Part shown: positions 1 to 64,000 of the stretch, piece after piece
Layout: each line of letters begins with the position of its first letter
Numbering within the stretch: position 1 is the first letter of the stretch
Source: Brucella pseudogrignonensis
GTDB lineage: Bacteria > Pseudomonadota > Alphaproteobacteria > Rhizobiales > Rhizobiaceae
DNA length: 64,000 bases
Assembly (NCBI RefSeq): GCF_002252525.1
Contig: NZ_NNRM01000053.1
Coordinates: 186,001-250,000, forward strand
Direction of reading: 5' to 3'
The notes under the pieces: model-generated
What the model was told of the DNA's origin: nothing
Database searches by the model: none
The model's input: the letters and a program-made list of their open reading frames with translations, nothing else
Made by a program: the position numbers and the translations under genes

Positions 1-853
1 ACACGCTGACGGTCCAACCGGCATCGACCATTTCTTCCGATAGGATCAGATATTCAATGGTGCGCTCTGCGTCATCCATCTCAAGCAAAGTGTCACCACG
101 ATCCGTTTGCGTGCTGCGGACCGGTATTTCGATCAGCGGTGTTTCCGCATAGCGACGGGTGTGAGCCGTGCGAGCAATCTGATCAGCGGTGAGGGGGCCT
201 ATACTTTTAAACAGCCAATCGGGTCGCCCCGACATGAAGATGATGCCTTCGGGATCAGTCACGATGATTTCGAAATCATTGCCATGCCATGACCGCTCAA
301 TCACATCCATGTCGACTTTGAAAGCAAGAACACCGCGTGCTTGACCATCGACCATTACTGGGGCGCTGAAATAGTAGCCGCGTTTTCCGGATGTTGTGCC
401 GAGTGCGAAGAACCTGCCGCTATCCCCCGCAATTGCATCGAAGAAATAGGGACGATAACTGAAATTCTCTCCGACAAAAGGCCTTTGTTCATTGTAGTTT
501 GAGGCGGCAATTGTCACGCCTTCATCGTTCATCAGATAGATGTCTGAGGATTCGAGCAGATTATTGATGGATTGCAGATACTGATTCACTGCCGTCACAT
601 TTTGAGCTGCAGGATTGCGTACCAGATTTTGAATGGTGTCGTGTTCAGCAATGAGCGCCGGTAGCTTTTCATAGCGGGCCAATTGGCCGCCAAGCGCCGA
701 TGAAGCTAGACCCAAAGTGTTGGCACCACGCTGATGCAACCCATTTAGTGCGATAGACATCATATGATTGGTGCCGAAAACGGCAATCAAGACCGATAAC
801 AAAAAGGCTAGTATAGCCAAAGTCATCCAGTCAAATCGCCAATGCCATCTCAT
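1..853 (-). CDS. DctB-like sensor histidine kinase, 5' part only
   Basis: The reading frame starts at the ATG at 853, behind a GGAGGAGG ribosome site, and runs off the left edge, so only about 284 N-terminal residues are present. Residues about 9-30 form one membrane segment. After it comes a periplasmic double-PDC (Cache) sensor region with the motifs SDIYLMNDEGVTIAASN, FSYRPYFFDAIAG and FALGTTSGKRGYYFSAPV. These are typical of DctB, the C4-dicarboxylate sensor kinase that phosphorylates the sigma54 activator DctD. The second membrane segment and the kinase domains lie outside the window, so the kinase assignment follows from family architecture. No dctA or dctD is visible here. The ligand could be another small carboxylate. 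Confidence 0.75.
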   Translation of the reverse strand, partial: MRWHWRFDWMTLAILAFLLSVLIAVFGTNHMMSIALNGLHQRGANTLGLASSALGGQLARYEKLPALIAEHDTIQNLVRNPAAQNVTAVNQYLQSINNLLESSDIYLMNDEGVTIAASNYNEQRPFVGENFSYRPYFFDAIAGDSGRFFALGTTSGKRGYYFSAPVMVDGQARGVLAFKVDMDVIERSWHGNDFEIIVTDPEGIIFMSGRPDWLFKSIGPLTADQIARTAHTRRYAETPLIEIPVRSTQTDRGDTLLEMDDAERTIEYLILSEEMVDAGWTVSV

Positions 854-1085
854 TCCACCTCCTCCAAAACAGGTATAGAAATATATACTCTGCTGAAAAA
901 TCCTATATGGAAAATTTCATCATCAAAAACATTACGGGCGTATAACCATAATATTCGATGCTCAGTGGTTGAAAAAATTAATATTTGATAATCTCAGCTT
1001 TGGAGACTGGATATTCTTTTGAGGCATCAAAAGGCAATTTAAATGCAAGCTTTTATCCATGATACGAGATAAAAAATTTAGTTGT
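854..1085. other. AT-rich intergenic region, sensor-kinase promoter side
   Basis: This gap lies between the sensor-kinase start and the autotransporter terminator. It is strongly AT-rich and should hold the leftward promoter of the sensor kinase. I see no clear sigma54 (TGGCAC-N5-TTGC) or sigma70 element and no open reading frame worth calling. Confidence 0.4.
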
Positions 1086-1123
1086 AAAAAGGGTCTGGTG
1101 GTGCATTACGCACCACCAGACCC
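1086..1123 (-). terminator. Rho-independent terminator of the autotransporter gene
   Basis: A perfect 14-bp stem (GGGTCTGGTGGTGC with its complement, 5-nt loop) at 1091-1123 is followed on the minus strand by a run of five T (1086-1090). It sits just past the autotransporter stop codon at 1145. Confidence 0.9.
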
Positions 1124-1144
1124 TTAAGTTGTAAATTGGCTGAT

Positions 1145-3964
1145 TTAAAACGAAACAGCCAGTTTTACATTGAAACCGTTCTGCTTCACATCCTTGGCAA
1201 ACTGACCGGTGTAGGCGACCCCAAGAACTGTCGATGGCAGCAGATTGAAGTCCAGCCCTGCCTCAAGCGTAGCGACGTCTTTTGCCACGGGAGTTCCCCC
1301 AACAGTGAAGATGTCGGAACCTGTGAAACGCGCGGAGGATTCTGAATCAACGTCACCATAAGCGTGTCGCCAACCAATGTCGGCTCTTGCTTTCGGTGAA
1401 ATGTTGCCCAGATCAAGCGTCGTCGCCGCGCGCAGACCAAGTGTTGTAAAGACGGTGTTGGTCTTGTCGGAATCTACATTCAACGCAGCAAGTGTATTGC
1501 CGGTTTCATTAAAACCATTGGTCTTGTGATAGACATTCGTCAAATTGGCATAAGGCTCAAAAGTGCTTCTGCCAGCTGCGATTTTGTAGCCAAGTTCACC
1601 AAAGGCAACCAGGCTGCCAGCATCATAATCCGCGTTTAGACGATCGGAGAACCCGTTAAAAGCAACAGATCGCTCTGTTTCCAGCTGATGCCAAGTGTAA
1701 GCGATGCCGGAACTGAACGCGAGCACGCCATGCGACATCGCCCATTGCGATCCTGCATAGGCTCCAAGCGTATAATTGTCGCTATTGCCCGATGAAGCAC
1801 GGTCATTGCTGTGAAAGCTTGTCTGTCCATAGCCTGCCAGCACGCCGACACGCCAGCTATCAGCGATAGTATTGTCTATACCTGCCACGAAACCGCCTGA
1901 CGAAGCGCTGAATTCGCCGACATTGCTATTGCCGTCCTGTTTAAGCCAGTGGCCATAGGCTTGCGCCCACCCACCATAAGTCGCGGCTACTCTGTCTTTA
2001 TCGACAACGCTGTTAAATGCCGTAGGCTGCTTGCGTTCCGGTCCGTAGCCAAGAGGCTCGATTGGCGGCGTTGCGACAGGCTCATTGAAAGCTGAGCGCA
2101 AGCGATTGGTTATGGCATTCTGTGTCAGCAGGGTATTTTCGATCAGTGCTGATTTAGCTGATGCATGCACTTCGCCGGATAATGCATCAAAGCTGCTCTG
2201 GATTGTTGCTTGATCGTCGCCCAAAGTAACAAGAGCGGTGTAAAGTGCGTTCCCATCAGCCTTGAGGGTGTCCAAGGCACCGGCCAATGACCGCTGATTT
2301 GCGGTCATAGCCTTGTTGGCAAATTTCATATCGTTCCGCGATAACTTCAGATCGACCGTTTTTTTCGCATAGTCATAAATAAGCTCTGGTGTCAGAAATG
2401 CGAAGTTTGAGGTTACACCGTTGAATGCGCCGGTTAGTTCATTTCCAACGGTCAGGATGCGATAGGTCGAAAAAGGGTTATAGTTGCCGCTTGCACCAAC
2501 ATGGAGCACGGAGCCACCATTGAGCGAAGCTTTGCCAGAAACGTAAACATGATCAGATGCATTGCTTTTTGGGTCAACATTGACCTGATAGGACGAGCCA
2601 GCGGCAAAAATCAGATCGCCATTGATTGTCAGTCCCCCGTTCAGATTGCCCGGTGCAAGGATGCCTCCTGAAGCAATTGTCACAGTCGAAAGCGCATCGG
2701 TTGTTCCAATCGCGCCTGAGCCGCCTAACGCACCACCACCGCTGACAAGTACGTCGCCACCAAGCTTGTTGCCGATCAGCAATGTGCCGCCTTCAACATA
2801 GGTCTTGCCCTGGAAAAGCGAATTGTCGCCCGACAGAAGTGTTTTGCCAGAACTCTGGTGCAGCTCATGGGTTCCAACGGTAATACCGTCTTTCCACGTA
2901 TTGCCATCAATGTGCTTGCTGATCAATTTCCCGGAGAATTCGTAAAGCTCATTGTTGTGATGGAAATCGAGCGTTGATTTGCCGTTTCCAAACCAGATTT
3001 CATCGGCGTTGAGCTTGGCATTTGAGCCGGAAATTGTGACGGATGAATTAGAGCCGGCGAGAATCCCCATTCTGAGAGAATTGGTGTTCAGCGCTCCACC
3101 GTCGCGCACGATGATGTCGGACTTCCCGGAAGTTCCTGCCAGAATAGGGCCGGTCGTTACGACAGTACCTTTGCCGCTTACTTCAAGCAAACCTTCTGAG
3201 CCAGCCTGCGTAGCCAGGCGAATTAGTGCACTTTTGAGTTCGGCGCCATTTTCCACCTTAACGTCGGCTTTGCCATAGAAGCCGACATAGAACTCGTTGA
3301 CGTCGATTGACGAGCCTTTATCCTTAAGAAGCAAGCTGCCTTGACCGTCAGTGTCATAACCGACGAAGAGGTCGTCTCCACTGAGAGCGCCGCCGTCCGC
3401 GATGGTCATGGTTCCTTTGCCGCCGGAACCGATATCCATTGCATAGTCGAAAGACCAATGTGATCCGGTGCCAGTGATTGTAGCATTGCCAACGGATCCT
3501 GCACCCCAGCCAACAGCTGAGAAAGGACCGCTTGTAACCTTTGCGCCTTTTTCAATCGACAGAGTGCCGACGCCGTCATTGCCAACTATGAGCCGCTCGA
3601 TATTGTTCCAAGCAGAGTTTGGTCCAGTGACAAGGACTTCGCCTTCAGAACCTGCAACGTCACCGACGATACCGCGCAGGTTTTCGAGGGTGCCACCGTT
3701 AGAAATGACAAGGCTGGCTTGTTTGCCGCTCGTCGTTCCGACGATTGCGTTGTCACTCGGATGAGATACCTGGAAACCATTTATCTCAACCGCGCCTTCA
3801 TCAACCGTTACTGGCAGCAGAGAAGGTGCCATGCTTGCAAAGCAAGGGGGCGATCCACCCGGTAAACTGCAATTGGCCGCGGCAGTATCCAATGCCGATA
3901 TGCTCATCAGAAATGCGAGCGTCAGTATAGAGCTGCTCGATAGCAGCATCTGAGGCTTTTTCAT
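1145..3964 (-). CDS. Type V autotransporter with repeat-containing passenger domain
   Basis: This is a 939-residue secreted, outer-membrane-anchored protein. I chose the ATG at 3964 over the longer frame (to 4123) because it has a GGGAGGGG ribosome site and opens directly with a signal peptide (MKKPQMLL, hydrophobic core, cleavage after ALDTAAA). Residues about 60-350 contain ~24-residue repeats of the form G-x-G-x-(L/M)-x-(V/I)-x-(D/N)-G-A that match the T5SS/PEP-CTERM-associated repeat class and would build a beta-helix passenger. One autotransporter-associated beta-strand repeat (SGDNSLFQGKTYVEGGTLLIG-like) follows near residue 430. The last ~280 residues, from GGWAQAYGHWLKQDG onward, form the 12-strand autotransporter barrel ending in the expected C-terminal Phe. 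A role in adhesion or surface interaction is inferred from relatives; no catalytic motif is visible. Confidence 0.88.
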   Translation of the reverse strand: MKKPQMLLSSSSILTLAFLMSISALDTAAANCSLPGGSPPCFASMAPSLLPVTVDEGAVEINGFQVSHPSDNAIVGTTSGKQASLVISNGGTLENLRGIVGDVAGSEGEVLVTGPNSAWNNIERLIVGNDGVGTLSIEKGAKVTSGPFSAVGWGAGSVGNATITGTGSHWSFDYAMDIGSGGKGTMTIADGGALSGDDLFVGYDTDGQGSLLLKDKGSSIDVNEFYVGFYGKADVKVENGAELKSALIRLATQAGSEGLLEVSGKGTVVTTGPILAGTSGKSDIIVRDGGALNTNSLRMGILAGSNSSVTISGSNAKLNADEIWFGNGKSTLDFHHNNELYEFSGKLISKHIDGNTWKDGITVGTHELHQSSGKTLLSGDNSLFQGKTYVEGGTLLIGNKLGGDVLVSGGGALGGSGAIGTTDALSTVTIASGGILAPGNLNGGLTINGDLIFAAGSSYQVNVDPKSNASDHVYVSGKASLNGGSVLHVGASGNYNPFSTYRILTVGNELTGAFNGVTSNFAFLTPELIYDYAKKTVDLKLSRNDMKFANKAMTANQRSLAGALDTLKADGNALYTALVTLGDDQATIQSSFDALSGEVHASAKSALIENTLLTQNAITNRLRSAFNEPVATPPIEPLGYGPERKQPTAFNSVVDKDRVAATYGGWAQAYGHWLKQDGNSNVGEFSASSGGFVAGIDNTIADSWRVGVLAGYGQTSFHSNDRASSGNSDNYTLGAYAGSQWAMSHGVLAFSSGIAYTWHQLETERSVAFNGFSDRLNADYDAGSLVAFGELGYKIAAGRSTFEPYANLTNVYHKTNGFNETGNTLAALNVDSDKTNTVFTTLGLRAATTLDLGNISPKARADIGWRHAYGDVDSESSARFTGSDIFTVGGTPVAKDVATLEAGLDFNLLPSTVLGVAYTGQFAKDVKQNGFNVKLAVSF

Positions 3965-4109
3965 TATCCCCTCCCACGGCTTTCTGCCGTCCCACAGCTT
4001 ATTTAGCGTGTCCTTAAACGTCCCGCTAGTTGAATCACAAACATTGCGCAAAGATTGCGTGTATAATTCTTGCTTTTGGTTCAGAGGGATTGGTCGCCTT
4101 ATTGTCCCG

Positions 4110-4133
4110 GGGAGTTGCGGCAATGCAACTCCC
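4110..4133 (-). terminator. Hairpin after bioY, possible terminator
   Basis: A 9-bp perfect stem (GGGAGTTGC, 6-nt loop, GCAACTCCC) lies downstream of the bioY stop and upstream of the autotransporter. There is no T-run on either strand, so factor-independent termination is uncertain. It may equally be a structured leader element of the autotransporter transcript. The rest of 3965-4175 shows nothing else. Confidence 0.4.
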
Positions 4134-4175
4134 TGGAAAGACCAGTTCGGCTAACCTTGCATGGAAGGAGTGAGG

Positions 4176-4736
4176 TTAGATATCACGGGTCCGATTTCCA
4201 AAGTTTACGAAGATGAACTGACCTGCATAAGCTGCAATCGCTGCTTTGAGGAGATCACCGGGCACGAAGGCCAAATCTCCAATTATGGCGCTCCACGGGG
4301 AGAGGCCGACATAGGCGACAAGCCATGCGACACCGAAGATGTGGTCGATAATGACGCCGACCGTTGCAGCGATGAAAAAGCCTGCGAAGGTTTTCCAGCC
4401 ACCGATCGTGCTTTGGGCCACTTTGTTTGAAATCCAGCCTGTCACAAAGGCCGCAGGCAAGAAGCCCACCAGATATCCAGCGGTTGGGCTGAAGAAGATG
4501 CCGAGGCCGCCTCTGCCTCCGGAAAGAACAGGTAAGCCAATTGCGACGAGTGCTATCAGGAGCAAGACTGAAAGCGCTCCACCGCGGGCCCCGAGCACCA
4601 CACCGGCGAGCAGAACACCCAGACTCTGGGCATGAATAGGTACAGGTATGAAGGTGAGCATAATTGGTGGTATCAAGCCCAGCACCACGATGATTGCTGT
4701 AAACAGCGCGATCATAACCAAAGATCTCGTTTGCAC
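4176..4736 (-). CDS. bioY: BioY, biotin-binding S component of an ECF transporter
   Basis: This 186-residue integral membrane protein has about six hydrophobic segments and the BioY family signatures (PVPIHAQSLGVLLAGVVLGARGG, GLPVLSGGRGGL, SPTAGYLVGF). BioY binds biotin with high affinity in the inner membrane and works with the BioMN energizing module encoded just upstream. The start is a GTG at 4736 with AAGG eight bases before it; no better ATG is present. The gene is last in the bioM-bioN-bioY order and about 57 bp downstream of bioN, so it is probably co-transcribed. I looked for the palindromic BioR operator (TTATMKATAA type) around the cluster and did not see one. Confidence 0.93.
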   Translation of the reverse strand: MQTRSLVMIALFTAIIVVLGLIPPIMLTFIPVPIHAQSLGVLLAGVVLGARGGALSVLLLIALVAIGLPVLSGGRGGLGIFFSPTAGYLVGFLPAAFVTGWISNKVAQSTIGGWKTFAGFFIAATVGVIIDHIFGVAWLVAYVGLSPWSAIIGDLAFVPGDLLKAAIAAYAGQFIFVNFGNRTRDI

Positions 4737-4793
4737 GTCGTGTACCTTCTTGCTGACGATAATTTTGTTGTAAGCGGCGGCGCGCCTATCTGT

Positions 4794-5411
4794 CTAATTG
4801 TGTTTGCGCTGCTGCGAACGAATGCATCTCGCATCAATAGCGTTTGCAATTTCATCCGCACTTTGCATCGTGCCAATTACCATCGGTACGATAACCGTGG
4901 ATAGCCGCATTTTTAATCCCCGCGCGCGGTGAGCTTCCGCTACCGATTTATAGCGTGCATGAACCTCAGGCACGAAGCGAATAACGAGCCCAATCGCTAA
5001 TCCAATGTCACGAGCGTTGCCTATACCAATTGCTTCAAATGGTTGTGCGGCTCTGGTTATCGTGTCGATGAACTGACCAATCGTTGTTGTGGCCGTAATG
5101 ACGGTTGCAAAAAGGCTCAATGATCCCAGCCGCATCAGAACGATTGAAGCCGCTTCAAAACTGTTGGCATAGGCAGTCCAAACAACGACAACGGCAATCG
5201 TCAGTAAGAGTGGCCAAGATTTTAGCCATTGAACGACCGCCGAACGACAAAAGGCGAGGGAACTGAACGCCACGAGAGCAGTTAAAATTCCAAGTGCAAC
5301 CGGAGTGTTGATCATGAAGAGAACGACACTTAACCCGAAAAGAGCAATGAGTTTGATTGCTGGTGGCAGTCGATGGATTGGTCCATTTCCGCGCGCTTCA
5401 TAAAAGTTCAT
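4794..5411 (-). CDS. bioN: BioN, ECF transporter transmembrane (T) component
   Basis: A 205-residue membrane protein of the CbiQ/BioN family. Hydrophobic helices occupy the N-terminal two thirds. The conserved coupling motifs that contact the ATPase follow at the C-terminal side: EAHRARGLKM, with the A-R-G signature, near residues 160-170, and a second ARC box (DARCI) near the end. It couples ATP hydrolysis by BioM to biotin release from BioY. Its ATG overlaps the bioM stop by 4 bp, so translation is probably coupled. The length fits the family's compact members. Confidence 0.9.
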   Translation of the reverse strand: MNFYEARGNGPIHRLPPAIKLIALFGLSVVLFMINTPVALGILTALVAFSSLAFCRSAVVQWLKSWPLLLTIAVVVVWTAYANSFEAASIVLMRLGSLSLFATVITATTTIGQFIDTITRAAQPFEAIGIGNARDIGLAIGLVIRFVPEVHARYKSVAEAHRARGLKMRLSTVIVPMVIGTMQSADEIANAIDARCIRSQQRKHN

Positions 5412-6145
5412 GAGACTAACGCCAGATAATGCGCAATCGTCTCATCAGCGGGGCCATCCTCGACGAGTTTACCCTGATGGAAAAGCAGCACACGGTCGAA
5501 GCCCGACAACAAGGTTAGATCGTGGCTGACCACGATAACATTTTCCTTAAGTTCACGGATGGTCCGCTCCACTATATTTCTGTTCTTCAAGTCGAGCTGA
5601 TTGGTCGGTTCGTCCATGATGACAATATCAGGTTCCGTGACCAGAACCGAAGCGAGCGCTGCGAGCTGCAACTCACCTCCGGATAGCTCATGTGCGCGGC
5701 GTTCGGACAGATGCGCTATCCCAATGCGATCAAGTACCGCTGAAACCGTGTTCGCCAATTCTTGCTTGCTCAGCCCACGCGATTGCAGGCCTAATGCAAC
5801 GTCGTCTTTGATTAGTGGCAGTACGATCTGGTTCGCGGGGTTCTGAAAGATATAGCCAACCGCCGCGCGCACTTTCGCTCCGTCAATTGCTGTGTCATGG
5901 CCATTTGTCAGAACGCGTCCCGACGATGGCAGAACCAGCCCATTCACCATGCGTGAAAAGGTGGACTTACCTGATCCATTGAGGCCAATGATACCAATGC
6001 GCCGTTCTGAAAGCTCTAGCGAAAGCGGTTCCAAAACCACCTTATCGGCAAACTTCGCCTCGGCTTTATCAAACAGAATGTTCAACTCTTGATCCCAAAC
6101 AATATAACTTTGCTTTGCCTGCCATGACCATGGTTGGTCAAGCAT
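5408..6145 (-). CDS. bioM: BioM, ECF-type biotin transporter ATPase
   Basis: A 245-residue ABC ATPase with Walker A GLNGSGKST (about residues 55-63), Q-loop FQNPANQIV, ABC signature LSGGELQLA, Walker B IVIMDEPTNQLD and the switch His in VIVVSHD. These features and the position before bioN-bioY identify it as the energizing ATPase of the biotin importer. The frame carries about 25 residues ahead of the usual ABC start (ILFDKAEAKF), so translation may begin further in. The gene is divergent from the amidohydrolase operon, from which it is separated by a 239-bp region with a perfect inverted repeat. Confidence 0.9.
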   Translation of the reverse strand: MLDQPWSWQAKQSYIVWDQELNILFDKAEAKFADKVVLEPLSLELSERRIGIIGLNGSGKSTFSRMVNGLVLPSSGRVLTNGHDTAIDGAKVRAAVGYIFQNPANQIVLPLIKDDVALGLQSRGLSKQELANTVSAVLDRIGIAHLSERRAHELSGGELQLAALASVLVTEPDIVIMDEPTNQLDLKNRNIVERTIRELKENVIVVSHDLTLLSGFDRVLLFHQGKLVEDGPADETIAHYLALVS

Positions 6146-6248
6146 GTAATGCGAAGCGGTTGGTTAAAGCTGATCAATGAGCAGTGCAATAAGGCCGTAA
6201 TGCTTTTATTTCGTTGTTTTTGATTTTTGACCTTTGCAAATGTTTCAA

Positions 6249-6275
6249 CAAAACGACGGCAGCTTCGTCGTTTTG
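6249..6275. promoter_or_regulatory. Perfect inverted repeat between bioM and the amidohydrolase operon
   Basis: CAAAACGACG, a 7-nt spacer, then CGTCGTTTTG: a perfect 10-bp dyad in the divergent promoter region 6146-6384. Because the genes on both sides point away from it, an operator is more likely than a terminator. No regulator gene adjoins it. Confidence 0.5.
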
Positions 6276-6384
6276 ATTAAATTGCCCCCACAAAATTTGT
6301 CATATCAAAGGCTTGCACGGTTGATACATCGGTGGAACTCTGATCTTCTTATATGAAGGCGTGACTTAGGGAGGGGATCGCTGA

Positions 6385-8019
6385 ATGTCTGTTGTAATGC
6401 CCGAATTGCGTGCTGATACCATTATTCATAACGGCACGATCTGGTGTGGATACGAAGAGGGCACGGTAGAGGCCCTGGCAATCTGGCAAGGCAAGGTTCT
6501 AGCCACCGGTACTAAAGACCAAGTCTGGTCTCTCAAAGGTGACAAAACAAAAGTCATCGATCTGGAGGGGCGTTTCGCTACACCCGGATTAAACGATTCT
6601 CATCTCCACCTGATTTCAGTCGGGCTGACGCTCAAGTGGCTTGATGCAACGCCGCAAGCAGCACCCACTTTGGAAAGTCTGCTTGGTTCGATACGCGAAA
6701 TGGCAGCTTCGGTTCCTCCGGGGACGTGGATTAGAGCCCGTGGTTACGATCAGACCAAACTTGACATCGGCCGCCATCCGCATAAGTCAGAACTCGACGC
6801 TGTAGCACCCAATCATCCGGTGATGCTGGTGCGTGCCTGTGGTCACGTTTCGATCTTCAACTCAAAAGCTTTTGAGCTGGCCGGTATCGATGAAAAATCG
6901 CCAGTGCCGGACGGCGGTTTGATCGAACAGCATAATGGTGTGCTGACCGGAATGGTTGCGGAAAATGCACAAGGGGCAGTTCGCAAAGCAATTCCAAAAG
7001 CAACAACGGAAGAAATGATCGAAGCCATTGAGGCTGCGGGTAATCTGTTGCTTTCATATGGCATTACCAGCGTGATGGATGCGGCCGTTGGGCAGGTTGC
7101 AGGCTTTGACGAAATTCGCGCCTATAATATAGCGAAACTTCAAAAGCGATTGCCGGTACGCACATGGCTTGTCCTGTTGGGCGATCCTGGCCCATCAATT
7201 GTCGAGAAATGTTACGAAGCCGGATTGGTGTCTGGGGTCGGTGATGACATGCTGACGGTTGGTGCAGTCAAGATTTTCCTTGATGGTTCGGCAGGTGGGC
7301 GGACCGCATGGATGAGCAAGCCTTATCTCGGCGACGATAATAATATCGGCGTGCAGATATTACCGGATGCGGAATTGGAAGCACTGGTGCTTGATGCCCA
7401 CAAAAAGGGCTATCAGCTTGCCTGCCACGCAATCGGTGACGCAGCGATTGGTCAGCTCATTACTGCCTACGAAAAAGCACTTGCAGCGCATCCAGATCCT
7501 GATCGTCGCCACCGTATCGAACATTGTGGATTCTCTACGACTGAACAGCACGAGCGGATGAAAAAGGCTGGCATCTATCCATGCCCACAACAGGTTTTCA
7601 TCTACGACTTTGGTGATGCGTATATTTCCGTGCTTGGTGAAGAAAAAGCATTGTCGAGCTATCCACTCAAGACGTGGAAAGACCTCGGTTTCAAACCTGC
7701 TACAGGAAGTGACGCGCCTGTCTGTCATCCAAATCCTTACCCCAACATCTATTCGATGCTCACGCGCGAAACTGGCAAGGGAACGGTGATGGATGCCCGT
7801 GAGCGTGTTTCAATCGAAGAAGCGCTTCAGGTCTATACCGAATACGGTGCTTTTTCGCAGAAACTGGAGGATGTGAAAGGCAAACTGGTTCCTGGACAGG
7901 TAGCTGATATTGCAGTGTTTTCACGCAATATGCTTACCGCAAAACCACAGGAAATTCTCAACGACACGCATTGTATGCTCACTATTCGCGAAGGCGAAGT
8001 GGTGTTCGAACGTTCGTAA
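6385..8019 (+). CDS. YtcJ-like amidohydrolase (amidohydrolase family 3)
   Basis: This 544-residue protein belongs to the metal-dependent amidohydrolase superfamily. The start follows a GAGGGGATC ribosome site. The N-terminal beta-sandwich (DTIIHNGTIW) leads into the metal motif H73-x-H75 in NDSHLHL, with later ligands in ACHAIGDAAI, RIEHCGF and the catalytic Asp of ATGSDAPV. The C-terminus has the family's GKLVPGQVADIAVFSRN. Members hydrolyse C-N bonds of N-substituted amino acids, formamides or cyclic amides, and the substrate cannot be read from sequence. It is the first gene of an apparent operon with a peptide-type ABC importer, so it probably acts in the cytoplasm on what that system brings in. 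Confidence 0.85.
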   Translation: MSVVMPELRADTIIHNGTIWCGYEEGTVEALAIWQGKVLATGTKDQVWSLKGDKTKVIDLEGRFATPGLNDSHLHLISVGLTLKWLDATPQAAPTLESLLGSIREMAASVPPGTWIRARGYDQTKLDIGRHPHKSELDAVAPNHPVMLVRACGHVSIFNSKAFELAGIDEKSPVPDGGLIEQHNGVLTGMVAENAQGAVRKAIPKATTEEMIEAIEAAGNLLLSYGITSVMDAAVGQVAGFDEIRAYNIAKLQKRLPVRTWLVLLGDPGPSIVEKCYEAGLVSGVGDDMLTVGAVKIFLDGSAGGRTAWMSKPYLGDDNNIGVQILPDAELEALVLDAHKKGYQLACHAIGDAAIGQLITAYEKALAAHPDPDRRHRIEHCGFSTTEQHERMKKAGIYPCPQQVFIYDFGDAYISVLGEEKALSSYPLKTWKDLGFKPATGSDAPVCHPNPYPNIYSMLTRETGKGTVMDARERVSIEEALQVYTEYGAFSQKLEDVKGKLVPGQVADIAVFSRNMLTAKPQEILNDTHCMLTIREGEVVFERS

Positions 8020-8025
8020 GGAGGA

Positions 8026-8055
8026 CAGGCAGCGAGGCTTCGGTCCCGCTGCCTG
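8026..8055 (+). other. Intergenic hairpin before the binding-protein gene
   Basis: CAGGCAGCG (8026-8034) pairs with CGCTGCCTG (8047-8055). There is no T-run. It lies between the amidohydrolase gene and the binding-protein gene, a common place for an RNA-processing or stabilising hairpin that raises expression of the binding protein. Confidence 0.5.
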
Positions 8056-8101
8056 AAGACGTCCATTCGGATCAAGAAAAATAAAGTAAAAGGGGAAGAC
8101 T

Positions 8102-9697
8102 ATGAGGAAATTTACATTGCTTGCGGCGATGTCCATTGCACTGATGGCGGGTACTGCCGCCTATGCTGCTGACGAACCACGTTCGGGAGGCGTTATTAAT
8201 TTTGTTGCACCTTATGGTGACAGCTTCTCGACGCTTGATGTTCAGGCTTCACCTGCAACGCAGGACGAGTTTTATGCCAAGGCCATTCATCGCACGCTGT
8301 ATGATTGGGATGCGGATCAGAACAAGCCGGTACTCGGTCTGGCAACAGATGTAAGCGTTTCTGAGGATAGGCTCGTCTATACCTATAAGCTGCGCCAGGA
8401 CGCATTTTTCCATGATGGCAAGCCATTAACGGCTGACGACATTATCTGGAGCTACACCCGCATAATGGACCCGAAGAAGGCTTTCCCGCCAGCGCGCTAT
8501 ATTGCCGAAATCAAGGGTGCCGAAGAATACACACAGGGCAAAGCCAAGGAAATCTCCGGTCTGAAGAAGATCGACGACCATACGCTTGAGATCACGCTGA
8601 AACAGCCAATTGATCCTGGCTATCAGTTCATGCGCAACAACACGGCGATTTATCCTGCCGGTCAGGGCGACAGCGAAGAATATCAGCGTCACCCAATCGG
8701 TCTTGGGCCTTACAAGTTTGCCGAATACGTCCCCGGCTCTCGTTTGACGGTTGAGAAGTGGGACAAATATTACGAAAAAGGCAAGCCATACGCAGACAAG
8801 ATCAACATCATGATCATGGGCGATGCCGCTGCTCGCGACGTTGCGTTCCGCAATAAGGAAATCGATGTGGCGGTGCTCGGACCGGCGCAGTACACTGCCT
8901 ATCTTGCCGATCCTGAACTTGCGAAGAATATGGTGGAAGTAGCCGAGGTCTATACCCGCGCTGTTGGCTTTAACCCGGATTTCAAGCCGTTTCAGGACAA
9001 GCGCGTCCGCCAAGCAATCAACTACGCCATTGATAGCGATCTGATCATCAAGCGCCTCGTCAAGGACAAGGCCTATCGTGCCGTGGGCTGGCTTCCGAAC
9101 TCATCGCCTGCCTTCGACAAAGATGCCAAGCCTTATCCCTATGATCCTGAAAAAGCGAAAGCTTTGCTTGCTGAAGCCGGCTATCCAGACGGTTTCGAGT
9201 TTGAGCTGACGGCAACGCAAAACGAAAGCTGGGGCTTGACTATCGTTCAGGCGATCATCCCGATGCTGGATAAGGTCGGGATCAAGGTTAAAGCAAAGCC
9301 GGTTGAAGCCTCCGTACTTGCGGATGTAGTTCCTGCTGGCAATTTCCAGGCCTATATGTGGTCGCTCGAAAGTGGCCCAGATGCGCTGACCGCAATGCAG
9401 TGCTTCTACTCCACGACACCGCAATCTGCATGTAATTATCAGAAGTTCGCCAATGCAGAATTTGATAAGATCGTCGATGAAGCAAAACTCGCGAAAACAG
9501 AAGACGAAAAGAATGCGCTGCTGAAAAAAGCCAACAACCTGCTGCAGGAAGAAGCGCCAGTCTGGTTCTTCAACTACAACAAGGCCGTCATGGCGCATCA
9601 GCCATGGTTGCACGGATTGCAGCCAAACTCTGCGGAGCTCGCAGTACAGTCCTATGAAAAGCTTTGGGTCGACGACACGGTTCCGTCCGGTCGTTAA
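8102..9697 (+). CDS. Family 5 (Dpp/Opp-type) periplasmic substrate-binding protein
   Basis: A 531-residue extracytoplasmic protein with a clear signal peptide (MRKFTLLAAMSIALMAGTAAYA, cleaved before ADEPRSGG). The family signatures are LRQDAFFHDGKPLTADDIIWSY, HPIGLGPYKFAEYVPGS, VRQAINYAIDSDLI and PYPYDPEKAKALLAEAGYPDGFE. It should capture a peptide or peptide-like ligand and hand it to the permease pair encoded just downstream. The gene is flanked by hairpins on both sides, consistent with separate mRNA stability for the binding protein. It is about 28% longer in sequence space from, and clearly distinct from, the second family 5 protein at 38.4-40 kb; the two share only family motifs by eye. 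Confidence 0.9.
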   Translation: MRKFTLLAAMSIALMAGTAAYAADEPRSGGVINFVAPYGDSFSTLDVQASPATQDEFYAKAIHRTLYDWDADQNKPVLGLATDVSVSEDRLVYTYKLRQDAFFHDGKPLTADDIIWSYTRIMDPKKAFPPARYIAEIKGAEEYTQGKAKEISGLKKIDDHTLEITLKQPIDPGYQFMRNNTAIYPAGQGDSEEYQRHPIGLGPYKFAEYVPGSRLTVEKWDKYYEKGKPYADKINIMIMGDAAARDVAFRNKEIDVAVLGPAQYTAYLADPELAKNMVEVAEVYTRAVGFNPDFKPFQDKRVRQAINYAIDSDLIIKRLVKDKAYRAVGWLPNSSPAFDKDAKPYPYDPEKAKALLAEAGYPDGFEFELTATQNESWGLTIVQAIIPMLDKVGIKVKAKPVEASVLADVVPAGNFQAYMWSLESGPDALTAMQCFYSTTPQSACNYQKFANAEFDKIVDEAKLAKTEDEKNALLKKANNLLQEEAPVWFFNYNKAVMAHQPWLHGLQPNSAELAVQSYEKLWVDDTVPSGR

Positions 9698-9710
9698 TTC
9701 CGGCTGATCT

Positions 9711-9746
9711 GGATCGGCCCGCTCGATTTCGGGCGGGCCACTGATC
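9711..9746 (+). other. Intergenic hairpin after the binding-protein gene
   Basis: GGATC-GGCCCGC pairs with GCGGGCC-(ACT)-GATCC around a short loop. There is no T-run, so it is more likely an mRNA-stabilising structure that allows partial read-through into the permease genes than a full terminator. Confidence 0.5.
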
Positions 9747-9791
9747 CCCTTTGCTCCAGCGTCTTTCACGCTGATCCGAAAGGAGGACCGT

Positions 9792-10727
9792 GTGCTCTAT
9801 TTTATCGCCCGCCGCGTCTTGCAGATGATACCGACAGTCATTGCGGTGTCGCTCCTGATCTTCGTCATTTTCAGCGTCGTTCCGGGCAGCATTGCTTCTG
9901 GTCTTATCGCCAACGGCAAGGGCATGAACGACCCGAAGATGGTTGAAAAGATCACGCAGGAGTTCGGTCTCGACAAGCCTGTTCATGTGCGTTTCGGCAA
10001 CTATCTGGTGCAGTTGGCACAGTTCGATCTTGGCACGTCCTACCGATCGAGGCAGCCGGTTGTTTCGCTCATTCAGGAACGTATGTGGCCAACGCTGAAA
10101 CTCGCTTTTGCAGCTATGGGATTTGCCATTCTGATTGGGGTTCCACTTGGATTTATAGCGGCGCTGAAGCCCGGAAGCATTCTCGACAGTGTGACAATGA
10201 TAGGCGCGGTCTCTGGCCTTTCACTGCCGCAATTCTGGCTGGGGCTTCTTGCCATGTATCTCTTTGCACTGACGCTTGGATGGTTGCCAAGTTTCGGTTA
10301 TGGCAATGGCGGCATACGCAACATCATTCTGCCAGCGCTGACTTTGGGTGTTGCACCGCTGGCGCTTCTCGCAAGGACAACACGCGCAGCTGTTCTTGAA
10401 GTGATGGGCGCGGATTTCATTCGCACAGCCCGTTCAAAAGGAATGAACAGCTTCAGGCTGGTGACGTGGCACGTCATGCGAAATGCGCTTGTTTTGATCA
10501 TCACGACAATCGGTCTGCAATTCGGATCGATGATGGGGCAAGCCGTGGTGGTTGAAAAGCTGTTTTCATGGCCGGGCCTTGGCTCATTGCTGATTGATAG
10601 CGTTTCGCTGCGCGACATTCCCGTCGTACAGGGGGCTATTCTCGTGATCGTATTGTGGTTTCTGGTCATCAATACGATTGTTGATATTCTCTACGCGGTT
10701 ATCGATCCGCGCATAAGTCACGAGTAA
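9792..10727 (+). CDS. Dpp/Opp-type ABC permease, DppB-like
   Basis: A 311-residue inner-membrane permease with six predicted helices. The N-terminal motif (YFIARRVLQMIPTVIAVSLLIF) is typical of DppB/OppB, and the EAA coupling loop reads EVMGADFIRTARSKGMNSFRL. The start is a GTG at 9792 preceded by AGGAGG. It forms a heterodimer with the next gene product and receives substrate from the binding protein upstream. It ends 4 bp before the next permease. Confidence 0.9.
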   Translation: MLYFIARRVLQMIPTVIAVSLLIFVIFSVVPGSIASGLIANGKGMNDPKMVEKITQEFGLDKPVHVRFGNYLVQLAQFDLGTSYRSRQPVVSLIQERMWPTLKLAFAAMGFAILIGVPLGFIAALKPGSILDSVTMIGAVSGLSLPQFWLGLLAMYLFALTLGWLPSFGYGNGGIRNIILPALTLGVAPLALLARTTRAAVLEVMGADFIRTARSKGMNSFRLVTWHVMRNALVLIITTIGLQFGSMMGQAVVVEKLFSWPGLGSLLIDSVSLRDIPVVQGAILVIVLWFLVINTIVDILYAVIDPRISHE

Positions 10728-10731
10728 GCCC

Positions 10732-11553
10732 ATGAAGCTCCGTTTCAATCTCGTATTTGGCGGGTTCGTGTGCATCGTAATCGTGGGCGCGGCTGTATTT
10801 GCACCATTGCTGGCGCACTATAATCCGGTTCTCGATGCCGATCTGATGAATGCAGAACTGCCACCCGATGCACAATTCTGGTTCGGCACTGACGCACAAG
10901 GCCGCGATGTATATTCGCGCATCCTCTATGGCGCGCAGGTGTCATTGACCGTTGGTGTGGTCTCACAGTGCATCAACACGGTCATTGGCCTCTGTTTTGG
11001 AATTTCTGCTGGCTATTTCGGCGGCTGGTGGGACGATTTCGTCAATGGTCTCACAAATCTCATGCTGGCGATCCCGTCGCTGATCTTCGCGTTGGCGATC
11101 ATGGCTGTTCTCGGCCCCGGTTTGCCGAGCCTTTTGCTCGCGCTTGGTCTCACAAACTGGTCCTGGACGTGCCGCATTGCGCGCAGTTCCACCCTTTCGC
11201 TCAAGAAGCAGGGCTACATTCAGGCCGCCAAGATGCTGGGCTATAGCGATGTTCGCATCATGATTACGCAGATCTTGCCGAACATGATTGGACCTATCCT
11301 TGTGATCGGCACACTGGGAATGGGTGACGCGATCCTCGCAGAAGCTGCCCTTTCCTATCTGGGTCTTGGTATCAGTCCTCCTGATCCTAGTTGGGGCAAT
11401 ATGCTCACTGATGCGCGTGAGTTGATCGTGAATGCACCTTGGGCAGCGGTGTTCCCCGGTCTAGCAATCTTTTTCACAGTGCTTGGTCTCAATCTGTTCG
11501 GTGACGGTCTTCGTGACTGGCTCGACCCGCATATGAGGACGCGCAAAGTATGA
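10732..11553 (+). CDS. Dpp/Opp-type ABC permease, DppC-like
   Basis: A 273-residue permease. Residues about 40-60 hold the DppC/OppC signature HYNPVLDADLM...FWFGTDAQGRDVYSRILYGAQVSL, six helices follow, and the EAA loop (KKQGYIQAAKMLGYSDVRIM) lies near residue 160. It partners the DppB-like permease. Its stop overlaps the start of the following ATPase by 4 bp, so translation is probably coupled. Confidence 0.9.
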   Translation: MKLRFNLVFGGFVCIVIVGAAVFAPLLAHYNPVLDADLMNAELPPDAQFWFGTDAQGRDVYSRILYGAQVSLTVGVVSQCINTVIGLCFGISAGYFGGWWDDFVNGLTNLMLAIPSLIFALAIMAVLGPGLPSLLLALGLTNWSWTCRIARSSTLSLKKQGYIQAAKMLGYSDVRIMITQILPNMIGPILVIGTLGMGDAILAEAALSYLGLGISPPDPSWGNMLTDARELIVNAPWAAVFPGLAIFFTVLGLNLFGDGLRDWLDPHMRTRKV

Positions 11554-12530
11554 GCGAACAAACACTTCTCGAGGTCGAAAATCTGCGGATCGATATCGTG
11601 TCTGGTTCGACCAAGCATAATGTTGTTGAAGACGTATCCTTCACAATCGGTGCTGGTGAAACATTCGGTTTGGTTGGAGAGTCCGGCTGCGGAAAAAGCA
11701 TCACCGCATTGTCGATGATAGGATTGCTGCGAAAACCACTATCGATAACCGGTGGCGCGATACGGTTCAAAGGGCAGGACTTGCGATCCATGTCGTCACG
11801 CGAAATGCGAAAGCTGCGTGGTAATCGCATCGCGATGATCTTTCAGGAACCGATGACCGCACTCAATCCGCTTTCACCCGTAGGGCGGCAGATTGCAGAA
11901 ATGTTTGTGCTGCACCAGGGTGCAACTTGGCATGAGGCAGAGCGCAAAGCGGTTGAAGCGCTTGCCAGCGTTCAGGTGCCGGCGCCAGAGCAACGTGTGA
12001 AAAATTATCCGCATCAGATGTCGGGCGGTATGCGCCAGCGTGTGATGATCGCTATTGCGCTCGCATGCAACCCTGATCTTTTGATCGCCGATGAGCCCAC
12101 GACGGCGCTTGATGTGACGGTTCAGGCGGAAATTCTCCGTCTGATGCAGGAGCTTTGCACAGCGCGTGGGACTTCCGTACTCATGATCAGTCATGATCTT
12201 GGTGTTATTGCGAAAATGTGCCGTCGCGTGGGTGTGATGTATGCCGGGCATCTTGTCGAAGAGCGCATAACAGCGGGTCTGTTTCACCATCCGGCGCACC
12301 CTTATGCGCATGGACTTCTGGCTTCGCTCCCGCAACTTGGTTCTCGCCAGAAAGAAGGTCAGTTACGGCTGCAGGAAATCGAAGGCGTGGTGCCTTCCAT
12401 TTCCGCTTTCCCGGCAGGCTGCAGATTTGAGCCGCGCTGCACGCGTGCCACCGATATTTGCCGCGCGCAAAAGCCGGGCTGGACGCCACTTGAGGATGCG
12501 GGTGTGGTGAGGTGTTTCCATCATGAATGA
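11550..12530 (+). CDS. Dpp/Opp-type ABC ATPase, DppD-like
   Basis: A 326-residue nucleotide-binding subunit with Walker A GESGCGKS (about 43-50), Q-loop [11 protein letters not shown], signature [12 protein letters not shown], Walker [15 protein letters not shown] and switch His ISHDLGV. The C-terminal oligopeptide/dipeptide extension keeps a Cys cluster ([15 protein letters not shown]) that in this family usually binds an Fe-S cluster. It pairs with the next ATPase, whose start overlaps it by 8 bp. Confidence 0.92.
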
Positions 12531-13509
12531 TATGCATTCGACGAAATTGGCAGAGCCATTGGTCAGAATTGATGATGTCTGCGTTTATTTCCCGGTGAGT
12601 GGCGGTATCTTCAGCCATTCCAAGCAATTGCTGCGCGCCGTCAATAATCTCAGCCTGACCCTTAATAAAGGCGAGTGCTTGTCCATCGTGGGTGAGTCCG
12701 GCTGTGGTAAATCTACGCTCGCGCTCTCCATTGTAGGCCTTCAGAAACCAACCAGTGGGCAGATCTATTTTGAGGGGCGTCCGATCACTGGCAAGAATGA
12801 GCCTTCACGGCTGGAGCGGGCAAAGATGGCGCAGATGGTCTTTCAAGATCCGTTTGCTTCACTCAATCCACGCCAGTCCGTCTATACATCGCTCGCAGCA
12901 CCTTTACGGCTTCATGGTGTAAAATCACGTAGCGAGGTTGATGGGCGGGTTGAGGAAATTCTGCGCCTCGTTGGATTGAAACCCGAGCAGGCAAAACGTT
13001 TCCCGCACGAGTTTTCCGGGGGGCAACGCCAGCGCATCGGGATTGCGCGCGCCTTGCTGCTCAATCCGAAAGTCATCGTGCTGGATGAACCTGTCTCCGC
13101 ACTTGATGTTTCGATCCGGGCACAGATTATCAATCTTTTGTTGGAGCTGAAAGAGCGGCTTGGTCTTTCCTACATCATGATCAGCCATGATCTGAGCGTC
13201 GTAGAGCATATGAGTGATCGGGTCGCCGTTATGTATTTCGGCCAGATTGTTGAGAGTGGCCCATGGGATCGGATATTCTCGAACCCGACGCATCCCTATA
13301 CGCGGCGGCTGATCTCCGCTATTCCCGATCCGATGACGGAATTGACAGGCGGTCGGCTGATCGATGATCGAAACCCACCAAATGCACCAGAAGGCTACGC
13401 GTTTTATCCCGAAAGCTTTGGTACACATGATGTGCATCAAGTGCCGCCAGCCACGCAGTTTATAGATATCGGCGGTGAGCAACGTATCCGTGTGGTTCAA
13501 AAAAGATAA
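12523..13509 (+). CDS. Dpp/Opp-type ABC ATPase, DppF-like
   Basis: A 328-residue second ATPase of the importer: Walker [15 protein letters not shown]-loop FQDPFASLNPRQS, signature FSGGQRQRIGIARAL, Walker B VIVLDEPVSALDVS and switch ISHDLSV. The C-terminus lacks the Cys cluster seen in its DppD partner and ends after a GGEQRIRVV motif, which is a little unusual. It is the last gene of the 6.4-13.5 kb operon; a hairpin with a T-run follows. Confidence 0.9.
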   Translation: MNDMHSTKLAEPLVRIDDVCVYFPVSGGIFSHSKQLLRAVNNLSLTLNKGECLSIVGESGCGKSTLALSIVGLQKPTSGQIYFEGRPITGKNEPSRLERAKMAQMVFQDPFASLNPRQSVYTSLAAPLRLHGVKSRSEVDGRVEEILRLVGLKPEQAKRFPHEFSGGQRQRIGIARALLLNPKVIVLDEPVSALDVSIRAQIINLLLELKERLGLSYIMISHDLSVVEHMSDRVAVMYFGQIVESGPWDRIFSNPTHPYTRRLISAIPDPMTELTGGRLIDDRNPPNAPEGYAFYPESFGTHDVHQVPPATQFIDIGGEQRIRVVQKR

Positions 13510-13536
13510 AAGCGCCGGACACCGACGCTTTTCTTC
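13508..13536 (+). terminator. Terminator of the amidohydrolase/Dpp operon
   Basis: AAAAGCG (13508-13514) pairs with CGCTTTT (13526-13532), extended inside by CGG/CCG, and ends in TTTTCTT. It overlaps the dppF-like stop codon and also faces the convergent EIIB gene. Confidence 0.75.
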
Positions 13537-13594
13537 AGATCATTTGACGTGGAGGAACTGCGTCCCCCACTTCCGCTTTTTGAGCTGAGTGAGA

Positions 13595-13882
13595 TTATTT
13601 ACGAAGCTCGGCTTCGATCTCGTCCAACGTTTTGTCTTTTCCGATACCAGTCAGGAAGGGTAGGCCCTTGATGACTGGCTTGGTGACGGAAGCGGAAATA
13701 GGCGTGGTTGAAACGATGAAATCCACATTGTCAGCTAAAGAGGCTACTTCCGTGGCCTTTGCCTGCTGAGCATTGAAGGTAAGCCCGCGTTTTTTCATTT
13801 CTTCGGTGACTGTTGCGTTGACTGCCGTAGATGTCGCTACACCTGTTCCGCAAGCGAAGAGAATTGTTTTTATTCTAGCCAT
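13595..13882 (-). CDS. PTS EIIB, galactitol type (GatB-like)
   Basis: A 95-residue cytoplasmic phosphocarrier. The ATG at 13882 was chosen over 13909 because GGAGGAAACC precedes it and the fold then begins directly with beta-1. The phosphorylated Cys is C11 in ACGTGVATSTAV, matching the GatB loop. It should receive phosphate from the EIIA encoded upstream and pass it to substrate bound in the EIIC. The order on the minus strand is EIIC, EIIA, EIIB, presumably one operon. Galactitol is the family namesake, but GatB-like subunits also serve other polyols, so the substrate is open. Confidence 0.9.
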   Translation of the reverse strand: MARIKTILFACGTGVATSTAVNATVTEEMKKRGLTFNAQQAKATEVASLADNVDFIVSTTPISASVTKPVIKGLPFLTGIGKDKTLDEIEAELRK

Positions 13883-13970
13883 GGTTTCCTCCAAGTGGTG
13901 TTCGTGCATTCCATGAAACGCGCGAATATCGTATTTTTGTTGTCTCGAATTCGGCTGTTAAGATCTACTC

Positions 13971-14432
13971 TTAATTCAGCGCAGTTTGAATATCTTCAAG
14001 CGTGCGCGCCGCCTTCAGCCTATCGAGTGCATTCGGATCCTGAATTGTCGCCATGATTTGCTGCAAGGTTTCAATCTGTTTGTCCTTGTCATTGATGGCA
14101 AGCAGAAAGACATATCCAACAGAAACGGCCTCTTCAGGATCTTCCATATTGGCAAATTCAATTGGTGATTTCAGGGTTGCAAAGGCAATGCCAGCCTTAA
14201 GCACATGCTCAGGATCGGTATGCGGCACAGCAACGTTTTCTTCGCGCTCAAGCGGCAATCCTGTTGGCATCGTCAGTTCGCGGCTTACGACCGCGTCGGC
14301 GTAGCTTGGCTTTACATAACCCAGCTTTTCCAGCTTGCCCGCCAGAATCCGGATGATCTCTTCATTGGTTTTTGCTTCGCTCTGAAGCTCGATCGCTTGT
14401 GGGTCGAGAAAATCAATCAGACCAGCAGCCAT
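13971..14432 (-). CDS. PTS EIIA, galactitol/fructose type (GatA-like)
   Basis: A 153-residue protein of the PTS_EIIA type 2 family. The phosphorylation site is H71 in VAVPHTDPEHV, matching the AIPH motif of GatA and MtlA. It takes phosphate from HPr, here most likely from the HPr-EI fusion encoded at 23-25 kb, and gives it to the GatB-like EIIB. It is a stand-alone domain, as in the E. coli gat system. A strong hairpin separates it from the EIIC gene upstream, which may set the ratio of membrane to soluble subunits. Confidence 0.92.
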   Translation of the reverse strand: MAAGLIDFLDPQAIELQSEAKTNEEIIRILAGKLEKLGYVKPSYADAVVSRELTMPTGLPLEREENVAVPHTDPEHVLKAGIAFATLKSPIEFANMEDPEEAVSVGYVFLLAINDKDKQIETLQQIMATIQDPNALDRLKAARTLEDIQTALN

Positions 14433-14453
14433 TTCATTCTCCGTTTAAAGAAG

Positions 14454-14479
14454 GTCGCACGTCGGTCTCGACGTGCGAC
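14454..14479 (-). other. Intergenic hairpin between EIIC and EIIA genes
   Basis: A perfect 10-bp stem (GTCGCACGTC with its complement, 6-nt loop) lies in the 77-bp gap. On the minus strand no T-run follows directly, so it is probably an attenuator or mRNA-processing hairpin rather than a full terminator. Confidence 0.5.
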
Positions 14480-14509
14480 TTTTATTTCATGTGTCGATCA
14501 TTGCCAATT

Positions 14510-15919
14510 TTAGGCGGCAATTTCGTCTGCTGGTTCGTCCTCAGCGCCTGCCGCACGCTCCCATGCCTGGGTATTGCGGCGATAGAGCATGAAAAGTGCA
14601 GCAATAACAACGGCGATCACCGCGATACCAATAGCACCAAGCCACTGGATGGCCGATATGATGATGTATGGCACCCACAGGAATCCGTCGACCACTGAAG
14701 TGATCTGCAAGGCGTTCTCAGGCAGCTTGAAGCCGGATGAAACCGCAGCACTCGTAAACAACGGAGCAAGCGCATTGGCTACATAGAAGCCGATTGCCAG
14801 TGTGATCGTTCCTACGACGACCATGCGGAACACGTTTCCTTTCAGAAGCGGTGCAGTCATGGCGACGATGAAAGGAATGACGGCAAGGTCGGCAAACAGG
14901 ATGACGCGGTTGCCTGGCAGGATGACCGAAAGAATGATCGCAATAGGCACCAGAATGAGCGACGACGAGATCGCGGCTGGATGTCCGATAAGGATTGCCG
15001 AGTCGAGACCAACAAGAAGTTCGCGGTCGCCGGTGCGCTTGCGCACAAATTCCTGTGCAGCGTCGGAAACTGGCAGCAGGCCTTCCATCAGGATTTTGAC
15101 CATACGCGGCAGAAGCAACATAACGGCGGCAAGTGTCATGCCTGTGCCGAAAACTTTCGCGAGTACGACGCCGAAATCTCCTGCATTATAAAATGCGATT
15201 AGGCCGAGCACCAAACCGATAATCAGGCCGAGCACAACCGGTTCGCCGAATACACCGAAGCGACGTTCGATGGTTTCCGTGCTGATGTTGATCTTGTTGA
15301 TGCCGGGAATGCGATCCATGATCCAGTTGAGCACGATTGCAATCGGCAGAATCTGTGCCGAGGCCAGATGCGGCACGGAAACCCCCGGTACACCGTAAAA
15401 CTGCTGAACAGCACGCGCCGACCAGTCTGCAAACAGCAGCGAAAGTGCCGCAACAAGTGCTGCAACAATGATGCCGTAAGCCAGGTTATCGGTTGCAGCG
15501 ACAACCAGCGAACCGACGAAAGCAAAGTGCCAGAAGTTCCACACATCGACGTTCAACGTGCGTGTCCAGCGAAGCAGAAGCAGCACGATGTTGACCAGAA
15601 TACCGACAGGAATAACCCAAAGACCCACCGATGAGCCGAAGGCGATTGCCGCAGCCGAAGGCCAGCCTACGTCAACGATATCGCGCTTGATGCCCGTGTT
15701 GGTGACGATTGCCTGAGCCACTTCACCAATAGAGGTGAACATCAAGCCCAGGACCAGATTGATACCGATGAAAGCAACGCCGATGGTGATGGCTGCACGG
15801 AAGGCTTTGCCCACCTTTGCGCCGAGTACCACCGCAATGATGAAGATGACGATAGGCAACAGAACCGTTGCCCCAAGCGTATCGACTGCCGTTTTTAGTC
15901 CGCTCAGAAATGCGTCCAT
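14510..15919 (-). CDS. PTS EIIC, galactitol type (GatC-like)
   Basis: A 469-residue inner-membrane polyol permease. Its N-terminal half follows E. coli GatC closely: LGATVLLPIVIFI, KAFRAAITIGVAFIGINLVLGLM, VDVGWPSAAAIAF, NVDVWNFWHFAFVGSL, IPGINKINISTETIERRFG and FGEPVVLGLIIGLVLG. About ten hydrophobic segments are visible. It moves the substrate through the membrane for phosphorylation by the EIIB. It is the first gene of the leftward operon and is divergent from the SAF oxidoreductase gene across a 279-bp region with two copies of a putative operator. The C-terminus (EDEPADEIAA) is short and acidic. Confidence 0.93.
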   Translation of the reverse strand: MDAFLSGLKTAVDTLGATVLLPIVIFIIAVVLGAKVGKAFRAAITIGVAFIGINLVLGLMFTSIGEVAQAIVTNTGIKRDIVDVGWPSAAAIAFGSSVGLWVIPVGILVNIVLLLLRWTRTLNVDVWNFWHFAFVGSLVVAATDNLAYGIIVAALVAALSLLFADWSARAVQQFYGVPGVSVPHLASAQILPIAIVLNWIMDRIPGINKINISTETIERRFGVFGEPVVLGLIIGLVLGLIAFYNAGDFGVVLAKVFGTGMTLAAVMLLLPRMVKILMEGLLPVSDAAQEFVRKRTGDRELLVGLDSAILIGHPAAISSSLILVPIAIILSVILPGNRVILFADLAVIPFIVAMTAPLLKGNVFRMVVVGTITLAIGFYVANALAPLFTSAAVSSGFKLPENALQITSVVDGFLWVPYIIISAIQWLGAIGIAVIAVVIAALFMLYRRNTQAWERAAGAEDEPADEIAA

Positions 15920-16025
15920 TTATTTCTCCTCCCCCCGGAGCACTCCCAAAGTGCGCCGAGCTAACAGAACGCCATTATTAGCTCGCACGTATCGACGTTT
16001 CAAAATGTGAATTGTGCGAAACGGC

Positions 16026-16041
16026 AGAACATTTGTATTCT
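16026..16041 (+). promoter_or_regulatory. Putative SorC operator, copy 1
   Basis: AGAACATTTGTATTCT, 107-122 bp upstream of the EIIC start. It differs at a single position from the element at 27901-27916 upstream of gutM, and its core recurs in inverted orientation at 16122-16135. Binding by the SorC protein at 21.0-22.0 kb is inferred. Confidence 0.6.
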
Positions 16042-16121
16042 ATAGCAAACTAAAGTTGAATAACAAGATGGCATTTGCGAGCGGGTTGAGGTGCGCGGTT
16101 TATGAACACTGGTATTGACTT

Positions 16122-16135
16122 AGAAACAAATGTTC
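16122..16135 (-). promoter_or_regulatory. Putative SorC operator, copy 2
   Basis: On the minus strand this reads GAACATTTGTTTCT, i.e. the same core as copy 1 with one base fewer in the tail. It lies 64-77 bp upstream of the oxidoreductase start and about 94 bp from copy 1 in opposite orientation, an arrangement suited to control of both divergent promoters by one tetrameric regulator. Confidence 0.55.
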
Positions 16136-16198
16136 ATTAATCGATAAGGTATCAGAGGAGACTGCGAGAATATTTGCAGGGACGTTCAGGAGGAAACG

Positions 16199-17518
16199 AT
16201 GGCAACCAATGTGGCGTTGACAGGTTTGGCGCGTGATATGCAGGCGCGGGCGGATAGTGGGCGACCGATCCGTATCGGACTGATTGGCTCAGGCGAAATG
16301 GGCACCGATATCGTCACGCGCGTTGCGCATATGCCGGGTATCGAAGTTGGTGCTATTTCTGAGCTGCGCGTTCCCAATGCCCTGAAGGCAGTCGATATTG
16401 CTTTTCAGGAAGGAGGTCATGGCCGTGAGGTTTCGACCGCTTCCGATCTGACAGCCGCCATGGAAGCGCATAAGGTTGCCGTAACAGACAACGCCAATCT
16501 GATCCTCGAGAACGATCTTATCGATGTTGTGATCGACGCAACCGGCGTTCCGGCTGTCGGTGCAGAGATTGGCCTGCGCGCCATGGAACACGGCAAGCAT
16601 CTTGTCATGATGAATGTCGAAGCAGACGTGACAATCGGTGCTTATCTGAAAGCAGAAGCCGAACGCCTTGGTGTTACCTATTCGCTGGGCGCTGGGGACG
16701 AGCCGTCATCTTGCATGGAGTTGATCGAGTTTGTGACTGCCATGGGTCATCCGATTGTGGCGGCGGGCAAGGGTAAGAACAACCCGCTCAATATCGATGC
16801 GGTTCCTGATCAATATATGGAAGAAGCCACGCACCGTAACATGAACGTGCGCATGCTGGTGGAATTCGTCGATGGTTCAAAGACCATGGTCGAAATGGCC
16901 GCCATTGCCAATGCGACAGGTCTTGTCCCGGATAAAGCCGGTATGCACGGTCCCGCTGCAACGCTCGACCAGCTCAACAAGACACTGATCCCTGAAAAGG
17001 ACGGCGGTGTGTTGTCCAAAGTTGGTGTGGTTGATTATTCGATCGGGAAGGGTGTAGCACCCGGCGTGTTTGTCGTCGCCGACATGTCGCACCCACGTAT
17101 TTCCGAGCGCATGGAAGACCTGAAGATGGGCAAGGGTCCATATTTCACATTCCATCGCCCATATCACCTGACTTCTCTCGAAGTGCCGCTCACCTGCGCC
17201 CGCGTTGTTCTTTACGGCAAGCCTGACATGGTTCCGCTTTCAAAGCCGGTCGCAGAAGTGGCTGCGGTTGCAAAGAAGGACATGCAGCCGGGCGAAAAGC
17301 TCGATGCGATTGGCGAATATTGCTACCGCGCATGGATCATGACTTCGGGCGAGGCGCGCAGTGCACATGCGATCCCTTGCGGGCTTCTGCAGGGTGGCAG
17401 CGTGACCAAACCGATCAAGAAGGGCGAGCTTATCACCTACGATAATGCGGCCGTGGCTCCCGGTTCCAAGATTGCTGAACTGCGCGCGCGTCAAGACAAG
17501 CTCGTTTACGGAGCGTGA
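16199..17518 (+). CDS. NAD(P)-dependent oxidoreductase with C-terminal SAF domain
   Basis: This 439-residue cytoplasmic protein starts at an ATG behind AGGAGG. Residues 25-40 form a Rossmann dinucleotide motif (RIGLIGSGEMGTDIV). The middle resembles homoserine dehydrogenase-type folds (VIDATGVPAVGAEIGLRAMEHGKHLVMMNVEAD). The C-terminal ~90 residues (from about VAKKDMQPGEKLD to GELITYDNAAV) form a SAF domain like that of antifreeze proteins, FlgA and sugar-acid dehydratases. Such proteins are often annotated only as SAF-domain oxidoreductases. It is the first gene of an operon with E1alpha, E1beta and E2. Since no gatD or srlD lies nearby, it is the best candidate for oxidising the PTS product. 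The exact reaction is unknown. Confidence 0.8.
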   Translation: MATNVALTGLARDMQARADSGRPIRIGLIGSGEMGTDIVTRVAHMPGIEVGAISELRVPNALKAVDIAFQEGGHGREVSTASDLTAAMEAHKVAVTDNANLILENDLIDVVIDATGVPAVGAEIGLRAMEHGKHLVMMNVEADVTIGAYLKAEAERLGVTYSLGAGDEPSSCMELIEFVTAMGHPIVAAGKGKNNPLNIDAVPDQYMEEATHRNMNVRMLVEFVDGSKTMVEMAAIANATGLVPDKAGMHGPAATLDQLNKTLIPEKDGGVLSKVGVVDYSIGKGVAPGVFVVADMSHPRISERMEDLKMGKGPYFTFHRPYHLTSLEVPLTCARVVLYGKPDMVPLSKPVAEVAAVAKKDMQPGEKLDAIGEYCYRAWIMTSGEARSAHAIPCGLLQGGSVTKPIKKGELITYDNAAVAPGSKIAELRARQDKLVYGA

Positions 17519-17530
17519 GGACAAAACATC

Positions 17531-18568
17531 ATGGTTCAAGCCAAAAAAGTCAAACCGCAGGATACGGGCGACCGTCATAACTTGCCTTATGCCTTCCGCA
17601 CCTATTCGCCGGAGCAACTGAAAGAAGCACTGCATAAGATGTATCTCATCCGCCGCTTTGAAGAAGGCGCGGAAGAAAGCTACACACGTGGTCTCATTCA
17701 CGGAACAATGCATCTTTCCATCGGGCAGGAAGCCAGTGCGATGGGATCGTGCCTGCCGCTCAATGACGATGACATGATCACGTCGACCCATCGCGGCCAT
17801 GGCCATTGCATCGCCAAGGGTGCAGACGTGAAACGTATGTTTGCTGAGTTTTTCGGTAAGGAAACAGGTTATTGCAAAGGCCGTGGTGGTTCGATGCACA
17901 TTGCTGACGTTTCTAAGGGAAATCTCGGCGCGAACGGTATTGTCGGTGGCGGTATTCCGATTGCGGTCGGTGCTGCGCTTTCCGCCAAGAAGCAGAAAAA
18001 CGGCAAGGTAGTCGTATCATTCTTTGGTGATGGCGCAAATAATGAAGGCGCTTTCCACGAAGCTCTCAATATGGCGTCTGTCTGGAAGCTTCCTGTTGTT
18101 TTCGTTTGTGAAAACAACGGCTACGGCATGTCCACCTCCACCAAGCGCTCGACAGCGGTTGCCAATGTTGCAGACCGCGCCTCGGCCTACAATATGCCCG
18201 GCGTGATCGTCGATGGTAACAATCTGTCGGAAGTGGCGGAGGCCATCAATGAAGCCACTGAACGCGCACGGCGCGGCGATGGTCCGACGCTGATTGAAAA
18301 CAAGACGTACCGCATTCGTGGTCATTCCAAGAGCGATCGCAACCGTTATCGCACCAAGGAAGAAATCGAGCATTGGCAAAATGATCGCGATCCAATCGCA
18401 TATTTTGAGGCCGACTTGAAAGCCTATGGCTTCATCAATGACGCCGAGATCGAGGAAATCCGCGCTCAAGTGGAGAAGGAAATCGCTGACGCGATCGAGT
18501 TCGCCAAGAATAGTCCGGCACCTGATCTGACCAACCTGACCCGCGACGTTTACACGGACGATATTTGA
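17531..18568 (+). CDS. TPP-dependent dehydrogenase E1 alpha subunit (acetoin/pyruvate type)
   Basis: A 345-residue E1alpha. The thiamine-pyrophosphate motif [31 protein letters not shown] spans about residues 165-195 (G-D-G start, N-N end). [24 protein letters not shown] and [11 protein letters not shown] are typical of AcoA/PdhA. Together with the next two genes it forms a 2-oxoacid- or acetoin-type dehydrogenase that cleaves a C-C bond and passes the acyl unit to lipoate. It has AcoA-like length, with no extra domain. It begins 12 bp after the SAF oxidoreductase stop. Confidence 0.88.
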
Positions 18569-18570
18569 AT

Positions 18571-19569
18571 ATGGACACGACAATCCGTGAGTTGAGCTAT
18601 TCGCAAGCCATCCAGGAAGCAATGGCAATTGCTATGGAACGCGACGACCGCGTGTTCCTGATGGGTGAAGATATTGGCGTCTATGGTGGCGCATTTCAGG
18701 TCACAGGTGATCTGGTGCATCGCTTTGGCGAAGACCGGGTCATGGACACGCCGATTTCAGAATTGGGCGGTGCAGGTGTTGCTGTCGGTGCAGCACTAAC
18801 CGGTATGCGCCCGATCTTTGAGTTCCAGTTCTCCGACTTTGCAGCACTTGCGATGGAACAGATCGTCAACCAGGCTGCGAAAATTCGCTATATGCTTGGC
18901 GGTGCGGTTTCTGTGCCGCTGGTTATGCGGTTTCCGGCAGGGTCGGGAACGGGTGCCGCGGCACAGCACAGCCAGAGCCTTGAAGCATGGCTTGGCCATG
19001 TACCGGGTCTCAAAGTTTTGCAGCCAGCGACCCCTTACGATGCCAAGGGCATGTTGCTCGCAGCCGTTGAAGATCCCGATCCGGTTATGATTTTCGAGCA
19101 TAAGTTGCTCTACAAGACCAAAGGTCCGGTTCCTGAAGGCTTCTACACCGTACCAATCGGCAAGGCGGAAGTGGTTCGCGAAGGGCGCGATCTGACCATC
19201 GTTGCAACTGCAATCATGGTGCACAAAGCCCTTGATGCCGCCGCTGAACTTGCCAAGGAAGGCATTGATGTTGAAGTGATCGACCTGCGCACCGTGCGTC
19301 CGATTGATCGTGAAACCATCATTAAAAGCGTCAAGAAGACGTCGAAGCTTCTTTGCGTTTACGAGGCAGTAAAGACCCTTGGTATAGGCGCTGAAATATC
19401 TGCCATTGTAGCGGAAAGCGATGCCTTTGATTACCTCGATGCGCCGATTGTGCGTCTGGGCGGAGCCGAAACGCCAATTCCTTATAATCCTGATCTTGAA
19501 CGCGCGACCGTTCCGCAGGTGCCTGATATCCTGAAAAGCGCTCGTGATCTGGCCAAAGGAGTGCGCTGA
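18571..19569 (+). CDS. TPP-dependent dehydrogenase E1 beta subunit (acetoin/pyruvate type)
   Basis: A 332-residue E1beta. I use the ATG at 18571 rather than a TTG two codons earlier that overlaps the E1alpha stop. Signatures include [68 protein letters not shown] and [13 protein letters not shown]. It completes the active site with E1alpha. Closest in style to acetoin dehydrogenase AcoB, but a sugar-derived 2-oxo or alpha-hydroxyketone substrate is possible given the PTS context. Confidence 0.88.
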
Positions 19570-19571
19570 CC

Positions 19572-20912
19572 ATGGCTGTGGAAGTCATTCTCCCCAAGGT
19601 CGATATGGATATGGAGACAGGGCAGATTTCGCGATGGTTTGCCAAGGATGGCGATACCGTCACGAAAGGCCAGCTTCTCTTTGAAATCGAGACCGACAAG
19701 GCGGCGATGGAAGTTGATGCGCCAGCATCCGGCATCATCGCAGATATTAGTGCTGCTGAAGGGGCTGTTGTACCCGTCGGTCAAGCTGTGGCCTGGATTT
19801 ATGCTGAAGGTGAAGAGCGTAACGGCAAGTCGGTTCCGCTTGTTGAAGAACCTGTCGCTGTTGCTCAGGTGGAGGCGGTTGTTGAGCCGGTAGCTCCAAA
19901 GCAGGTTGAACCCCAGTCCTCCCAAGACGATGAAGCAGGTTCAGTAAATGATGTTCGGGCAACACCGCTCGCTCGTCGCCTTGCCCGCGAAGCAGGCATT
20001 GATCTCAAATCCGTTCAAGGCTCAGGCCCGAAAGGTCGCGTGCAGAAAAAGGACGTTGAAGGCAATATCAGCGTTGCGAAGCCAGCCATTGCTGCGGTTG
20101 CGGCTAAACCGCCAGTGAGAAACACTGCTGAACCGATTGCTACAGAACTGCTCAATGCAGTCTGGCTGCGTGAGGGGGAAGCTGGCCGTTTGCCGGTTGT
20201 TCTGATTCACGGTTATGCAGCTGATCTCAATTCGTGGCGTGGATTGTTTGCCGGTGCATCGCTTGGTCATCCAATCCTTGCACTCGATCTCCCGGGACAC
20301 GGCAATTCACCACGCGTCGTTCCTGAAAGCATAGATGAGATTGCAGCAAGCGTGGAGGCAACGCTTGCGTCATTGGGTGTAACATCCTGCCTTCTGGTCG
20401 GACATTCACTTGGTGGAGCGGTCGCAACTGTCACCGCGGCTCGCGGTGTTGTCGATGTGCGTTCGCTGCTGCTCATTTCGTCGGGCGGCTTGGGGCCACA
20501 GGTCAATGGGGCATTTATAACGGGTCTCGTCGGCGCGAAAAGCGAAGCCAGCATCGTTCCCTGGCTGAAACTGCTCGTCGCTGATGAGAGCCATCTGACA
20601 AGACCTTTCATCAATGCGACCGTTACTCAGGCTGCGGATGCAGAACTGCGCGATACGCAGGAAGCAATTGGTGCGCGGTTCTTTGCAGATGGCACGCAAA
20701 CCTTCGAGGTACGCTCAAGCATTGCTTCGCTGGCGATGCCAGTGCGGCTTATCTTCGGTGTCGAAGACCGTGTTATCCCGGTTGCTCATGCTCATGGTTT
20801 GCCGGGGAAGGTGGGCGTCCACATTTTTGCAGGTTGTGGACATATGCCACAAATCGAAGAGCGGGCTGCGGTGTTGCAAATCCTTAAAGAATGCGCAGCA
20901 GCTGCCAATTGA
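19572..20912 (+). CDS. AcoC-like E2: lipoyl domain plus alpha/beta hydrolase
   Basis: A 446-residue three-part protein. Residues 1-80 are a biotinyl/lipoyl domain with the lipoylated K43 in IETDKAAMEVDAPASG. Residues about 130-160 are a peripheral-subunit-binding domain (ATPLARRLAREAGIDLKSV...GPKGRV). From about 195 on it is an alpha/beta hydrolase (LPVVLIHGYAADLNSW, nucleophile S279 in GHSLGGAV, late Asp in VEDRVIPVAHAH, His in AGCGHMPQIE). This arrangement, with hydrolase instead of the classic HxxxDG acyltransferase domain, is known from AcoC of acetoin dehydrogenase systems. No E3 (dihydrolipoamide dehydrogenase) gene lies in the window, so a housekeeping E3 must be borrowed. Confidence 0.87.
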   Translation: MAVEVILPKVDMDMETGQISRWFAKDGDTVTKGQLLFEIETDKAAMEVDAPASGIIADISAAEGAVVPVGQAVAWIYAEGEERNGKSVPLVEEPVAVAQVEAVVEPVAPKQVEPQSSQDDEAGSVNDVRATPLARRLAREAGIDLKSVQGSGPKGRVQKKDVEGNISVAKPAIAAVAAKPPVRNTAEPIATELLNAVWLREGEAGRLPVVLIHGYAADLNSWRGLFAGASLGHPILALDLPGHGNSPRVVPESIDEIAASVEATLASLGVTSCLLVGHSLGGAVATVTAARGVVDVRSLLLISSGGLGPQVNGAFITGLVGAKSEASIVPWLKLLVADESHLTRPFINATVTQAADAELRDTQEAIGARFFADGTQTFEVRSSIASLAMPVRLIFGVEDRVIPVAHAHGLPGKVGVHIFAGCGHMPQIEERAAVLQILKECAAAAN

Positions 20913-20941
20913 TGCCGGTTTCGTCGCAAATGCGGCAATCA

Positions 20942-20975
20942 AAAAAGCACATCGTTTTGCGACGATGTGCTTTTT
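20942..20975. terminator. Bidirectional terminator between E2 and the SorC regulator
   Basis: AAAAAGCACATCGT pairs perfectly with ACGATGTGCTTTTT around a 6-nt loop, giving T-runs on both strands. It ends the rightward E2 operon and the leftward regulator gene. Confidence 0.92.
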
Positions 20976-20988
20976 GCATTTAATTGGA

Positions 20989-22002
20989 TTACGCTCTGAG
21001 CATTTCAGCAGCACTTTCCTCATCAGTGATGAGAACGGTTGGCTTCAGAAGCTTCACTGCGCCAAGCAGAGCTGCGATTTTCTCTTTGCCACCTGATGTA
21101 AGAATACGTTGCGGCGTTTTCTGAAGGCTCTCAATTTTGGCCGACATGACACGGTCATGCACTGGATCATCAACGATCTTGCCATTTATATCGTAGAAGT
21201 GAAACAGCACGTCGCCGACCGCACCGTTCTCTATCAGCGACAGTTTCTGCGCCTCGTCGATCAGGCCCACGCGATATGACGTGCTACTCGCAGTCTGAAT
21301 ATCACCGACGCTGAGCAAAACCATATCGAGTTCTTCGGCCATGTCCAACACGGTATTCAGCCCACAACGCTCGATAAGTGCGATCCGTGTTTCTTTGCTG
21401 TCGACCAGAGCAGGGGCGGGGATCAGATAGCCTTCGCCCTGAAAAATCTGCGCAAATTGCCACGCAAATTCCGGTGGGTTTGAACGACGCGGTTGCACGA
21501 TGCCGCCAAGCAGAGAAATTACTTTAAGATCATTGAGCGGGCGGGCACCGATGTGTTGCAGGGTGCTGGAAAGTGTGCGGCCCCAGCCCACGCCGATCGT
21601 CATGCCGTGCTGCACTTTTTCCGAAAGATATGCGCCTGTTGCCGCACTGATCGGTGGTATTGGATCAATGTCAGCCGAAGAGAGGGGCGCGACAATGGCG
21701 CGCTCAAGCCCGAAGGTTTTCTCAAGCTCAACTTCCAATGATGTCAGACTTGCCAGCTTGCCTTCGATCGTAATTTTTACTTCATTGCGAGCGCGTGCAT
21801 CAGCAAGAAGGCGAACGATTGTGACACGGCCGACACCCAGCGCTTCCGCGATATCATTTTGGGTCATTTGTTCGACGTAATACATCCACGCAGCGCGGGT
21901 TCGCAGCCGGCTTGTACGGTTTTCCGCAGCCACACCTTCCGACCCAATGATGAGGTCCGCTGCTTCCGGATTCTTCTGCGTCTTCTTGCCGGCTTTTTTC
22001 AA
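20989..22002 (-). CDS. SorC/DeoR-type sugar-binding transcriptional regulator
   Basis: A 337-residue protein with an N-terminal helix-turn-helix (MTQNDIAEALGVGRVTIVRLL, about residues 46-66) and a C-terminal sugar-phosphate-binding domain (GMTIGVGWGRTLSSTLQHI, VISLLGGIVQ, RILTSGGKEKIAALLGAV). SorC proteins usually sense a phosphorylated intermediate of the pathway they control. It sits in the middle of the PTS island, next to the E2 operon, and is the likely reader of the AGAACATTTGT elements. Its helix-turn-helix is close to that of the second SorC protein at 35.0-36.0 kb. The charged N-terminal tail of about 35 residues is longer than in the second one. Confidence 0.88.
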   Translation of the reverse strand: MKKAGKKTQKNPEAADLIIGSEGVAAENRTSRLRTRAAWMYYVEQMTQNDIAEALGVGRVTIVRLLADARARNEVKITIEGKLASLTSLEVELEKTFGLERAIVAPLSSADIDPIPPISAATGAYLSEKVQHGMTIGVGWGRTLSSTLQHIGARPLNDLKVISLLGGIVQPRRSNPPEFAWQFAQIFQGEGYLIPAPALVDSKETRIALIERCGLNTVLDMAEELDMVLLSVGDIQTASSTSYRVGLIDEAQKLSLIENGAVGDVLFHFYDINGKIVDDPVHDRVMSAKIESLQKTPQRILTSGGKEKIAALLGAVKLLKPTVLITDEESAAEMLRA

Positions 22003-22149
22003 AACTGTCCCTCAAATTATTGGCGTATTATTACATTATAGAAGTCGTGTTCTTACACCGAAACTATTGCTTTTCCGTGCGAAGGCAAACAATAATTCAT
22101 GTGCTTGTTGCATCCTGTTACGATGGCGCTGCAGTTGAGGAAAATGAAC

Positions 22150-22935
22150 ATGTTACACATTCTTTCGGAAGAAATTGCAGTCAACCTGAAGGACCGCCTG
22201 CGGGAGGTTCGATACATGATTCGTCGCAATCGTCATGAAAGTTTGCAGGTCGAACAATCAGCGACACGTCCGGGAGAAATCGTGTCGCCGGAATTGTTGC
22301 TGGGACACGCCGCAAGCGTGATGGATAAGGCGCTGACAACGGCTGAAACAATTTCGATTTCGCTGATTTCGTCTAATCCAAATGTGCACAACAGCGCGCC
22401 GCATGTGAAAAGCCTGTCGGTTTATTTCGGCGCTGGTGCGGAGGGCGCACGCGCTTTTCGTAAGGATATGTATTACCTCACAAAAGACGTGCTCCGCCGC
22501 CATCAATTGCAGAATGTGCTGATTCAGGAAGCCGCATTTGTCACGGTCCACGCCAGAATGATGCAAAAGCATCGCGCGTTGTTGAAGAGCGTTTTTTCGT
22601 CAGAAGCTGGAGATACGAAGATTGCAGCAACGGCCAGAGCTGTCGCGGCTCTATTTCTGGAACTGCTTGAAGAAAGACCAGTACGATTTGTCTCGATGGA
22701 TGGTCATTGCGACCCGCAGGCGCTGCGTAGATTTGAAACAACGTGCTTTGCGGCTGTCGGTATCGCTTGTGGTCTGGCAACAGCAAAAGCGGCAGATCTG
22801 GCAGGCGTCGATCCTTTGGAAAGCGCCATTCTGGCGCTGGATGTACGCCATGATCGTCTCGTGCAGGCTGCAGAAGACCGCGATGAGGCTCAGCTCGAAA
22901 TACTGTTCCAGACTTTGATTGCTCATCTTCCATAA
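22150..22935 (+). CDS. Unrecognised protein in the PTS island
   Basis: A 261-residue soluble protein with no signal peptide or membrane segment. Of three in-frame ATGs (22099, 22144, 22150) the last has GAGG nine bases upstream and begins MLHILSEEIAV. The sequence is helix-rich. Its last ~40 residues (SAILALDVRHDRLVQAAEDRDEAQLEIL) loosely recall the FCD ligand domain of GntR regulators, but I see no DNA-binding motif. It is divergent from the SorC gene across about 147 bp and convergent with the HPr-EI gene, with a shared terminator. Its position suggests a regulatory or accessory role for the PTS. No function is assigned. Confidence 0.6.
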   Translation: MLHILSEEIAVNLKDRLREVRYMIRRNRHESLQVEQSATRPGEIVSPELLLGHAASVMDKALTTAETISISLISSNPNVHNSAPHVKSLSVYFGAGAEGARAFRKDMYYLTKDVLRRHQLQNVLIQEAAFVTVHARMMQKHRALLKSVFSSEAGDTKIAATARAVAALFLELLEERPVRFVSMDGHCDPQALRRFETTCFAAVGIACGLATAKAADLAGVDPLESAILALDVRHDRLVQAAEDRDEAQLEILFQTLIAHLP

Positions 22936-22940
22936 ATTAA

Positions 22941-22966
22941 AAGCCCGGACAGCGATATCCGGGCTT
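22941..22966. terminator. Bidirectional terminator
   Basis: AAGCCCGGA pairs with TCCGGGCTT around an 8-nt loop, between the convergent 22.1-kb gene and the HPr-EI gene. Flanking A- and T-rich bases are modest (TTAAAA upstream, TTCTTAT downstream). Confidence 0.8.
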
Positions 22967-22991
22967 CTTATAGGTGTCTTGCAGGCAAGAT

Positions 22992-24968
22992 CTAACTGCC
23001 GAACATATCCGCGATATGCTTTTTTGCTCGGGGAATTGAAGCCGGACTCATGCTGAGTTCCGTCAACCCCATACGAATGAATTCCCCGATAAGCTCCGGC
23101 TTTCCAGCTGCTTCCCCACACATGCCGACCATGATGCCTGCTTCCGTTCCCGCCTTCGCGGTCATCTCGATTGCAGCCATTACAGCCGGATGTCTGACAT
23201 CATTAAGCTTTGCAACGGTTGGATTGAGCCGATCCGCAGCCATCACATACTGTGTTAGATCATTGGTGCCGATGGAGAAGAAAGCAGCTTCTTTTGCGAG
23301 CTCTCGGGCAGCGAAAACCGCCGCAGGTGTCTCTATCATTACGCCCAGGTCAAACTCCGCAAATGCTTTGCCTTCGGTTTTAAGCTCAGTGATGCATTCC
23401 GCGATAAGGCCTCTGGTCGCACGAATTTCTTCAACATCCGAAACCATGGGCAACATCACTTTGAGATTGCCGTTAACCGCTGAACGCAACAGCGCCCGCA
23501 ATTGCGGTTTGAATACATCCGGGCGGTCCAGACACATACGAATGCCGCGCCACCCAAGGAAAGGGTTTTCTTCCTCGGGAAACTCAATCCCCGCAATCGG
23601 CTTGTCACCACCAATATCCAACGTGCGAACGATCACGGAGTTTGGCGCGAAAGCTTTCAGAAGTGCCGTATAAGTTTCTGTCTGCATATCTTCTGAAGGC
23701 AGGTGAATGTGCTTCATGAACAGAAGTTCGGTGCGGAAAAGTCCGACACCCATCGCACCGGCTTCGAGTGCAACATCGATTTCTTCCAGCGCACCCATAT
23801 TGGCTGCCACTTCGATGATTGTTCCGTCAGCGCGACGCGGCGTGATGGAGCGGTAGGCATTCAGCGCCTGCTTTTCCTGTAGCGCTTTGGAAATGCGCGC
23901 TTCGATTTCGTCGCGGGTGGCTATATCCGGATCGGCATGAACGATGCCGAAACTTCCATCCACTGCTACGGTTTTCGCATTCTTGAGCTGTTGAACTGCA
24001 CTTCCAAGGCCAAGAACCGCCGGAATACCGTGCGTGCGGGCGATGATGGCGACATGCGATGTTGCGCCGCCGTGACCACAAACTACGCCTTTGATCTTCT
24101 TGAGCGGCGCGCGCGCCAGATCCCAAGCGCCGATGTCTTCTGCAATAAGCACCGAGCCTTCCGGCAGGCCTTCCAGATTGATGTCTTCCTTACCAAGCAG
24201 AGCCAGACAAATCTGGCGGCTAACAGCGTGCACATCATCCGCGCGTGCGTTGAGATACGGATCGTCAAGTGCCGCAAATTGGCCGGCCACAGTTGAAGCT
24301 GCAGCGAGCATGGCCGAAATTGCATCAAGACCGCCCCGAATAAGTCCAAGCGCTTCGTCGGTCAGGCTGTCATCAGCTGCTATGTCTTTCAAGGCTGCAA
24401 TAATGCCTCGGTCAGCATCGGCGAGATTGCCGCTGGAGAGGGAAGCGTCCATGCGCTGCTGCACTGTCGCGATTGCAGATTTGAAATGGGCAATTTCGGC
24501 GTCTATTTCAGATGCTGCAAGTTTTCGACCCGAAGGTTTGATCTCTTCAGGAAAGAACGGAAAAGCTGTTCCCAAAGAAATGCCTTCGCTGGCCCCCACG
24601 CCTTTTATCTGACCAACAGGAAGCTTGTTCGAGATTGCAGGCTGCGGGGTGGCTTCGGCTTGAGGCGTAGCCATAGGAGCAGGAGTACTCGGGGTTGTAG
24701 TTTCTTCAAGGCCAGCCTGCGGGTTCTCCAGATAGCCTATCAAAGCTTCAATGGCTTCAATAGCATCTGCCCCATCAGCACGAACGGTCACTTCATCGAG
24801 CTCTTTTACGCCAAGCAGCATCAGCTTCACGGAGCTTTTGGCACTTACGCTTTTTCCGGCCTTGGCAATTTCGATGTCACTCTCAAAACCTTTGGCCAGT
24901 TTAACAAAGCGAGTTGCAGGGCGCGCATGCAGCCCTTCATGAACCCGGACGATAGTCGAGCGTTCCAT
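22992..24968 (-). CDS. HPr-Enzyme I fusion (general PTS phosphotransfer protein)
   Basis: A 658-residue cytoplasmic protein. Residues 1-85 are a full HPr domain with the phosphorylated H14 in EGLHARPAT and a regulatory-type Ser at 46 (SAKSSVKLM). Residues about 88-118 are a Pro/Ala/Thr-rich linker. From about 120 to the end is Enzyme I: GVGASEGISLG, active-site H305 in GGATSHVAIIARTHGIPAV, PEP-binding EEENPFLGWRGIRM, GTNDLTQY and the Cys in GMCGEAAGKP. It takes phosphate from PEP and feeds the EIIAs encoded on either side, making the island independent of the housekeeping PTS. It is last in the gutM-EIIC-EIIB-EIIA operon. The start follows GAGG. No GAF domain is seen, so it is not EI-Ntr. Confidence 0.93.
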   Translation of the reverse strand: MERSTIVRVHEGLHARPATRFVKLAKGFESDIEIAKAGKSVSAKSSVKLMLLGVKELDEVTVRADGADAIEAIEALIGYLENPQAGLEETTTPSTPAPMATPQAEATPQPAISNKLPVGQIKGVGASEGISLGTAFPFFPEEIKPSGRKLAASEIDAEIAHFKSAIATVQQRMDASLSSGNLADADRGIIAALKDIAADDSLTDEALGLIRGGLDAISAMLAAASTVAGQFAALDDPYLNARADDVHAVSRQICLALLGKEDINLEGLPEGSVLIAEDIGAWDLARAPLKKIKGVVCGHGGATSHVAIIARTHGIPAVLGLGSAVQQLKNAKTVAVDGSFGIVHADPDIATRDEIEARISKALQEKQALNAYRSITPRRADGTIIEVAANMGALEEIDVALEAGAMGVGLFRTELLFMKHIHLPSEDMQTETYTALLKAFAPNSVIVRTLDIGGDKPIAGIEFPEEENPFLGWRGIRMCLDRPDVFKPQLRALLRSAVNGNLKVMLPMVSDVEEIRATRGLIAECITELKTEGKAFAEFDLGVMIETPAAVFAARELAKEAAFFSIGTNDLTQYVMAADRLNPTVAKLNDVRHPAVMAAIEMTAKAGTEAGIMVGMCGEAAGKPELIGEFIRMGLTELSMSPASIPRAKKHIADMFGS

Positions 24969-25075
24969 TTATGTAAGCCTCAAATCGACAATTAAGCGAT
25001 TTCACATCCATGACGTAAAAATCATTTCAATTGTCTGTTTTAACACGCAATTCTTATTCCAGAGATCGCCAGTTT

Positions 25076-25456
25076 CTAGCCGTCGATGGTGATAATCTGC
25101 CCTTCTTTGAGAGCAGCGACAAGGTCTTCACCTGCTATTTCGCTGGCACAGATTTCACCGGGGCGATCAGTTGAATTCGCGCCTGTGAAGGAAATAACGA
25201 CGTGCCCGATTTCGCGCACCTTCTGCCAGGCGCTTTCGCCAACGGCAGTAATCTCTGCTTTGAGAGAACCAATGGTTATCTTTGCTCCAATAGCGGGAGC
25301 TGATGCTTCAGGACCTTCTTCCACGACGTGAAGAACAGATACTTCTGCCAGTTCAGGTGGCGAGCCGTCAGCAAACAGGATGAGAACGCCGCCTTCGGCG
25401 AGATCCGCTACTTCCGGGCCGATCGCGGTGATCCGCGTTTTCAGATGTATCGACAT
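25076..25456 (-). CDS. PTS EIIA, glucitol/sorbitol type (SrlB/GutB-like)
   Basis: A 126-residue cytoplasmic EIIA of the glucitol family. The ATG at 25456 follows AAAGGA and aligns with the E. coli SrlB start; the longer frame to 25504 adds 16 residues without a ribosome site. Shared features include the early TxITxIG strand (KTRITAIG), a likely phospho-His in VSVLHVVEEG, ITAVGESAWQKVREIGHVVISF and the C-terminal LKEGQIITIDG. It accepts phosphate from HPr and passes it to the SrlE-like EIIB encoded upstream. The length matches E. coli SrlB (123). Confidence 0.88.
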   Translation of the reverse strand: MSIHLKTRITAIGPEVADLAEGGVLILFADGSPPELAEVSVLHVVEEGPEASAPAIGAKITIGSLKAEITAVGESAWQKVREIGHVVISFTGANSTDRPGEICASEIAGEDLVAALKEGQIITIDG

Positions 25457-25575
25457 AGAGGCGGTCCTTTCTTGGTATAGTCGTTCGATGCCCACGAAAG
25501 TCAATCAGGAACATCGATATTGTACATGTTTGGGAAAATGCCTGCCGCCGCTTCTGCCGCAGCAGGCTCAGAGTT

Positions 25576-26562
25576 TTACAGCACTGCGAGGCTGACGAGC
25601 CATGCGATCAGAACCGAAAGTGGGCCCATGATCTGACGGCTGATCAGAACTGCCGGAACACCAATTTCAATGGTCTTCGGCTTCGCTTCTCCAAGTGCCA
25701 GACCGACCGGCACGAAGTCGCAACCGACCTGTGTGTTGTAGGCAAACAGTGCAGGCAGGGCCATCGCCGGGGCGATTGTGCCGTTTGCGATCTGTGGCCC
25801 GATGATTGCCACGCCAACAACCTGCGCAATAACCGCACCTGGTCCGAGGATTGGCGAAAGGAACGGTAGGCCGCAAATTGCAGAAAGCACCAGCAAACCA
25901 ACAATGTTATTGGCAAGCGGTCCGAGTGGCTGAGCAAGGATGTCGCCGATACCCGTGTAGAGGATCAGGCCGATCAGCATTGTTACGAATGCCATGAATG
26001 GCAAAACGTTACGGATAACCTGATCAATTGTGCGTCGACCAGCCTGGAAGAAGATACCAACCACACGGCCCATGACGCGACCAATGCTGCTGATGAGGCC
26101 GACAATACCGCCTTCGCTTGGCAGTTCTACCGGAACAGGCGTTTCCTCTTCTGCGGCGGCTGCAGCAGGAGCTGCGGCAGCCGAACCATCAGCTGGAACA
26201 ATATTTTCCGGCTTCACACCCGAAACATAAATATCCTCGGTGATGAATTGTGCGAGAGGCCCGGATTGTCCAACCGGCGTAATGTTCACCGTTGGAATGC
26301 GCTTGCGTGGATAGACGCCGCAACGGGCTGTACCTCCGCAATCGACAACCACGACGGCCATTTCGCTTTCGATTGGTGGTGAGCGGAAACCGTCAACGGC
26401 TTCCGCGCCGGTCAGCTCAGCAATCTGGCGTGCAAGTGGATGGATGCCACCGCCAGTGACAGAAACCACCTTATTACGCTGCTCGGTTGGCTGAATGACT
26501 AGTGGTCCGCCCCAGCCATTTGAGCCGCGGGAAATCTTAACTGCCTTATAGGTCTTTACCAT
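25576..26562 (-). CDS. PTS EIIB(C), glucitol/sorbitol type (SrlE-like)
   Basis: A 328-residue protein with a cytoplasmic EIIB head (residues 1-~115) and a membrane part (about 165-328). The phospho-Cys is C75 in VVVDCGGTARCGVYPRKRIPTVN, nearly identical to E. coli SrlE. GGGIHPLARQIAELTGAEAVDGF is also diagnostic. The membrane part carries LPFLSPILGPGAVIAQVVGV and VGCDFVPVGLALGEAKPKTIEIGVPAVL. An Ala/Glu-rich linker joins the two. It phosphorylates the polyol during transport together with the SrlA-like EIIC. The start has GGGAGG upstream. Length fits SrlE (319). Confidence 0.93.
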   Translation of the reverse strand: MVKTYKAVKISRGSNGWGGPLVIQPTEQRNKVVSVTGGGIHPLARQIAELTGAEAVDGFRSPPIESEMAVVVVDCGGTARCGVYPRKRIPTVNITPVGQSGPLAQFITEDIYVSGVKPENIVPADGSAAAAPAAAAAEEETPVPVELPSEGGIVGLISSIGRVMGRVVGIFFQAGRRTIDQVIRNVLPFMAFVTMLIGLILYTGIGDILAQPLGPLANNIVGLLVLSAICGLPFLSPILGPGAVIAQVVGVAIIGPQIANGTIAPAMALPALFAYNTQVGCDFVPVGLALGEAKPKTIEIGVPAVLISRQIMGPLSVLIAWLVSLAVL

Positions 26563-26583
26563 GTCGTCCTCCCCAATTCCCGC

Positions 26584-27369
26584 TTAAAGCTCAATGCCCT
26601 GACGCCGCGCCATGATGGCGGTGATGCGTTCTGTGAGCATGCCTTTAAGGAGGATCACGACGAGACCAACGATTGCGTACCAGATGGCGACGTTGATGTG
26701 ATAACCTGTTGGAACAGCACCTTTCTTCTCAAGTTCGAGAAGTGCAACGAGCACGCCGCCCCAGACAAAATACTCGCCCGGATTGATATGCGGGAAGAGA
26801 CCCAGCGGAGGATGGACGTAGGACACAGCCGCGTCATAGAAAGCAGGCTTGTATTTTTCGTCCAGGAACGAGCCAAATGTATAAGCCATTGGATTGGTCA
26901 GGAAGAAGACCGCGAGCACTGGCAGAACCGTATAGCGGGTAAGCGCGATACGTCCGGCGCTTCGTGCGAGGCCATGGACGCGCTTTTCACCGACCAGTTC
27001 AGTTACGGCGTAAAACGCTGTCATCAGCACGACGAGTGTCGGGATGATACCAGTTACAAATCCGGCGAAAACTTCGCCACCTTTCTGGAAGACGCCAATG
27101 AAGTGCTTGCCGATAGAGGCAAGCCAGCCAAGCTGTTCTTCCTGCTGGACGTTCTGAAGTCGTTCTTTGAACTGATCGACGGTAATTCCGCCGCTGCCAG
27201 CATCGCCCGGCGCGGTGGTGGTCGCTTGTGCAAGCTGTAGTAAGTCATTTCCTGCGTGCTCTGCGGCGTGTTTGCCGTGCAGGGCGGCATCGGAAATCAT
27301 GCTGCCAGCCATATGTATTGTTTGCATCGTTGTGTCGGCATGTTGTGCCAACATCGTCACTATCGACAT
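26584..27369 (-). CDS. PTS EIIC, glucitol/sorbitol type (SrlA-like) with N-terminal extension
   Basis: A 261-residue membrane protein. The start ATG at 27369 has GGAGGA before it. From about residue 80 it follows E. coli SrlA closely: IGVFQKGGEVFAGFVTGIIP, TRYTVLPVLAVFFLTNPMAYTFGSF, DEKYKPAFYDAAVSYVHPPLGLFPHINPGEYFVWGG and LLKGMLTERITAIMARRQGIEL. E. coli SrlA is 187 residues and lacks the first ~75 seen here, which are Ala-, Gln- and His-rich with an amphipathic stretch (VDQFKERLQNVQQEEQL). It forms the membrane channel with the SrlE-like subunit. The function of the extension is unknown. Confidence 0.9.
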   Translation of the reverse strand: MSIVTMLAQHADTTMQTIHMAGSMISDAALHGKHAAEHAGNDLLQLAQATTTAPGDAGSGGITVDQFKERLQNVQQEEQLGWLASIGKHFIGVFQKGGEVFAGFVTGIIPTLVVLMTAFYAVTELVGEKRVHGLARSAGRIALTRYTVLPVLAVFFLTNPMAYTFGSFLDEKYKPAFYDAAVSYVHPPLGLFPHINPGEYFVWGGVLVALLELEKKGAVPTGYHINVAIWYAIVGLVVILLKGMLTERITAIMARRQGIEL

Positions 27370-27406
27370 TGTTCCTCCTCGATTGCTTGTTTCAGGCAAG
27401 CAACTC

Positions 27407-27838
27407 CTATGCTCCCACTGCCTTCAGACCTTCGAGCTCGATTCCATCGGATTGATCTCTTATGCGACCGATCTGCTCCATCGCCTGTTTGGCAGCAGCC
27501 ACCACTTCAGGCGTTCCTTCTCCAATTGCGGGATTGTCCTGCAATTCGCTGAGGCGCATTCCCTCGAAGCCTTCGCGGCGGCTGAATTGTGCAAAAACCG
27601 TCCGTCCGCTCATTTGCAGGAAGCGTCGCACCTCCAAGTTGCGGTCTACGACGATCAACACGATGACGCCTTTGCCGAAGCGTCCCCGAATATGCCCCGC
27701 ACCAACAAAACCGTCAGAATATTTCGAAGTGATGCCCTTCATCACATCGGAATAGTGGCGCATCTGGAACCATACGCCCAGCGACTGAAAGCCCCACAGC
27801 AAAGCAAGCGCCAGCAAAGCCCATTGCCAGATAGCCAT
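27407..27838 (-). CDS. gutM: GutM-type protein of the glucitol PTS operon
   Basis: A 143-residue protein with one N-terminal membrane segment (AIWQWALLALALLWGFQSLGVW) and a GutM-type body (MKGITSKYSDGFVGAGHIRGRFGKGVIVLIVVDRNLEV). In enterobacteria GutM is described as an activator of the glucitol (gut/srl) operon, though the membrane segment suggests it acts at the membrane. Here it is the first gene of the leftward operon gutM-EIIC-EIIB-EIIA-ptsHI, with a putative operator 63-78 bp before its start. Its presence supports a glucitol-class PTS. Confidence 0.87.
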   Translation of the reverse strand: MAIWQWALLALALLWGFQSLGVWFQMRHYSDVMKGITSKYSDGFVGAGHIRGRFGKGVIVLIVVDRNLEVRRFLQMSGRTVFAQFSRREGFEGMRLSELQDNPAIGEGTPEVVAAAKQAMEQIGRIRDQSDGIELEGLKAVGA

Positions 27839-27900
27839 TTTTGATCTCCTCCCACGAAGGACGAACAGGATATTTTCCGAGTTCGTCTTTCATCAATTAG

Positions 27901-27916
27901 AGAACATTTGTCTTCT
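27901..27916 (+). promoter_or_regulatory. Putative SorC operator upstream of gutM
   Basis: AGAACATTTGTCTTCT matches the element at 16026-16041 in 15 of 16 positions. A looser opposite half (AAGACGAATG, 27951-27960) lies 35 bp further on. At 27964-27974 the minus strand also reads GAAATGTCAGT, resembling the other locus motif TGACWAATGTCAGT. Confidence 0.6.
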
Positions 27917-28021
27917 TGAATGTCAATATGTATAATTTGTCCGATAATCGAAGACGAATGAAGACTGACATTTCTATCGGTTTCGAATAATGTCATTTGC
28001 AAACGGGAGGTCGCTCGCAAC

Positions 28022-28657
28022 ATGGACTTGGTACTCAGAGAACAAATGGCATCAATGCCTGATTTGCGCCATCGACTGCGCCAGCTGCGCTGGTTCAGGG
28101 CGACATTTCGCAAACATGCTGCTCTGTTGCATGAGCTCTATGGCGTTGAATACGACATTGATGAAAAGAAGCTCACCGAGGCGTTCCTGAACTGGGTAGA
28201 GCTGGTCAATCAAAACAAGCGTTTTGCCAAGGTGGACCGCAACGATTTCATTACTTTTGCTGCAGGTCTTGTGTTGCGCGAGTTGATCCGTTTGTCGCCA
28301 GCGAAGGTCGTTTCATCGCCGAAACATGCCACGGGCGATTCTGCCCGCCTTTACGAGATCGTTAGCTTCTGGCCAGAAGGTTTTCTCTACACCAACTACT
28401 GTATCTGCGCCATTGCCGCTGTGCAGGAGCAGGAGTTTGGCACGGTGCCGGATATCGACCAATGTGCCGATGAGCTTCGGACATGGTGGTCTTACAAAGA
28501 AAATGTCTCGGAAATGCCAGGCTATGCGATCGCGTTTCTCGATAAGTTTCTTGGCAGCGAACCGAACTGGGTTATGCCGGATCTGGCTTCGGCGCGTGCC
28601 GCTGTGAAACGCGCCCTTGGCGAAAGTAATCCCGTCACGAAGATACAGAGAAAATAA
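28022..28657 (+). CDS. Unrecognised protein divergent from gutM
   Basis: A 211-residue soluble protein preceded by GGGAGG about 10 bp upstream. No signal peptide and no membrane segment. It is predicted to be helical, with many aromatic residues (LRQLRWFRATFRKHAALLHELYG; IVSFWPEGFLYTNYCICAIAAV; ELRTWWSYKENV). I recognise no domain. Divergent transcription from the gutM PTS operon across a 183-bp region with the putative operator suggests the same regulon. It does not resemble the other unknown protein at 22.1 kb. It could be a PTS-associated accessory or metabolic protein; no function is assigned. Confidence 0.6.
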   Translation: MDLVLREQMASMPDLRHRLRQLRWFRATFRKHAALLHELYGVEYDIDEKKLTEAFLNWVELVNQNKRFAKVDRNDFITFAAGLVLRELIRLSPAKVVSSPKHATGDSARLYEIVSFWPEGFLYTNYCICAIAAVQEQEFGTVPDIDQCADELRTWWSYKENVSEMPGYAIAFLDKFLGSEPNWVMPDLASARAAVKRALGESNPVTKIQRK

Positions 28658-28835
28658 CTACCACCCTTCTTAATGGTGTCTTTAACCGTCTTTGCTGCGC
28701 GGCTAGATTTCCCGCGCCAACGGATCGGCTTATTGCGTCGTTTTGACGGATAAAAACGGCATCCAATTGTCTAGAAGTGGCCGGAAATTTGAAGCCTTTG
28801 ATTGAGATGTTTCTCCGAAAGTGTAATTACGCACC

Positions 28836-28886
28836 TCAAAATTCTTACATTTTTCGATAGACAATCGACAAATGTAAGAATTTTGA
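28836..28886. repeat. Long near-perfect inverted repeat
   Basis: TCAAAATTCTTACATTT pairs with AAATGTAAGAATTTTGA (17 bp), then one mismatch, then TCGAT/ATCGA around the 5-nt centre AGACA. The total is 51 bp with 22 of 23 arm positions paired. It is AT-rich and has no T-run, so it is not a typical terminator. It may be an extended operator or the remnant of a small mobile repeat. Confidence 0.75.
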
Positions 28887-29010
28887 TTAACGTTGAAGTT
28901 GAGCTTAGGAGGAAGGCTCTGCTGGACCAGAATGAATGGGCCAGAAAAGCCGAGAATCCGGGCTTTTGAAAGACCAAAAACAAAATGTGTTGACAAGCGA
29001 CAACATAGGC

Positions 29011-29024
29011 TGACAAATGTCAGT
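29011..29024 (+). promoter_or_regulatory. Putative operator of the sugar ABC operon
   Basis: TGACAAATGTCAGT, 92-105 bp before the first permease. It differs in one base from 36072-36085, between the SorC regulator and the aldolase gene. Its half-sites CTGACA/TGTCAG are palindromic. Binding by the SorC protein at 35.0-36.0 kb is inferred. Confidence 0.6.
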
Positions 29025-29115
29025 GCGAGGTGGCATAAATCATTCAGGCCGAAAGTCTAATGGATTGCTGGCTCATTTAAGGGGTGGGAGCCCCTGAATA
29101 CCGGGAGGAGACGAC

Positions 29116-30102
29116 GTGTCATCGTATGGCGTGGATAGGCAGACTCTATTTCTGCTTTTGATCAATTGCGCAGTTCTGGCTGCTGGCGCGGCTTTTGCCG
29201 GCGCCAATTTCATGGATAGCTATAATTTGCAGTCCATGGCCGCTCAGGTGCCTGAGCTTGGTCTGCTTGCGCTGGGTGTTATGCTCGCCATGATCTCGGG
29301 AAACGGTGGCATTGATCTTTCGGGCATCGCGCTTGCCAATCTCGCGGGAATTGTTGCCTTCCTGTTGACCCGAAACCTTATTCCGGTCGCCGATGCACCG
29401 CTTCTGTTTTCTTGGACTTTTGCCGGTTTGGCACTGGCAGTCGGCCTCGTTGGCGGCTTCATCAACGGCATCATGATCGCCTATGCACGGCTTACGCCAC
29501 TGATTGCGACCCTTGGCACGCAGCTGGTTTTTACGGGCGTAGCAGTTTTCCTGACCAATGGTTCTGCGATCAGCCTTGGCTATATCGAGCCGCTAGATAA
29601 TTTCGGCAACATGCCGGTGCTAAGCATTCCAATGTGCTTTGCTCTGTTTCTCGCAATTGCCGCTCTGCTGGCTTTTCTTCTGAAATACACGCCATTCGGT
29701 GTGAAGCTGATGCTGATGGGCAGCAATTCAAAAGCCGCGCGTTATGGCGGCATCAACGAAAAGCGTATGCTGCTTATTACCTACACGATCTGCGGTGTAT
29801 TGGCCTCAATCGCGGGTATCATCATTGCAGCGCGCAATTCGTCCGTGAAGTGGGACTACGGCGGCTCTTATGTGCTGATCGCTATTCTTATCGCGGTGCT
29901 CGGCGGCGTTAAACCGGAAGGCGGCTACGGTAAGGTTCTTTGCGTGCTGCTGGCCGCAACAGCACTGCAGATTCTCTCGAGCCTGTTCAACTTCATGAAC
30001 ATTTCCAATTTCTTCCGCGATCTTGCCTGGGGTGTGCTGCTTCTGGTGCTGCTGGCTTCGGCACGCGTGCATCTGGGCTACTGGTTGCGACTAAGAAGAT
30101 AA
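29116..30102 (+). CDS. Sugar ABC transporter permease (RbsC-like), first of two
   Basis: A 328-residue inner-membrane protein of the RbsC/LsrC family. It begins with a GTG behind GGGAGGAG. About ten hydrophobic segments are visible, with the family features LGVMLAMISGNGGIDLSG, YARLTPLIATLGTQLVFTGVAV and SSVKWDYGGSYVLIAILIAVLGG. It probably pairs with the second permease (32.9-33.9 kb), as in rhamnose (RhaPQ) and AI-2 (LsrCD) systems. It is first in the operon permease-SBP-ATPase-permease-kinase. Confidence 0.87.
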   Translation: MSSYGVDRQTLFLLLINCAVLAAGAAFAGANFMDSYNLQSMAAQVPELGLLALGVMLAMISGNGGIDLSGIALANLAGIVAFLLTRNLIPVADAPLLFSWTFAGLALAVGLVGGFINGIMIAYARLTPLIATLGTQLVFTGVAVFLTNGSAISLGYIEPLDNFGNMPVLSIPMCFALFLAIAALLAFLLKYTPFGVKLMLMGSNSKAARYGGINEKRMLLITYTICGVLASIAGIIIAARNSSVKWDYGGSYVLIAILIAVLGGVKPEGGYGKVLCVLLAATALQILSSLFNFMNISNFFRDLAWGVLLLVLLASARVHLGYWLRLRR

Positions 30103-30190
30103 CCAATTCCCTGATGTCCAGCGGGAGGAACTTTGCTGCTCATCAGGAATGAAACTCAACAATAAGCATCATTAAAATTGGAGGAGAAGC

Positions 30191-31189
30191 ATGCGTATAA
30201 TTTCCAAACTGGCTGCTTGCACAATGCTCGCAGGTGTTGCGATGGCCGGTATTGCCGTTGCACAGGACAAGCCAACCATCGTCACTGTCGTGAAGGTAAC
30301 CGGTGAAAACTGGTTCACACGCATGAATGAAGGCGTCGATGCCTTTGGCAAAGACAATGCCGATGTCAGCGCAAGCCAGGTCGGTCCGGCAAAGGCAGAT
30401 GCTGCACAGCAGGCTCGTATTCTTGAAGATCTCGTTGCAAAAAACGTGTCTGCAATTGCCGTTGTACCGATGGACCCATCGGCACTTGAAGGCGTGCTGC
30501 GTCGTGCTGCCCAGCGTGGCATCAAGGTCATCGCACACGAAGGTGACAGCCTGACCAATGTCGATGTCGACATCGAAGCTTTCGACAACAAGGCATTCGG
30601 AACGCGTATCAATGAAGCGCTCGCAAATTGCATGGGCAAGTCTGGCAAATGGACTTCATTCGTAGGTTCGCTCGGAAGCCTCACGCATAATCAGTGGGTT
30701 GATGCGGGCGCTGCCAACGCAAAGCAGTATCCAGACATGGAATTGGTTGCCGAGAAGAATGAATCCTTCAACGATGCCAACAAAGCCTATGAAAAGGCTA
30801 AGGAAATCTTGCGTAAATACCCCGATATCAAGGGTTTCCAGGGCTCATCAGCTATCGATGTGATTGGTATCGGCCGCGCTGTTGAAGAAGCTGGTTTGCA
30901 GGACAAGACCTGCGTTTATGGTCTTGGTCTGCCAAAGGATACCGGCCCATATCTCGAAAGCGGTGCCGTCGATCAGATCTTCTTCTGGGATCCGAAAGAC
31001 GCGGGCTATGTCATGAACAAGGTCGCCGATCTGGTTCTCAAGGGTGAGGAAATCAAGGACGGTATGGACCTTGGCGTTCCTGGCTATGAGAAGATGACAG
31101 TAATTAAGGGACCGGGCAAGGGCGTCATCATGCAGGGTCAGGCATGGGTAGACGTGGACAAGTCCAACTACAAGAACTTCCCGTTCTAA
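30191..31189 (+). CDS. Periplasmic sugar-binding protein (family 2, LsrB/RhaS-like)
   Basis: A 332-residue exported protein with a signal peptide (MRIISKLAACTMLAGVAMAGIAVA, cut near AQDKP). Motifs typical of the periplasmic binding protein-like family are VVKVTGENWFTRMNEGVDAFG, QARILEDLVAKNVSAIAVVPMDPSALEGVLRRAAQRGIKVIAHEGD and the late GPYLESGAVDQIFFWDPKDAGY. The last motif resembles LsrB- and RhaS-type proteins. The sugar cannot be told from sequence. The gene follows GGAGGAG and is trailed by a strong hairpin. Confidence 0.87.
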   Translation: MRIISKLAACTMLAGVAMAGIAVAQDKPTIVTVVKVTGENWFTRMNEGVDAFGKDNADVSASQVGPAKADAAQQARILEDLVAKNVSAIAVVPMDPSALEGVLRRAAQRGIKVIAHEGDSLTNVDVDIEAFDNKAFGTRINEALANCMGKSGKWTSFVGSLGSLTHNQWVDAGAANAKQYPDMELVAEKNESFNDANKAYEKAKEILRKYPDIKGFQGSSAIDVIGIGRAVEEAGLQDKTCVYGLGLPKDTGPYLESGAVDQIFFWDPKDAGYVMNKVADLVLKGEEIKDGMDLGVPGYEKMTVIKGPGKGVIMQGQAWVDVDKSNYKNFPF

Positions 31190-31214
31190 GAAGCACTCCG
31201 CCTGTCCGATAATA

Positions 31215-31247
31215 TTCCGGGGCTGTAGCACCACAGCAGCCCCGGAA
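31215..31247 (+). other. Intergenic hairpin after the binding-protein gene
   Basis: A perfect 11-bp stem (TTCCGGGGCTG / CAGCCCCGGAA) with no T-run, between the binding protein and the ATPase genes. Probably stabilises the binding-protein mRNA and lets part of the transcription continue. Confidence 0.6.
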
Positions 31248-31326
31248 CTGCGGTATCGCACCCAATCAGTTCGCGCCTTGAGGAAATGCACGGCGCAGAA
31301 GTGTCTGAGAGTTTCAGGAAATTTCC

Positions 31327-32895
31327 ATGCACGCTACAGATTCAACACCTGCATCAACACCGCCATTTCTTGAGATCAGAAGCGTCAAGAAATCCTTTGG
31401 CGGCGTCAAGGCACTCAAGGAAGTAAGCCTTGTTATCGAAGCGGGCCAAATTTATCACCTGATGGGTGAAAATGGCTGTGGCAAAAGCACATTGATCAAA
31501 ATCCTTTCCGGCGCGCAGCCTGCCGATGAGGGGCAGATTTTTATCGACGGCGAACCAACAGGCGCCCGCGCAGGCGACATTGGTGCCATCGGTTCTTTAC
31601 GCGCAGGTATTGAGACGGTTTATCAAGACCTGTCGCTATTGCCGAACCTTTCGGTTGCCGAGAATGTCGCCTTCACCGAGCAGCTCGTCGAAGCGTCCGG
31701 GAAACTTGCGCGCAGGCTCGATGTTTCGGCACTGAATGAAACAGCGCGCCGTGCCCTGGCGGAAGTGCATCTTCCAACCGATAACGCCTTCTTGAAACGC
31801 AGAACAGATACATTGCCGCTTGCTACGCGACAGCTTATTGCAATCGCACGCGCGGTTGCTTCCGAGGCACGTCTGGTTATCATGGATGAACCGACGACCT
31901 CACTGACGCGACAGGAGGTTGTCAATCTTCTGCGCGTTGTCGAAAAGCTGCTTAGCAAAGGCGTTGCTGTCCTTTTCGTCACGCATAAGCTTGATGAGTG
32001 CAAGTCACTCGGTGGTCGTGCAATCATCATGCGTGATGGCCTGAAAGTCGCTGAACTTGATGTAGCAACACATACGAAGGCTGAGTTCAGCCATTGGATG
32101 ACGGGTCGCGAAATCAGTGAAACCCGATATCGCACCGACCCCAAACTGGGCAATGTGATGCTGGACGTCGAACATCTAGGTGACGGACAGAATTTTGAAT
32201 CCGTTTCGCTTTCGTTGAAGAAGGGCGAAATCCTTGGCGTAACTGGTCTGCTTGACTCAGGTCGCAATGAACTGGCGCTGGCGCTTGCTGGTGTTGTGCC
32301 GGCAAGCTCTGGCAAAATCCGGTTGAACGGCGAAGAAATCGCGCCACAATCGGCAGCTGACGCGATCCGCTTTGGCATTGGCTATGTTCCGGAAGATCGG
32401 CTTACGGAAGGTCTGTTTCTGGAAAAGCCTATTCAGGACAATATAACGCTTCCGGTTCTTGATCGTTTGCGCAATGCGCTGGGCATGATCAGTGGCAGAC
32501 GTGCCAGAAAGGTTGCGGAAGATAGCGTCGCCGATCTTCAGATTGTTGCACCTGATGTCACGATCCCGGTTCAATCTCTATCCGGTGGCAATCAGCAACG
32601 TGTTCTGATTGGGCGCTGGTTGACCATCAATCCGCAGCTTCTGATCCTGCATGGTCCGACGGTTGGCGTCGATGTCGGTTCCAAGGATACAATCTTCCGC
32701 ATCATCCAGCGTCTTGCTGACGATGGAATGGGCGTCATCATTATCAGCGACGATCTGCCTGAACTCTTGCAGAACTGCGACCGCATTCTCGTCATGCGGC
32801 AGGGACGTATCGTTGCCGCACACAATGCCGATGGACTGACCGAAGACGCGATCTATGCATCCATGGCCAGCACTGCAAAGGAGATCGCGCAATGA
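31327..32895 (+). CDS. Sugar ABC transporter ATPase, tandem domain (RbsA-like)
   Basis: A 522-residue protein with two ABC domains. The first has Walker A GENGCGKSTLIK (about 48-59), Walker B LVIMDEPTTSLTRQ and an altered signature (LPLATRQLIAIARAV in place of LSGGQ). The second has a degenerate Walker A (GLLDSGRNELA), a consensus signature LSGGNQQRVLIGRWL and GPTVGVDVGSK. Such asymmetry is usual in RbsA/MglA proteins. It powers uptake through the two permeases on either side; its stop overlaps the second permease start by 4 bp. Confidence 0.9.
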   Translation: MHATDSTPASTPPFLEIRSVKKSFGGVKALKEVSLVIEAGQIYHLMGENGCGKSTLIKILSGAQPADEGQIFIDGEPTGARAGDIGAIGSLRAGIETVYQDLSLLPNLSVAENVAFTEQLVEASGKLARRLDVSALNETARRALAEVHLPTDNAFLKRRTDTLPLATRQLIAIARAVASEARLVIMDEPTTSLTRQEVVNLLRVVEKLLSKGVAVLFVTHKLDECKSLGGRAIIMRDGLKVAELDVATHTKAEFSHWMTGREISETRYRTDPKLGNVMLDVEHLGDGQNFESVSLSLKKGEILGVTGLLDSGRNELALALAGVVPASSGKIRLNGEEIAPQSAADAIRFGIGYVPEDRLTEGLFLEKPIQDNITLPVLDRLRNALGMISGRRARKVAEDSVADLQIVAPDVTIPVQSLSGGNQQRVLIGRWLTINPQLLILHGPTVGVDVGSKDTIFRIIQRLADDGMGVIIISDDLPELLQNCDRILVMRQGRIVAAHNADGLTEDAIYASMASTAKEIAQ

Positions 32896-33923
32896 CCGAC
32901 ATAGTATCGGTAGAAAAGGCCAGCGCGAAAGAGCGCGGCATACTGCTCCGGCTTTGGGACTTGATGGGCGCCAGACCGGAACTGTTTACGCTTCTGCTGA
33001 CAGTCATTACTTGTTTTGTGGTTATCGCGGCCAACCCTGATTTCCTGCAGATGAGCAATCTGGTTGATATCCTGCGTGCATCCGTCGTGCGCGGTTTGTT
33101 TGCGATGGGGGTGCTCGTCGTTCTCGCATCAGGTGGTATCGACGTCTCGTTTACAGCTATTGCCGCTTTTGTCATGTATGCGCTGACAATGTTGGTGACG
33201 AACCTGTTTCCAGAAATGCCGATGGCTCTCATTCTGGTGCTGGCTGCTCTCGGCGGTGCCTGCTTTGGTGCGCTCAATGGTTTTCTCGTGCAAAAGCTGC
33301 AAGCGCCTTCGCTGATCGTCACGATCGGCACGCAGTATGTGATCCGAAGCTTCCTTCTGACCTTCGTCGGCACTGCACTTTTCATGAATATTCCGGCCGC
33401 CATGGACGCGTTCGGTAAGGCGTCGCTGTTCACGCATCGCGCGTCGAACGGCGTCGTATCCGTTCTGCCGGCCACTGTGCTGGTTTTGGTGGTCGCAGCT
33501 TTCGTGACGTGGTTTATCCTTGAACGCACATTGATGGGACGCGCTATTTTCGCGGTTGGTGGTAATCCATCCATCGCCGAGCGACTTGGGATCAACCTTT
33601 TCCGTGTCCGTATTTTTGTCTTTGCCTATGCAGGTTTGCTGGCGGGTATTGCGGGTGTGGTTCACGTCTCCAGCAATCGTCTTGCCAATCCTTTCGACCT
33701 TGCGGGGATGGAGCTTGAAATTATTGCAGCGGTGGTCCTTGGCGGAGCGCGTATCACCGGCGGTTCAGGATCGGTTATAGGGACATTGCTGGGCGTTTTG
33801 TTGATAACGCTTGTCAGTAACGTCCTGATCTTTGTGGGCATTCCAAGCACGCTGCAGCTGGCAATCGTTGGGGCTTTCATCCTGCTTGCTGGCACGATCT
33901 TCGCGTTGCGTGACAGGACTTGA
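32892..33923 (+). CDS. Sugar ABC transporter permease (RbsC-like), second of two
   Basis: A 343-residue membrane protein with an N-terminal cytoplasmic stretch (about 35 residues) and about nine hydrophobic segments. VRGLFAMGVLVVLASGGIDVSFTAIAAF, QKLQAPSLIVTIGTQYVIRSFLLTFVG and LANPFDLAGMELEIIAAVVLGGARITGGSGSVIGTLLGVLL are RbsC-family signatures. It overlaps the ATPase gene by 4 bp, so translation is probably coupled, and the kinase gene follows after about 100 bp. Confidence 0.88.
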   Translation: MTDIVSVEKASAKERGILLRLWDLMGARPELFTLLLTVITCFVVIAANPDFLQMSNLVDILRASVVRGLFAMGVLVVLASGGIDVSFTAIAAFVMYALTMLVTNLFPEMPMALILVLAALGGACFGALNGFLVQKLQAPSLIVTIGTQYVIRSFLLTFVGTALFMNIPAAMDAFGKASLFTHRASNGVVSVLPATVLVLVVAAFVTWFILERTLMGRAIFAVGGNPSIAERLGINLFRVRIFVFAYAGLLAGIAGVVHVSSNRLANPFDLAGMELEIIAAVVLGGARITGGSGSVIGTLLGVLLITLVSNVLIFVGIPSTLQLAIVGAFILLAGTIFALRDRT

Positions 33924-34026
33924 AGCAAGCCTGATGAGCAAAACCATCAACTATTGAAATTGAATATTGTTGGGCAGTCTGTGTTGTTTACACAGACTGC
34001 TCCCAACTGAAATCTGGGAGGATCTC

Positions 34027-34971
34027 ATGTCTCACGATGTGTCCGTTATCGGGCTTTATATTCTCGACGTACTAGGGCGTCCGGTTGATGCAATTCCACC
34101 GGGCGGCAATGTCGAGTTTATTGATGAAATCCGGCTGACAGTTGCGGGAACCGCTGGCGGAACAGTTGTCGATCTGGCGAAGCTTGGTCTAAACTGCCTT
34201 GCGGTTGGGGCCGTGGGGGACGATGAGAAGGCTGATTTCGTACTGGCGACTTTGCAGCGCTTTGGCGTAGACGTTGCGCAGATGCAGCGTCTGAAAGGCG
34301 TTCCTACATCTTCGACTATTCTCAATATCCGTCGCAACGGTGATCGCCCGGCACTTCATGCACGCGGCGCGTCAGATCATTTTGAAATTGCTGACAGCGC
34401 GCTCGATGCAGTTCTGGCACCACCAATCATTCATTTGGGCGGAACCGGTCTGTTGGCAAAACTTGATGGTGAACCAAGCCGTAAATTGCTGGCCGAAGCC
34501 AAGGCGCGTGGGCGTATTACAACCTTTGATCTTTTGGGAGCCAATGATGGTACTCTCGATCTGATCTCTCCGCTTTTCCCACATATTGATTATTTCATGC
34601 CATCTATTGAGGAAGCAAAGCAGATTTCGGGCGCGGCTGATGTCGAAGGCGCGGGACATTTCTTTATCGAACGCGGCGTGAAGCATTGTGTTTTCACGCT
34701 TGGTGGTGATGGTGTATGCTTCTTGGATGCAACTGGCGCGGTTCTGCGTCAGCCAGCATTCCAGATTGAAGTGGTTGATACGACAGGCTGCGGAGATGCA
34801 TTCGATGCAGGTTTCATCACGGCATTGCATCGCAAAATGGATGTGAAAACCGCACTGAATTTTGCGCAGGCATCCGCAGCATTGGTTGCCACAGGACTTG
34901 GTTCAGATGCCGGTATCCGTTCGTTTGAGGATACACTGAATTTCATGAATACTGCGCCAATCAAGCAGTAA
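34027..34971 (+). CDS. PfkB-family carbohydrate kinase
   Basis: A 314-residue cytoplasmic ribokinase-family enzyme. The start ATG at 34027 has GGGAGGATCTC before it; an upstream frame from 33967 lacks one. The N-terminal glycine-rich sugar site reads VAGTAGGTVVDLAKLGLN. The C-terminal anion-hole/catalytic motif is DTTGCGDAFDAGF (about residues 250-262), with the catalytic Asp in GCGD. It should phosphorylate the imported sugar or its keto form before the aldolase encoded at 36.2-38.3 kb splits it. The exact substrate is unknown. Confidence 0.88.
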   Translation: MSHDVSVIGLYILDVLGRPVDAIPPGGNVEFIDEIRLTVAGTAGGTVVDLAKLGLNCLAVGAVGDDEKADFVLATLQRFGVDVAQMQRLKGVPTSSTILNIRRNGDRPALHARGASDHFEIADSALDAVLAPPIIHLGGTGLLAKLDGEPSRKLLAEAKARGRITTFDLLGANDGTLDLISPLFPHIDYFMPSIEEAKQISGAADVEGAGHFFIERGVKHCVFTLGGDGVCFLDATGAVLRQPAFQIEVVDTTGCGDAFDAGFITALHRKMDVKTALNFAQASAALVATGLGSDAGIRSFEDTLNFMNTAPIKQ

Positions 34972-34979
34972 TTAAAACT

Positions 34980-35012
34980 GCGGCGGGTTATTAAAACGAC
35001 CCGCCGCTTTTT
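34980..35012. terminator. Terminator between kinase and SorC regulator
   Basis: GCGGCGGGT (34980-34988) pairs with ACCCGCCGC (34999-35007) and is followed by TTTTT on the plus strand. The convergent regulator gene ends at 35016, and A-rich sequence on the left lets it also serve that strand. Confidence 0.9.
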
Positions 35013-35015
35013 GCT

Positions 35016-35996
35016 TTATTGCGCGAGCAGCAGTTCTGCTGCTTCAAAATCGGTAACGAGGTGGGTTGCGTAGCCGCCGGTTAAAACTGCGCGGATCGCT
35101 TCGACCTTGCGCGAACCACCCGCCACACAAAGCCTGCGCGGAACCCGATGCAATTCATCCAGCTCGATGCCGATGACGCGCTTGTCGAGTTCACGAATGA
35201 CCTGCTTGCCGTCATTGTCGAGGAAGCGACAGATCAATACCGCGACCGCACCATCTTTGGCGTAGGCGTCGATTTCTTCGTCGCTGGTGACATCGGCAAT
35301 GCGCATCGTGCTTTCTGATGATAGTCCGCCAACGCCAAAGACAATCATGTCTGACTGAGCAATCAGTTCAAATTGCCGTTTAAGCGCAGGTTCGCCCATC
35401 AACGCGTCGCGCAAGCCAGCACTGCTCAAAATCGCTGGAGCCAGCATGTTTACGCTGGTTGCGCCGACATTGCGGGCCATGATCGAGGTGCAAAGCTCTG
35501 CGGCAAATTCACGTTTGCCCATCGATGAGCCCGTGACCTGAACGACGGTCAATCCTTCGATGGGGCGAGGCAGCGAGATCGCATCTGCGATTGCCAGAAC
35601 GGTTCGTCCCCAGGACACGCAGATCGTATCGCCCGGTTTGACCATACGTTCAATGAGGCGTGCGCCGCCGGTTCCCAGCGCCTGAAGTCGTGCTTCTGGG
35701 GAGGCTGCCTTTTCGCTGGGAATGACTAGGACCTCGTCCAAACCATACCGGGTTGCGAGTTTTTGGGCGATCTCTGTTCGGGTGAGTATCTCCGAATTCA
35801 TCAGAATCCGCACCACGCCCCGCTGCCGTGCTTCCTGCAGATAATTGACGATGGTCGCGCGTGAAACGCCCATCTTCTTCGCGATATCGTTCTGGGTGAG
35901 CTGGTCTTCATAATAAAGCCAGGCTGCCCATACGATCGCGTCATCAAATTCAGCCGGGATGGCATGCGTAGACGGTGTCAGATCGTCCGATGTCAT
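35016..35996 (-). CDS. SorC/DeoR-type sugar-binding transcriptional regulator
   Basis: A 326-residue regulator. The helix-turn-helix covers about residues 32-54 (LTQNDIAKKMGVSRATIVNYL), and the sugar-phosphate-sensing domain follows (GDTICVSWGRTVLAIADAI, VVQVTGSSMGKREFAAE, RRLCVAGGSRKVEAIRAVL). It is divergent from the aldolase/dehydrogenase gene and convergent with the kinase. A putative operator (TGACTAATGTCAGT) lies 76 bp before its start and a one-base variant before the ABC operon, so it likely controls both units. The HTH closely resembles that of the SorC protein of the PTS island, so cross-recognition is conceivable. Confidence 0.88.
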   Translation of the reverse strand: MTSDDLTPSTHAIPAEFDDAIVWAAWLYYEDQLTQNDIAKKMGVSRATIVNYLQEARQRGVVRILMNSEILTRTEIAQKLATRYGLDEVLVIPSEKAASPEARLQALGTGGARLIERMVKPGDTICVSWGRTVLAIADAISLPRPIEGLTVVQVTGSSMGKREFAAELCTSIMARNVGATSVNMLAPAILSSAGLRDALMGEPALKRQFELIAQSDMIVFGVGGLSSESTMRIADVTSDEEIDAYAKDGAVAVLICRFLDNDGKQVIRELDKRVIGIELDELHRVPRRLCVAGGSRKVEAIRAVLTGGYATHLVTDFEAAELLLAQ

Positions 35997-36071
35997 ACTG
36001 ATTTCCTGATGTTAGCCGTTGATCTGGTTCGCACAGAAACGAGTTTTAATCAACAAGCCAATGAAGGAAGT

Positions 36072-36085
36072 TGACTAATGTCAGT
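36072..36085 (+). promoter_or_regulatory. Putative SorC operator in the regulator/aldolase divergent region
   Basis: TGACTAATGTCAGT, one base different from the element at 29011-29024. It lies within a larger dyad TTGAC...GTCAA (36071-36098) in the 224-bp region between the divergent regulator and aldolase genes. Confidence 0.6.
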
Positions 36086-36220
36086 ATATAGTGTCAATTG
36101 TTTTCAGGTGAGGAGATGTCTTCATAAATTGTTGTTTTGCCATGGAAAATACACTTTCCGTGAGCGCTTTTCTATGTCTGCGACTTGAGGGTCACAGATT
36201 GCCAACTGAGGAGTAGGCAG

Positions 36221-38278
36221 ATGAAGTCGAATTGGTCGGATGCGGATTTCAACGCAATTGTTGGTGCATATGAGAAAGCAGGCATCAATCGTGATGTGGC
36301 CATCCGCACATATACCACACGCTTGCTGGGTTCGGAACCAAAGCTTGTTCTCCATGGCGGCGGTAACACCTCAGTCAAGACAGTGTTGAATGACCATGAC
36401 GGCACCCCGGTTGAAGTGCTTTGTGTGAAGGGAAGCGGTTGGGATATGGGCAAGATCGAGCCCGCAGGATTGCCCGCGCTCAATCTTGAGCGCCTGAAAG
36501 CTATGGTCAATTACGATACGCTTAGCGATGACGATATGGTGATGCTGCAGCGCCGCCTGCTGCTCGATCCGTCATCACCAAATCCGTCCGTCGAAGCGAT
36601 CCTCCATGCAATTCTTCCGTTCAAGCATGTCGATCACACCCATGCCAATGCAATTGTCGCGCTGACCAATCAACCAAACGGGGAAGCGATCATTCGCGAA
36701 CTCTTTCCCGAGATGATTATCGTGCCTTATGTCATGCCAGGGTTTGATCTTTCCAAAGCCTGTCAGAAAGCCTTTTCTGAGCGCCCGGATGCTCCGGGCA
36801 TGATCCTGCTTAAACATGGCATTTTCACATGGTCGGAAGATCCCCGCATCGCCTATGAAAATATGATCGAAGCAATTGATCGGGCCGAGAAACGGATTGC
36901 TGAAGGCAATCCGCAACCGTTCGGTCATGCAAGCAAAAGCGAGCATAGGCATGAGCTCGCTTCTGTCTCCGATATTGCGCCGATATTGCGCGGAGCAATT
37001 GCGCTTTCGGGCAAGGAAGAAGGTCGTCCGCGCCGTTTCATCGTGGAGCATCGTTCGAATGACGATATCCTTGATTTCTGCGGAGCGCCCAATGTTGCGG
37101 ATCTTGTTCGTCGCGGCAACGCAACGCCGGAGCACGTCATCCACATCAAGCGTTATGGTGTATCGCTTCCTGCCCCTTACGCACACGATATTGAGAGCTG
37201 GGCACAGATCGTTAAAGACAGCGTTGCATCTTATGTCGCTGGATATAAAGAGTATTTTGAGCGCAACAATGCGCGCGTTGGTGGTGGTAAAACCATGCTC
37301 GACCCTATGCCGCGGGTTTTCTATATCGACGGTATTGGTTTGTTTGCTGCGGGGCCAACGCAAAAAGCGGCGCGCATCGGTGCGGATGTGGCTGAAGCTA
37401 CTATCGAAGTCATTCGCGGTGCTGAGGGAATTGATCAATTCGAGGCCCTGAGCGAAGAAGACCTTTTCGACATTGAATATTGGTCGCTAGAGCAGGTCAA
37501 ACTCGCCAAACAGACCGAGAAGCCGCTGACCCGTCAGGTAGCAGTCGTAACTGGTGGGGCAGGCGGTCTTGGTCTTGCCATTGCAGAACGTCTGCGGGAG
37601 CAAGGTGCCGAAATCGCGCTGATTGATATTGATGCAGAACGTGTGGCAGCCGAAGCCAAGCGACTAGGCGGCAAAGCTATCGCTTGCGATCTGACAGACC
37701 CCCAGTCCGCGGAGAAGGCCATTGCTGACATCGTTGCAGCTTTTGGTGGCGTTGATATTCTCGTTTCCAACGCCGGGGCGGCTTTTCAGGGAGCGCTGAC
37801 GTCAGTTGATGATGCTTTGTTCAAATCGGCATTCGATCTCAACTTCTGGAGCCATCATTACATCGCTCGCGCTGTCGTCAATGTTATGAAGCGACAGGAA
37901 ACCGGCGGTTCCATCGTGTTCAACGTGAGTAAGCAGGCGGTCAATCCGGGTCCCGACTTCGGCCCGTATGGCACTTCAAAAGCGGCACTGATGGCCCTGA
38001 TGCGCCAGTATTCGTTGGAACATGCCGCGGATGGAATTACAGTGAATGCCGTCAATCCAGATCGTATCCGCACAGGCCTGATGACTGACGAAATGGTGGA
38101 AGAGCGTGCGCAGGCTCGTGGTGTGACGCCGAAAGTCTATATGCGCGGCAATCTGCTTAAACGAGAAGTTTCGGCGAATGATGTTGCGGATGCATTTTTG
38201 CATCTCATTTCAGCGCGTACTTCAACCGGTGCCGTGGTCACAGTCGATGGTGGTAATGTCGCCGCTATGATGCGCTGA
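36221..38278 (+). CDS. Bifunctional class II aldolase / short-chain dehydrogenase
   Basis: This 685-residue protein uses the ATG at 36221 behind GAGGAG. Residues 1-~420 are a class II (zinc) aldolase/RhaD-like region with the metal cluster HVDHTHANAI at 136-145 and GGGNTSVKT at 45-53. Residues about 440-685 are a short-chain dehydrogenase: VAVVTGGAGGLGLAIAERL, SNAG, a Ser in FNVSKQA and the catalytic Y583-x3-K587 in YGTSKAA. In rhizobia this fusion acts on rhamnulose-1-phosphate, splitting it and oxidising the lactaldehyde released. A similar two-step job on a related deoxy- or other sugar is expected here. It is 50-60% conserved only in motifs by eye, so the substrate is open. Confidence 0.85.
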   Translation: MKSNWSDADFNAIVGAYEKAGINRDVAIRTYTTRLLGSEPKLVLHGGGNTSVKTVLNDHDGTPVEVLCVKGSGWDMGKIEPAGLPALNLERLKAMVNYDTLSDDDMVMLQRRLLLDPSSPNPSVEAILHAILPFKHVDHTHANAIVALTNQPNGEAIIRELFPEMIIVPYVMPGFDLSKACQKAFSERPDAPGMILLKHGIFTWSEDPRIAYENMIEAIDRAEKRIAEGNPQPFGHASKSEHRHELASVSDIAPILRGAIALSGKEEGRPRRFIVEHRSNDDILDFCGAPNVADLVRRGNATPEHVIHIKRYGVSLPAPYAHDIESWAQIVKDSVASYVAGYKEYFERNNARVGGGKTMLDPMPRVFYIDGIGLFAAGPTQKAARIGADVAEATIEVIRGAEGIDQFEALSEEDLFDIEYWSLEQVKLAKQTEKPLTRQVAVVTGGAGGLGLAIAERLREQGAEIALIDIDAERVAAEAKRLGGKAIACDLTDPQSAEKAIADIVAAFGGVDILVSNAGAAFQGALTSVDDALFKSAFDLNFWSHHYIARAVVNVMKRQETGGSIVFNVSKQAVNPGPDFGPYGTSKAALMALMRQYSLEHAADGITVNAVNPDRIRTGLMTDEMVEERAQARGVTPKVYMRGNLLKREVSANDVADAFLHLISARTSTGAVVTVDGGNVAAMMR

Positions 38279-38293
38279 TACTTAGTCTTATGC

Positions 38294-38329
38294 CCGAGGA
38301 CAGCTATTATAATTGCTGTCCTCGGTCCC
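38294..38329 (+). terminator. Terminator of the aldolase/dehydrogenase gene
   Basis: CCGAGGACAGC pairs with GCTGTCCTCGG (10-nt loop) and a short T-run (CCCGTTTT) follows. It faces the convergent binding-protein gene. Confidence 0.8.
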
Positions 38330-38362
38330 GTTTTGCTTATCGATTATAGGCAGAGGCAGTCT

Positions 38363-39982
38363 TTATTCCTCAATATCGACCTTCTCGAAACGATGTGATC
38401 CGAGTGGCTCCATCACATAGTTTTTGACTTTATTCGACATTGGCAACACGACAGTTGAATGCGCCAATGGTACCCAAGGCGCCTGATCGCTGATGATGGC
38501 TTGCGCTTCCTGATAAAGTTTTGTGCGCTCATCCTTATTCGAGCTCACGCGCGCTTTTTGCAGAATGTCTTCAAGCGGTTGGTAGCACCAATTCGCATTG
38601 TTGCTTCCTCCAACACCTGAGCAGTTGAAGAAATAGCTCAACAGATTGTCCGGATCGCCGTTATCGCTGGTTCCACCCAAAACGATTGCGCCATCGCGCT
38701 GCTTGTCGCGCGCCTTTTTGAGATACTCGCCCCATTCATAAGAAACGATCTCCACATTAATGCCGACTTTGCCGAGATCTGCTTGCATCAATTCTGCTGC
38801 ACGACGTGCGTTCGGCATATAAGGCCGACTGACGGGCATAGCCCATATCTTCATTTTCAGGTCTTTGACACCAGCTTCATCAAGAAGCTTCTTTGCTGCA
38901 GCTGGATCGTAGCTGTACCCTTTGATGTCAGCATTATAGCCCCACATGGTTGATGGCAGCACACTTTGTGCAACCTGACCCATGCCCTGATAAACCGCAT
39001 CAACAATGGCTTTGCGATCAATTGCCATGTTTAATGCACGGCGTACTTCCACCTTATCAAATGGTGCATCCAGTGTGTTCATCGCCAGATAAGCGACGTT
39101 CAGTCCGGGCTGTTCCATCACAGTGAGATTTGGATTTTTCTTCAAGTCTGCAACGTCGGCCGGAGCGGGATAGGCAGCAATGTGACATTCGCCTGCCTGC
39201 AACTTTTGCATACGGGTGGAGGCGTCTGTCGCAATCACGAAAATCAGATCATCTACCTTGGGAGCGCCGTCCCAATAGTCAGTATTTGCAGCAAAGCGAA
39301 TTGCTGCGTTGGTTTGATAATCAACAAAACGGAAAGGCCCGGTACCGACGGGCTTATGGTCTAGATCCTCGCGCTGTCCGGCTTTGTCCAGTTGTTCTGC
39401 ATATTCAGCAGACATGATTGAACCAAAATTCAACGCAAGCTTTGCAAGCAGTGAAGCATCGGGCTGGTTGAGCACAAATTTGACGGTGTGATCATCAATT
39501 TTGACGACTTCTTTGATAATCGTCGGCATGTCCATCGCATTGAACATTTCCCAACCAGCGCCCACGAAATAGTTGTTCCAGGGATGCTGTTTATCGAGCT
39601 GACGATTATAAGTGAAAAGCACATCGTCCGCATTGAACTCACGGCTTGGAGTGAAACTGTCCGTCGTGTGGAATTTCACGCCCTGACGTAGTTTCAGTGT
39701 ATATTCAAGATTGTCGTCGGATATAACCCAGCTTTCGGCCAGCCCCGGAACGACATTCGTTGTGCCGCTTTCGAATTCGGTCAGGCGATCATAAATCGTC
39801 TCGGCAGAAGCATCCCATGTACTGTTGGTAGTATAGAGCGCGGCGTCAAAGCCTTCGGGCGAACCTTCCGAACAATAGACAAGCGTCTTGGCCATAGCCG
39901 GGGCCAGTGCCACCCCGGAAAGTGCTGCCGCTGCTGCCAATGAGAGTAAAGTCTGACGCGCTCTTTTTGATTTTATTATCAT
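38363..39982 (-). CDS. Family 5 periplasmic substrate-binding protein, orphan
   Basis: A 539-residue exported protein with a signal peptide ending at LAPAMAKT. Motifs include VYCSEGSPEGFDAALYTTN, LRQGVKFHTTDSFTPSREFNADDVLFTYNR, VGTGPFRFVDY, VRRALNMAIDRKAIVDAVY and YSYDPAAAKKLLDEAGV, typical of DppA-type proteins. Two Cys pairs near the C-terminus (FFNCSGVGG; NWCYQPLEDIL) are also found in DppA. No permease or ATPase gene lies next to it; the nearest Dpp-type translocator is the 9.8-13.5 kb set. It closes a leftward cluster with the creatininase and PLP enzymes. Confidence 0.87.
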   Translation of the reverse strand: MIIKSKRARQTLLSLAAAAALSGVALAPAMAKTLVYCSEGSPEGFDAALYTTNSTWDASAETIYDRLTEFESGTTNVVPGLAESWVISDDNLEYTLKLRQGVKFHTTDSFTPSREFNADDVLFTYNRQLDKQHPWNNYFVGAGWEMFNAMDMPTIIKEVVKIDDHTVKFVLNQPDASLLAKLALNFGSIMSAEYAEQLDKAGQREDLDHKPVGTGPFRFVDYQTNAAIRFAANTDYWDGAPKVDDLIFVIATDASTRMQKLQAGECHIAAYPAPADVADLKKNPNLTVMEQPGLNVAYLAMNTLDAPFDKVEVRRALNMAIDRKAIVDAVYQGMGQVAQSVLPSTMWGYNADIKGYSYDPAAAKKLLDEAGVKDLKMKIWAMPVSRPYMPNARRAAELMQADLGKVGINVEIVSYEWGEYLKKARDKQRDGAIVLGGTSDNGDPDNLLSYFFNCSGVGGSNNANWCYQPLEDILQKARVSSNKDERTKLYQEAQAIISDQAPWVPLAHSTVVLPMSNKVKNYVMEPLGSHRFEKVDIEE

Positions 39983-40019
39983 GTTTGTTCCCTCTTAATT
40001 ATTTGGCTGTTGCCACCGA

Positions 40020-40844
40020 TTATTCGGTTCTGCCTTCAGTTGTTCCAAGGCCGCGTCCTGCCGTCCAAACGGGGTCGGGTTTGGTCCAAAGCACTTCATT
40101 GCGGATCAGTTTCACAATTTCTCGTGCATGAAGATCGAGGAATTTTTCGCCCTTTTCGGCAGTGGCGCTGCGTGGATCACCCCACGTTCCGGTGATGGGT
40201 GCGCGCTCTGCAAATGAGTAGAAACGCGAAACATCTGCTGGCACATCAATGGGATGTTGCTGATTGCCAAAGGCCTGACCAAACATTTCGGACTTTACAG
40301 CATCACCGGCAATTGCGAGCATAACAGAAGCTTCGCCCTCGCAAGCATGGTGTGGTCCGCTATCGACCTCGAAGATTTTGGCTGCGTCTTCGTTTGCCAG
40401 CATCCAAGGTGTGGTGACGACAATCGGCATTCCAAATTCGACCGCAAGTTCACGGGCAGCGACAGCAAGTGGATCGATATTGCCGCCATGACCATTAACG
40501 ATAAAAAGACGCGAGAAACCGATTGCCTTCAACGATCTCACAATGCAGCGGATGACCCGGCTGAGAGTTTCGTAATCAAGAGTGATCGTTCCGCCAAAAG
40601 GCAGGTGGTGTTCGCTCATGCCAAGCCATTGGCCGGGAAGAACAGCGATTGGAATTTCGTCGGCGACCTGACGTGCTGCCCGGATGGACGCTGCCGAAGC
40701 ACTAGCCGTATCTGTAATGACTGGCAGATGCGGCCCATGCTGTTCTAGCGAGCCAATCGGTAAGATGGCCAGCGCACCGGGTTTGCCCGCTATTTCACGA
40801 AGGGCAGGGGCGGTCATGCGCGCCCATTCAACTTCCTTTGTCAT
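40020..40844 (-). CDS. Creatininase-family amidohydrolase
   Basis: A 274-residue enzyme. The ATG at 40844 has GGGAGAGAG upstream; the longer frame to 40877 lacks one. Family features are LPIGSLEQHGPHLPVITDT (metal ligands E and H), GMSEHHLPFGGTITL, IVNGHGGNIDPL and HHACEGEASVML. Members are zinc or manganese cyclic-amide hydrolases (creatininase, MftE-type peptidases, FAPy deformylase). Its place beside a D-threonine-aldolase-like protein and a peptide-type binding protein suggests hydrolysis of a cyclic or D-amino-acid amide; the substrate is not known. Confidence 0.83.
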   Translation of the reverse strand: MTKEVEWARMTAPALREIAGKPGALAILPIGSLEQHGPHLPVITDTASASAASIRAARQVADEIPIAVLPGQWLGMSEHHLPFGGTITLDYETLSRVIRCIVRSLKAIGFSRLFIVNGHGGNIDPLAVAARELAVEFGMPIVVTTPWMLANEDAAKIFEVDSGPHHACEGEASVMLAIAGDAVKSEMFGQAFGNQQHPIDVPADVSRFYSFAERAPITGTWGDPRSATAEKGEKFLDLHAREIVKLIRNEVLWTKPDPVWTAGRGLGTTEGRTE

Positions 40845-40904
40845 ACTCAACTCTCTCCCAATTATTTTAGATTGCATGATGTCGACCAGCCGAAAGCTTT
40901 CGTT

Positions 40905-42086
40905 TTAGGTTTGTCGGCCTCTGGCGTCGGTTTTTAAGATGTGCGGTCGTCCATCAAGCTTGAGCAATGTGACCCGATCAAACTGTGCAACAACCGCGCA
41001 GGAATGATTTGGGAAAATGCGAACGCGGCTACCGATCGCCGGTGGCGTATCGGAAAAACGAACGAAACCATGCTCTTCCGAAAGGCGCTCTACTTCCCAA
41101 GCTTGGGTGGCGTCGCTCACATTGACCGCAATCCCGAAACCACTGCCACCAGAGCCATGTGCGCCAAGATCGGATGACAGAGTTTTTGAACCTGCATCAA
41201 CGATGAAATGATGGTCGTTATGGGCGACGACCGTTGCAATTACCGAGAGCGACAAGTCATCCGAAGATGCGATGCCCAAACGAAGTGCAGTGCGATCCAG
41301 AAAGGCGTAGTTTCCGGGCCGTATTTCAGTAATCCCTTCTGGGATAGCTGCGCCCAGACAGGTTGGTGTTGCGCCCACCGATATGTGGGGCACTTCGATA
41401 CCTGACTTTTTCAATTTTTCTGCAAGTTCGAGCAGGTCTTGCGCTTCTTTGTTAGCAATGCTTGTCAGCTGCTCGACGGACTTGCTGCCATAAGAGTGCC
41501 CAGCGTGTGACAGTAGTCCTGTGAATGTAAGTTGAGGGTGGCGTGCAATCTTCTCTGCCAATTGGATTGTTGCGGGATCTTGTGGCTTAACGCCGACGCG
41601 ACCTAGTCCAACATCGATTTTTAGAAAGACACCAAGTTTTACACCATACGTTTGAGCCGCTGCCCCGATCGCTTCAATACCCATCTCATGAGCCGCAATG
41701 AACTGGAGTTCGGTCTGATGGACTTTTGCACTCTTAACAAGTCGCTCAATGGATTCAGACCTGACGATTGGATATGCAATTGTCACCGACGGCACGCCAG
41801 CTTCCACAAAAACAAGCGCTTCTTCCGGTTTGGAGGCTGTGACGCCAATTGCTCCGAGTTCAAGCTGTCGTCCCGCGATTGCAAGATTTTTGTGGGTCTT
41901 GATATGAGGGCGTAAAGTGACGCCAGCTTGGTTGGCCCGCTGTTGCATCGCCTTGAGATTACGCATCAAACGCTCTTCGTCGATCTCTACATAAGGCGTA
42001 GGAAGGTCGGCCGGTATTGCGCGATTGAAATCTTCGATTGCCGCATGGTCAGACAATGTTGTCTCCAACAGTGGTGCTGGCCGCAT
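40905..42086 (-). CDS. D-threonine aldolase / D-serine dehydratase-like PLP enzyme
   Basis: A 393-residue alanine-racemase-fold protein. Residues about 25-75 hold LPTPYVEIDEERLMRNLKAMQQRA and the PLP lysine region LRPHIKTHKNLAIAG. Later come TFTGLLSHAGHSYG, HISVGATPTC and the metal-binding region DDLSLSVIATVVAHN...VDAGSKTLSSD and HGFVRF, with IFPNHSCAVVAQFD near the end. This is the DSD1/D-threonine aldolase group: they act on D-beta-hydroxy amino acids. It adjoins the creatininase-family gene and the XRE-cupin regulator. No strong ribosome site precedes the chosen start. Confidence 0.83.
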   Translation of the reverse strand: MRPAPLLETTLSDHAAIEDFNRAIPADLPTPYVEIDEERLMRNLKAMQQRANQAGVTLRPHIKTHKNLAIAGRQLELGAIGVTASKPEEALVFVEAGVPSVTIAYPIVRSESIERLVKSAKVHQTELQFIAAHEMGIEAIGAAAQTYGVKLGVFLKIDVGLGRVGVKPQDPATIQLAEKIARHPQLTFTGLLSHAGHSYGSKSVEQLTSIANKEAQDLLELAEKLKKSGIEVPHISVGATPTCLGAAIPEGITEIRPGNYAFLDRTALRLGIASSDDLSLSVIATVVAHNDHHFIVDAGSKTLSSDLGAHGSGGSGFGIAVNVSDATQAWEVERLSEEHGFVRFSDTPPAIGSRVRIFPNHSCAVVAQFDRVTLLKLDGRPHILKTDARGRQT

Positions 42087-42236
42087 GCATAGTTTCAGCC
42101 AGCTAATTCAGCTGTACCCGAAGGTAGTCGGTGCAAGTTCGCACAGCTCTGAAAGGCAATCAATTTATTTTCTTATAAGAAACATAATTTTCGCAAACTA
42201 TTCTGCGAAATGATGCATTGATACAAGATTTTCTGC

Positions 42237-42872
42237 TCAGTTGGCTTTGAACTTAATCGTCTGCTGGTTGACGAGAGTGGAAACCAGTTCAGTTTCCGGT
42301 GTAGAGCAGACACATAGGATTTGTGCAGGTTCTTCACTCACACTCAAATAGGCATGACCCGTCATTGCATCAAAATACGCAGAGTCACCTTTCTTGAGGC
42401 GCAAAGGTGCATAGATCTCCGAGTGTAGTTCCAGTTCACCTTCGACGACGTAGAAAAACTCTTCACCTTTGTGATGGATAAGCGGGCCGAACTCTTCGAG
42501 AGTGCGGGCATGTGCGACCGCCAGAATAGGCACCATCGCCTTCTTGTATATTTCGGTGCAGAGATACAGGTAATCGTAGTTCTGCGTGATGATTGATTTT
42601 CCCTCGCCCGATTTCGTGTATGTGCGACGGCCCATAACATTTGATGTCGCATCGGGGCTGGCGACTGTGCCAAAAAGCTCGGCAATGTCGATGTTCATTC
42701 CCTGCGCAAGTTCAATAAGCCGATCATAGGTGAGCTGCATTTGATTATTCTCGACCTTGGAGAGAGTCGATACGGCCAGCCCTGTCATCGCGCTTACTTC
42801 GGCGAGCGTCCATTGGTTGCGATTGCGAATGTCTCGCAGAATGTCGCCGAGGCTGGATTTCGCATCATTCAT
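42237..42872 (-). CDS. XRE-family transcriptional regulator with C-terminal cupin
   Basis: A 211-residue protein. The ATG at 42872 has GGAG nine bases upstream and is preferred to an upstream TTG at 42887. Residues about 7-65 form the helix-turn-helix (WTLAEVSAMTGLAVSTLSKVEN), and residues about 105-205 a cupin_2 fold (HHKGEEFFYVVEGELELHSE, KKGDSAYFDAMTGHAYLSV). Such proteins often sense amino acids or small ligands and control catabolic genes next to them. It lies between the M81 and PLP-enzyme genes, all on the minus strand, and is the likely regulator of this cluster. Confidence 0.88.
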   Translation of the reverse strand: MNDAKSSLGDILRDIRNRNQWTLAEVSAMTGLAVSTLSKVENNQMQLTYDRLIELAQGMNIDIAELFGTVASPDATSNVMGRRTYTKSGEGKSIITQNYDYLYLCTEIYKKAMVPILAVAHARTLEEFGPLIHHKGEEFFYVVEGELELHSEIYAPLRLKKGDSAYFDAMTGHAYLSVSEEPAQILCVCSTPETELVSTLVNQQTIKFKAN

Positions 42873-43042
42873 TCTTGACGTCTCCAATTCGCCTTCGACC
42901 AGATCGTGGAGGTGTGCGATAAGCGAGACTAACCCAGCTTACGCGGTGATAGAACTATTCAATGAACACGAGCGCGTAATCAATATGTCATTGAAACGCA
43001 ATCCATTCTACGAGCGATCGTCTTGCGGGTTTTAGTGACTGG

Positions 43043-44500
43043 CTACTGAGCCAGTGGATCGGCGACGCGTGGCCAATATGGCTTTGTAAGCTTGGTAAAT
43101 GGCAAGTCTTCGAAACGAGGCTGCAATGCGCCCGGCGCTCCAACATAAAGAATATCGCTCGCTATAGGTTCAAAACCAGCCCGGAAATGGTTGCTGGATT
43201 TGACCACCACTATCTTCTTTTTGGATGGGTCGAGCCCCAATGCGGACATACATTCTGGATGGAAAGTTTGCGTGCGCACTGTGTTCAGAACGATGTCGAT
43301 GCTGCCTGCACTAACCCATACGGCATCACCAATGCTAAGCGGTGTTGGCCCAAAATGCTGAGTAACTCCAGACGCAACTCGCCTGACTTTGACTGTGAGG
43401 TCGAGTGGATCGCCAGATACTTTTCCTATTTTGCCACCGATCCTCAAATCCAAAATTGCGCCTTCGCCAGCCTCGCGGCACATGCGTACTGCAACAGGGT
43501 CCCAATAGAGGCAAGAAGCAACATTTTCGATGCCGCGCTCAAGAATGCGGCGCAAAATAAAAGTTGAATCGCCGGGTGCGCCGCCGCCAGCATTATCGGA
43601 AACATCGGCGAGCACCACTGGGCCATGCTTTATAGCAGTGGCACGATCCAACGCATCGTCGATTGTCAGATACTCGCCGCGCATTGGTTCGCGCACGTTA
43701 TATATTTCCTGACCAAAATTTTCTGCAATGCGTGCAGCTTTGTCTGGATCATTATCGGTGACAACGAGCATTTTAGCCCCAACATCTGCAACATCACCCC
43801 ATGGAAAGCCGTGCCCGAAGGAAACTGCAAGCACGCCATCCTGGCCTTCCATGTCTTTCATGCGATCGACGATGCCACGCAATGGAGCTTTATGTGGGTG
43901 AAAAATGCTGACGAGGCGGCAATCATATGTGGCCATGGTTGGTCGGATTTGGCCTTCAAGTGTGTTTGCCAATAGGGAAAAAAGCTGGGCTGCAACTGTT
44001 TCGATATCGGTGTGTGGGTATTCCTTATAAGTCATGATTATAGATGCATTTGTGGTCATGACATCTGTGATGTGACAGTGAAGGTCTAGCTCGACAGCGA
44101 TGGGGATATTAGCGCCGACAAGTGCGCGAATATGTGAAATCAGATCGCCTTCCACGTCGTCATAACCGTCTGCAACACATGCGCCATGAAGAGCCAGCAT
44201 AACGGCATCAATGGGCATGGCCGCCTTCAGATCATCGAGAATTGTTTTACGGAAATGTTCATAGACTGAACGTGTAGTTCTCCCGCCCGGTTCTGCGACA
44301 GCGCACAGGCTTTCAACAACGCGCCAGCTTCTTTTTTGTGCGGCATCGCGCCAGACAAAAAGCTGCGACGAGCAACAGTTCAATGGTTTCTGGGTCGCAT
44401 CGCCGTAAGCAATGAGATTCTCTGAGAATGCCTCAAGGCCGGTTTGCATCGGTGAAAATGTGTTGGTCTCTGTGTCAAGTCCGGCGATGAAAAGCTTCAT
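43043..44500 (-). CDS. M81-family (MlrC-like) protein
   Basis: A 485-residue protein of the M81 metallopeptidase family, whose name-giver MlrC opens a linear microcystin. N-terminal MKLFIAGLDTETNTFSP, IDAVMLALHGACVADGYDDVEGDL and PIAVELDLHCHITDVM match family metal-site motifs (D, H, H). The C-terminal domain has ADVSDNAGGGAPGDSTFILRRIL and VVVKSSNHFRAGFEPIA. Most family members in proteobacteria have unknown substrates, and many sit with peptide importers and amidohydrolases as here. It is divergent from the DadA-like gene. Confidence 0.85.
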   Translation of the reverse strand: MKLFIAGLDTETNTFSPMQTGLEAFSENLIAYGDATQKPLNCCSSQLFVWRDAAQKRSWRVVESLCAVAEPGGRTTRSVYEHFRKTILDDLKAAMPIDAVMLALHGACVADGYDDVEGDLISHIRALVGANIPIAVELDLHCHITDVMTTNASIIMTYKEYPHTDIETVAAQLFSLLANTLEGQIRPTMATYDCRLVSIFHPHKAPLRGIVDRMKDMEGQDGVLAVSFGHGFPWGDVADVGAKMLVVTDNDPDKAARIAENFGQEIYNVREPMRGEYLTIDDALDRATAIKHGPVVLADVSDNAGGGAPGDSTFILRRILERGIENVASCLYWDPVAVRMCREAGEGAILDLRIGGKIGKVSGDPLDLTVKVRRVASGVTQHFGPTPLSIGDAVWVSAGSIDIVLNTVRTQTFHPECMSALGLDPSKKKIVVVKSSNHFRAGFEPIASDILYVGAPGALQPRFEDLPFTKLTKPYWPRVADPLAQ

Positions 44501-44656
44501 TCTGATCTCTCAAACACAAGAATGGGATTTTTGAATAATAAAAATATGTTTATTGTCGGAAAGTCAAATTGATTGATGTGGTCGGGTAGTCGTAGGCTCG
44601 CGACCATCAAAAGTTTTCTGCCAGATTTTTCCAGATTTTAATGATGGAATTGAACC

Positions 44657-45895
44657 ATGACTGACGCAATCGTTCTTGGAGCCGGTATGGTCGGTGTTTC
44701 TACCGCTCTTGCTTTGCAGGAGAGGGGGCACAATGTGGTCCTTGTCGATCGCACGGCGCCGGGACGAGAGACGAGTTATGGCAATGCCGGTATCATTCAA
44801 ACCGAGGCGGTTGAGCCTCATGCTTTTCCGCGTTCTTTACGCGAAATTCTCTCCGTTGCGTTAAAACGTGGCAACGACGTTGATTGGCAAGTGCGTGATA
44901 TGCCGCGCTTGGCTGAACCGCTTTGGCGTTATTTTGCGCATTCGGCACCGCAATCTTATGCCCAAACGGTGGCGACCTATTCGAAACTTGTCCTGCGGGC
45001 GAGTGAAGACCATGCAAAGTTTATCGTGCCTGCAGGTGCAGATGAGCTGATTGTTCGGAAGGGCTGGCGAATTGCCTATCGCACGACCGCTAAATTCGAA
45101 GAAGCGGCGGTAAGGGCGGAGCGTCTGAAGCAGCTATATGGCGTGCCAAACACAGTGCTGGGGACAAGCGATATTGCCGCGGCCGAGCCAACGCTGCGTC
45201 GTCCGCTAGCAGGTGCAGTTCACTGGACGTCTCCCTGGACATGCCGTGATCCGGGAGAGTTGGTTAGCCGTTATGCATCGCTCTTCATCTCACGCGGCGG
45301 AACGTTTGCAATCGGCGATGCAACGAGCATAAAGCAGGATGCCACAGGCTGGCGAGTTTTGTCGAATGAGGGGCCGTTTTCCGCGCAGAGCGTCGTTATC
45401 GCTCTCGGTCCGTGGTCGCCATCACTTCTGGAGGCTTTTGGCTATCGCATTCCGATGGTCTTCAAGCGCGGTTATCACCGACATTTCGCCGTTGAGCAGG
45501 AGCCGCAAATAGCAACGCTGGACGTTGAAAACGGTGCATTCATCGCACCGATGAACAAGGGGCTACGTATTTTAACCGGTGCCCATATGACCCCGCTGGG
45601 TACCGCTGCTTCAACGCGGCAGGTACTTCGTGCTGAAGCTGCGGCGCGCGAGCTGTTCATGCTGCAAAAGCCAGTCGAAGAAAACCCATGGTCAGGCACG
45701 CGGCCTTGTATGCCCGATATGTTGCCGGTCGTAGGGCCTAGCAGACATAAAGGTCTATGGTTTAACTTTGGTCATGGTCATCAGGGCTTTACACTTGGAC
45801 CAACAACTGCAACTCTTCTGGCTGAGCAGTTCGATGCGCAAGGCGTGGATCCGCTTATGAAGCCGATATTACCTTCAGCCAGGCATTGGTTCTAA
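44657..45895 (+). CDS. DadA-like FAD-dependent D-amino acid oxidoreductase
   Basis: A 412-residue flavoprotein. The N-terminus has the FAD-binding fold IVLGAGMVGVSTALALQERGHNVVLVD (GxGxxG), then GRETSYGNAGIIQTEAVEPHAFP, typical of DadA. The C-terminus has SGTRPCMPDMLPVVGPSRHKGLWFNFGHGHQGFTLGP. DadA proteins oxidatively deaminate D-amino acids at the membrane. Length is near E. coli DadA (432). The neighbouring PLP enzyme for D-hydroxy amino acids and the amidase-type genes support a D-amino acid pathway. The ribosome site is weak. Confidence 0.87.
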   Translation: MTDAIVLGAGMVGVSTALALQERGHNVVLVDRTAPGRETSYGNAGIIQTEAVEPHAFPRSLREILSVALKRGNDVDWQVRDMPRLAEPLWRYFAHSAPQSYAQTVATYSKLVLRASEDHAKFIVPAGADELIVRKGWRIAYRTTAKFEEAAVRAERLKQLYGVPNTVLGTSDIAAAEPTLRRPLAGAVHWTSPWTCRDPGELVSRYASLFISRGGTFAIGDATSIKQDATGWRVLSNEGPFSAQSVVIALGPWSPSLLEAFGYRIPMVFKRGYHRHFAVEQEPQIATLDVENGAFIAPMNKGLRILTGAHMTPLGTAASTRQVLRAEAAARELFMLQKPVEENPWSGTRPCMPDMLPVVGPSRHKGLWFNFGHGHQGFTLGPTTATLLAEQFDAQGVDPLMKPILPSARHWF

Positions 45896-45913
45896 CGTGT
45901 GCCAATCCTGCCA

Positions 45914-46213
45914 CTAGGATCGATGCACACTATGGTGCGAGTGCTCACACCCGCATCTGGAGCAACGCTTATTTGGCCATGGATGGTAAATATATAGGCC
46001 AAATATACTCTCGCTTCTAAAGAGTGAAAACGAGCATTGGGGACACACAAAAACGAACATGAACATCAGCGCACCAACGACTAATGCGACTGATCCTATC
46101 GCGGCGCTGCTTACTTCTATGGCAATGCCAATACCCACTGTCCAATCAGGAGAGGTTAAAACCAAAACGGACGCTATAATAAGAAATAGCCAAGCTTTTT
46201 TGTATAGAGACAT
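45914..46213 (-). CDS. Small membrane protein with zinc-ribbon-like cysteines
   Basis: A 99-residue protein with two hydrophobic segments (AWLFLIIASVLVL and ISSAAIGSVALVVGALMFMFVFV-like), then CPQC and CSRCGC pairs about 30 residues apart, resembling a zinc ribbon. The ATG at 46213 overlaps the upstream gene region (its stop at 46216-46218 reads TGAGGATG with this start), so translation is probably coupled. A TTG start at 46246 is a weaker alternative. I recognise no family. Confidence 0.5.
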   Translation of the reverse strand: MSLYKKAWLFLIIASVLVLTSPDWTVGIGIAIEVSSAAIGSVALVVGALMFMFVFVCPQCSFSLFRSESIFGLYIYHPWPNKRCSRCGCEHSHHSVHRS

Positions 46214-46215
46214 CC

Positions 46216-46518
46216 TCACCGTATTTCTTTTATCATCATTCGACAAAAACCTTTATCCTTCGTGTGGCCATCACGAGGGTGAGTTTCTACTGAAGTGATC
46301 AGCTTGGCGGCTTCACTTTCACCCATCAGCTTAACGGCGTTGCGCTTGGCAGTTTTATACACTTCTTTATCGTTCAAAACTTTCTCACATTGATAGGCCA
46401 CTGTGAGTTCAAAAGCTGCTTTCTTAATATATGCCTCATTCTGAGAAGCGCTGACTTGGCTGAGTGGCGTTAAAGCCGCAATGGCACTGATTGCAATTAT
46501 CGGATGAAATTGGTGCAT
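46216..46518 (-). CDS. Small exported protein of unknown function
   Basis: A 100-residue protein. The ATG at 46518 has AAAGGA upstream and opens a signal peptide (MHQFHPIIAISAIAALTPLSQVSA). The longer frame to 46737 has no signal peptide and overlaps the next gene. The mature part carries two Cys (AYQCEKVL; GFCRMM) that could form a disulfide in the periplasm. It precedes a small zinc-ribbon membrane protein with which it appears coupled. No family recognised. Confidence 0.55.
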   Translation of the reverse strand: MHQFHPIIAISAIAALTPLSQVSASQNEAYIKKAAFELTVAYQCEKVLNDKEVYKTAKRNAVKLMGESEAAKLITSVETHPRDGHTKDKGFCRMMIKEIR

Positions 46519-46657
46519 ACCTGCGTTCCTTTTGTGCCAAGGAAATCTTTTCGACTGACTGCTTAAATGAATGTATTTACTGGTAAAAATCCGGTCATGC
46601 ATAGTTGCTTGGGATGACAAATCAGGTGCTTTCGTGCTCACTTGATGAAATGGGTGG

Positions 46658-47011
46658 TCAATCTTTAGGCGATACATCAATGGTTCCGGCATTGATGATG
46701 CTTTTGACAATCTTTTGTGCTGATAGGACACTTTCAAGGTAAGTTATTGATAGAAAGCCATTTTTGATAGGTTCAGCTATGCGGACCTCAGAAAGAGTTT
46801 GGTCGCCGACCTTAATGGAAACTGTTCGGCCAATGTTTCTTTGGGTCATGTCACTAAAACGCCGAATATCTGGCTGCATAATCTTCATCGCTATTATGAG
46901 CTCACCATTCGAATTATCGAAAGTGACATTAGCGTTTTGGACCGCAAACGGTTCAGCGCTGACGCCTTGGCATGAAAGTAGAACTATTACTCCGGCAAGA
47001 AATTTTATCAC
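46658..47011 (-). CDS. Small exported protein with SecD P1-head-like domain
   Basis: A 117-residue protein with a signal peptide (MIKFLAGVIVLLSCQGVSA). The body (FSDMTQRNIGRTVSIKVGDQTLSEVRIAEPIKNGFLSITYL) has the pattern of the SecDF periplasmic P1 head subdomain: T-x-x-N-I-G-x, then a basic strand, then A/P-x-I-x-x-P-I. A stand-alone copy outside SecD is known in several alphaproteobacteria but its role is not. A lipobox-like Cys (LLSCQG) is present in the signal region, so it could instead be a lipoprotein. Confidence 0.6.
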   Translation of the reverse strand: MIKFLAGVIVLLSCQGVSAEPFAVQNANVTFDNSNGELIIAMKIMQPDIRRFSDMTQRNIGRTVSIKVGDQTLSEVRIAEPIKNGFLSITYLESVLSAQKIVKSIINAGTIDVSPKD

Positions 47012-47193
47012 AACACTACTCGTTCAATCGCTGCTCTAATCTGGACAATACCGAATATGGATCCGATTGCCAGTCGTGTAGTCGTTGCAGGTATTCGGCA
47101 ACTGTGAAAGGCGTGAAGAAACTCGCGAGCAATCGAAAGAGGGTAACAAGCATCTTGACCAGATGCTGGCCAGTTTAGCGTGGGACAAAATAT
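47012..47193 (-). other. Intergenic region, no gene seen
   Basis: About 180 bp between the SecD-like gene start and the terminator of the next gene. It should carry the promoter of the SecD-like gene. I see no convincing motif. Confidence 0.3.
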
Positions 47194-47223
47194 AGCCCCG
47201 CTTGTTTTAAACGCAGCGGGGCT
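47194..47223 (-). terminator. Terminator of the ESAT-6-family-like gene
   Basis: AGCCCCGCT pairs with AGCGGGGCT around a 12-nt loop, just past the stop codon at 47230. The minus strand continues ATATTTTG, a weak T-run. Confidence 0.75.
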
Positions 47224-47229
47224 GTTTTC

Positions 47230-47613
47230 TTACTTCGGCATATTTGCTGCGGCCTGTTTCAATGCATTAGCCATCATTTCGCAAAGTTTGGCTTCTTCAA
47301 TGCCTTGTGCCTTTGCTGATGTCGCCAGATCTTGTTCCATGCCCATAACCGAAACCTTACCCTGCTTTCCAGCCGCTTCCGCTGCGTCGCCTTTCGAAGC
47401 ATCCGCAGGTGTAGGAACAAGTGTCATCAGCTTAGTCTGAATTTCAGAAGCACTACCATCAATGAAACCTTTTTCCTGACAGTATGCGAGCACGCCAAGT
47501 TGATTACGTGCTGCATTATAAGCCATTTCCATTTGTTCCGGTGTCGGCTGCTGAGCAAATGCAGAAGTCAATGTGGTTCCAACAATTGCCGCTGTGAGGA
47601 TTAAACGGTTCAT
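47230..47613 (-). CDS. Small exported protein, so-called pore-forming ESAT-6 family
   Basis: A 127-residue protein with a signal peptide (MNRLILTAAIVGTTLTSAFA, cleaved before QQPTPEQ). The mature part is helical and has Cys in LAYCQEKGFIDG and KLCEMM. Similar rhizobial proteins are annotated as 'pore-forming ESAT-6 family' on weak grounds. Function is unknown. The start follows AGGGAGA. It is transcribed toward a clear hairpin terminator. Confidence 0.65.
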   Translation of the reverse strand: MNRLILTAAIVGTTLTSAFAQQPTPEQMEMAYNAARNQLGVLAYCQEKGFIDGSASEIQTKLMTLVPTPADASKGDAAEAAGKQGKVSVMGMEQDLATSAKAQGIEEAKLCEMMANALKQAAANMPK

Positions 47614-47919
47614 ATTCGTCTCCCTAGTTTAAAGTACTTCCGATTATTTCTTATTGTCATTAAGCAAGGAGGTGCAAGAGCGCGTTTATATTTGTAGAAC
47701 AAGTTTCATAAATTCTTGAAATTCAACGTTTGTTTGTCCATTATGTGACGGGATTTGTTTAGGGAAATCAAATGATTGTACCTAAAATCGGCAAAATATT
47801 TTCTGAAGACGAATACTTCAGTTAATTTAACCCTTAGTGCCATCACGTATGAATCTGCGCCAATCTTTGACGCTCAGATCAATTCAGAAACACAGTAGGC
47901 GCTTTCCTAAGCACGGTTT
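47614..47919. other. AT-rich intergenic region
   Basis: About 306 bp with strongly AT-rich sequence, presumably the promoter of the ESAT-6-like gene. A 17-codon frame at 47772-47825 is not called. No repeat or RNA gene recognised. Confidence 0.35.
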
Positions 47920-48114
47920 TCATTTTATGATGGTCGGCTTCCATCCACGAGCAAAGCCCATCGACATTGCTAGGCTGGCGTACTCGATCTCTTTGACGAG
48001 GAAGTCTCGGTCTTTCAACAGTGCTTCTATTGCCGCTCGCACATCGCCTTTGTGATAAGCCAGCACCAATTCAATCTCGTCGTCGTATCCATTTTCTTGC
48101 GCAACCGCATTCAT
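47920..48114 (-). CDS. Small conserved protein of rhizobia-type genomes
   Basis: A 64-residue acidic, soluble, helical protein (IELVLAYHKGDVRAAIEALLKDRDFLVKEIEYASLAMSMGFARGWKPT). Similar short proteins occur in many Rhizobiales and have no known function. Upstream on the minus strand GGAGC lies near the start. Confidence 0.65.
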   Translation of the reverse strand: MNAVAQENGYDDEIELVLAYHKGDVRAAIEALLKDRDFLVKEIEYASLAMSMGFARGWKPTIIK

Positions 48115-48357
48115 TGTCCTGCTCCGTTAAAGCAGACACACTCGCCGCCAGACGTGTCCATATATTACTATGTTCTTATTTTGTTCACTGCGCTAAAAGA
48201 GTCAAGCATGTTGCGTTCCATGTTGCATGGATTTGCCGAGATTTCTTGTAACTGGTTGTAATTGCAGGGAATCTATTTGCAACAAGACGCGACATGAAAA
48301 CAGATCTTAATAAGTCCGCGAAAAAGATTAAGTAATTGTTTTTGTTGGATAATTTTT

Positions 48358-48431
48358 TGGAGGCCTCACCCGGAATCGAACCGGGGTGCAAGGATTTGCA
48401 GTCCTCTGCGTAACCACTCCGCCATGAGGCC
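48358..48431 (-). tRNA. tRNA-Cys (anticodon GCA)
   Basis: 74-nt cloverleaf on the minus strand beginning GGCCTCATGGCGGAGTGG. The acceptor stem GGCCTCA pairs with TGAGGCC, the anticodon loop is CTGCAAA with GCA, the T-arm has GGTTCGATTCC, and the CCA end is encoded (48358-48360). It lies close to the border between the accessory and core parts of the window. Confidence 0.97.
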
Positions 48432-48568
48432 TTCCGAAAGAGGACTGTCAAATCAGTCAGCACTCTCTTGAGCAGTTCCAATATTGATCCAGACACACTT
48501 CGTCAAGCCGTTACCAACGATTGAGTCATTTTTCTCCAGCACTTTCCAAAAGATGCTTCAATACAGGA

Positions 48569-49906
48569 TTAATCATCCGGGTCACGATCTGATGGTGTTT
48601 GCGGTCTGGCGAGATTGCCCTTAGAAAATGTGTAGCCGGTTTCGACCGCGTTGCGCCCGAACTTGTTACGCAGACGGTCGATGGCGCTTTCAGCCACTGC
48701 GCGCTTTGTAGCTTGAGTATCAACAAGGTCTGGCGGATCTGCACGTTCATCTGATGAAAGTTCGCTTACCCCGATGCCGAGTAGACGGAATCTGGTTCCG
48801 TCCAGTTCCTTATCAAGAAGCTGCAGGCCGGTGCGGAAAATGCGGTCGGCAAGTTGGGTTGGATCGGCGAGCTGCCGATTGCGCGTTCGTAGTTTGAAAT
48901 CTTGTGTCTTGAGCTTAAGTACAACGGTGCGTCCCGCGATATCCCCAGCCTTTAGCCGCTGCGAGACCTTCTCTGATAGAGCGCGCAGCACAGGAACCAG
49001 ATCAGTGGCCTGAGAAAGATCCTTATTGAAGGTGGTTTCTGCTGAAACACTCTTCATATCGTGCTCAGGTTCGACTTTACGGCTGTCCTGCCCGCGTGAA
49101 AGCCGAAACAGCCGCTGCCCCATCGTGCCGTAAGCCTTCATGAGTGTGCCTTCATCCATCGTCTGAAGCTGCCCAATGGTGCGAATGCCATCACTTTCTA
49201 GCTTTGCATTAAATGATTTTCCGACACCCCAGATCATGCTGACAGGCTTGTCGCGAAGAAAATCCAGCGCTTCCATTTCACCAATAACGGAGAATCCGCG
49301 TGGCTTTTCGAGATCGGACGCAACCTTTGCGAGATATTTGCAATAAGATAGCCCGACAGAGATCGTGATTCCGATTTCAGTTTCGACACGCTTGGCAAAC
49401 CGCGCCAGCACCATGGCCGCGAGCGCTCGGTGAAGACGTTCAGTGCCGCCCAAATCGAGAAAAGCCTCGTCGATAGAAATAGGCTCGACCAGCGGCGTCA
49501 GTTCGCGCATCAGTTGCCGAACTTCCTTGCCTACCTGGGAATATTTTTCCATGTTGGGTTTGATGACAACGGCTTGTGGGCAGGCTTCCAAAGCCTTGAA
49601 CATTGGCATGGCAGAGCGCACACCATGAATGCGTGCAATATAGCAAGCGGTCGAGACGACACCGCGTGTTCCACCACCGATGATGACCGGCTTATCGCGT
49701 ATATCGGGATTGTCTCTTTTCTCGACTGAAGCATAAAACGCATCGCAATCCACATGAGCGAGCGACAGCTTGTAAAGCTCAGGATGACGTACAAGGCGAG
49801 GGCTTCCGCAGGTCCGACAACGCCGAGCTGATTCCAGCTTTTGCAGCGACAAACAATCGCGGCAAAAGCCTTGCTCCGAGCGGTTTATAGCGAGTTGATC
49901 AGCCAT
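48569..49906 (-). CDS. dinB: DNA polymerase IV (Y family)
   Basis: A 445-residue translesion polymerase. The ATG at 49906 (MADQLAIN) is preferred to 49930, because the earlier ATG lies inside the LexA box. Residues about 15-40 form a Cys4 cluster (CRDC...CRTC) not found in E. coli DinB but seen in alphaproteobacterial proteins. The polymerase core follows ([41 protein letters not shown] with metal-binding Dx[10 protein letters not shown]). The little-finger domain ends near 400. It extends DNA past lesions in the SOS response. No neighbouring imuAB/dnaE2 genes are visible. Confidence 0.93.
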
Positions 49907-49924
49907 GGCAGCGTGTGTTTGTAT

Positions 49925-49939
49925 GAACATAAAAGGAAC
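49925..49939. promoter_or_regulatory. Alphaproteobacterial LexA (SOS) box of dinB
   Basis: Plus strand GAACATAAAAGGAAC, i.e. GTTC-N7-GTTC on the minus strand, the known LexA motif of alphaproteobacteria. It sits 19 bp before the chosen dinB start, as expected for SOS repression. Confidence 0.85.
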
Positions 49940-50254
49940 ATCGCCTTATAGCACTAAAGCGAGCCAATGCCATCGATACTCTGTCACCCTGTCAGCTGTG
50001 CCCTTGACATTGGCAAGGATATCACCAAGTTTAGTGTTATGAACAACCGCTTTGCTTCCATACTCCATCGGGTTCAACCGATCACGGGATAGCAACCCTC
50101 GAGGCCTGCCTTGCGCAGAGGGCTCCGGGGGACGGGTTGCCGCTTGGCTTCAAGCGGAATTGCTAAAAGCGCTTTCATCCAAAATTCAAGCAAATGCTCC
50201 AGCCGGGATTCGGTGCGGAGAACAATTATCCTTAGACAGCAGTGAGCTATCGTC
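49940..50254. other. Intergenic region before rnk
   Basis: 315 bp between divergent dinB and rnk. A TTGACA hexamer at 50004-50009 could be a -35 of rnk, followed by a ~200-bp leader. A 68-codon rightward frame inside it (50052-50258) overlaps the rnk start and looks like noise. Short hairpins (for example GCTTGGCTTCAAGC) are present, but no RNA family is recognised. Confidence 0.35.
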
Positions 50255-50668
50255 ATGAGCGAAAAGAATCGCAAGAAGCCAAAGATCGTCGTCAGCGATA
50301 TTGACCATGAGCGCCTGACAATTCTGGCCGGCAACGTCTCCGAAAAGTTGGAGGAAGTGGCTGAGGAGTTGATGCAGGAACTCGATCGCGCAAAAGTTGT
50401 GCCGCAGAAAAAACTGCCGGCAGACGTCGTTCGCATGGGCTCGACGGTAGAGTTTCGCTCAAACGATGGGCATGAACGCAAAGTAACGTTGGTTTATCCC
50501 GGCGAGGCAGACATTGCTCAGGGCAAGATTTCTATTCTAACGCCAATCGGCACTGCTCTTATTGGCCTTACTCCGGGCCAGTCCATGTCGTGGACTGCAC
50601 GCGACGGCAAAGCCCATGAGCTGAGCGTCATCAGTGTGATAAACGCTGAAGCGGTCAGCGCTGCATAA
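50255..50668 (+). CDS. rnk: Rnk-type nucleoside diphosphate kinase regulator
   Basis: A 137-residue protein of the Rnk/GreA C-terminal family. An N-terminal coiled-coil segment (HERLTILAGNVSEKLEEVAEELMQELDRA) leads to the GreA/B-like domain (VRMGSTVEFRSNDGHERKVTLVYPGEADIAQGKISILTPIGTALIGLTPGQSMSW). Rnk binds RNA polymerase near the secondary channel and affects nucleotide pools. It is shorter in its coiled coil than GreA. A terminator follows. Confidence 0.85.
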   Translation: MSEKNRKKPKIVVSDIDHERLTILAGNVSEKLEEVAEELMQELDRAKVVPQKKLPADVVRMGSTVEFRSNDGHERKVTLVYPGEADIAQGKISILTPIGTALIGLTPGQSMSWTARDGKAHELSVISVINAEAVSAA

Positions 50669-50688
50669 TTCTGCAGGCTGCAGGCGAG

Positions 50689-50714
50689 AAAGCCCCGCGA
50701 GACGGGGCTTTTTT
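50689..50714 (+). terminator. Terminator of rnk
   Basis: AAGCCCCG pairs with CGGGGCTT and is followed by TTTTTT on the plus strand. It ends right at the convergent DUF3572 gene stop. Confidence 0.93.
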
Positions 50715-51001
50715 CAAAGATGATGATTAAGGCCACCTGGCAACAGTGCCATGGCCTTTTCTATAAGGGCAGGATCGCGTCCCGTTTCTTCGCAAAAGCG
50801 TATCAATGTTGGTTCATGCCCGAGAAAGAATTGCAGAACGCCTGCGAGAAAGCCCGGTTCCTGTGCTGCAGAGCGAATAGATGACGCTTCAATGCCGGTG
50901 AGTGCGAGAAAACGCGGCAATAGATCCTTGTCTTGAGCCAACCACACAAGCGCTTCGACTGCTAGGTTTTCCGCGTCGGTTTGGCTTAACAGCGTCTTCA
51001 T
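50714..51001 (-). CDS. DUF3572 family protein
   Basis: A 95-residue soluble protein conserved beside divK in many Rhizobiales. Motifs such as AENLAVEALVWLAQDKDLLPRFLALTGIE and GFLAGVLQFFLGHEPTLIRFCEE are typical of DUF3572. Function is unknown. It is divergent from divK across about 248 bp. Confidence 0.85.
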   Translation of the reverse strand: MKTLLSQTDAENLAVEALVWLAQDKDLLPRFLALTGIEASSIRSAAQEPGFLAGVLQFFLGHEPTLIRFCEETGRDPALIEKAMALLPGGLNHHL

Positions 51002-51249
51002 ATGGCCTCTCGAATTAACTCGTTGTTTTTACGTGATTTTATGCAGAAAAATCGCTTTCTGCCGTTTTTAGGAAAGCTTTAGACTGTGGCCTTTGTTTAA
51101 TCGCCTAAAGTCTTAACGACAATGCGGGATTTGGCGAATATTTGCCTTTCGTCAATGAAATGCGCTTAAACTATAAGGGAGCTATATGGGTAGGACAAAC
51201 AAGACAGCCTTGTTTTACCTCGGGAAAGATTAAGGCCAGGGAATATTCG

Positions 51250-51621
51250 ATGACGAAAAGTGTCATGATCGTCGAGGACAACGAACTCAATATGAAGTTG
51301 TTTCGCGATCTTATCGAAGCCAGCGGATATGAAACCATCAGGACACGCAACGGTCTTGAGGCACTTGATCTTGCGCGCGAACATCGTCCCGATCTGATTT
51401 TGATGGACATTCAGCTTCCGGAGGTATCCGGTCTGGAAGTGACCAAGTGGCTTAAAGATGATGAGGAATTGCGGCATATTCCTGTGATTGCGGTGACGGC
51501 CTTCGCAATGAAAGGCGATGAGGAACGCATTCGGCAGGGAGGCTGTGAGGCCTATATATCCAAGCCGATCTCGGTACCGCGGTTTATAGAAACCATAAAA
51601 TCCTACTTGGGTGACGCTTAA
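51250..51621 (+). CDS. divK: DivK, single-domain response regulator
   Basis: A 123-residue receiver domain. The ATG at 51250 gives the normal DivK start ([28 protein letters not shown]). The phospho-acceptor Asp lies in [13 protein letters not shown], with T in [14 protein letters not shown] and K in YISKPI. DivK controls the DivL-CckA-CtrA pathway and so the cell cycle, together with PleC/DivJ/PdhS kinases. pleD follows in the same direction, as in Caulobacter and Brucella. No clear CtrA box is seen in the upstream gap. Confidence 0.95.
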
Positions 51622-51675
51622 ACCTTTTCGATTTGGGGAATCTCGCAAGGGTGAGAATTTGGGGGGCTGGCTGAT

Positions 51676-53064
51676 ATGACTGCAAGAATTCTTGTCGTTG
51701 ATGCTGCAGAATCAAATGCAAAGCTGCTCGAAGCGCTGCTCTTGCGCGAATATTACGAGGTCGTAACCGCTAATAAAGGCGCGGAGGCGATCGAGATTTG
51801 CCTGGGCGGGCAGATCGATGTGATTATCCTTGATGTCGTCATGTCAGATATGGACGGCTTTGACGTTTGTCGTCGCCTGAAAGACGACCCGCGCACCACC
51901 AATATTCCGGTTGTGATTCTAACTGCTCTGGATAGTTCTGAAGATAAGATCAAAGGGCTTGAGGCCGGTGCGGATGATTTCCTGTCCAAACCCGCGCAGG
52001 ATCTTCAGCTCCTTTCACGCGTGAAAAGCCTCGCACGTCTTAAAATGGTTTCGGATGAGCTTTTCCAACGCACTGGAACTGTCGCTGACACAGAAGTTGA
52101 AGCTCTACTCGTGACCAAATTATCCGGGCGCTTTGGCGGCGGGGAAGATGCAGCACGTATTCTGGTGGTGGATGAGAATGAACTGGCAGCAGCACGGTTG
52201 CGCCTCATCCTCGGCGAGGATTATTTCGTCGATGTCGCACATGACGCAAATGCGGCTCTCATCAAGGCGATTGAGAATGATTACGACAGCATCGTCATTT
52301 CGGCAGATTTTACCTATTACGACCCATTGCGATTATGCTCACAGATACGCACAATCGAGCGCACACGGCTTGTTCCGATCATTCTGATCGTCAATGAAGA
52401 CGAGGGAGCTTTGGTCGTTCGTGCGCTTGAACTGGGCGTAAATGACTATGTGATGCGTCCGCTTGAGAAACTGGAGCTTTATGCGCGGTTGCGTACCCAG
52501 ATCAAGCGCAAATGCTATAATGATTTGCTGCGTCAGAGCTTACACCGCACAATCACAATGGCGGTAACTGACAGCCTCACCGGGCTGCATAACCGGCGTT
52601 ACCTTGATACGCACATGCCAGTACTCTTGTCGCGCGCTACAGGGCGCGAGAGGCCGCTTTCGGTCATCATGATTGACTTCGACCATTTCAAACGCGTCAA
52701 TGACAAATACGGGCATGACGGTGGCGACGATGTTCTGCGAGAATTCGCTGCGCGGCTGCGTAAAAAGATACGCGGCATGGATGTCATGTGTCGCTATGGT
52801 GGCGAAGAATTTGCCATCGTATTACCGGATACTGATTTAACAGCTGCCACAGCGGTAGCAGAGCGCATTCGCGAAGCTGTTGCCGAAGCGCCGTTCCTCA
52901 TCATTGGTGGTAAGCACAAGATCAATATGACGATCAGCATCGGTATTGCCGGGCTACGGCTTATGGGTGGAGATACTGCTGAGGCACTTTTTGCACGAAC
53001 GGATGCAGCACTTTATGAAGCCAAGAAAACAGGCCGGAATCGCATCGTTCTTTCCGCCGCCTGA
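51676..53064 (+). CDS. pleD: PleD, diguanylate cyclase response regulator
   Basis: A 462-residue protein with two receiver domains (about 1-125 and 155-280) and a GGDEF domain (about 290-460). The first receiver carries DVIILDVVMSDMDGFDVC with the phosphorylated Asp. The second (ARILVVDENELAAARLR) lacks a clear acceptor. The GGDEF signature is GGEEF, preceded by the RxxD I-site (RGMD), so product inhibition is likely. It makes c-di-GMP and is expected to work with DivK. Confidence 0.95.
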   Translation: MTARILVVDAAESNAKLLEALLLREYYEVVTANKGAEAIEICLGGQIDVIILDVVMSDMDGFDVCRRLKDDPRTTNIPVVILTALDSSEDKIKGLEAGADDFLSKPAQDLQLLSRVKSLARLKMVSDELFQRTGTVADTEVEALLVTKLSGRFGGGEDAARILVVDENELAAARLRLILGEDYFVDVAHDANAALIKAIENDYDSIVISADFTYYDPLRLCSQIRTIERTRLVPIILIVNEDEGALVVRALELGVNDYVMRPLEKLELYARLRTQIKRKCYNDLLRQSLHRTITMAVTDSLTGLHNRRYLDTHMPVLLSRATGRERPLSVIMIDFDHFKRVNDKYGHDGGDDVLREFAARLRKKIRGMDVMCRYGGEEFAIVLPDTDLTAATAVAERIREAVAEAPFLIIGGKHKINMTISIGIAGLRLMGGDTAEALFARTDAALYEAKKTGRNRIVLSAA

Positions 53065-53080
53065 TTAGGCTCTCCCAAAT

Positions 53081-53112
53081 AAAAAAGCCGTCTCTTGGGA
53101 GACGGCTTTTTT
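53081..53112. terminator. Bidirectional terminator between pleD and rpmG
   Basis: AAAAAAGCCGTCTC pairs perfectly with GAGACGGCTTTTTT around a 4-nt loop. It serves pleD and rpmG, which converge here. Confidence 0.96.
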
Positions 53113-53145
53113 GATTCCTGCCAGTAATCTGGCGTCGGAAACGAA

Positions 53146-53313
53146 TTACTTGATCTTCGTTTCCTTGAAGTCGACGTGCTTGCGCGCAATCGGGTCGTAC
53201 TTGGTCTTTGTCATCTTTTCCGTCATCGTGCGGCTGTTCTTCTTCGTTACGTAGAAGAAGCCGGTGTCAGCGGTCGACAAAAGCTTGATCTTGATGGTCG
53301 TAGCCTTGGCCAT
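53146..53313 (-). CDS. rpmG: 50S ribosomal protein L33
   Basis: A 55-residue basic protein ([20 protein letters not shown] ... [20 protein letters not shown] ... [11 protein letters not shown]). It lacks the Cys4 zinc motif of some L33 paralogs, so it is the Zn-independent form. Too short for many gene callers. It is the last gene on the minus strand before the shared terminator. Confidence 0.96.
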
Positions 53314-53411
53314 ATCGAAATACCTGCTCTTTCATGATTAAACCGCTGCGAGTCTGTCCAATTGGTCAGAAGCGGAAATTCGGCGCGACACTACGGATTA
53401 AGGGCGAAAAG

Positions 53412-54623
53412 TCAACCCCGCTTCTTCCTTTGAACAAGTCTTATCGCAGCAAAGAGTGCAAAAGCTGCAAAAAAGACGCCCAGAGTCAGTGGAAAGCCCT
53501 TGGGTCCAGCCATATCCATACCCACGCCAACGGCCTGTGGGCCTGCCAACATGCCGATGGCATAGCAGAAGATGAAGGCGGCATTGGCTGATGCAAGCTC
53601 GCGACCGGTGAGTTCTGAACCAAGATGCGCAAGCCCGACAGTGTAGAGACCCGCAACGACACCGCCCCAGAGGAACAGCACAGCCGCCATCAGATACCAG
53701 TTCTCCATCAGATAGGGCAGGGCCATCATCCCGGCGAGACCCGTAACGGCGCAGAACAGCAACAGTTTGCGGCGGTCCGAAATGCGGTCGCTGATGATTC
53801 CCAGCGGTATCTGCATCAGGACATTGCCAAGACCGATCATCGTCAGCAGCAGGGCTGCATCGCCTTCGTCATAGCCAACACGGGCGCCAAAGACCGGGAA
53901 CAGGGCGAAACCGCCAGTTTCAACTGCGCCAAATACGAAGACTGCCATCGTTGCCGTCGGTACGGCAAAAATAAACGGCAGAAAGGGAACGTGTTCGCCT
54001 TCCTCGAAATCCGGGCTGTCGCGCCATGCGACAACCACCGGAATGATGGCGATCAAGATGATGGCGAAACCGACATAGAACGGCAAACCACCCGCGCTGC
54101 CGATCTTTGAAAAGAGCCAAGGGCCGAGCGCAAAGCCGAGCGAAAGCGAGGTTGCGTAAATGCCGAGCACAAGGCCACGTTTTTCAGGCGGAGCTGAGGC
54201 GTTGATCCAGTATTCCGAGAGAACGAAAAGCACTGTCAGCGCAAAATGCAGGACGATTCGCAGAGCAAACCATGCCCAGAGTGGCTGAAAAAAGTGAAAG
54301 CCCAGAAATGCGACGCTGCCAATCAAGAGCATCAGAACAATTGCCTTGGCCACACCGAGGCGGGCGGCAATGGGTGCTGCGAGCGGTGCGGCAACAATGG
54401 ATGCAAGACCTGCGACTGCAGTGTTCGCACCGATAAGGCTGGCTGAGTGGCCGCGGCTTTCAAGCAGAACGCTCAGAAGCGGAATACCGAGCCCGATCGC
54501 TGCACCCATGGCGCTGATCGTGGCGATTGCCGCTGCAAGGGAACGCCAATGCATCTGGCCCTGGGTGTTCCCGCCGTCTGGTTCCTGGGGGATGATGTCG
54601 GCAGGATAAACTTCTTTATTCAT
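53412..54623 (-). CDS. MFS transporter
   Basis: A 403-residue inner-membrane protein with about 12 hydrophobic segments. Motifs such as LGKPLLSVLLESRGHSASLIGAN-like, GRELASANAAFIFCYAIGMLAGPQAVGVGMD and IPLGIISDRISDRRKLLLF resemble the YcaD/CynX-type MFS proteins. Substrate unknown. It is 4 bp downstream of the Nudix gene, so it is probably translated from the rnr-DUF983-Nudix transcript. Confidence 0.85.
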   Translation of the reverse strand: MNKEVYPADIIPQEPDGGNTQGQMHWRSLAAAIATISAMGAAIGLGIPLLSVLLESRGHSASLIGANTAVAGLASIVAAPLAAPIAARLGVAKAIVLMLLIGSVAFLGFHFFQPLWAWFALRIVLHFALTVLFVLSEYWINASAPPEKRGLVLGIYATSLSLGFALGPWLFSKIGSAGGLPFYVGFAIILIAIIPVVVAWRDSPDFEEGEHVPFLPFIFAVPTATMAVFVFGAVETGGFALFPVFGARVGYDEGDAALLLTMIGLGNVLMQIPLGIISDRISDRRKLLLFCAVTGLAGMMALPYLMENWYLMAAVLFLWGGVVAGLYTVGLAHLGSELTGRELASANAAFIFCYAIGMLAGPQAVGVGMDMAGPKGFPLTLGVFFAAFALFAAIRLVQRKKRG

Positions 54624-54627
54624 TAGG

Positions 54628-55380
54628 TCAGATCACTTCGCGAACAAAGCGGCCATGCCGCTTGCTGTATTGCACCACTGGCAGAGTGGCTGGCAGTTCA
54701 AGCCGGGTTTCCGTCAGCAGCATTTGCGCTTCTTTCAGAATTGTCTGAGTAATACGGGCGACGTCCAGTTTATCAACTTCATCGACGGCCACCCAATCCA
54801 AATCTTGTAGTTCTCCACTGGGAACAAGTTTCTGGCTTGCCAGTTCCGGCAGGCTGTCACGGAAAGCAATAAAAAAGCGCGTGTCGAAACGACGTACATT
54901 TCCGGGGGGAGTGATTGCACGGGCGAAATAGCGCAGGTCTCCCAGCGCAGGCAGCGCACCACCTTCCAGAAATGCCAACCAGTCCTTGTTTGCAGGATAA
55001 TTGGCACCGTTTAATGACAAGGCGTTTTCCGCCCCGGGACGCGCGAGTTTTAGCCCGGTTTCTTCAAATGTTTCGCGAATGGCACAGAGCCCAAGCGCTC
55101 TTGCGCGGCGTTGTGAAGCGCGCGCACCCATGCCAGATACCAGCTTCTGCGTGTCATCGGAGCTGAGCTCGGAGGCAGCGCCAATGCTGCCATCGATAGG
55201 ATCGGCTCTGCCGCCAGGGAATACGTATTTTCCGGGCATGAACGCGAGAGACGGATGGCGTCTGCCCATCAGAATGCGGGGGACGCGTTCCGTGCGGTCA
55301 ATAAGAAGCAATGAAGCAGCATCGCGCGGGCGAAGCGGCAGCCTTGGTGTATGCGTTGTGGCGTGTGAAGGGGATGTCAC
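54628..55380 (-). CDS. Nudix hydrolase
   Basis: A 250-residue protein. The Nudix box reads GGRADPID..., ending in LGLCAIRETFEETGL, with a stretch of about 35 residues between the G and the REx2EE core, which fits the longer NUDT19-like members. It hydrolyses nucleoside diphosphates linked to another group (x). It lies between DUF983 and the MFS gene in a tight operon. The substrate is not known. Confidence 0.85.
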   Translation of the reverse strand: MTSPSHATTHTPRLPLRPRDAASLLLIDRTERVPRILMGRRHPSLAFMPGKYVFPGGRADPIDGSIGAASELSSDDTQKLVSGMGARASQRRARALGLCAIRETFEETGLKLARPGAENALSLNGANYPANKDWLAFLEGGALPALGDLRYFARAITPPGNVRRFDTRFFIAFRDSLPELASQKLVPSGELQDLDWVAVDEVDKLDVARITQTILKEAQMLLTETRLELPATLPVVQYSKRHGRFVREVI

Positions 55381-55394
55381 GGGGATGAACCCTG

Positions 55395-55859
55395 TCAGGT
55401 GACGTCGCCGTAATCACCTTCGCCCTGACCGCCGAAACCATGCATGAACAGCGCCCACTGAAGGCCGATGGTTGCGCCTTTGATTGGCTGCAGCATGAGA
55501 AGCGACAGGATGACGGTCATCGGTCCCCAGATAGCCATATGCGCCCAGAGCGACAGGTTCGTGGTTGCTTCAACGCCCATGAAGGCGCCAACGACGATGT
55601 GGCCAACAACAAGGATTGTCAGATAGGCCGGAAGGTCGTCTGCGCGCTGCTCGGTGTAATCTTCACCGCAGACAGAGCAGCTATCGACAGGCTTTACAAA
55701 AGCCCGAAACAGCTTGCCTTCGCCGCAATGCGGGCAGCGGCACTTAAATCCGCGCCACATCGCCTGACCCAGATCGCGGGTCGGGCGTGCAGTTTTCTGG
55801 CTTTCACCACCGAAAACGTGGATCTGACTATCTGTGGAATTGGCCTCTAGCGTGCTCAT
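55395..55859 (-). CDS. DUF983 membrane protein
   Basis: A 154-residue protein with a zinc-ribbon-like pattern (CRCPHCGEGKLF...CSVCGEDY) and two hydrophobic segments (ILVVGHIVVGAFMGVEA, MTVILSLLMLQPI), the DUF983 layout. Its ATG overlaps the rnr stop by 4 bp (ATGA), indicating coupling. Function unknown; conserved with rnr in alphaproteobacteria. Confidence 0.9.
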   Translation of the reverse strand: MSTLEANSTDSQIHVFGGESQKTARPTRDLGQAMWRGFKCRCPHCGEGKLFRAFVKPVDSCSVCGEDYTEQRADDLPAYLTILVVGHIVVGAFMGVEATTNLSLWAHMAIWGPMTVILSLLMLQPIKGATIGLQWALFMHGFGGQGEGDYGDVT

Positions 55860-58222
55860 CTGTGACCTTTTCTCTTGGAGCGCGAAACGCCTGCCGGCTT
55901 TCCTTTGCGCCCGCGCATCCCTTTGCTTGCCTTGTGATGCGAACGCGTCGACATCGGCAAGGAATGCGGTTCCGAAACCATCTCAAACCGAAGCGCACCC
56001 GCGACAGGGAGCGCTTCTACCAGTCTAACCGTTACATTGTCGCCCAGACGGAAGCCTTTTCCGCTTTTTTCTCCGGCGAGTGCATGGTTTGCTTCGTCAT
56101 ACAGATAGTATTCATTACCCAAAGTTGAAATGGGGACAAGTCCGTCTGCGCCATATGTCGCAAGGGATACGAAAAGCCCGGCTTTTGTGACACCAGTTAC
56201 GCGTCCCTCATATTCATCACCAAGATGCGCTGCGAGGAAATGGGCAATCAGGCGATCAACGGTCTCGCGCTCTGCAAGCATCGCACGGCGTTCGGTCGAA
56301 GAAATGAGCGCCGCAGTTTCTTCCAGATGCGCTTCTTCATCGGTGGTCAGACCATCCTTGCCAAATCCCAAAGCCTTGATCAGAGCGCGATGCACGATCA
56401 AATCGGCATAACGGCGGATCGGCGAGGTGAAATGCGCATATTTGCGCAAATGCAGTCCGAAATGGCCGATATTATCCGGGCTGTAGATTGCCTGGCTTTG
56501 CGTGCGTAGCACCACCTGATTGACCAGATCTTGATGATCTGTTCCATCAACAGCTTCGAGAATACGGTTGAACTGCGCTGGCTTGAGAGCAACACCTTTG
56601 GCAAGGTTAATTTCAAGCGTGCGCAGAAACTCCCGCAAGGATTCCTGCTTTGCCAGTGCCGGTTCATCGTGGATACGGAAAATCAACGGCTGACGATGTG
56701 CCTCAAGCACTTCAGCGGCAGCCACATTGGCCTGAATCATGAACTCTTCGATGAGCTTATGGGCGTCCAGTCGTTCAGGCACGATGACCTTGTCGACCTT
56801 ACCATCAGGCCCGAGCAGGATTTTCTTTTCCGGCAAATCCAGCTCAAGCGGCTCACGCGCATCGCGACCGCGTTTGAGTGCGCCATAGGCGGCCCACAGC
56901 GGCTTGAGGATCGTGTCCAGAATAGGTGCAGTCTTCTCATCCGTTGCGCCGTCAATCGCAGCCTGTGCCTGCGCATAGGCAAGCTTTGCAGCCGAACGCA
57001 TCAGAATGCGATGGAACTTGTGCGACTTCTTATGTCCGTTGGCGTCAAACACCATGCGGACGGCAAGTGCTGGACGATCTTCCAGTTCACGCAGCGAGCA
57101 TAGATCGTTGGAAATGCGCTCTGGTAGCATAGGTACAACCCGGTCGGGGAAGTAAACCGAATTGCCACGCTTCAATGCTTCGCGATCAAGCGCCGAGTTG
57201 GGGCGCACATAGGCTGCCACATCAGCTATCGCAACGACGACCACATGACCGCCGACATTGTCGGGATCAGAGTCCGGCTCCGCATAAACGGCGTCATCGT
57301 GATCCTTTGCATCTGACGGATCGATGGTGAGTAGCGGCAGCTCGCGCCAGTCTTCACGACCGTCAAGCGTTGCAGGCCTTGCAGCTTCTGCTTCGCGGAT
57401 CACATCATCGGGGAAGATATGCGGGATTTCATGCTCGTGAATGGCGATCATCGACAGGGCTTTTTCGCTGTCGATTGAACCCACCACCTGTCGCACCTTG
57501 CCGCTCGGCAAGCCATAGCGACGAGACGACGTCAGTTCCACCTCAACCAGATCGCCACTTTCCGCATCGGCAAGCGACTTTGGATCAAGCTGTACTTCCG
57601 GCTGCTTGCGATTGACTGGCTCGAGCCGCCATTCGCCATTGCTGAGCTTGCGCAATACGCCGAGTACCGCGTTGCTGCTCTGATCGACAACCTTGATTAC
57701 GCGCGCGGAATACTCTGGACCGTCATTGTCCTTGTTGCGGAAAATCTTGGCCAATACCCGATCGCCAACACCGACTGCCGGACCATCGGACGACTTGTTG
57801 AGGCGGGTTCGGCGGATAGTGACGACTGGCGGCTTGCCGTAGTTTTCTTCGTCCCATTCAGCCGGGCGTGAGATGAGTCCACCGTCATTGTCACGGCCGA
57901 TAATGTTCAATACGGAGATCGGTGGCAGAGTGCCGGGACGGGAGAGGCGACGGGCACGCTTTTCAAGCAGGCCTTCATCACCGAGTTCACGCAGCAGATC
58001 CTTGAGATAGACGCGTGCATCGCCCTTGATATTGAATGCCTTGGCCAGATCGCGCTTGCCTGCGCGGTCCGGGTTCTCTTCAATAAACTTGAGAACCTCG
58101 TCACGCGTCGGCAGGAAGGAGGTTGAATCTCCTGCCTGTGCAGCTTCTGATTTTGCTTTAGCAGCACGCCGTTCGGTCCGTGCGGATCGTCCGGTATCGG
58201 GTTTGGGGAAACGACGCGCCAA
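55856..58222 (-). CDS. rnr: Ribonuclease R
   Basis: A 788-residue 3'-5' exoribonuclease of the RNB family. An N-terminal cold-shock-type region is followed by the RNB core (LPLLTIDPSDAKDHDDAVYAEPD with catalytic Asp residues; YFPDRVVPMLPERISNDLCSL) and an S1 domain (YEGRVTGVTKAGLFVSLATYGADGLVPIS) near 680-760. The C-terminus is basic (MRGRKGKPAGVSRSKRKGHR). It degrades structured RNA. It starts 4 bp after the topA stop. Confidence 0.95.
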   Translation of the reverse strand: MARRFPKPDTGRSARTERRAAKAKSEAAQAGDSTSFLPTRDEVLKFIEENPDRAGKRDLAKAFNIKGDARVYLKDLLRELGDEGLLEKRARRLSRPGTLPPISVLNIIGRDNDGGLISRPAEWDEENYGKPPVVTIRRTRLNKSSDGPAVGVGDRVLAKIFRNKDNDGPEYSARVIKVVDQSSNAVLGVLRKLSNGEWRLEPVNRKQPEVQLDPKSLADAESGDLVEVELTSSRRYGLPSGKVRQVVGSIDSEKALSMIAIHEHEIPHIFPDDVIREAEAARPATLDGREDWRELPLLTIDPSDAKDHDDAVYAEPDSDPDNVGGHVVVVAIADVAAYVRPNSALDREALKRGNSVYFPDRVVPMLPERISNDLCSLRELEDRPALAVRMVFDANGHKKSHKFHRILMRSAAKLAYAQAQAAIDGATDEKTAPILDTILKPLWAAYGALKRGRDAREPLELDLPEKKILLGPDGKVDKVIVPERLDAHKLIEEFMIQANVAAAEVLEAHRQPLIFRIHDEPALAKQESLREFLRTLEINLAKGVALKPAQFNRILEAVDGTDHQDLVNQVVLRTQSQAIYSPDNIGHFGLHLRKYAHFTSPIRRYADLIVHRALIKALGFGKDGLTTDEEAHLEETAALISSTERRAMLAERETVDRLIAHFLAAHLGDEYEGRVTGVTKAGLFVSLATYGADGLVPISTLGNEYYLYDEANHALAGEKSGKGFRLGDNVTVRLVEALPVAGALRFEMVSEPHSLPMSTRSHHKASKGMRGRKGKPAGVSRSKRKGHR

Positions 58223-58225
58223 TTC

Positions 58226-60877
58226 TTACTCCTCTGCCGCCTTCGCCTTTGCTTTGGAAGGGGCTTTTTTCTTCGCCGCCGGCTTCTTTGCAGCAGCTTT
58301 TTTCGGTGCGGCTTTCTTTTCGCCATCTGCGGCCTTGGCGGCAGATTTGCGGGCAGGAGCCTTCTTTGTCTTTGTGCTGCCAGCTTTTGCGGCAACGAGT
58401 TCCAGCGCTTCTTCCAGCGTCACACTGGCTGGGTCCTTGCCCTTTGGCAGCGTAGCATTCACCTTGCCCCAGTTGACGTAAGGACCGTAACGACCGTCAC
58501 GAACGGTGACTGTGCCACCATCTGGATGATCGCCCAATGTCGCAAGGGCTGCAGGTGTCGAGCGGCCACGACCACCCTTCGACTGTTTATCCGCAAGGAC
58601 GGAAACAGCGCGATTGAGGCCCACCGAGAACACTTCATCAGCGTTTTCGAGATTGGCAAACGTGCCATCATGGCTGACATAAGGACCATAGCGACCAATG
58701 CCAGCAGAGATCATCTTGCCGGTTTCAGGATGCTGTCCAACATCACGCGGCAACGACAGCAGCGCCATTGCTTTTTCATGATCAAGCGTATCGACCGTCC
58801 AGCCTTTTGGCAGGCTGGCACGCTTGGCTTCCTTGCCTTCGCCCCGCTGGACATATGGGCCGAAACGACCGGTTCGCGCGGTGATTTCTTCACCGGTGAA
58901 TGGATCTTTGCCCAGCTGCTTCGGTTCGTCGGAAGCTGCTGCTTCTCCGTTGCCTTCACCGCCCAGCTGACGGGTGAACTTGCACTCCGGATAATTCGAA
59001 CAACCGACGAACGCGCCGTATTTTCCGAGCTTCAGCGAAAGCTGGCCCGTGCCACAAGTTGGGCAGGTGCGCGGGTCGCTACCATCGCCGCGATCAGGGA
59101 AAGCAAGCGATGAAAGCTCTTCGTTGAGCGCATCCAGAACGTTGGTAACGCGCAGTTCCTTGATATCATCAACAGAACCGGAGAAGTCCCGCCAGAAATC
59201 ACGCAGCACGTCTTTCCAGGAAAGCTTGCCATCGGAAATCAGGTCGAGCTTTTCTTCAAGGTCCGCTGTGAAATCATATTCGACATAGCGTTTGAAGAAG
59301 CTTTCAAGGAACGAAATAACCAGACGGCCCTTCGGTTCCGGCATGAGCTTACGCTTGTCGATGGTGATATATTCACGATCACGAAGCGTTGCGAGCGTCG
59401 CTGCGTAGGTCGATGGACGGCCAATGCCGAGCTCTTCCATCTTCTTGATGAGCGATGCTTCCGAATAACGCGGTGGCGGCTCGGTGGAATGCTGCGTGGC
59501 GTCGATTTTTTCGCGCGCAATCGCCTCACCGGAGCGGATTTCAGGCAGCTTTGCGCTGTCTTCATCCTCATCTTCTTCTTCGCGGTGATCCATATAGGCC
59601 GCGAGGAAGCCGTCAAACTTCGTAACCGAACCGTTGGCGCGCAGCATGGCCGAACGCGAACCATTGGTTGCTTCGATGTCAGCGGTTGTGCGTTCAATGT
59701 CGGCAGCCTGCATCTGGCTCGCGATAGCGCGCTTCCAGATCAGCTCGTACAAACGCGCCTGATCTTCATCGAGATAGCGGCGCACTTCTTTCGGATGGCG
59801 CGTGAATTCCGTCGGACGGATCGCTTCGTGCGCTTCCTGAGCGTTCTTAGCCTTGCTCGAATAGTAGCGCGGCTTTTCCGGCACATATTGTGGACCGAAG
59901 CTCTTCCCAATCGCATCGCGGGCGGCAGTGATGGCTTCGGGGGCCATCTGCACGCCGTCGGTACGCATATAGGTGATCAGACCAGCGGTTTCTCCGCCTA
60001 TGTCCACGCCTTCATAAAGCCGCTGCGCAACTTGCATGGTGCGCGATGCCGAAAAGCCGAGCTGTCCTGATGCCGCCTGCTGAAGCGTCGATGTGGTGAA
60101 TGGCGGGCCGGGATTACGCTTGGTCGGCTTGGCTTCGACAGAAACTGCCTTGAAGCTTGCGCCTTCCAGCATGGTACGGATGGCCGTTGCCTGCTCTTCA
60201 TTCTTGATGTCGAGCTTGCCGAGCCTCTTGCCGTCAACCGCAGTCAAACGAGCCGAGAACGCATCGTTACGCGGTGTTTTAAGCGAAGCGGCGATATTCC
60301 AGTATTCTTCGCGGATGAAGCGTTCGATCTCGGATTCGCGGTCGCATACGAGACGCAGAGCTACCGACTGAACACGGCCTGCCGAACGAGCCCCGGGCAG
60401 CTTGCGCCACAAGACCGGTGAAAGCGTAAAGCCAACGAGATAATCGAGTGCACGACGAGCGAGATAGGCATCGACCAGCGGCTCATCGATATCGCGCGGA
60501 TTTGCGATAGCGTCGAGAACGGCTTTCTTGGTGATGGCGTTAAACGCGACACGCTTGACGGTCTTGCCCTTCAAGGCCTTTTTCTGGTTGAGCACTTCGA
60601 GTACGTGCCACGAAATGGCTTCCCCTTCGCGATCAGGGTCAGTTGCCAGAAACAGACCATCACTGTCCTTCAACGCTTTGACGATATCCGCCAAACGCTT
60701 GGAAGAGTTGCTGTCAACTTCCCAGGACATTGCAAAATCTTCATCCGGACGGACAGACCCATCCTTGGCTGGCAGATCTCGCACATGACCAAACGAGGCC
60801 AGAACCTTATAGTTCGACCCGAGATACTTGTTGATAGTTTTGGCCTTTGCAGGCGATTCGACGACAACGACGTTCAT
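58226..60877 (-). CDS. topA: DNA topoisomerase I
   Basis: An 883-residue type IA topoisomerase. TOPRIM at the start (VVVESPAKAKTINKYLG, DPDREGEAISWHV), active-site Tyr region (GLITYMRTDGVQMA), a C-terminal zinc finger (CPTCGTGQLSLKLGKYGAFVGCSNYPEC) and several GRYGPY-type repeats. The tail is Lys/Ala-rich (AKKPAAKKKAPSKAKAKAAEE). It relaxes negative supercoils. About 250 bp separate it from the small ORF and dprA. Confidence 0.96.
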   Translation of the reverse strand: MNVVVVESPAKAKTINKYLGSNYKVLASFGHVRDLPAKDGSVRPDEDFAMSWEVDSNSSKRLADIVKALKDSDGLFLATDPDREGEAISWHVLEVLNQKKALKGKTVKRVAFNAITKKAVLDAIANPRDIDEPLVDAYLARRALDYLVGFTLSPVLWRKLPGARSAGRVQSVALRLVCDRESEIERFIREEYWNIAASLKTPRNDAFSARLTAVDGKRLGKLDIKNEEQATAIRTMLEGASFKAVSVEAKPTKRNPGPPFTTSTLQQAASGQLGFSASRTMQVAQRLYEGVDIGGETAGLITYMRTDGVQMAPEAITAARDAIGKSFGPQYVPEKPRYYSSKAKNAQEAHEAIRPTEFTRHPKEVRRYLDEDQARLYELIWKRAIASQMQAADIERTTADIEATNGSRSAMLRANGSVTKFDGFLAAYMDHREEEDEDEDSAKLPEIRSGEAIAREKIDATQHSTEPPPRYSEASLIKKMEELGIGRPSTYAATLATLRDREYITIDKRKLMPEPKGRLVISFLESFFKRYVEYDFTADLEEKLDLISDGKLSWKDVLRDFWRDFSGSVDDIKELRVTNVLDALNEELSSLAFPDRGDGSDPRTCPTCGTGQLSLKLGKYGAFVGCSNYPECKFTRQLGGEGNGEAAASDEPKQLGKDPFTGEEITARTGRFGPYVQRGEGKEAKRASLPKGWTVDTLDHEKAMALLSLPRDVGQHPETGKMISAGIGRYGPYVSHDGTFANLENADEVFSVGLNRAVSVLADKQSKGGRGRSTPAALATLGDHPDGGTVTVRDGRYGPYVNWGKVNATLPKGKDPASVTLEEALELVAAKAGSTKTKKAPARKSAAKAADGEKKAAPKKAAAKKPAAKKKAPSKAKAKAAEE

Positions 60878-61125
60878 TACAACAGCCCAGATTCGCGATG
60901 TTTACGGGTAAGTTATCCCTGTATCGCGTTCAAATAGTTGCCTTTCACATGAACAGCGGTTTGCGTTTGGTCAAGAGCTAGACGGTAAAAATCGTCAAAT
61001 ACAACCTAAAGTTGCTATATGTAAATATAAAGCTTGTGGTAGTGTCTGGCCGGGGTATATCCGTCGGGTTTGAACCAGAAGGGTGATTTTCATTTGAAGG
61101 AAACCGGCACATTTTGGGGGCAAAG
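60878..61125. other. Intergenic region between topA and the small ORF
   Basis: 248 bp with the promoters of topA (leftward) and possibly the small rightward ORF. AT-rich near 60990-61040. No distinct motif recognised. Confidence 0.4.
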
Positions 61126-61293
61126 GTGGTTCAGCGAGATACAACTCGTCAGGAGACACTGGCTTATATAGAAGAAATGCTACAAGAACTCGTCAAAATG
61201 GCCAGAGGGACGGATAGTTATCTTCTCGTCTATCTCATGGACATGGCATTGCAGGAAGCACGCGACAATCAACATCATTGCCCGTGTGATTGA
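61126..61293 (+). CDS. Small conserved-looking protein, unannotated type
   Basis: A 55-residue frame starting with GTG behind GGGGG (5-bp spacing). The protein is VVQRDTTRQETLAYIEEMLQ followed by ELVKMARGTDSYLLVYLMDM and ALQEARDNQHHCPCD. It is acidic and helical with a His/Cys-rich tail. Similar short proteins lie in Rhizobiales genomes. It converges with dprA, ending 3 bp from its stop. Function unknown. Confidence 0.6.
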   Translation: MVQRDTTRQETLAYIEEMLQELVKMARGTDSYLLVYLMDMALQEARDNQHHCPCD

Positions 61294-61295
61294 GT

Positions 61296-62468
61296 TTAGA
61301 AATGCTCATCGCGTGGCACAAGGGCGACCTGATTGCCGGGATAGCGTAACAGCCTCCCGGCAAGATCAAGTTCCAGCAGGATTAGTTGGGCATTGCTTGC
61401 ATCAAGGCCTGTGTGTCTGACAAGCGTATCAACATCGATTGGAACCGGCCCAAGAGCATCGACGAGAATATCGCGTTGCTCGTCCGTCGTTATGGCTTGA
61501 AGCGGCTCAGGCGCTTCATCGATCTGGGTCAACAGATCGGGCTGCGCTGCTTCGGCTTTGAACGTATCGCGGCCGATGAGCGGGGACAAAGAATCGATAA
61601 CGTCGTCGGCGCAGGTCACAAGCGTTGCGCCTTGTTTCAGAAGTGCATTGGTTCCGCGGGCGCGTGGATCGAGCGGCGAACCAGGCACTGCGAACACTGT
61701 TCGGCCCATTTCACCAGCCATGCGGGCGCTGATGAGCGAGCCTGAACGCTCGGCAGCCTCTACCACGATGAGACCAAGCGAAAGTCCAGCTATGATGCGG
61801 TTTCGACGTGGAAAATCACGCGCACGGGGCTCTGCACCCATCGGCATCTCGGTAATGAGTGCACTGCCGTTTTCGGGTATGGCACGATAGATCGGCAGGT
61901 TTTCGGGTGGGTAGGGTTTATCAAGGCCACCGGCCAGCACAGCCACGGTTCCGCTTTCTATGCTGGCTTTATGTGCTGCCGCATCGATCCCGCGCGCAAG
62001 GCCGGAGATTATTGCGAAGCCAGCGTCACCCAGATCACGCGCCAGACGCTCTGTGAAGCGTGCGCCGACCACAGACGCATTGCGCGAGCCGACAATAGCC
62101 ACTGGTGGCTTGCGAAACACATTGGGGTTGCCCTTGATGATCACAAGAGGAGGCGGTGCCTCGCAGTTTTTTAGCTGTTGTGGATAGTCTGGCTCGCCCA
62201 TGCCAACAAGACGCGCGCCCATCCGCTCGATGGCTTCCAGCTCGCGTTCGGCATCTTCCAGCGGTGTCACGCGCACGGGCTTAGCGCCACCGCCGCGTAT
62301 GTTGATGTCAGGTAGTCTTTCTATGGCGCTGGCGGCAGAGCCACAGAACATAATGAGGTCGCGGAAAGCGACGGGACCGATGTTTTCAGTGCGAATGAGG
62401 CGCAGCCAATTGAGCCGCTGTCGGTCGGAGAGGCGAATTCCAGAAGTCGAATTCGCGCTCTGTTTCAT
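61296..62468 (-). CDS. dprA: DNA-processing protein DprA
   Basis: A 390-residue protein. The Rossmann-fold core has [65 protein letters not shown] and GFP-type [26 protein letters not shown]. DprA loads RecA on incoming single-stranded DNA in transformation. The C-terminus has a winged-helix ([38 protein letters not shown]). Its ATG overlaps the plsY stop by 4 bp. Confidence 0.94.
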
Positions 62469-63070
62469 CCCTTTTTACCTATCTTGCTTTCAGTGCCGCT
62501 GAGGAGGCGCGAGATATTGGCGTGATGCTTTATGAAGACGATAATGGTCAGCACAGCAAACAAAGCCGCAATCGCGTGATCACCGCGCGCATAAAGTGCG
62601 ATTGGAACGATCAGACTGGCAACAAGCGCTGACAGTGAAGAATAGCGGGTGAGAAGTGCCGTGATGATCCATGCCGCGATGAAAACCAGAGCGCCGGGCC
62701 ATGCAAGGCCGATCAGAATGCCAAGATAGGTTGCAACACCCTTGCCGCCCTTGAAGCCGATCCAGACCGGGAAAAGATGGCCGATAAAGGCACCGAAACC
62801 GGCTGCAATTGCAGCTTCCTGGCCGAATTTTGAGGCGATTAATACAGCTGCCGTGCCTTTAAGCGCATCAAGAATGAGCGTTGCCGCCGCGAGCTTCTTG
62901 TTGCCGGTACGCAGAACATTGGTAGCACCAATATTGCCGGAACCAATCGAACGTACATCGCCCAGTCCTGCAAACCGCGTCAGGATAAGCCCGAAGGGAA
63001 TGGAGCCGAGAATATAGCCGAATATCAGCGTGCAGATTGTCACTAAATTGACCAGACCTGTTTCGGCCAT
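62465..63070 (-). CDS. plsY: Glycerol-3-phosphate acyltransferase PlsY
   Basis: A 201-residue membrane protein. The ATG at 63070 has GGGGAG before it. PlsY motifs [30 protein letters not shown] and [20 protein letters not shown] are all present. It moves an acyl group from acyl-phosphate to glycerol-3-phosphate, the first step of phospholipid synthesis. About five helices. Conserved next to pyrC and dprA. Confidence 0.95.
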
Positions 63071-63109
63071 GGAACTCCCCATATGTTCTTTATTCAAATT
63101 ACTTGAGAA

Positions 63110-63140
63110 GAAAAGCCGCCCAAAAGCAAGACGGCTTTTC
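63110..63140 (-). terminator. Hairpin after pyrC, possible terminator
   Basis: GAAAAGCCG pairs with CGGCTTTTC between pyrC and plsY, with TTTTCTTCTC on the minus strand. Partial termination with read-through to plsY is possible. Confidence 0.7.
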
Positions 63141-63148
63141 TGAAAATG

Positions 63149-64000
63149 TTAAGCCGAATAAACTGTCTTGCCGCCGACTATAGTGCGGTTGACGCGGCCT
63201 TGGAAGCGGGCACCTTCAAAGCAGCTGTTCTTTGAGCGTGAATGCAGGTCTTGCTCACGAACCACCCATGGCTCATCCAGATCGACAATAGCAAGATCAG
63301 CCTTGGCACCGGGCTTCAGAGTGCCTGCATCCAGTCCGAAGATGCGCGCAGGCGCAGTCGAGAGCACTTCAACCAGACGAAGCAGCGGAATGCTGTCGTT
63401 GTGATGAAGTCGAAGGGCTGCAGCCAACAGCGTTTCCAGGCCAATTGCACCAGCTTCTGCATCGGCAAAAGGCAAGCGCTTGGTGTCCACATCCTGCGGA
63501 TCGTGTGCTGAAACGACAATATCGATTGTGCCGTTCTTGACGGCTTCAACCATTGCCAGACGGTCTTCCTCGCTGCGCAGAGGCGGCGACAAACGGAAGA
63601 AGGTGCGGAACTCGCCGATGTCGTTTTCGTTGAGCGACAGGTGATTGATCGAAACGCCTGCCGTTACATTGGTGCCAAGGTCTTTTGAGCGCTTGAGCGC
63701 GTCGGCTGACATGGCACAGGAAAGCTGTGCTGCGTGATATTTGCTGCGGGTGAGAGCAGCCAAGCGCAGATCACGCTCCAGTGGAATGACTTCCGCTTCG
63801 CGTGGGCTACCCGAAAGGCCGAGCCAGCTTGCGAAGAGGCCTTCATTCATGACGCCATTAGCACCAAGATAAGGATCACGGGTTTCACAGGCAATCACGG
63901 CATCAAAGTCGCGCGCATAGGTCAGGGCACGGCGCATCAATTGTGTGTTGGTGAGCGTGTTACGACCTTCAGTGAAGGCAACCGCACCCGCATCGCGAAG
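63149..64000 (-). CDS. pyrC: Dihydroorotase, PyrC-type, 3' part only
   Basis: The frame is open to the right edge, giving 283 C-terminal residues. It carries late dihydroorotase motifs: LRDAGAVAFTEGRN, the region around GVSINHLSLNEND (His), VSAHDPQDVDTKRLPFADAEAGAIGLETLL and GTLKPGAKADLAIVDLDEPW with ENSCFEGARFQGRV-like end. Dihydroorotase closes carbamoyl-aspartate in pyrimidine synthesis. In Brucella, pyrB-pyrC precede plsY, which fits. The His-x-His metal motif lies outside the window. Confidence 0.9.
   Translation of the reverse strand, partial: LRDAGAVAFTEGRNTLTNTQLMRRALTYARDFDAVIACETRDPYLGANGVMNEGLFASWLGLSGSPREAEVIPLERDLRLAALTRSKYHAAQLSCAMSADALKRSKDLGTNVTAGVSINHLSLNENDIGEFRTFFRLSPPLRSEEDRLAMVEAVKNGTIDIVVSAHDPQDVDTKRLPFADAEAGAIGLETLLAAALRLHHNDSIPLLRLVEVLSTAPARIFGLDAGTLKPGAKADLAIVDLDEPWVVREQDLHSRSKNSCFEGARFQGRVNRTIVGGKTVYSA

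What the first reader, a model, noticed from the sequence alone, without database searches (positions are those of the whole stretch)
13595..28657. Self-contained polyol PTS island in an alphaproteobacterium
Seen: GatABC-like and Srl/GutABC-like enzyme II sets, GutM, and an HPr-Enzyme I fusion within 15 kb, plus a SorC regulator. Known: brucellae and most rhizobia use a PTS mainly for regulation (PTS-Ntr) and lack sugar enzyme IIs. Inference: the island brings in one or two polyols independently of the host PTS and was probably gained as a unit. Two complete enzyme II sets of different families under a shared operator are unusual; they may take up related polyols, or the products of both may feed one pathway.
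Basis: partly seen in the sequence, partly recalled or inferred. Interest (0 to 1): 0.8.

Follow-up and report, generated by a model that had tools for sequence, protein, structure and literature searches.

The report
Reverse isoprenoid-pathway operon for methylerythritol
[quoted passage not shown] if true, it would explain why many bacteria carry an apparently redundant isoprenoid enzyme.

Summary
Window 13595-27838 has complete Gat-type and Srl/Gut-type enzyme II sets, GutM, an HPr-Enzyme I fusion and a SorC regulator.

Proposed pathway (inferred): PTS uptake of 2-C-methyl-D-erythritol gives MEP; DXR-II run backwards gives DXP; an acetoin-dehydrogenase-like complex cleaves DXP to acetyl-CoA and glyceraldehyde 3-phosphate.

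Shown here:
- E1alpha accompanies DXR-II in 66 of 80 loci, against 0 of 30 class-wide loci, 29 of them distant relatives.
- E1alpha, SrlE and a second DXR-II go together: 23 genus genomes have all, 12 have none.
- A conserved operator precedes DXR-II, the Srl operon and the Gat operon, but none of 14 housekeeping DXR-II genes.
- The set recurs in Acetobacteraceae, Paracoccus and a Priestia plasmid; ABC-plus-kinase versions occur in Sinorhizobium and Agrobacterium.

Ten paper searches listed none describing this. Substrate and direction are untested. In four genomes the operon's DXR-II is the only DXR detected, and a few genomes carry extra DXR-II without E1.

The parts
13595..13909 (-). GatB-like PTS enzyme IIB
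   Evidence: PF02302 E 9e-10; Cys motif CGTGVATS
13971..14432 (-). GatA-like PTS enzyme IIA
   Evidence: PF00359 E 3e-34; His motif VAVPH
14510..15919 (-). GatC-like PTS enzyme IIC
   Evidence: PF03611 292 bits; TIGR00827 441.6 bits, below its cut-off of 542.2
16026..16041 (+). operator copy 1 (AGAACATTTGTATTCT), gat side of the gatC-DXR-II intergenic
16126..16135 (-). operator copy 2 (GAACATTTGT), 64-73 bp upstream of DXR-II
   Evidence: conserved across loci
16199..17518 (+). DXR-II (DRL), DXP reductoisomerase type II; proposed to run MEP to DXP
   Evidence: PF21135 226.6 bits; 719 bits to 3upl/3upy; diagnostic residues K191, K193, T229, R320
17531..18568 (+). E1 alpha, thiamine-diphosphate dehydrogenase; proposed DXP-cleaving
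   Evidence: PF00676; own clade 100/100 on the acetoin-dehydrogenase side; H57/T59 signature
18565..19569 (+). E1 beta
   Evidence: NF006667 401 bits, cut-off 321; clade 100/100 in a tree where it is represented by a 97% identical relative, L010
19572..20912 (+). E2, AcoC type (lipoyl domain, E3-binding domain, alpha/beta-hydrolase-fold acetyltransferase)
   Evidence: NF011457 435.4 bits, cut-off 307
20989..22002 (-). SorC-family regulator, presumed to bind the operator
   Evidence: PF04198 E 3e-55; binding not tested
22099..22935 (+). conserved unknown protein, 278 aa, found with the island in Brucella, Pseudochrobactrum and Phyllobacterium
   Evidence: no family match; homologues in at least 10 of the 80 loci
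22992..24968 (-). HPr-Enzyme I fusion
   Evidence: TIGR01417 469.5 bits; HPr and EI active-site motifs
25076..25504 (-). SrlB/GutA-like PTS enzyme IIA
   Evidence: PF03829 E 6e-28
25576..26562 (-). SrlE PTS enzyme IIBC
   Evidence: NF049924 451.9 bits, cut-off 400; solved relative 9x2m
26584..27399 (-). SrlA PTS enzyme IIC
   Evidence: NF049923 188.3 bits, cut-off 150
27407..27838 (-). GutM-like protein
   Evidence: PF06923 89.3 bits
27901..27916 (+). operator copy 3 (AGAACATTTGTCTTCT), upstream of gutM
28022..28657 (+). conserved unknown protein, 211 aa, often beside the Srl operon; mostly helical model (pLDDT 73)
   Evidence: no family match; model; recurs in the loci

Best explanation
The island is an inducible catabolic regulon for 2-C-methyl-D-erythritol (or a very close 2-methyltetrol). 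[quoted passage not shown] E1alpha/beta takes the acetyl unit of DXP onto thiamine diphosphate, releasing glyceraldehyde 3-phosphate; E2 hands the acetyl to CoA; a general lipoamide dehydrogenase reoxidises E2. SorC, sensing a phosphorylated intermediate, controls all three operons through GAACATTTGT. Shown by computation: gene identities, linkage, co-distribution, shared operator, DXR-II signature, separate E1 clade. Inferred: substrate, direction, DXP cleavage, SorC binding.
For: The island gene is a true DXR-II by sequence: 10 of 10 tested family residues, while two 35-36% identical relatives, DLO by these residues, differ at 229 and 193. DXR-I is absent from all 31 good-quality genomes of the genus, where a separate DXR-II copy, 73-77% identical and without PTS or E1 in 14 of 14 fetched 19 kb loci, is the likely housekeeping enzyme. 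E1alpha accompanies DXR-II in 66 of 80 loci and in 0 of 30 class-wide loci, mostly about 3.5 kb long and 29 of them distant relatives. E1alpha and SrlE occur in the same 23 of 35 genus genomes. Operator (one mismatch allowed; exact in 13) within 150 bp of DXR-II in 66 of 80 loci, 65 of the 66 with E1alpha, 0 of 14 housekeeping copies; exact before gutM in 21 of 21 (chance 0.7% per 150 bp). Same set in Terrarubrum, Pseudoroseomonas and Paracoccus versutus, and with E1, E2, E3, Srl PTS and HPr on a Priestia plasmid. In Sinorhizobium and Agrobacterium an ABC transporter plus sugar kinase replaces the PTS, and lpdA and lipA join the cluster, as expected if a phosphorylated substrate and a lipoyl complex are needed. 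E2 partners are of two unrelated acetyltransferase types (AcoC and PDH-type), which suggests acetyl-CoA as product. DXP is an acetyl-bearing ketol like acetoin, and mutant E. coli PDH E1 raises DXP in vivo (PMC3424233, abstract and passages).
Against: No enzyme assay or growth datum was found for any member. In G191, G238, G257 and G261 the E1-linked DXR-II is the only DXR detected, so there it probably also makes MEP for isoprenoids. G224 and G258 have DXR-I and DXR-II but no E1alpha of this clade, G275 has two DXR-II and none, and G234 has the E1/E2/PTS island without DXR-II beside it (its E1alpha match holds a stop). 14 of 80 DXR-II loci have no E1 nearby; Listeria has DXR-II with the Srl PTS but no E1/E2 in 19 kb. 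The operator was before gatC in only 1 of 3 plasmid loci and not before the Listeria gutM. The DXR equilibrium favours MEP (recalled), so catabolism needs pull from E1/E2. E1alpha lacks the AcoA residues at positions 57 and 59, narrowly misses the PDH E1alpha cut-off and its nearest solved relatives are PDH; DXP specificity is inferred. No E3 gene lies in the island. Methylerythritol as PTS substrate is deduced from product logic alone.
Confidence: 0.65

Rival explanations
1. The regulon degrades a different branched or terminal-deoxy polyol (2-C-methylthreitol, 1-deoxypentitols or another relative). DXR-II acts as a reductoisomerase or plain dehydrogenase on its phosphate, and E1/E2 cleaves the resulting methyl ketol.
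For: Two enzyme II sets of different families could serve more than one stereoisomer. The logic needs only a methyl-ketol intermediate. The Ligilactobacillus cluster pairs DXR-II and the Srl PTS with a fructose-6-phosphate aldolase and a transketolase, suggesting some flexibility of the downstream step.
Against: All ten DXR-II substrate and dimer residues tested are kept, as in the family reported to make MEP (PMC3847144, sections 5-6), so MEP/DXP is the most economical substrate pair.
Confidence: 0.2
2. The DXR-II is simply an extra isoprenoid biosynthesis enzyme. The neighbouring PTS and E1/E2 serve an unrelated polyol and pyruvate or acetoin, and the linkage is incidental.
For: DXR-II is known as a biosynthetic enzyme, and O. 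anthropi and M. loti are said to have additional functional paralogues (PMC3847144, section 5). In four genomes the E1-linked copy is the only DXR detected, and G224, G258 and G275 carry extra DXR-II without E1alpha of this clade.
Against: A shared operator joins DXR-II to both PTS operons and is absent from all 14 housekeeping copies. The linkage recurs in two phyla with different gene orders. G202, G255, G256 and G277 already have DXR-I yet keep DXR-II with E1alpha.
Confidence: 0.1
3. The PTS salvages external 2-C-methyl-D-erythritol as MEP for isoprenoid biosynthesis rather than as a carbon source.
For: PTS uptake would deliver MEP directly to the biosynthetic pathway (inference).
Against: Salvage needs neither DXR-II nor a DXP-cleaving acetyltransferase complex, yet DXR-II, E1alpha, E1beta and E2 form the conserved block under the operator.
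Confidence: 0.05

Closest known systems
DXR-II / DRL family (B. abortus DXP reductoisomerase-like enzyme, PDB 3upl/3upy)
   Same: Same family: PF21135, about 719 bits to the solved protein, all ten diagnostic residues tested.
   Different: Known as a biosynthetic MEP-forming enzyme; here it sits in an operator-bearing operon with polyol PTS and a proposed ketol-cleaving complex, with a separate DXR-II elsewhere in the genome.
Acetoin dehydrogenase complex (AcoA/AcoB/AcoC)
   Same: E1alpha/beta fall on the acetoin-dehydrogenase side of the split from PDH; E2 is AcoC-type; the proposed chemistry (ketol cleavage to acetyl-CoA + aldehyde) is the same.
   Different: Separate clade 100/100; H57 and T59 replace the P and F of the AcoA references; no acoX or butanediol dehydrogenase in the island; proposed aldehyde product is glyceraldehyde 3-phosphate.
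Sorbitol (srl/gut) and galactitol (gat) PTS operons of enterobacteria
   Same: Same enzyme II families, with GutM.
   Different: No sorbitol-6-phosphate or galactitol-1-phosphate dehydrogenase and no tagatose-bisphosphate aldolase in the island; own HPr-EI fusion; DXR-II is its only polyol-phosphate oxidoreductase candidate.
Tetritol (erythritol, threitol) catabolic operons
   Same: Small-polyol uptake, phosphorylation and oxidation to central metabolites (recalled, not compared here).
   Different: The island uses PTS, reductoisomerase and ketol cleavage; no erythritol-pathway gene was noticed among its members.

Membership tests
DXR-II (DXP reductoisomerase type II) | Match to the DRL catalytic-domain family | tested here: met
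   PF21135 226.6 bits, cut-off 27
DXR-II (DXP reductoisomerase type II) | Substrate and dimer residues K191, K193, T229, E174, F178, R320, Y322 of the family | tested here: met
   All present in the window protein; two distant relatives have P or I at 229 and E or L at 193; positions from PMC3847144 section 6
DXR-II (DXP reductoisomerase type II) | Makes MEP from DXP / complements a dxr mutant | not testable with these tools
   PMC3847144 section 5 says O. anthropi and M. loti have additional functional paralogues; whether one is this orthologue was not checked
Acetoin dehydrogenase complex | E1alpha/E1beta cluster away from pyruvate dehydrogenase | tested here: met
   Split 100/100 in both trees; the window's E1beta is represented by L010, 97% identical
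Acetoin dehydrogenase complex | E2 of AcoC type with alpha/beta-hydrolase fold | tested here: met
   NF011457 435.4 bits, cut-off 307
Acetoin dehydrogenase complex | E1alpha residues of reference AcoA at positions 57 and 59 (P, F) | tested here: not met
   H57 and T59 in 13 of 13 aligned DXR-II-linked E1alpha, P and F in the AcoA references
Acetoin dehydrogenase complex | Clustered with acetoin/butanediol genes | tested here: not met
   None in the island; present in the reference operons L148 and L150
Pyruvate dehydrogenase E1 | NCBIfam equivalog cut-off for E1alpha | tested here: not met
   TIGR03182 390.0 bits against 393.85, a near miss; the Priestia homologue passes at 396.7
Srl/Gut PTS permease | SrlA, SrlE, SrlB and GutM family matches | tested here: met
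   NF049923, NF049924, PF03829, PF06923 all above cut-off; the TIGR models TIGR00821, TIGR00825 and TIGR00849 are below theirs
Gat PTS permease | EIIC-GAT family with IIA and IIB partners | tested here: met
   PF03611, PF00359, PF02302 above cut-off
Gat PTS permease | Galactitol-specific NCBIfam cut-offs | tested here: not met
   TIGR00827 441.6 against 542.2; PRK10310 44.8 against 95; PRK09665 59.5 against 139
Sorbitol or galactitol catabolic operon | Polyol-phosphate dehydrogenase (SrlD, GatD) or GatYZ aldolase | tested here: not met
   No such gene among the island ORFs
2-C-methylerythritol catabolic pathway (proposed) | Growth on and induction by 2-C-methyl-D-erythritol | not testable with these tools
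   Needs experiment

The most novel reading that the evidence does not exclude
[quoted passage not shown] The 'alternative' biosynthetic DXR-II of brucellae and relatives was recruited from this catabolic enzyme, which then allowed DXR-I to be lost.
Probability: 0.55. Interest if true: 0.9.

Novelty: new variant of a known kind. Interest (0 to 1): 0.8.

Why it matters
The patchy, seemingly redundant spread of DXR-II among bacteria that already have DXR-I, or that lack the rest of the MEP pathway (Finegoldia, Anaerococcus), was left open by the family's survey (PMC3847144, sections 7 and 9), which invoked gene dosage, fosmidomycin tolerance and gene loss. A catabolic origin would explain much of it and can be tested with growth and enzyme assays. 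It would also give a bacterial sink for methylerythritol, assign a new activity to a clade of E1/E2 complexes now annotated as pyruvate or acetoin dehydrogenase parts, and assign substrates to Srl and Gat PTS sets now annotated as sorbitol or galactitol systems, perhaps including the one beside DXR-II in Listeria. Anyone treating DXR-II as a drug target should know which copy is catabolic.

Tried and rejected
A galactitol or sorbitol operon was considered and rejected: no matching dehydrogenase or aldolase in the island. Homoserine dehydrogenase for the oxidoreductase was rejected: 19.3 bits against a cut-off of 205, against 226.6 bits for DRL_cat. Acquisition by recent transfer could not be supported from composition. 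An E1alpha tree with the mixture model gave branch lengths of 10 and was replaced by LG+G4 trees without the two most distant E1 paralogues and, for E1alpha, without the cut-off Priestia copy L087. The 16-base form of the operator with 3 mismatches was no better than chance (3 found, 2.67 expected); the 10-base core was significant. Paper searches showed only the top 4-20 listings each; none of the listed titles or abstract starts describes methylerythritol catabolism. The library lacks most subscription papers, including the original DRL paper and its structure paper, so prior publication is not excluded. The Fisher values ignore relatedness of the genomes and are only descriptive; none is used in the argument.
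Full report
1. What is there. The window lies in a 5.53 Mb genome. The closest DXR-II relatives in named records are in Brucella pituitosa (100% identity over the best segment), B. tritici, B. rhizosphaerae and Ochrobactrum chromiisoli, so it belongs to the Brucella/Ochrobactrum group. Window 13595-28657 holds, in order: GatB, GatA, GatC (minus strand); an oxidoreductase, E1alpha, E1beta and E2 (plus strand); SorC (minus); a 278-aa unknown (plus); HPr-Enzyme I, SrlB, SrlE, SrlA, GutM (minus); and a 211-aa unknown (plus).

2. The key gene. The 'SAF oxidoreductase' is type II DXP reductoisomerase (DXR-II, also DRL): PF21135 226.6 bits, aligned without gaps over residues 1-435 to the solved chain 3upl. 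The family survey PMC3847144 (sections 5, 6, 7 and 9 read) names residues conserved in DXR-II and changed in two related families, DLO1 and DLO2, four members of which failed to complement. The window protein keeps 10 of 10 of them that I tested; of the 17 other DXR-II compared (which include the own genome's second copy), three differ: Priestia at 351, and Enterococcus raffinosus and Ligilactobacillus at 174 and 322. The Deinococcus and Natronococcus relatives (35-36% identical), which I call DLO by these residues, differ at 229 and 193 among others.

3. Two DXR-II genes, two roles. The own genome has two DXR-II and no DXR-I. Across 35 genomes of the genus, DXR-II is in 35 and DXR-I in 1 (G009, 69% complete; 0 of 31 good genomes). 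The island's E1alpha (at least 88% identity) is in 23 of 35, the SrlE family in the same 23 of 35. By my reading of the match list, the 23 carry two DXR-II matches above 215 bits and the 12 others one; in G002 and G009, low-quality assemblies, the matches are fragmented, and G009 and G024 have a further match of about 195 bits. The second copy is 73-77% identical to the island's and had no PTS, E1 or E2 match to the island's proteins within its fetched 19 kb in 14 of 14 loci. Of the 29 best-match genus loci, 19 were island-type (93% or more), all 19 with E1alpha next door; the 10 others had none.

4. Linkage beyond the genus. Of 30 class-wide loci, most only about 3.5 kb long, 29 are 29-35% identical relatives and one is a truncated 54% match (L188); none has E1alpha of at least 60% identity. 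Named records: Terrarubrum has SorC, HPr-EI, Srl set, GutM, DXR-II, E1alpha/beta, AcoC-type E2. Pseudoroseomonas cervicalis has the same plus GatC, GatA, GatB. Paracoccus versutus has the Srl set; Allorhizobium pseudoryzae has Gat, HPr-EI and SorC, with no Srl set in the fetched stretch. Rhizobium sp. L51/94 has both sets. A mobilizable Priestia aryabhattai plasmid carries GutM, Srl set, HPr, E1alpha/beta, E2, lpdA, SorC, DXR-II and an FGGY kinase. Sinorhizobium meliloti Rm41 and Agrobacterium CFBP7129 plasmids have an ABC transporter and a sugar kinase (PfkB family in the Agrobacterium case) in place of the PTS and add lpdA and lipA. Aminobacter sp. NyZ550 has DXR-II, E1 and E2 without a PTS or sugar kinase in its 19 kb. 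Listeria has SorC, DXR-II, GutM and the Srl set but no E1/E2 within 19 kb. Ligilactobacillus has DXR-II, Srl PTS, GutM, SorC, a fructose-6-phosphate aldolase and a transketolase. Pararhizobium A13 has neither PTS nor E1 matches.

5. Shared operator. GAACATTTGT occurs three times in the window, all in the two relevant intergenic regions (0.10 expected, 0 of 100 shuffles with 3). In one search, allowing one mismatch, it lies within 150 bp upstream of DXR-II in 66 of 80 genome-contig loci (exact in 13), 11 of 12 plasmid loci, 12 of 14 family loci (exact in 0) and 18 of 29 genus loci (19 of which are island-type); within 250 bp of gutM it is exact in 21 of 21 genome contigs and 8 of 8 family loci, and within one mismatch in 4 of 5 plasmid loci (Listeria lacks it); before gatC, within one mismatch, in 9 of 9 genome contigs and 14 of 14 genus loci but only 1 of 3 plasmid loci; it is absent from 14 of 14 housekeeping copies. 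It tracks E1: 65 of 66 loci with E1alpha have it (exception L048) and 13 of 14 without lack it (exception L039). Both exceptions are near-identical DXR-II genes of one Phyllobacterium genome, as if their contexts had been exchanged. Shuffled upstream sequence gives 0.7% per 150 bp. In DXR-II/DLO loci under 45% identity it is in 3 of 36.

6. The E1/E2 complex. In trees of 29 rows each, the alphaproteobacterial DXR-II-linked E1alpha and E1beta each form a clade with 100/100 support, separated from PDH by a 100/100 branch and near, but not inside, acetoin dehydrogenase; the Priestia E1 falls outside that clade. The window's E1beta is represented in its tree by L010, 97% identical. Long branches make the exact sister uncertain. 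H57 and T59 are in 13 of 13 aligned linked E1alpha including Priestia, and in a C. difficile plasmid E1; AcoA references have P and F, PDH has G and F, and one unlinked genus E1 (G033 C86) has K and T. Position 59 corresponds to a Phe near the cofactor in human PDH (recalled). By NCBIfam the window E1alpha narrowly misses the PDH E1alpha cut-off, and its nearest solved relatives are PDH. E2 partners alternate between AcoC type (window, Pseudoroseomonas) and PDH type (Sinorhizobium; 444.4 against cut-off 445), both acetyltransferases.

7. Mechanism. DXP is CH3-CO-CHOH-R, an acetoin-like ketol. An acetoin-dehydrogenase-like complex would yield acetyl-CoA and glyceraldehyde 3-phosphate. Precedent for DXP chemistry at an E1 site: mutations in E. 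coli PDH E1 rescue dxs mutants and raise DXP about 20-fold in vivo (PMC3424233, abstract and passages). Working backwards, the substrate of DXR-II would be MEP and that of a polyol PTS 2-C-methyl-D-erythritol. Each step after gene identity is inference. Plants divert a MEP-pathway intermediate to hemiterpene glycosides (title of a reference seen in PMC6850158), and isoprene reacting with hydroxyl radicals gives 2-methyltetrols (passage in PMC12190140); these are possible natural sources.

8. Evolution. In the DXR-II tree (44 rows) the genus's housekeeping clade (100/99) sits inside an alphaproteobacterial clade (100/99), at an unresolved position, so it could be that clade's first branch. The sister group (3 of 4 rows) and the Bacillota branch (5 of 5 rows) are PTS- or E1-linked; Pararhizobium A13 is not, and the root is weakly placed. 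This fits recruitment of a catabolic enzyme for biosynthesis, but ancestral states were not computed.

9. Against a strict division. In a family sample of 121 genomes, DXR-II (E at most 1e-63) was in 72 and DXR-I in 46, with 6 having both; E1alpha of this clade was in 18, beside DXR-II in 16. In G234 the E1/E2/PTS island has no DXR-II beside it, its E1alpha match holds a stop, and the only DXR-II is on another contig; in G267 E1alpha lies at a contig edge and no DXR-II was found. With a looser limit (12 genomes), the E1-linked copy is the only DXR detected in G191, G238, G257 and G261. There it must presumably serve both directions, or the catabolic reading is wrong for them. G202, G255, G256 and G277 have DXR-I and keep DXR-II only with E1alpha, as expected for a catabolic enzyme; but G224 and G258 have both DXR types, and G275 two DXR-II, without E1alpha of this clade, which this reading does not explain.

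10. Novelty. Ten full-text searches listed no paper describing this pathway (only the top listings were seen); in PMC3847144 a term search found 'phosphotransferase' and 'catabol' zero times, and a 2026 J Bacteriol paper still presents DXR-II as the second form of the biosynthetic enzyme (two passages seen). The library is partial. The parts are known families; the combination and direction appear unreported. I rate it a new variant of a known kind (a polyol PTS catabolic regulon) built on an apparently unreported route.

Noticed in passing
window 29116-38278: A second sugar cluster next door: RhaS/LsrB-like binding protein, sugar ABC ATPase, two permeases, PfkB kinase, another SorC-like regulator and a bifunctional aldolase/short-chain dehydrogenase. 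It has no exact GAACATTTGT operator.
   Followed up: partly
L039 and L048 (Phyllobacterium endophyticum PEPV15): Two near-identical DXR-II genes in one genome whose contexts look swapped: one has the operator but no E1, the other has E1 and the PTS but no operator.
   Followed up: partly
L149 (Clostridioides difficile plasmid pZ1322PCD0001-2), 6013-11933: A SorC-E1alpha-E1beta-E2-lpdA cluster whose E1alpha shares the H57/T59 signature, without an annotated DXR-II in 15 kb; it may cleave DXP or a similar ketol rather than acetoin.
   Followed up: no
L086 and L144 (Ligilactobacillus salivarius plasmids): DXR-II with Srl PTS, GutM and SorC is followed by a fructose-6-phosphate aldolase and a transketolase instead of E1/E2, perhaps a fermentative version of the route.
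   Followed up: no
L085 (Listeria monocytogenes NCTC7974 record), 7790-12602: SorC-like regulator, DXR-II, GutM and a 'glucitol/sorbitol' PTS form one cluster; the PTS may carry methylerythritol rather than sorbitol.
   Followed up: no
L064 (record titled Bacillus subtilis SK6B4): The record carries a rhizobial DXR-II 85-86% identical to the window's, so it is probably mislabelled or contaminated.
   Followed up: no
window 28022-28657 and 22099-22935: Two conserved proteins without any family match travel with the island; the 211-aa one gives a mostly helical model of moderate confidence.
   Followed up: partly
window 46001-48000: GC content falls to 0.437 against 0.486-0.573 in the other 2 kb steps of the window.
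   Followed up: no
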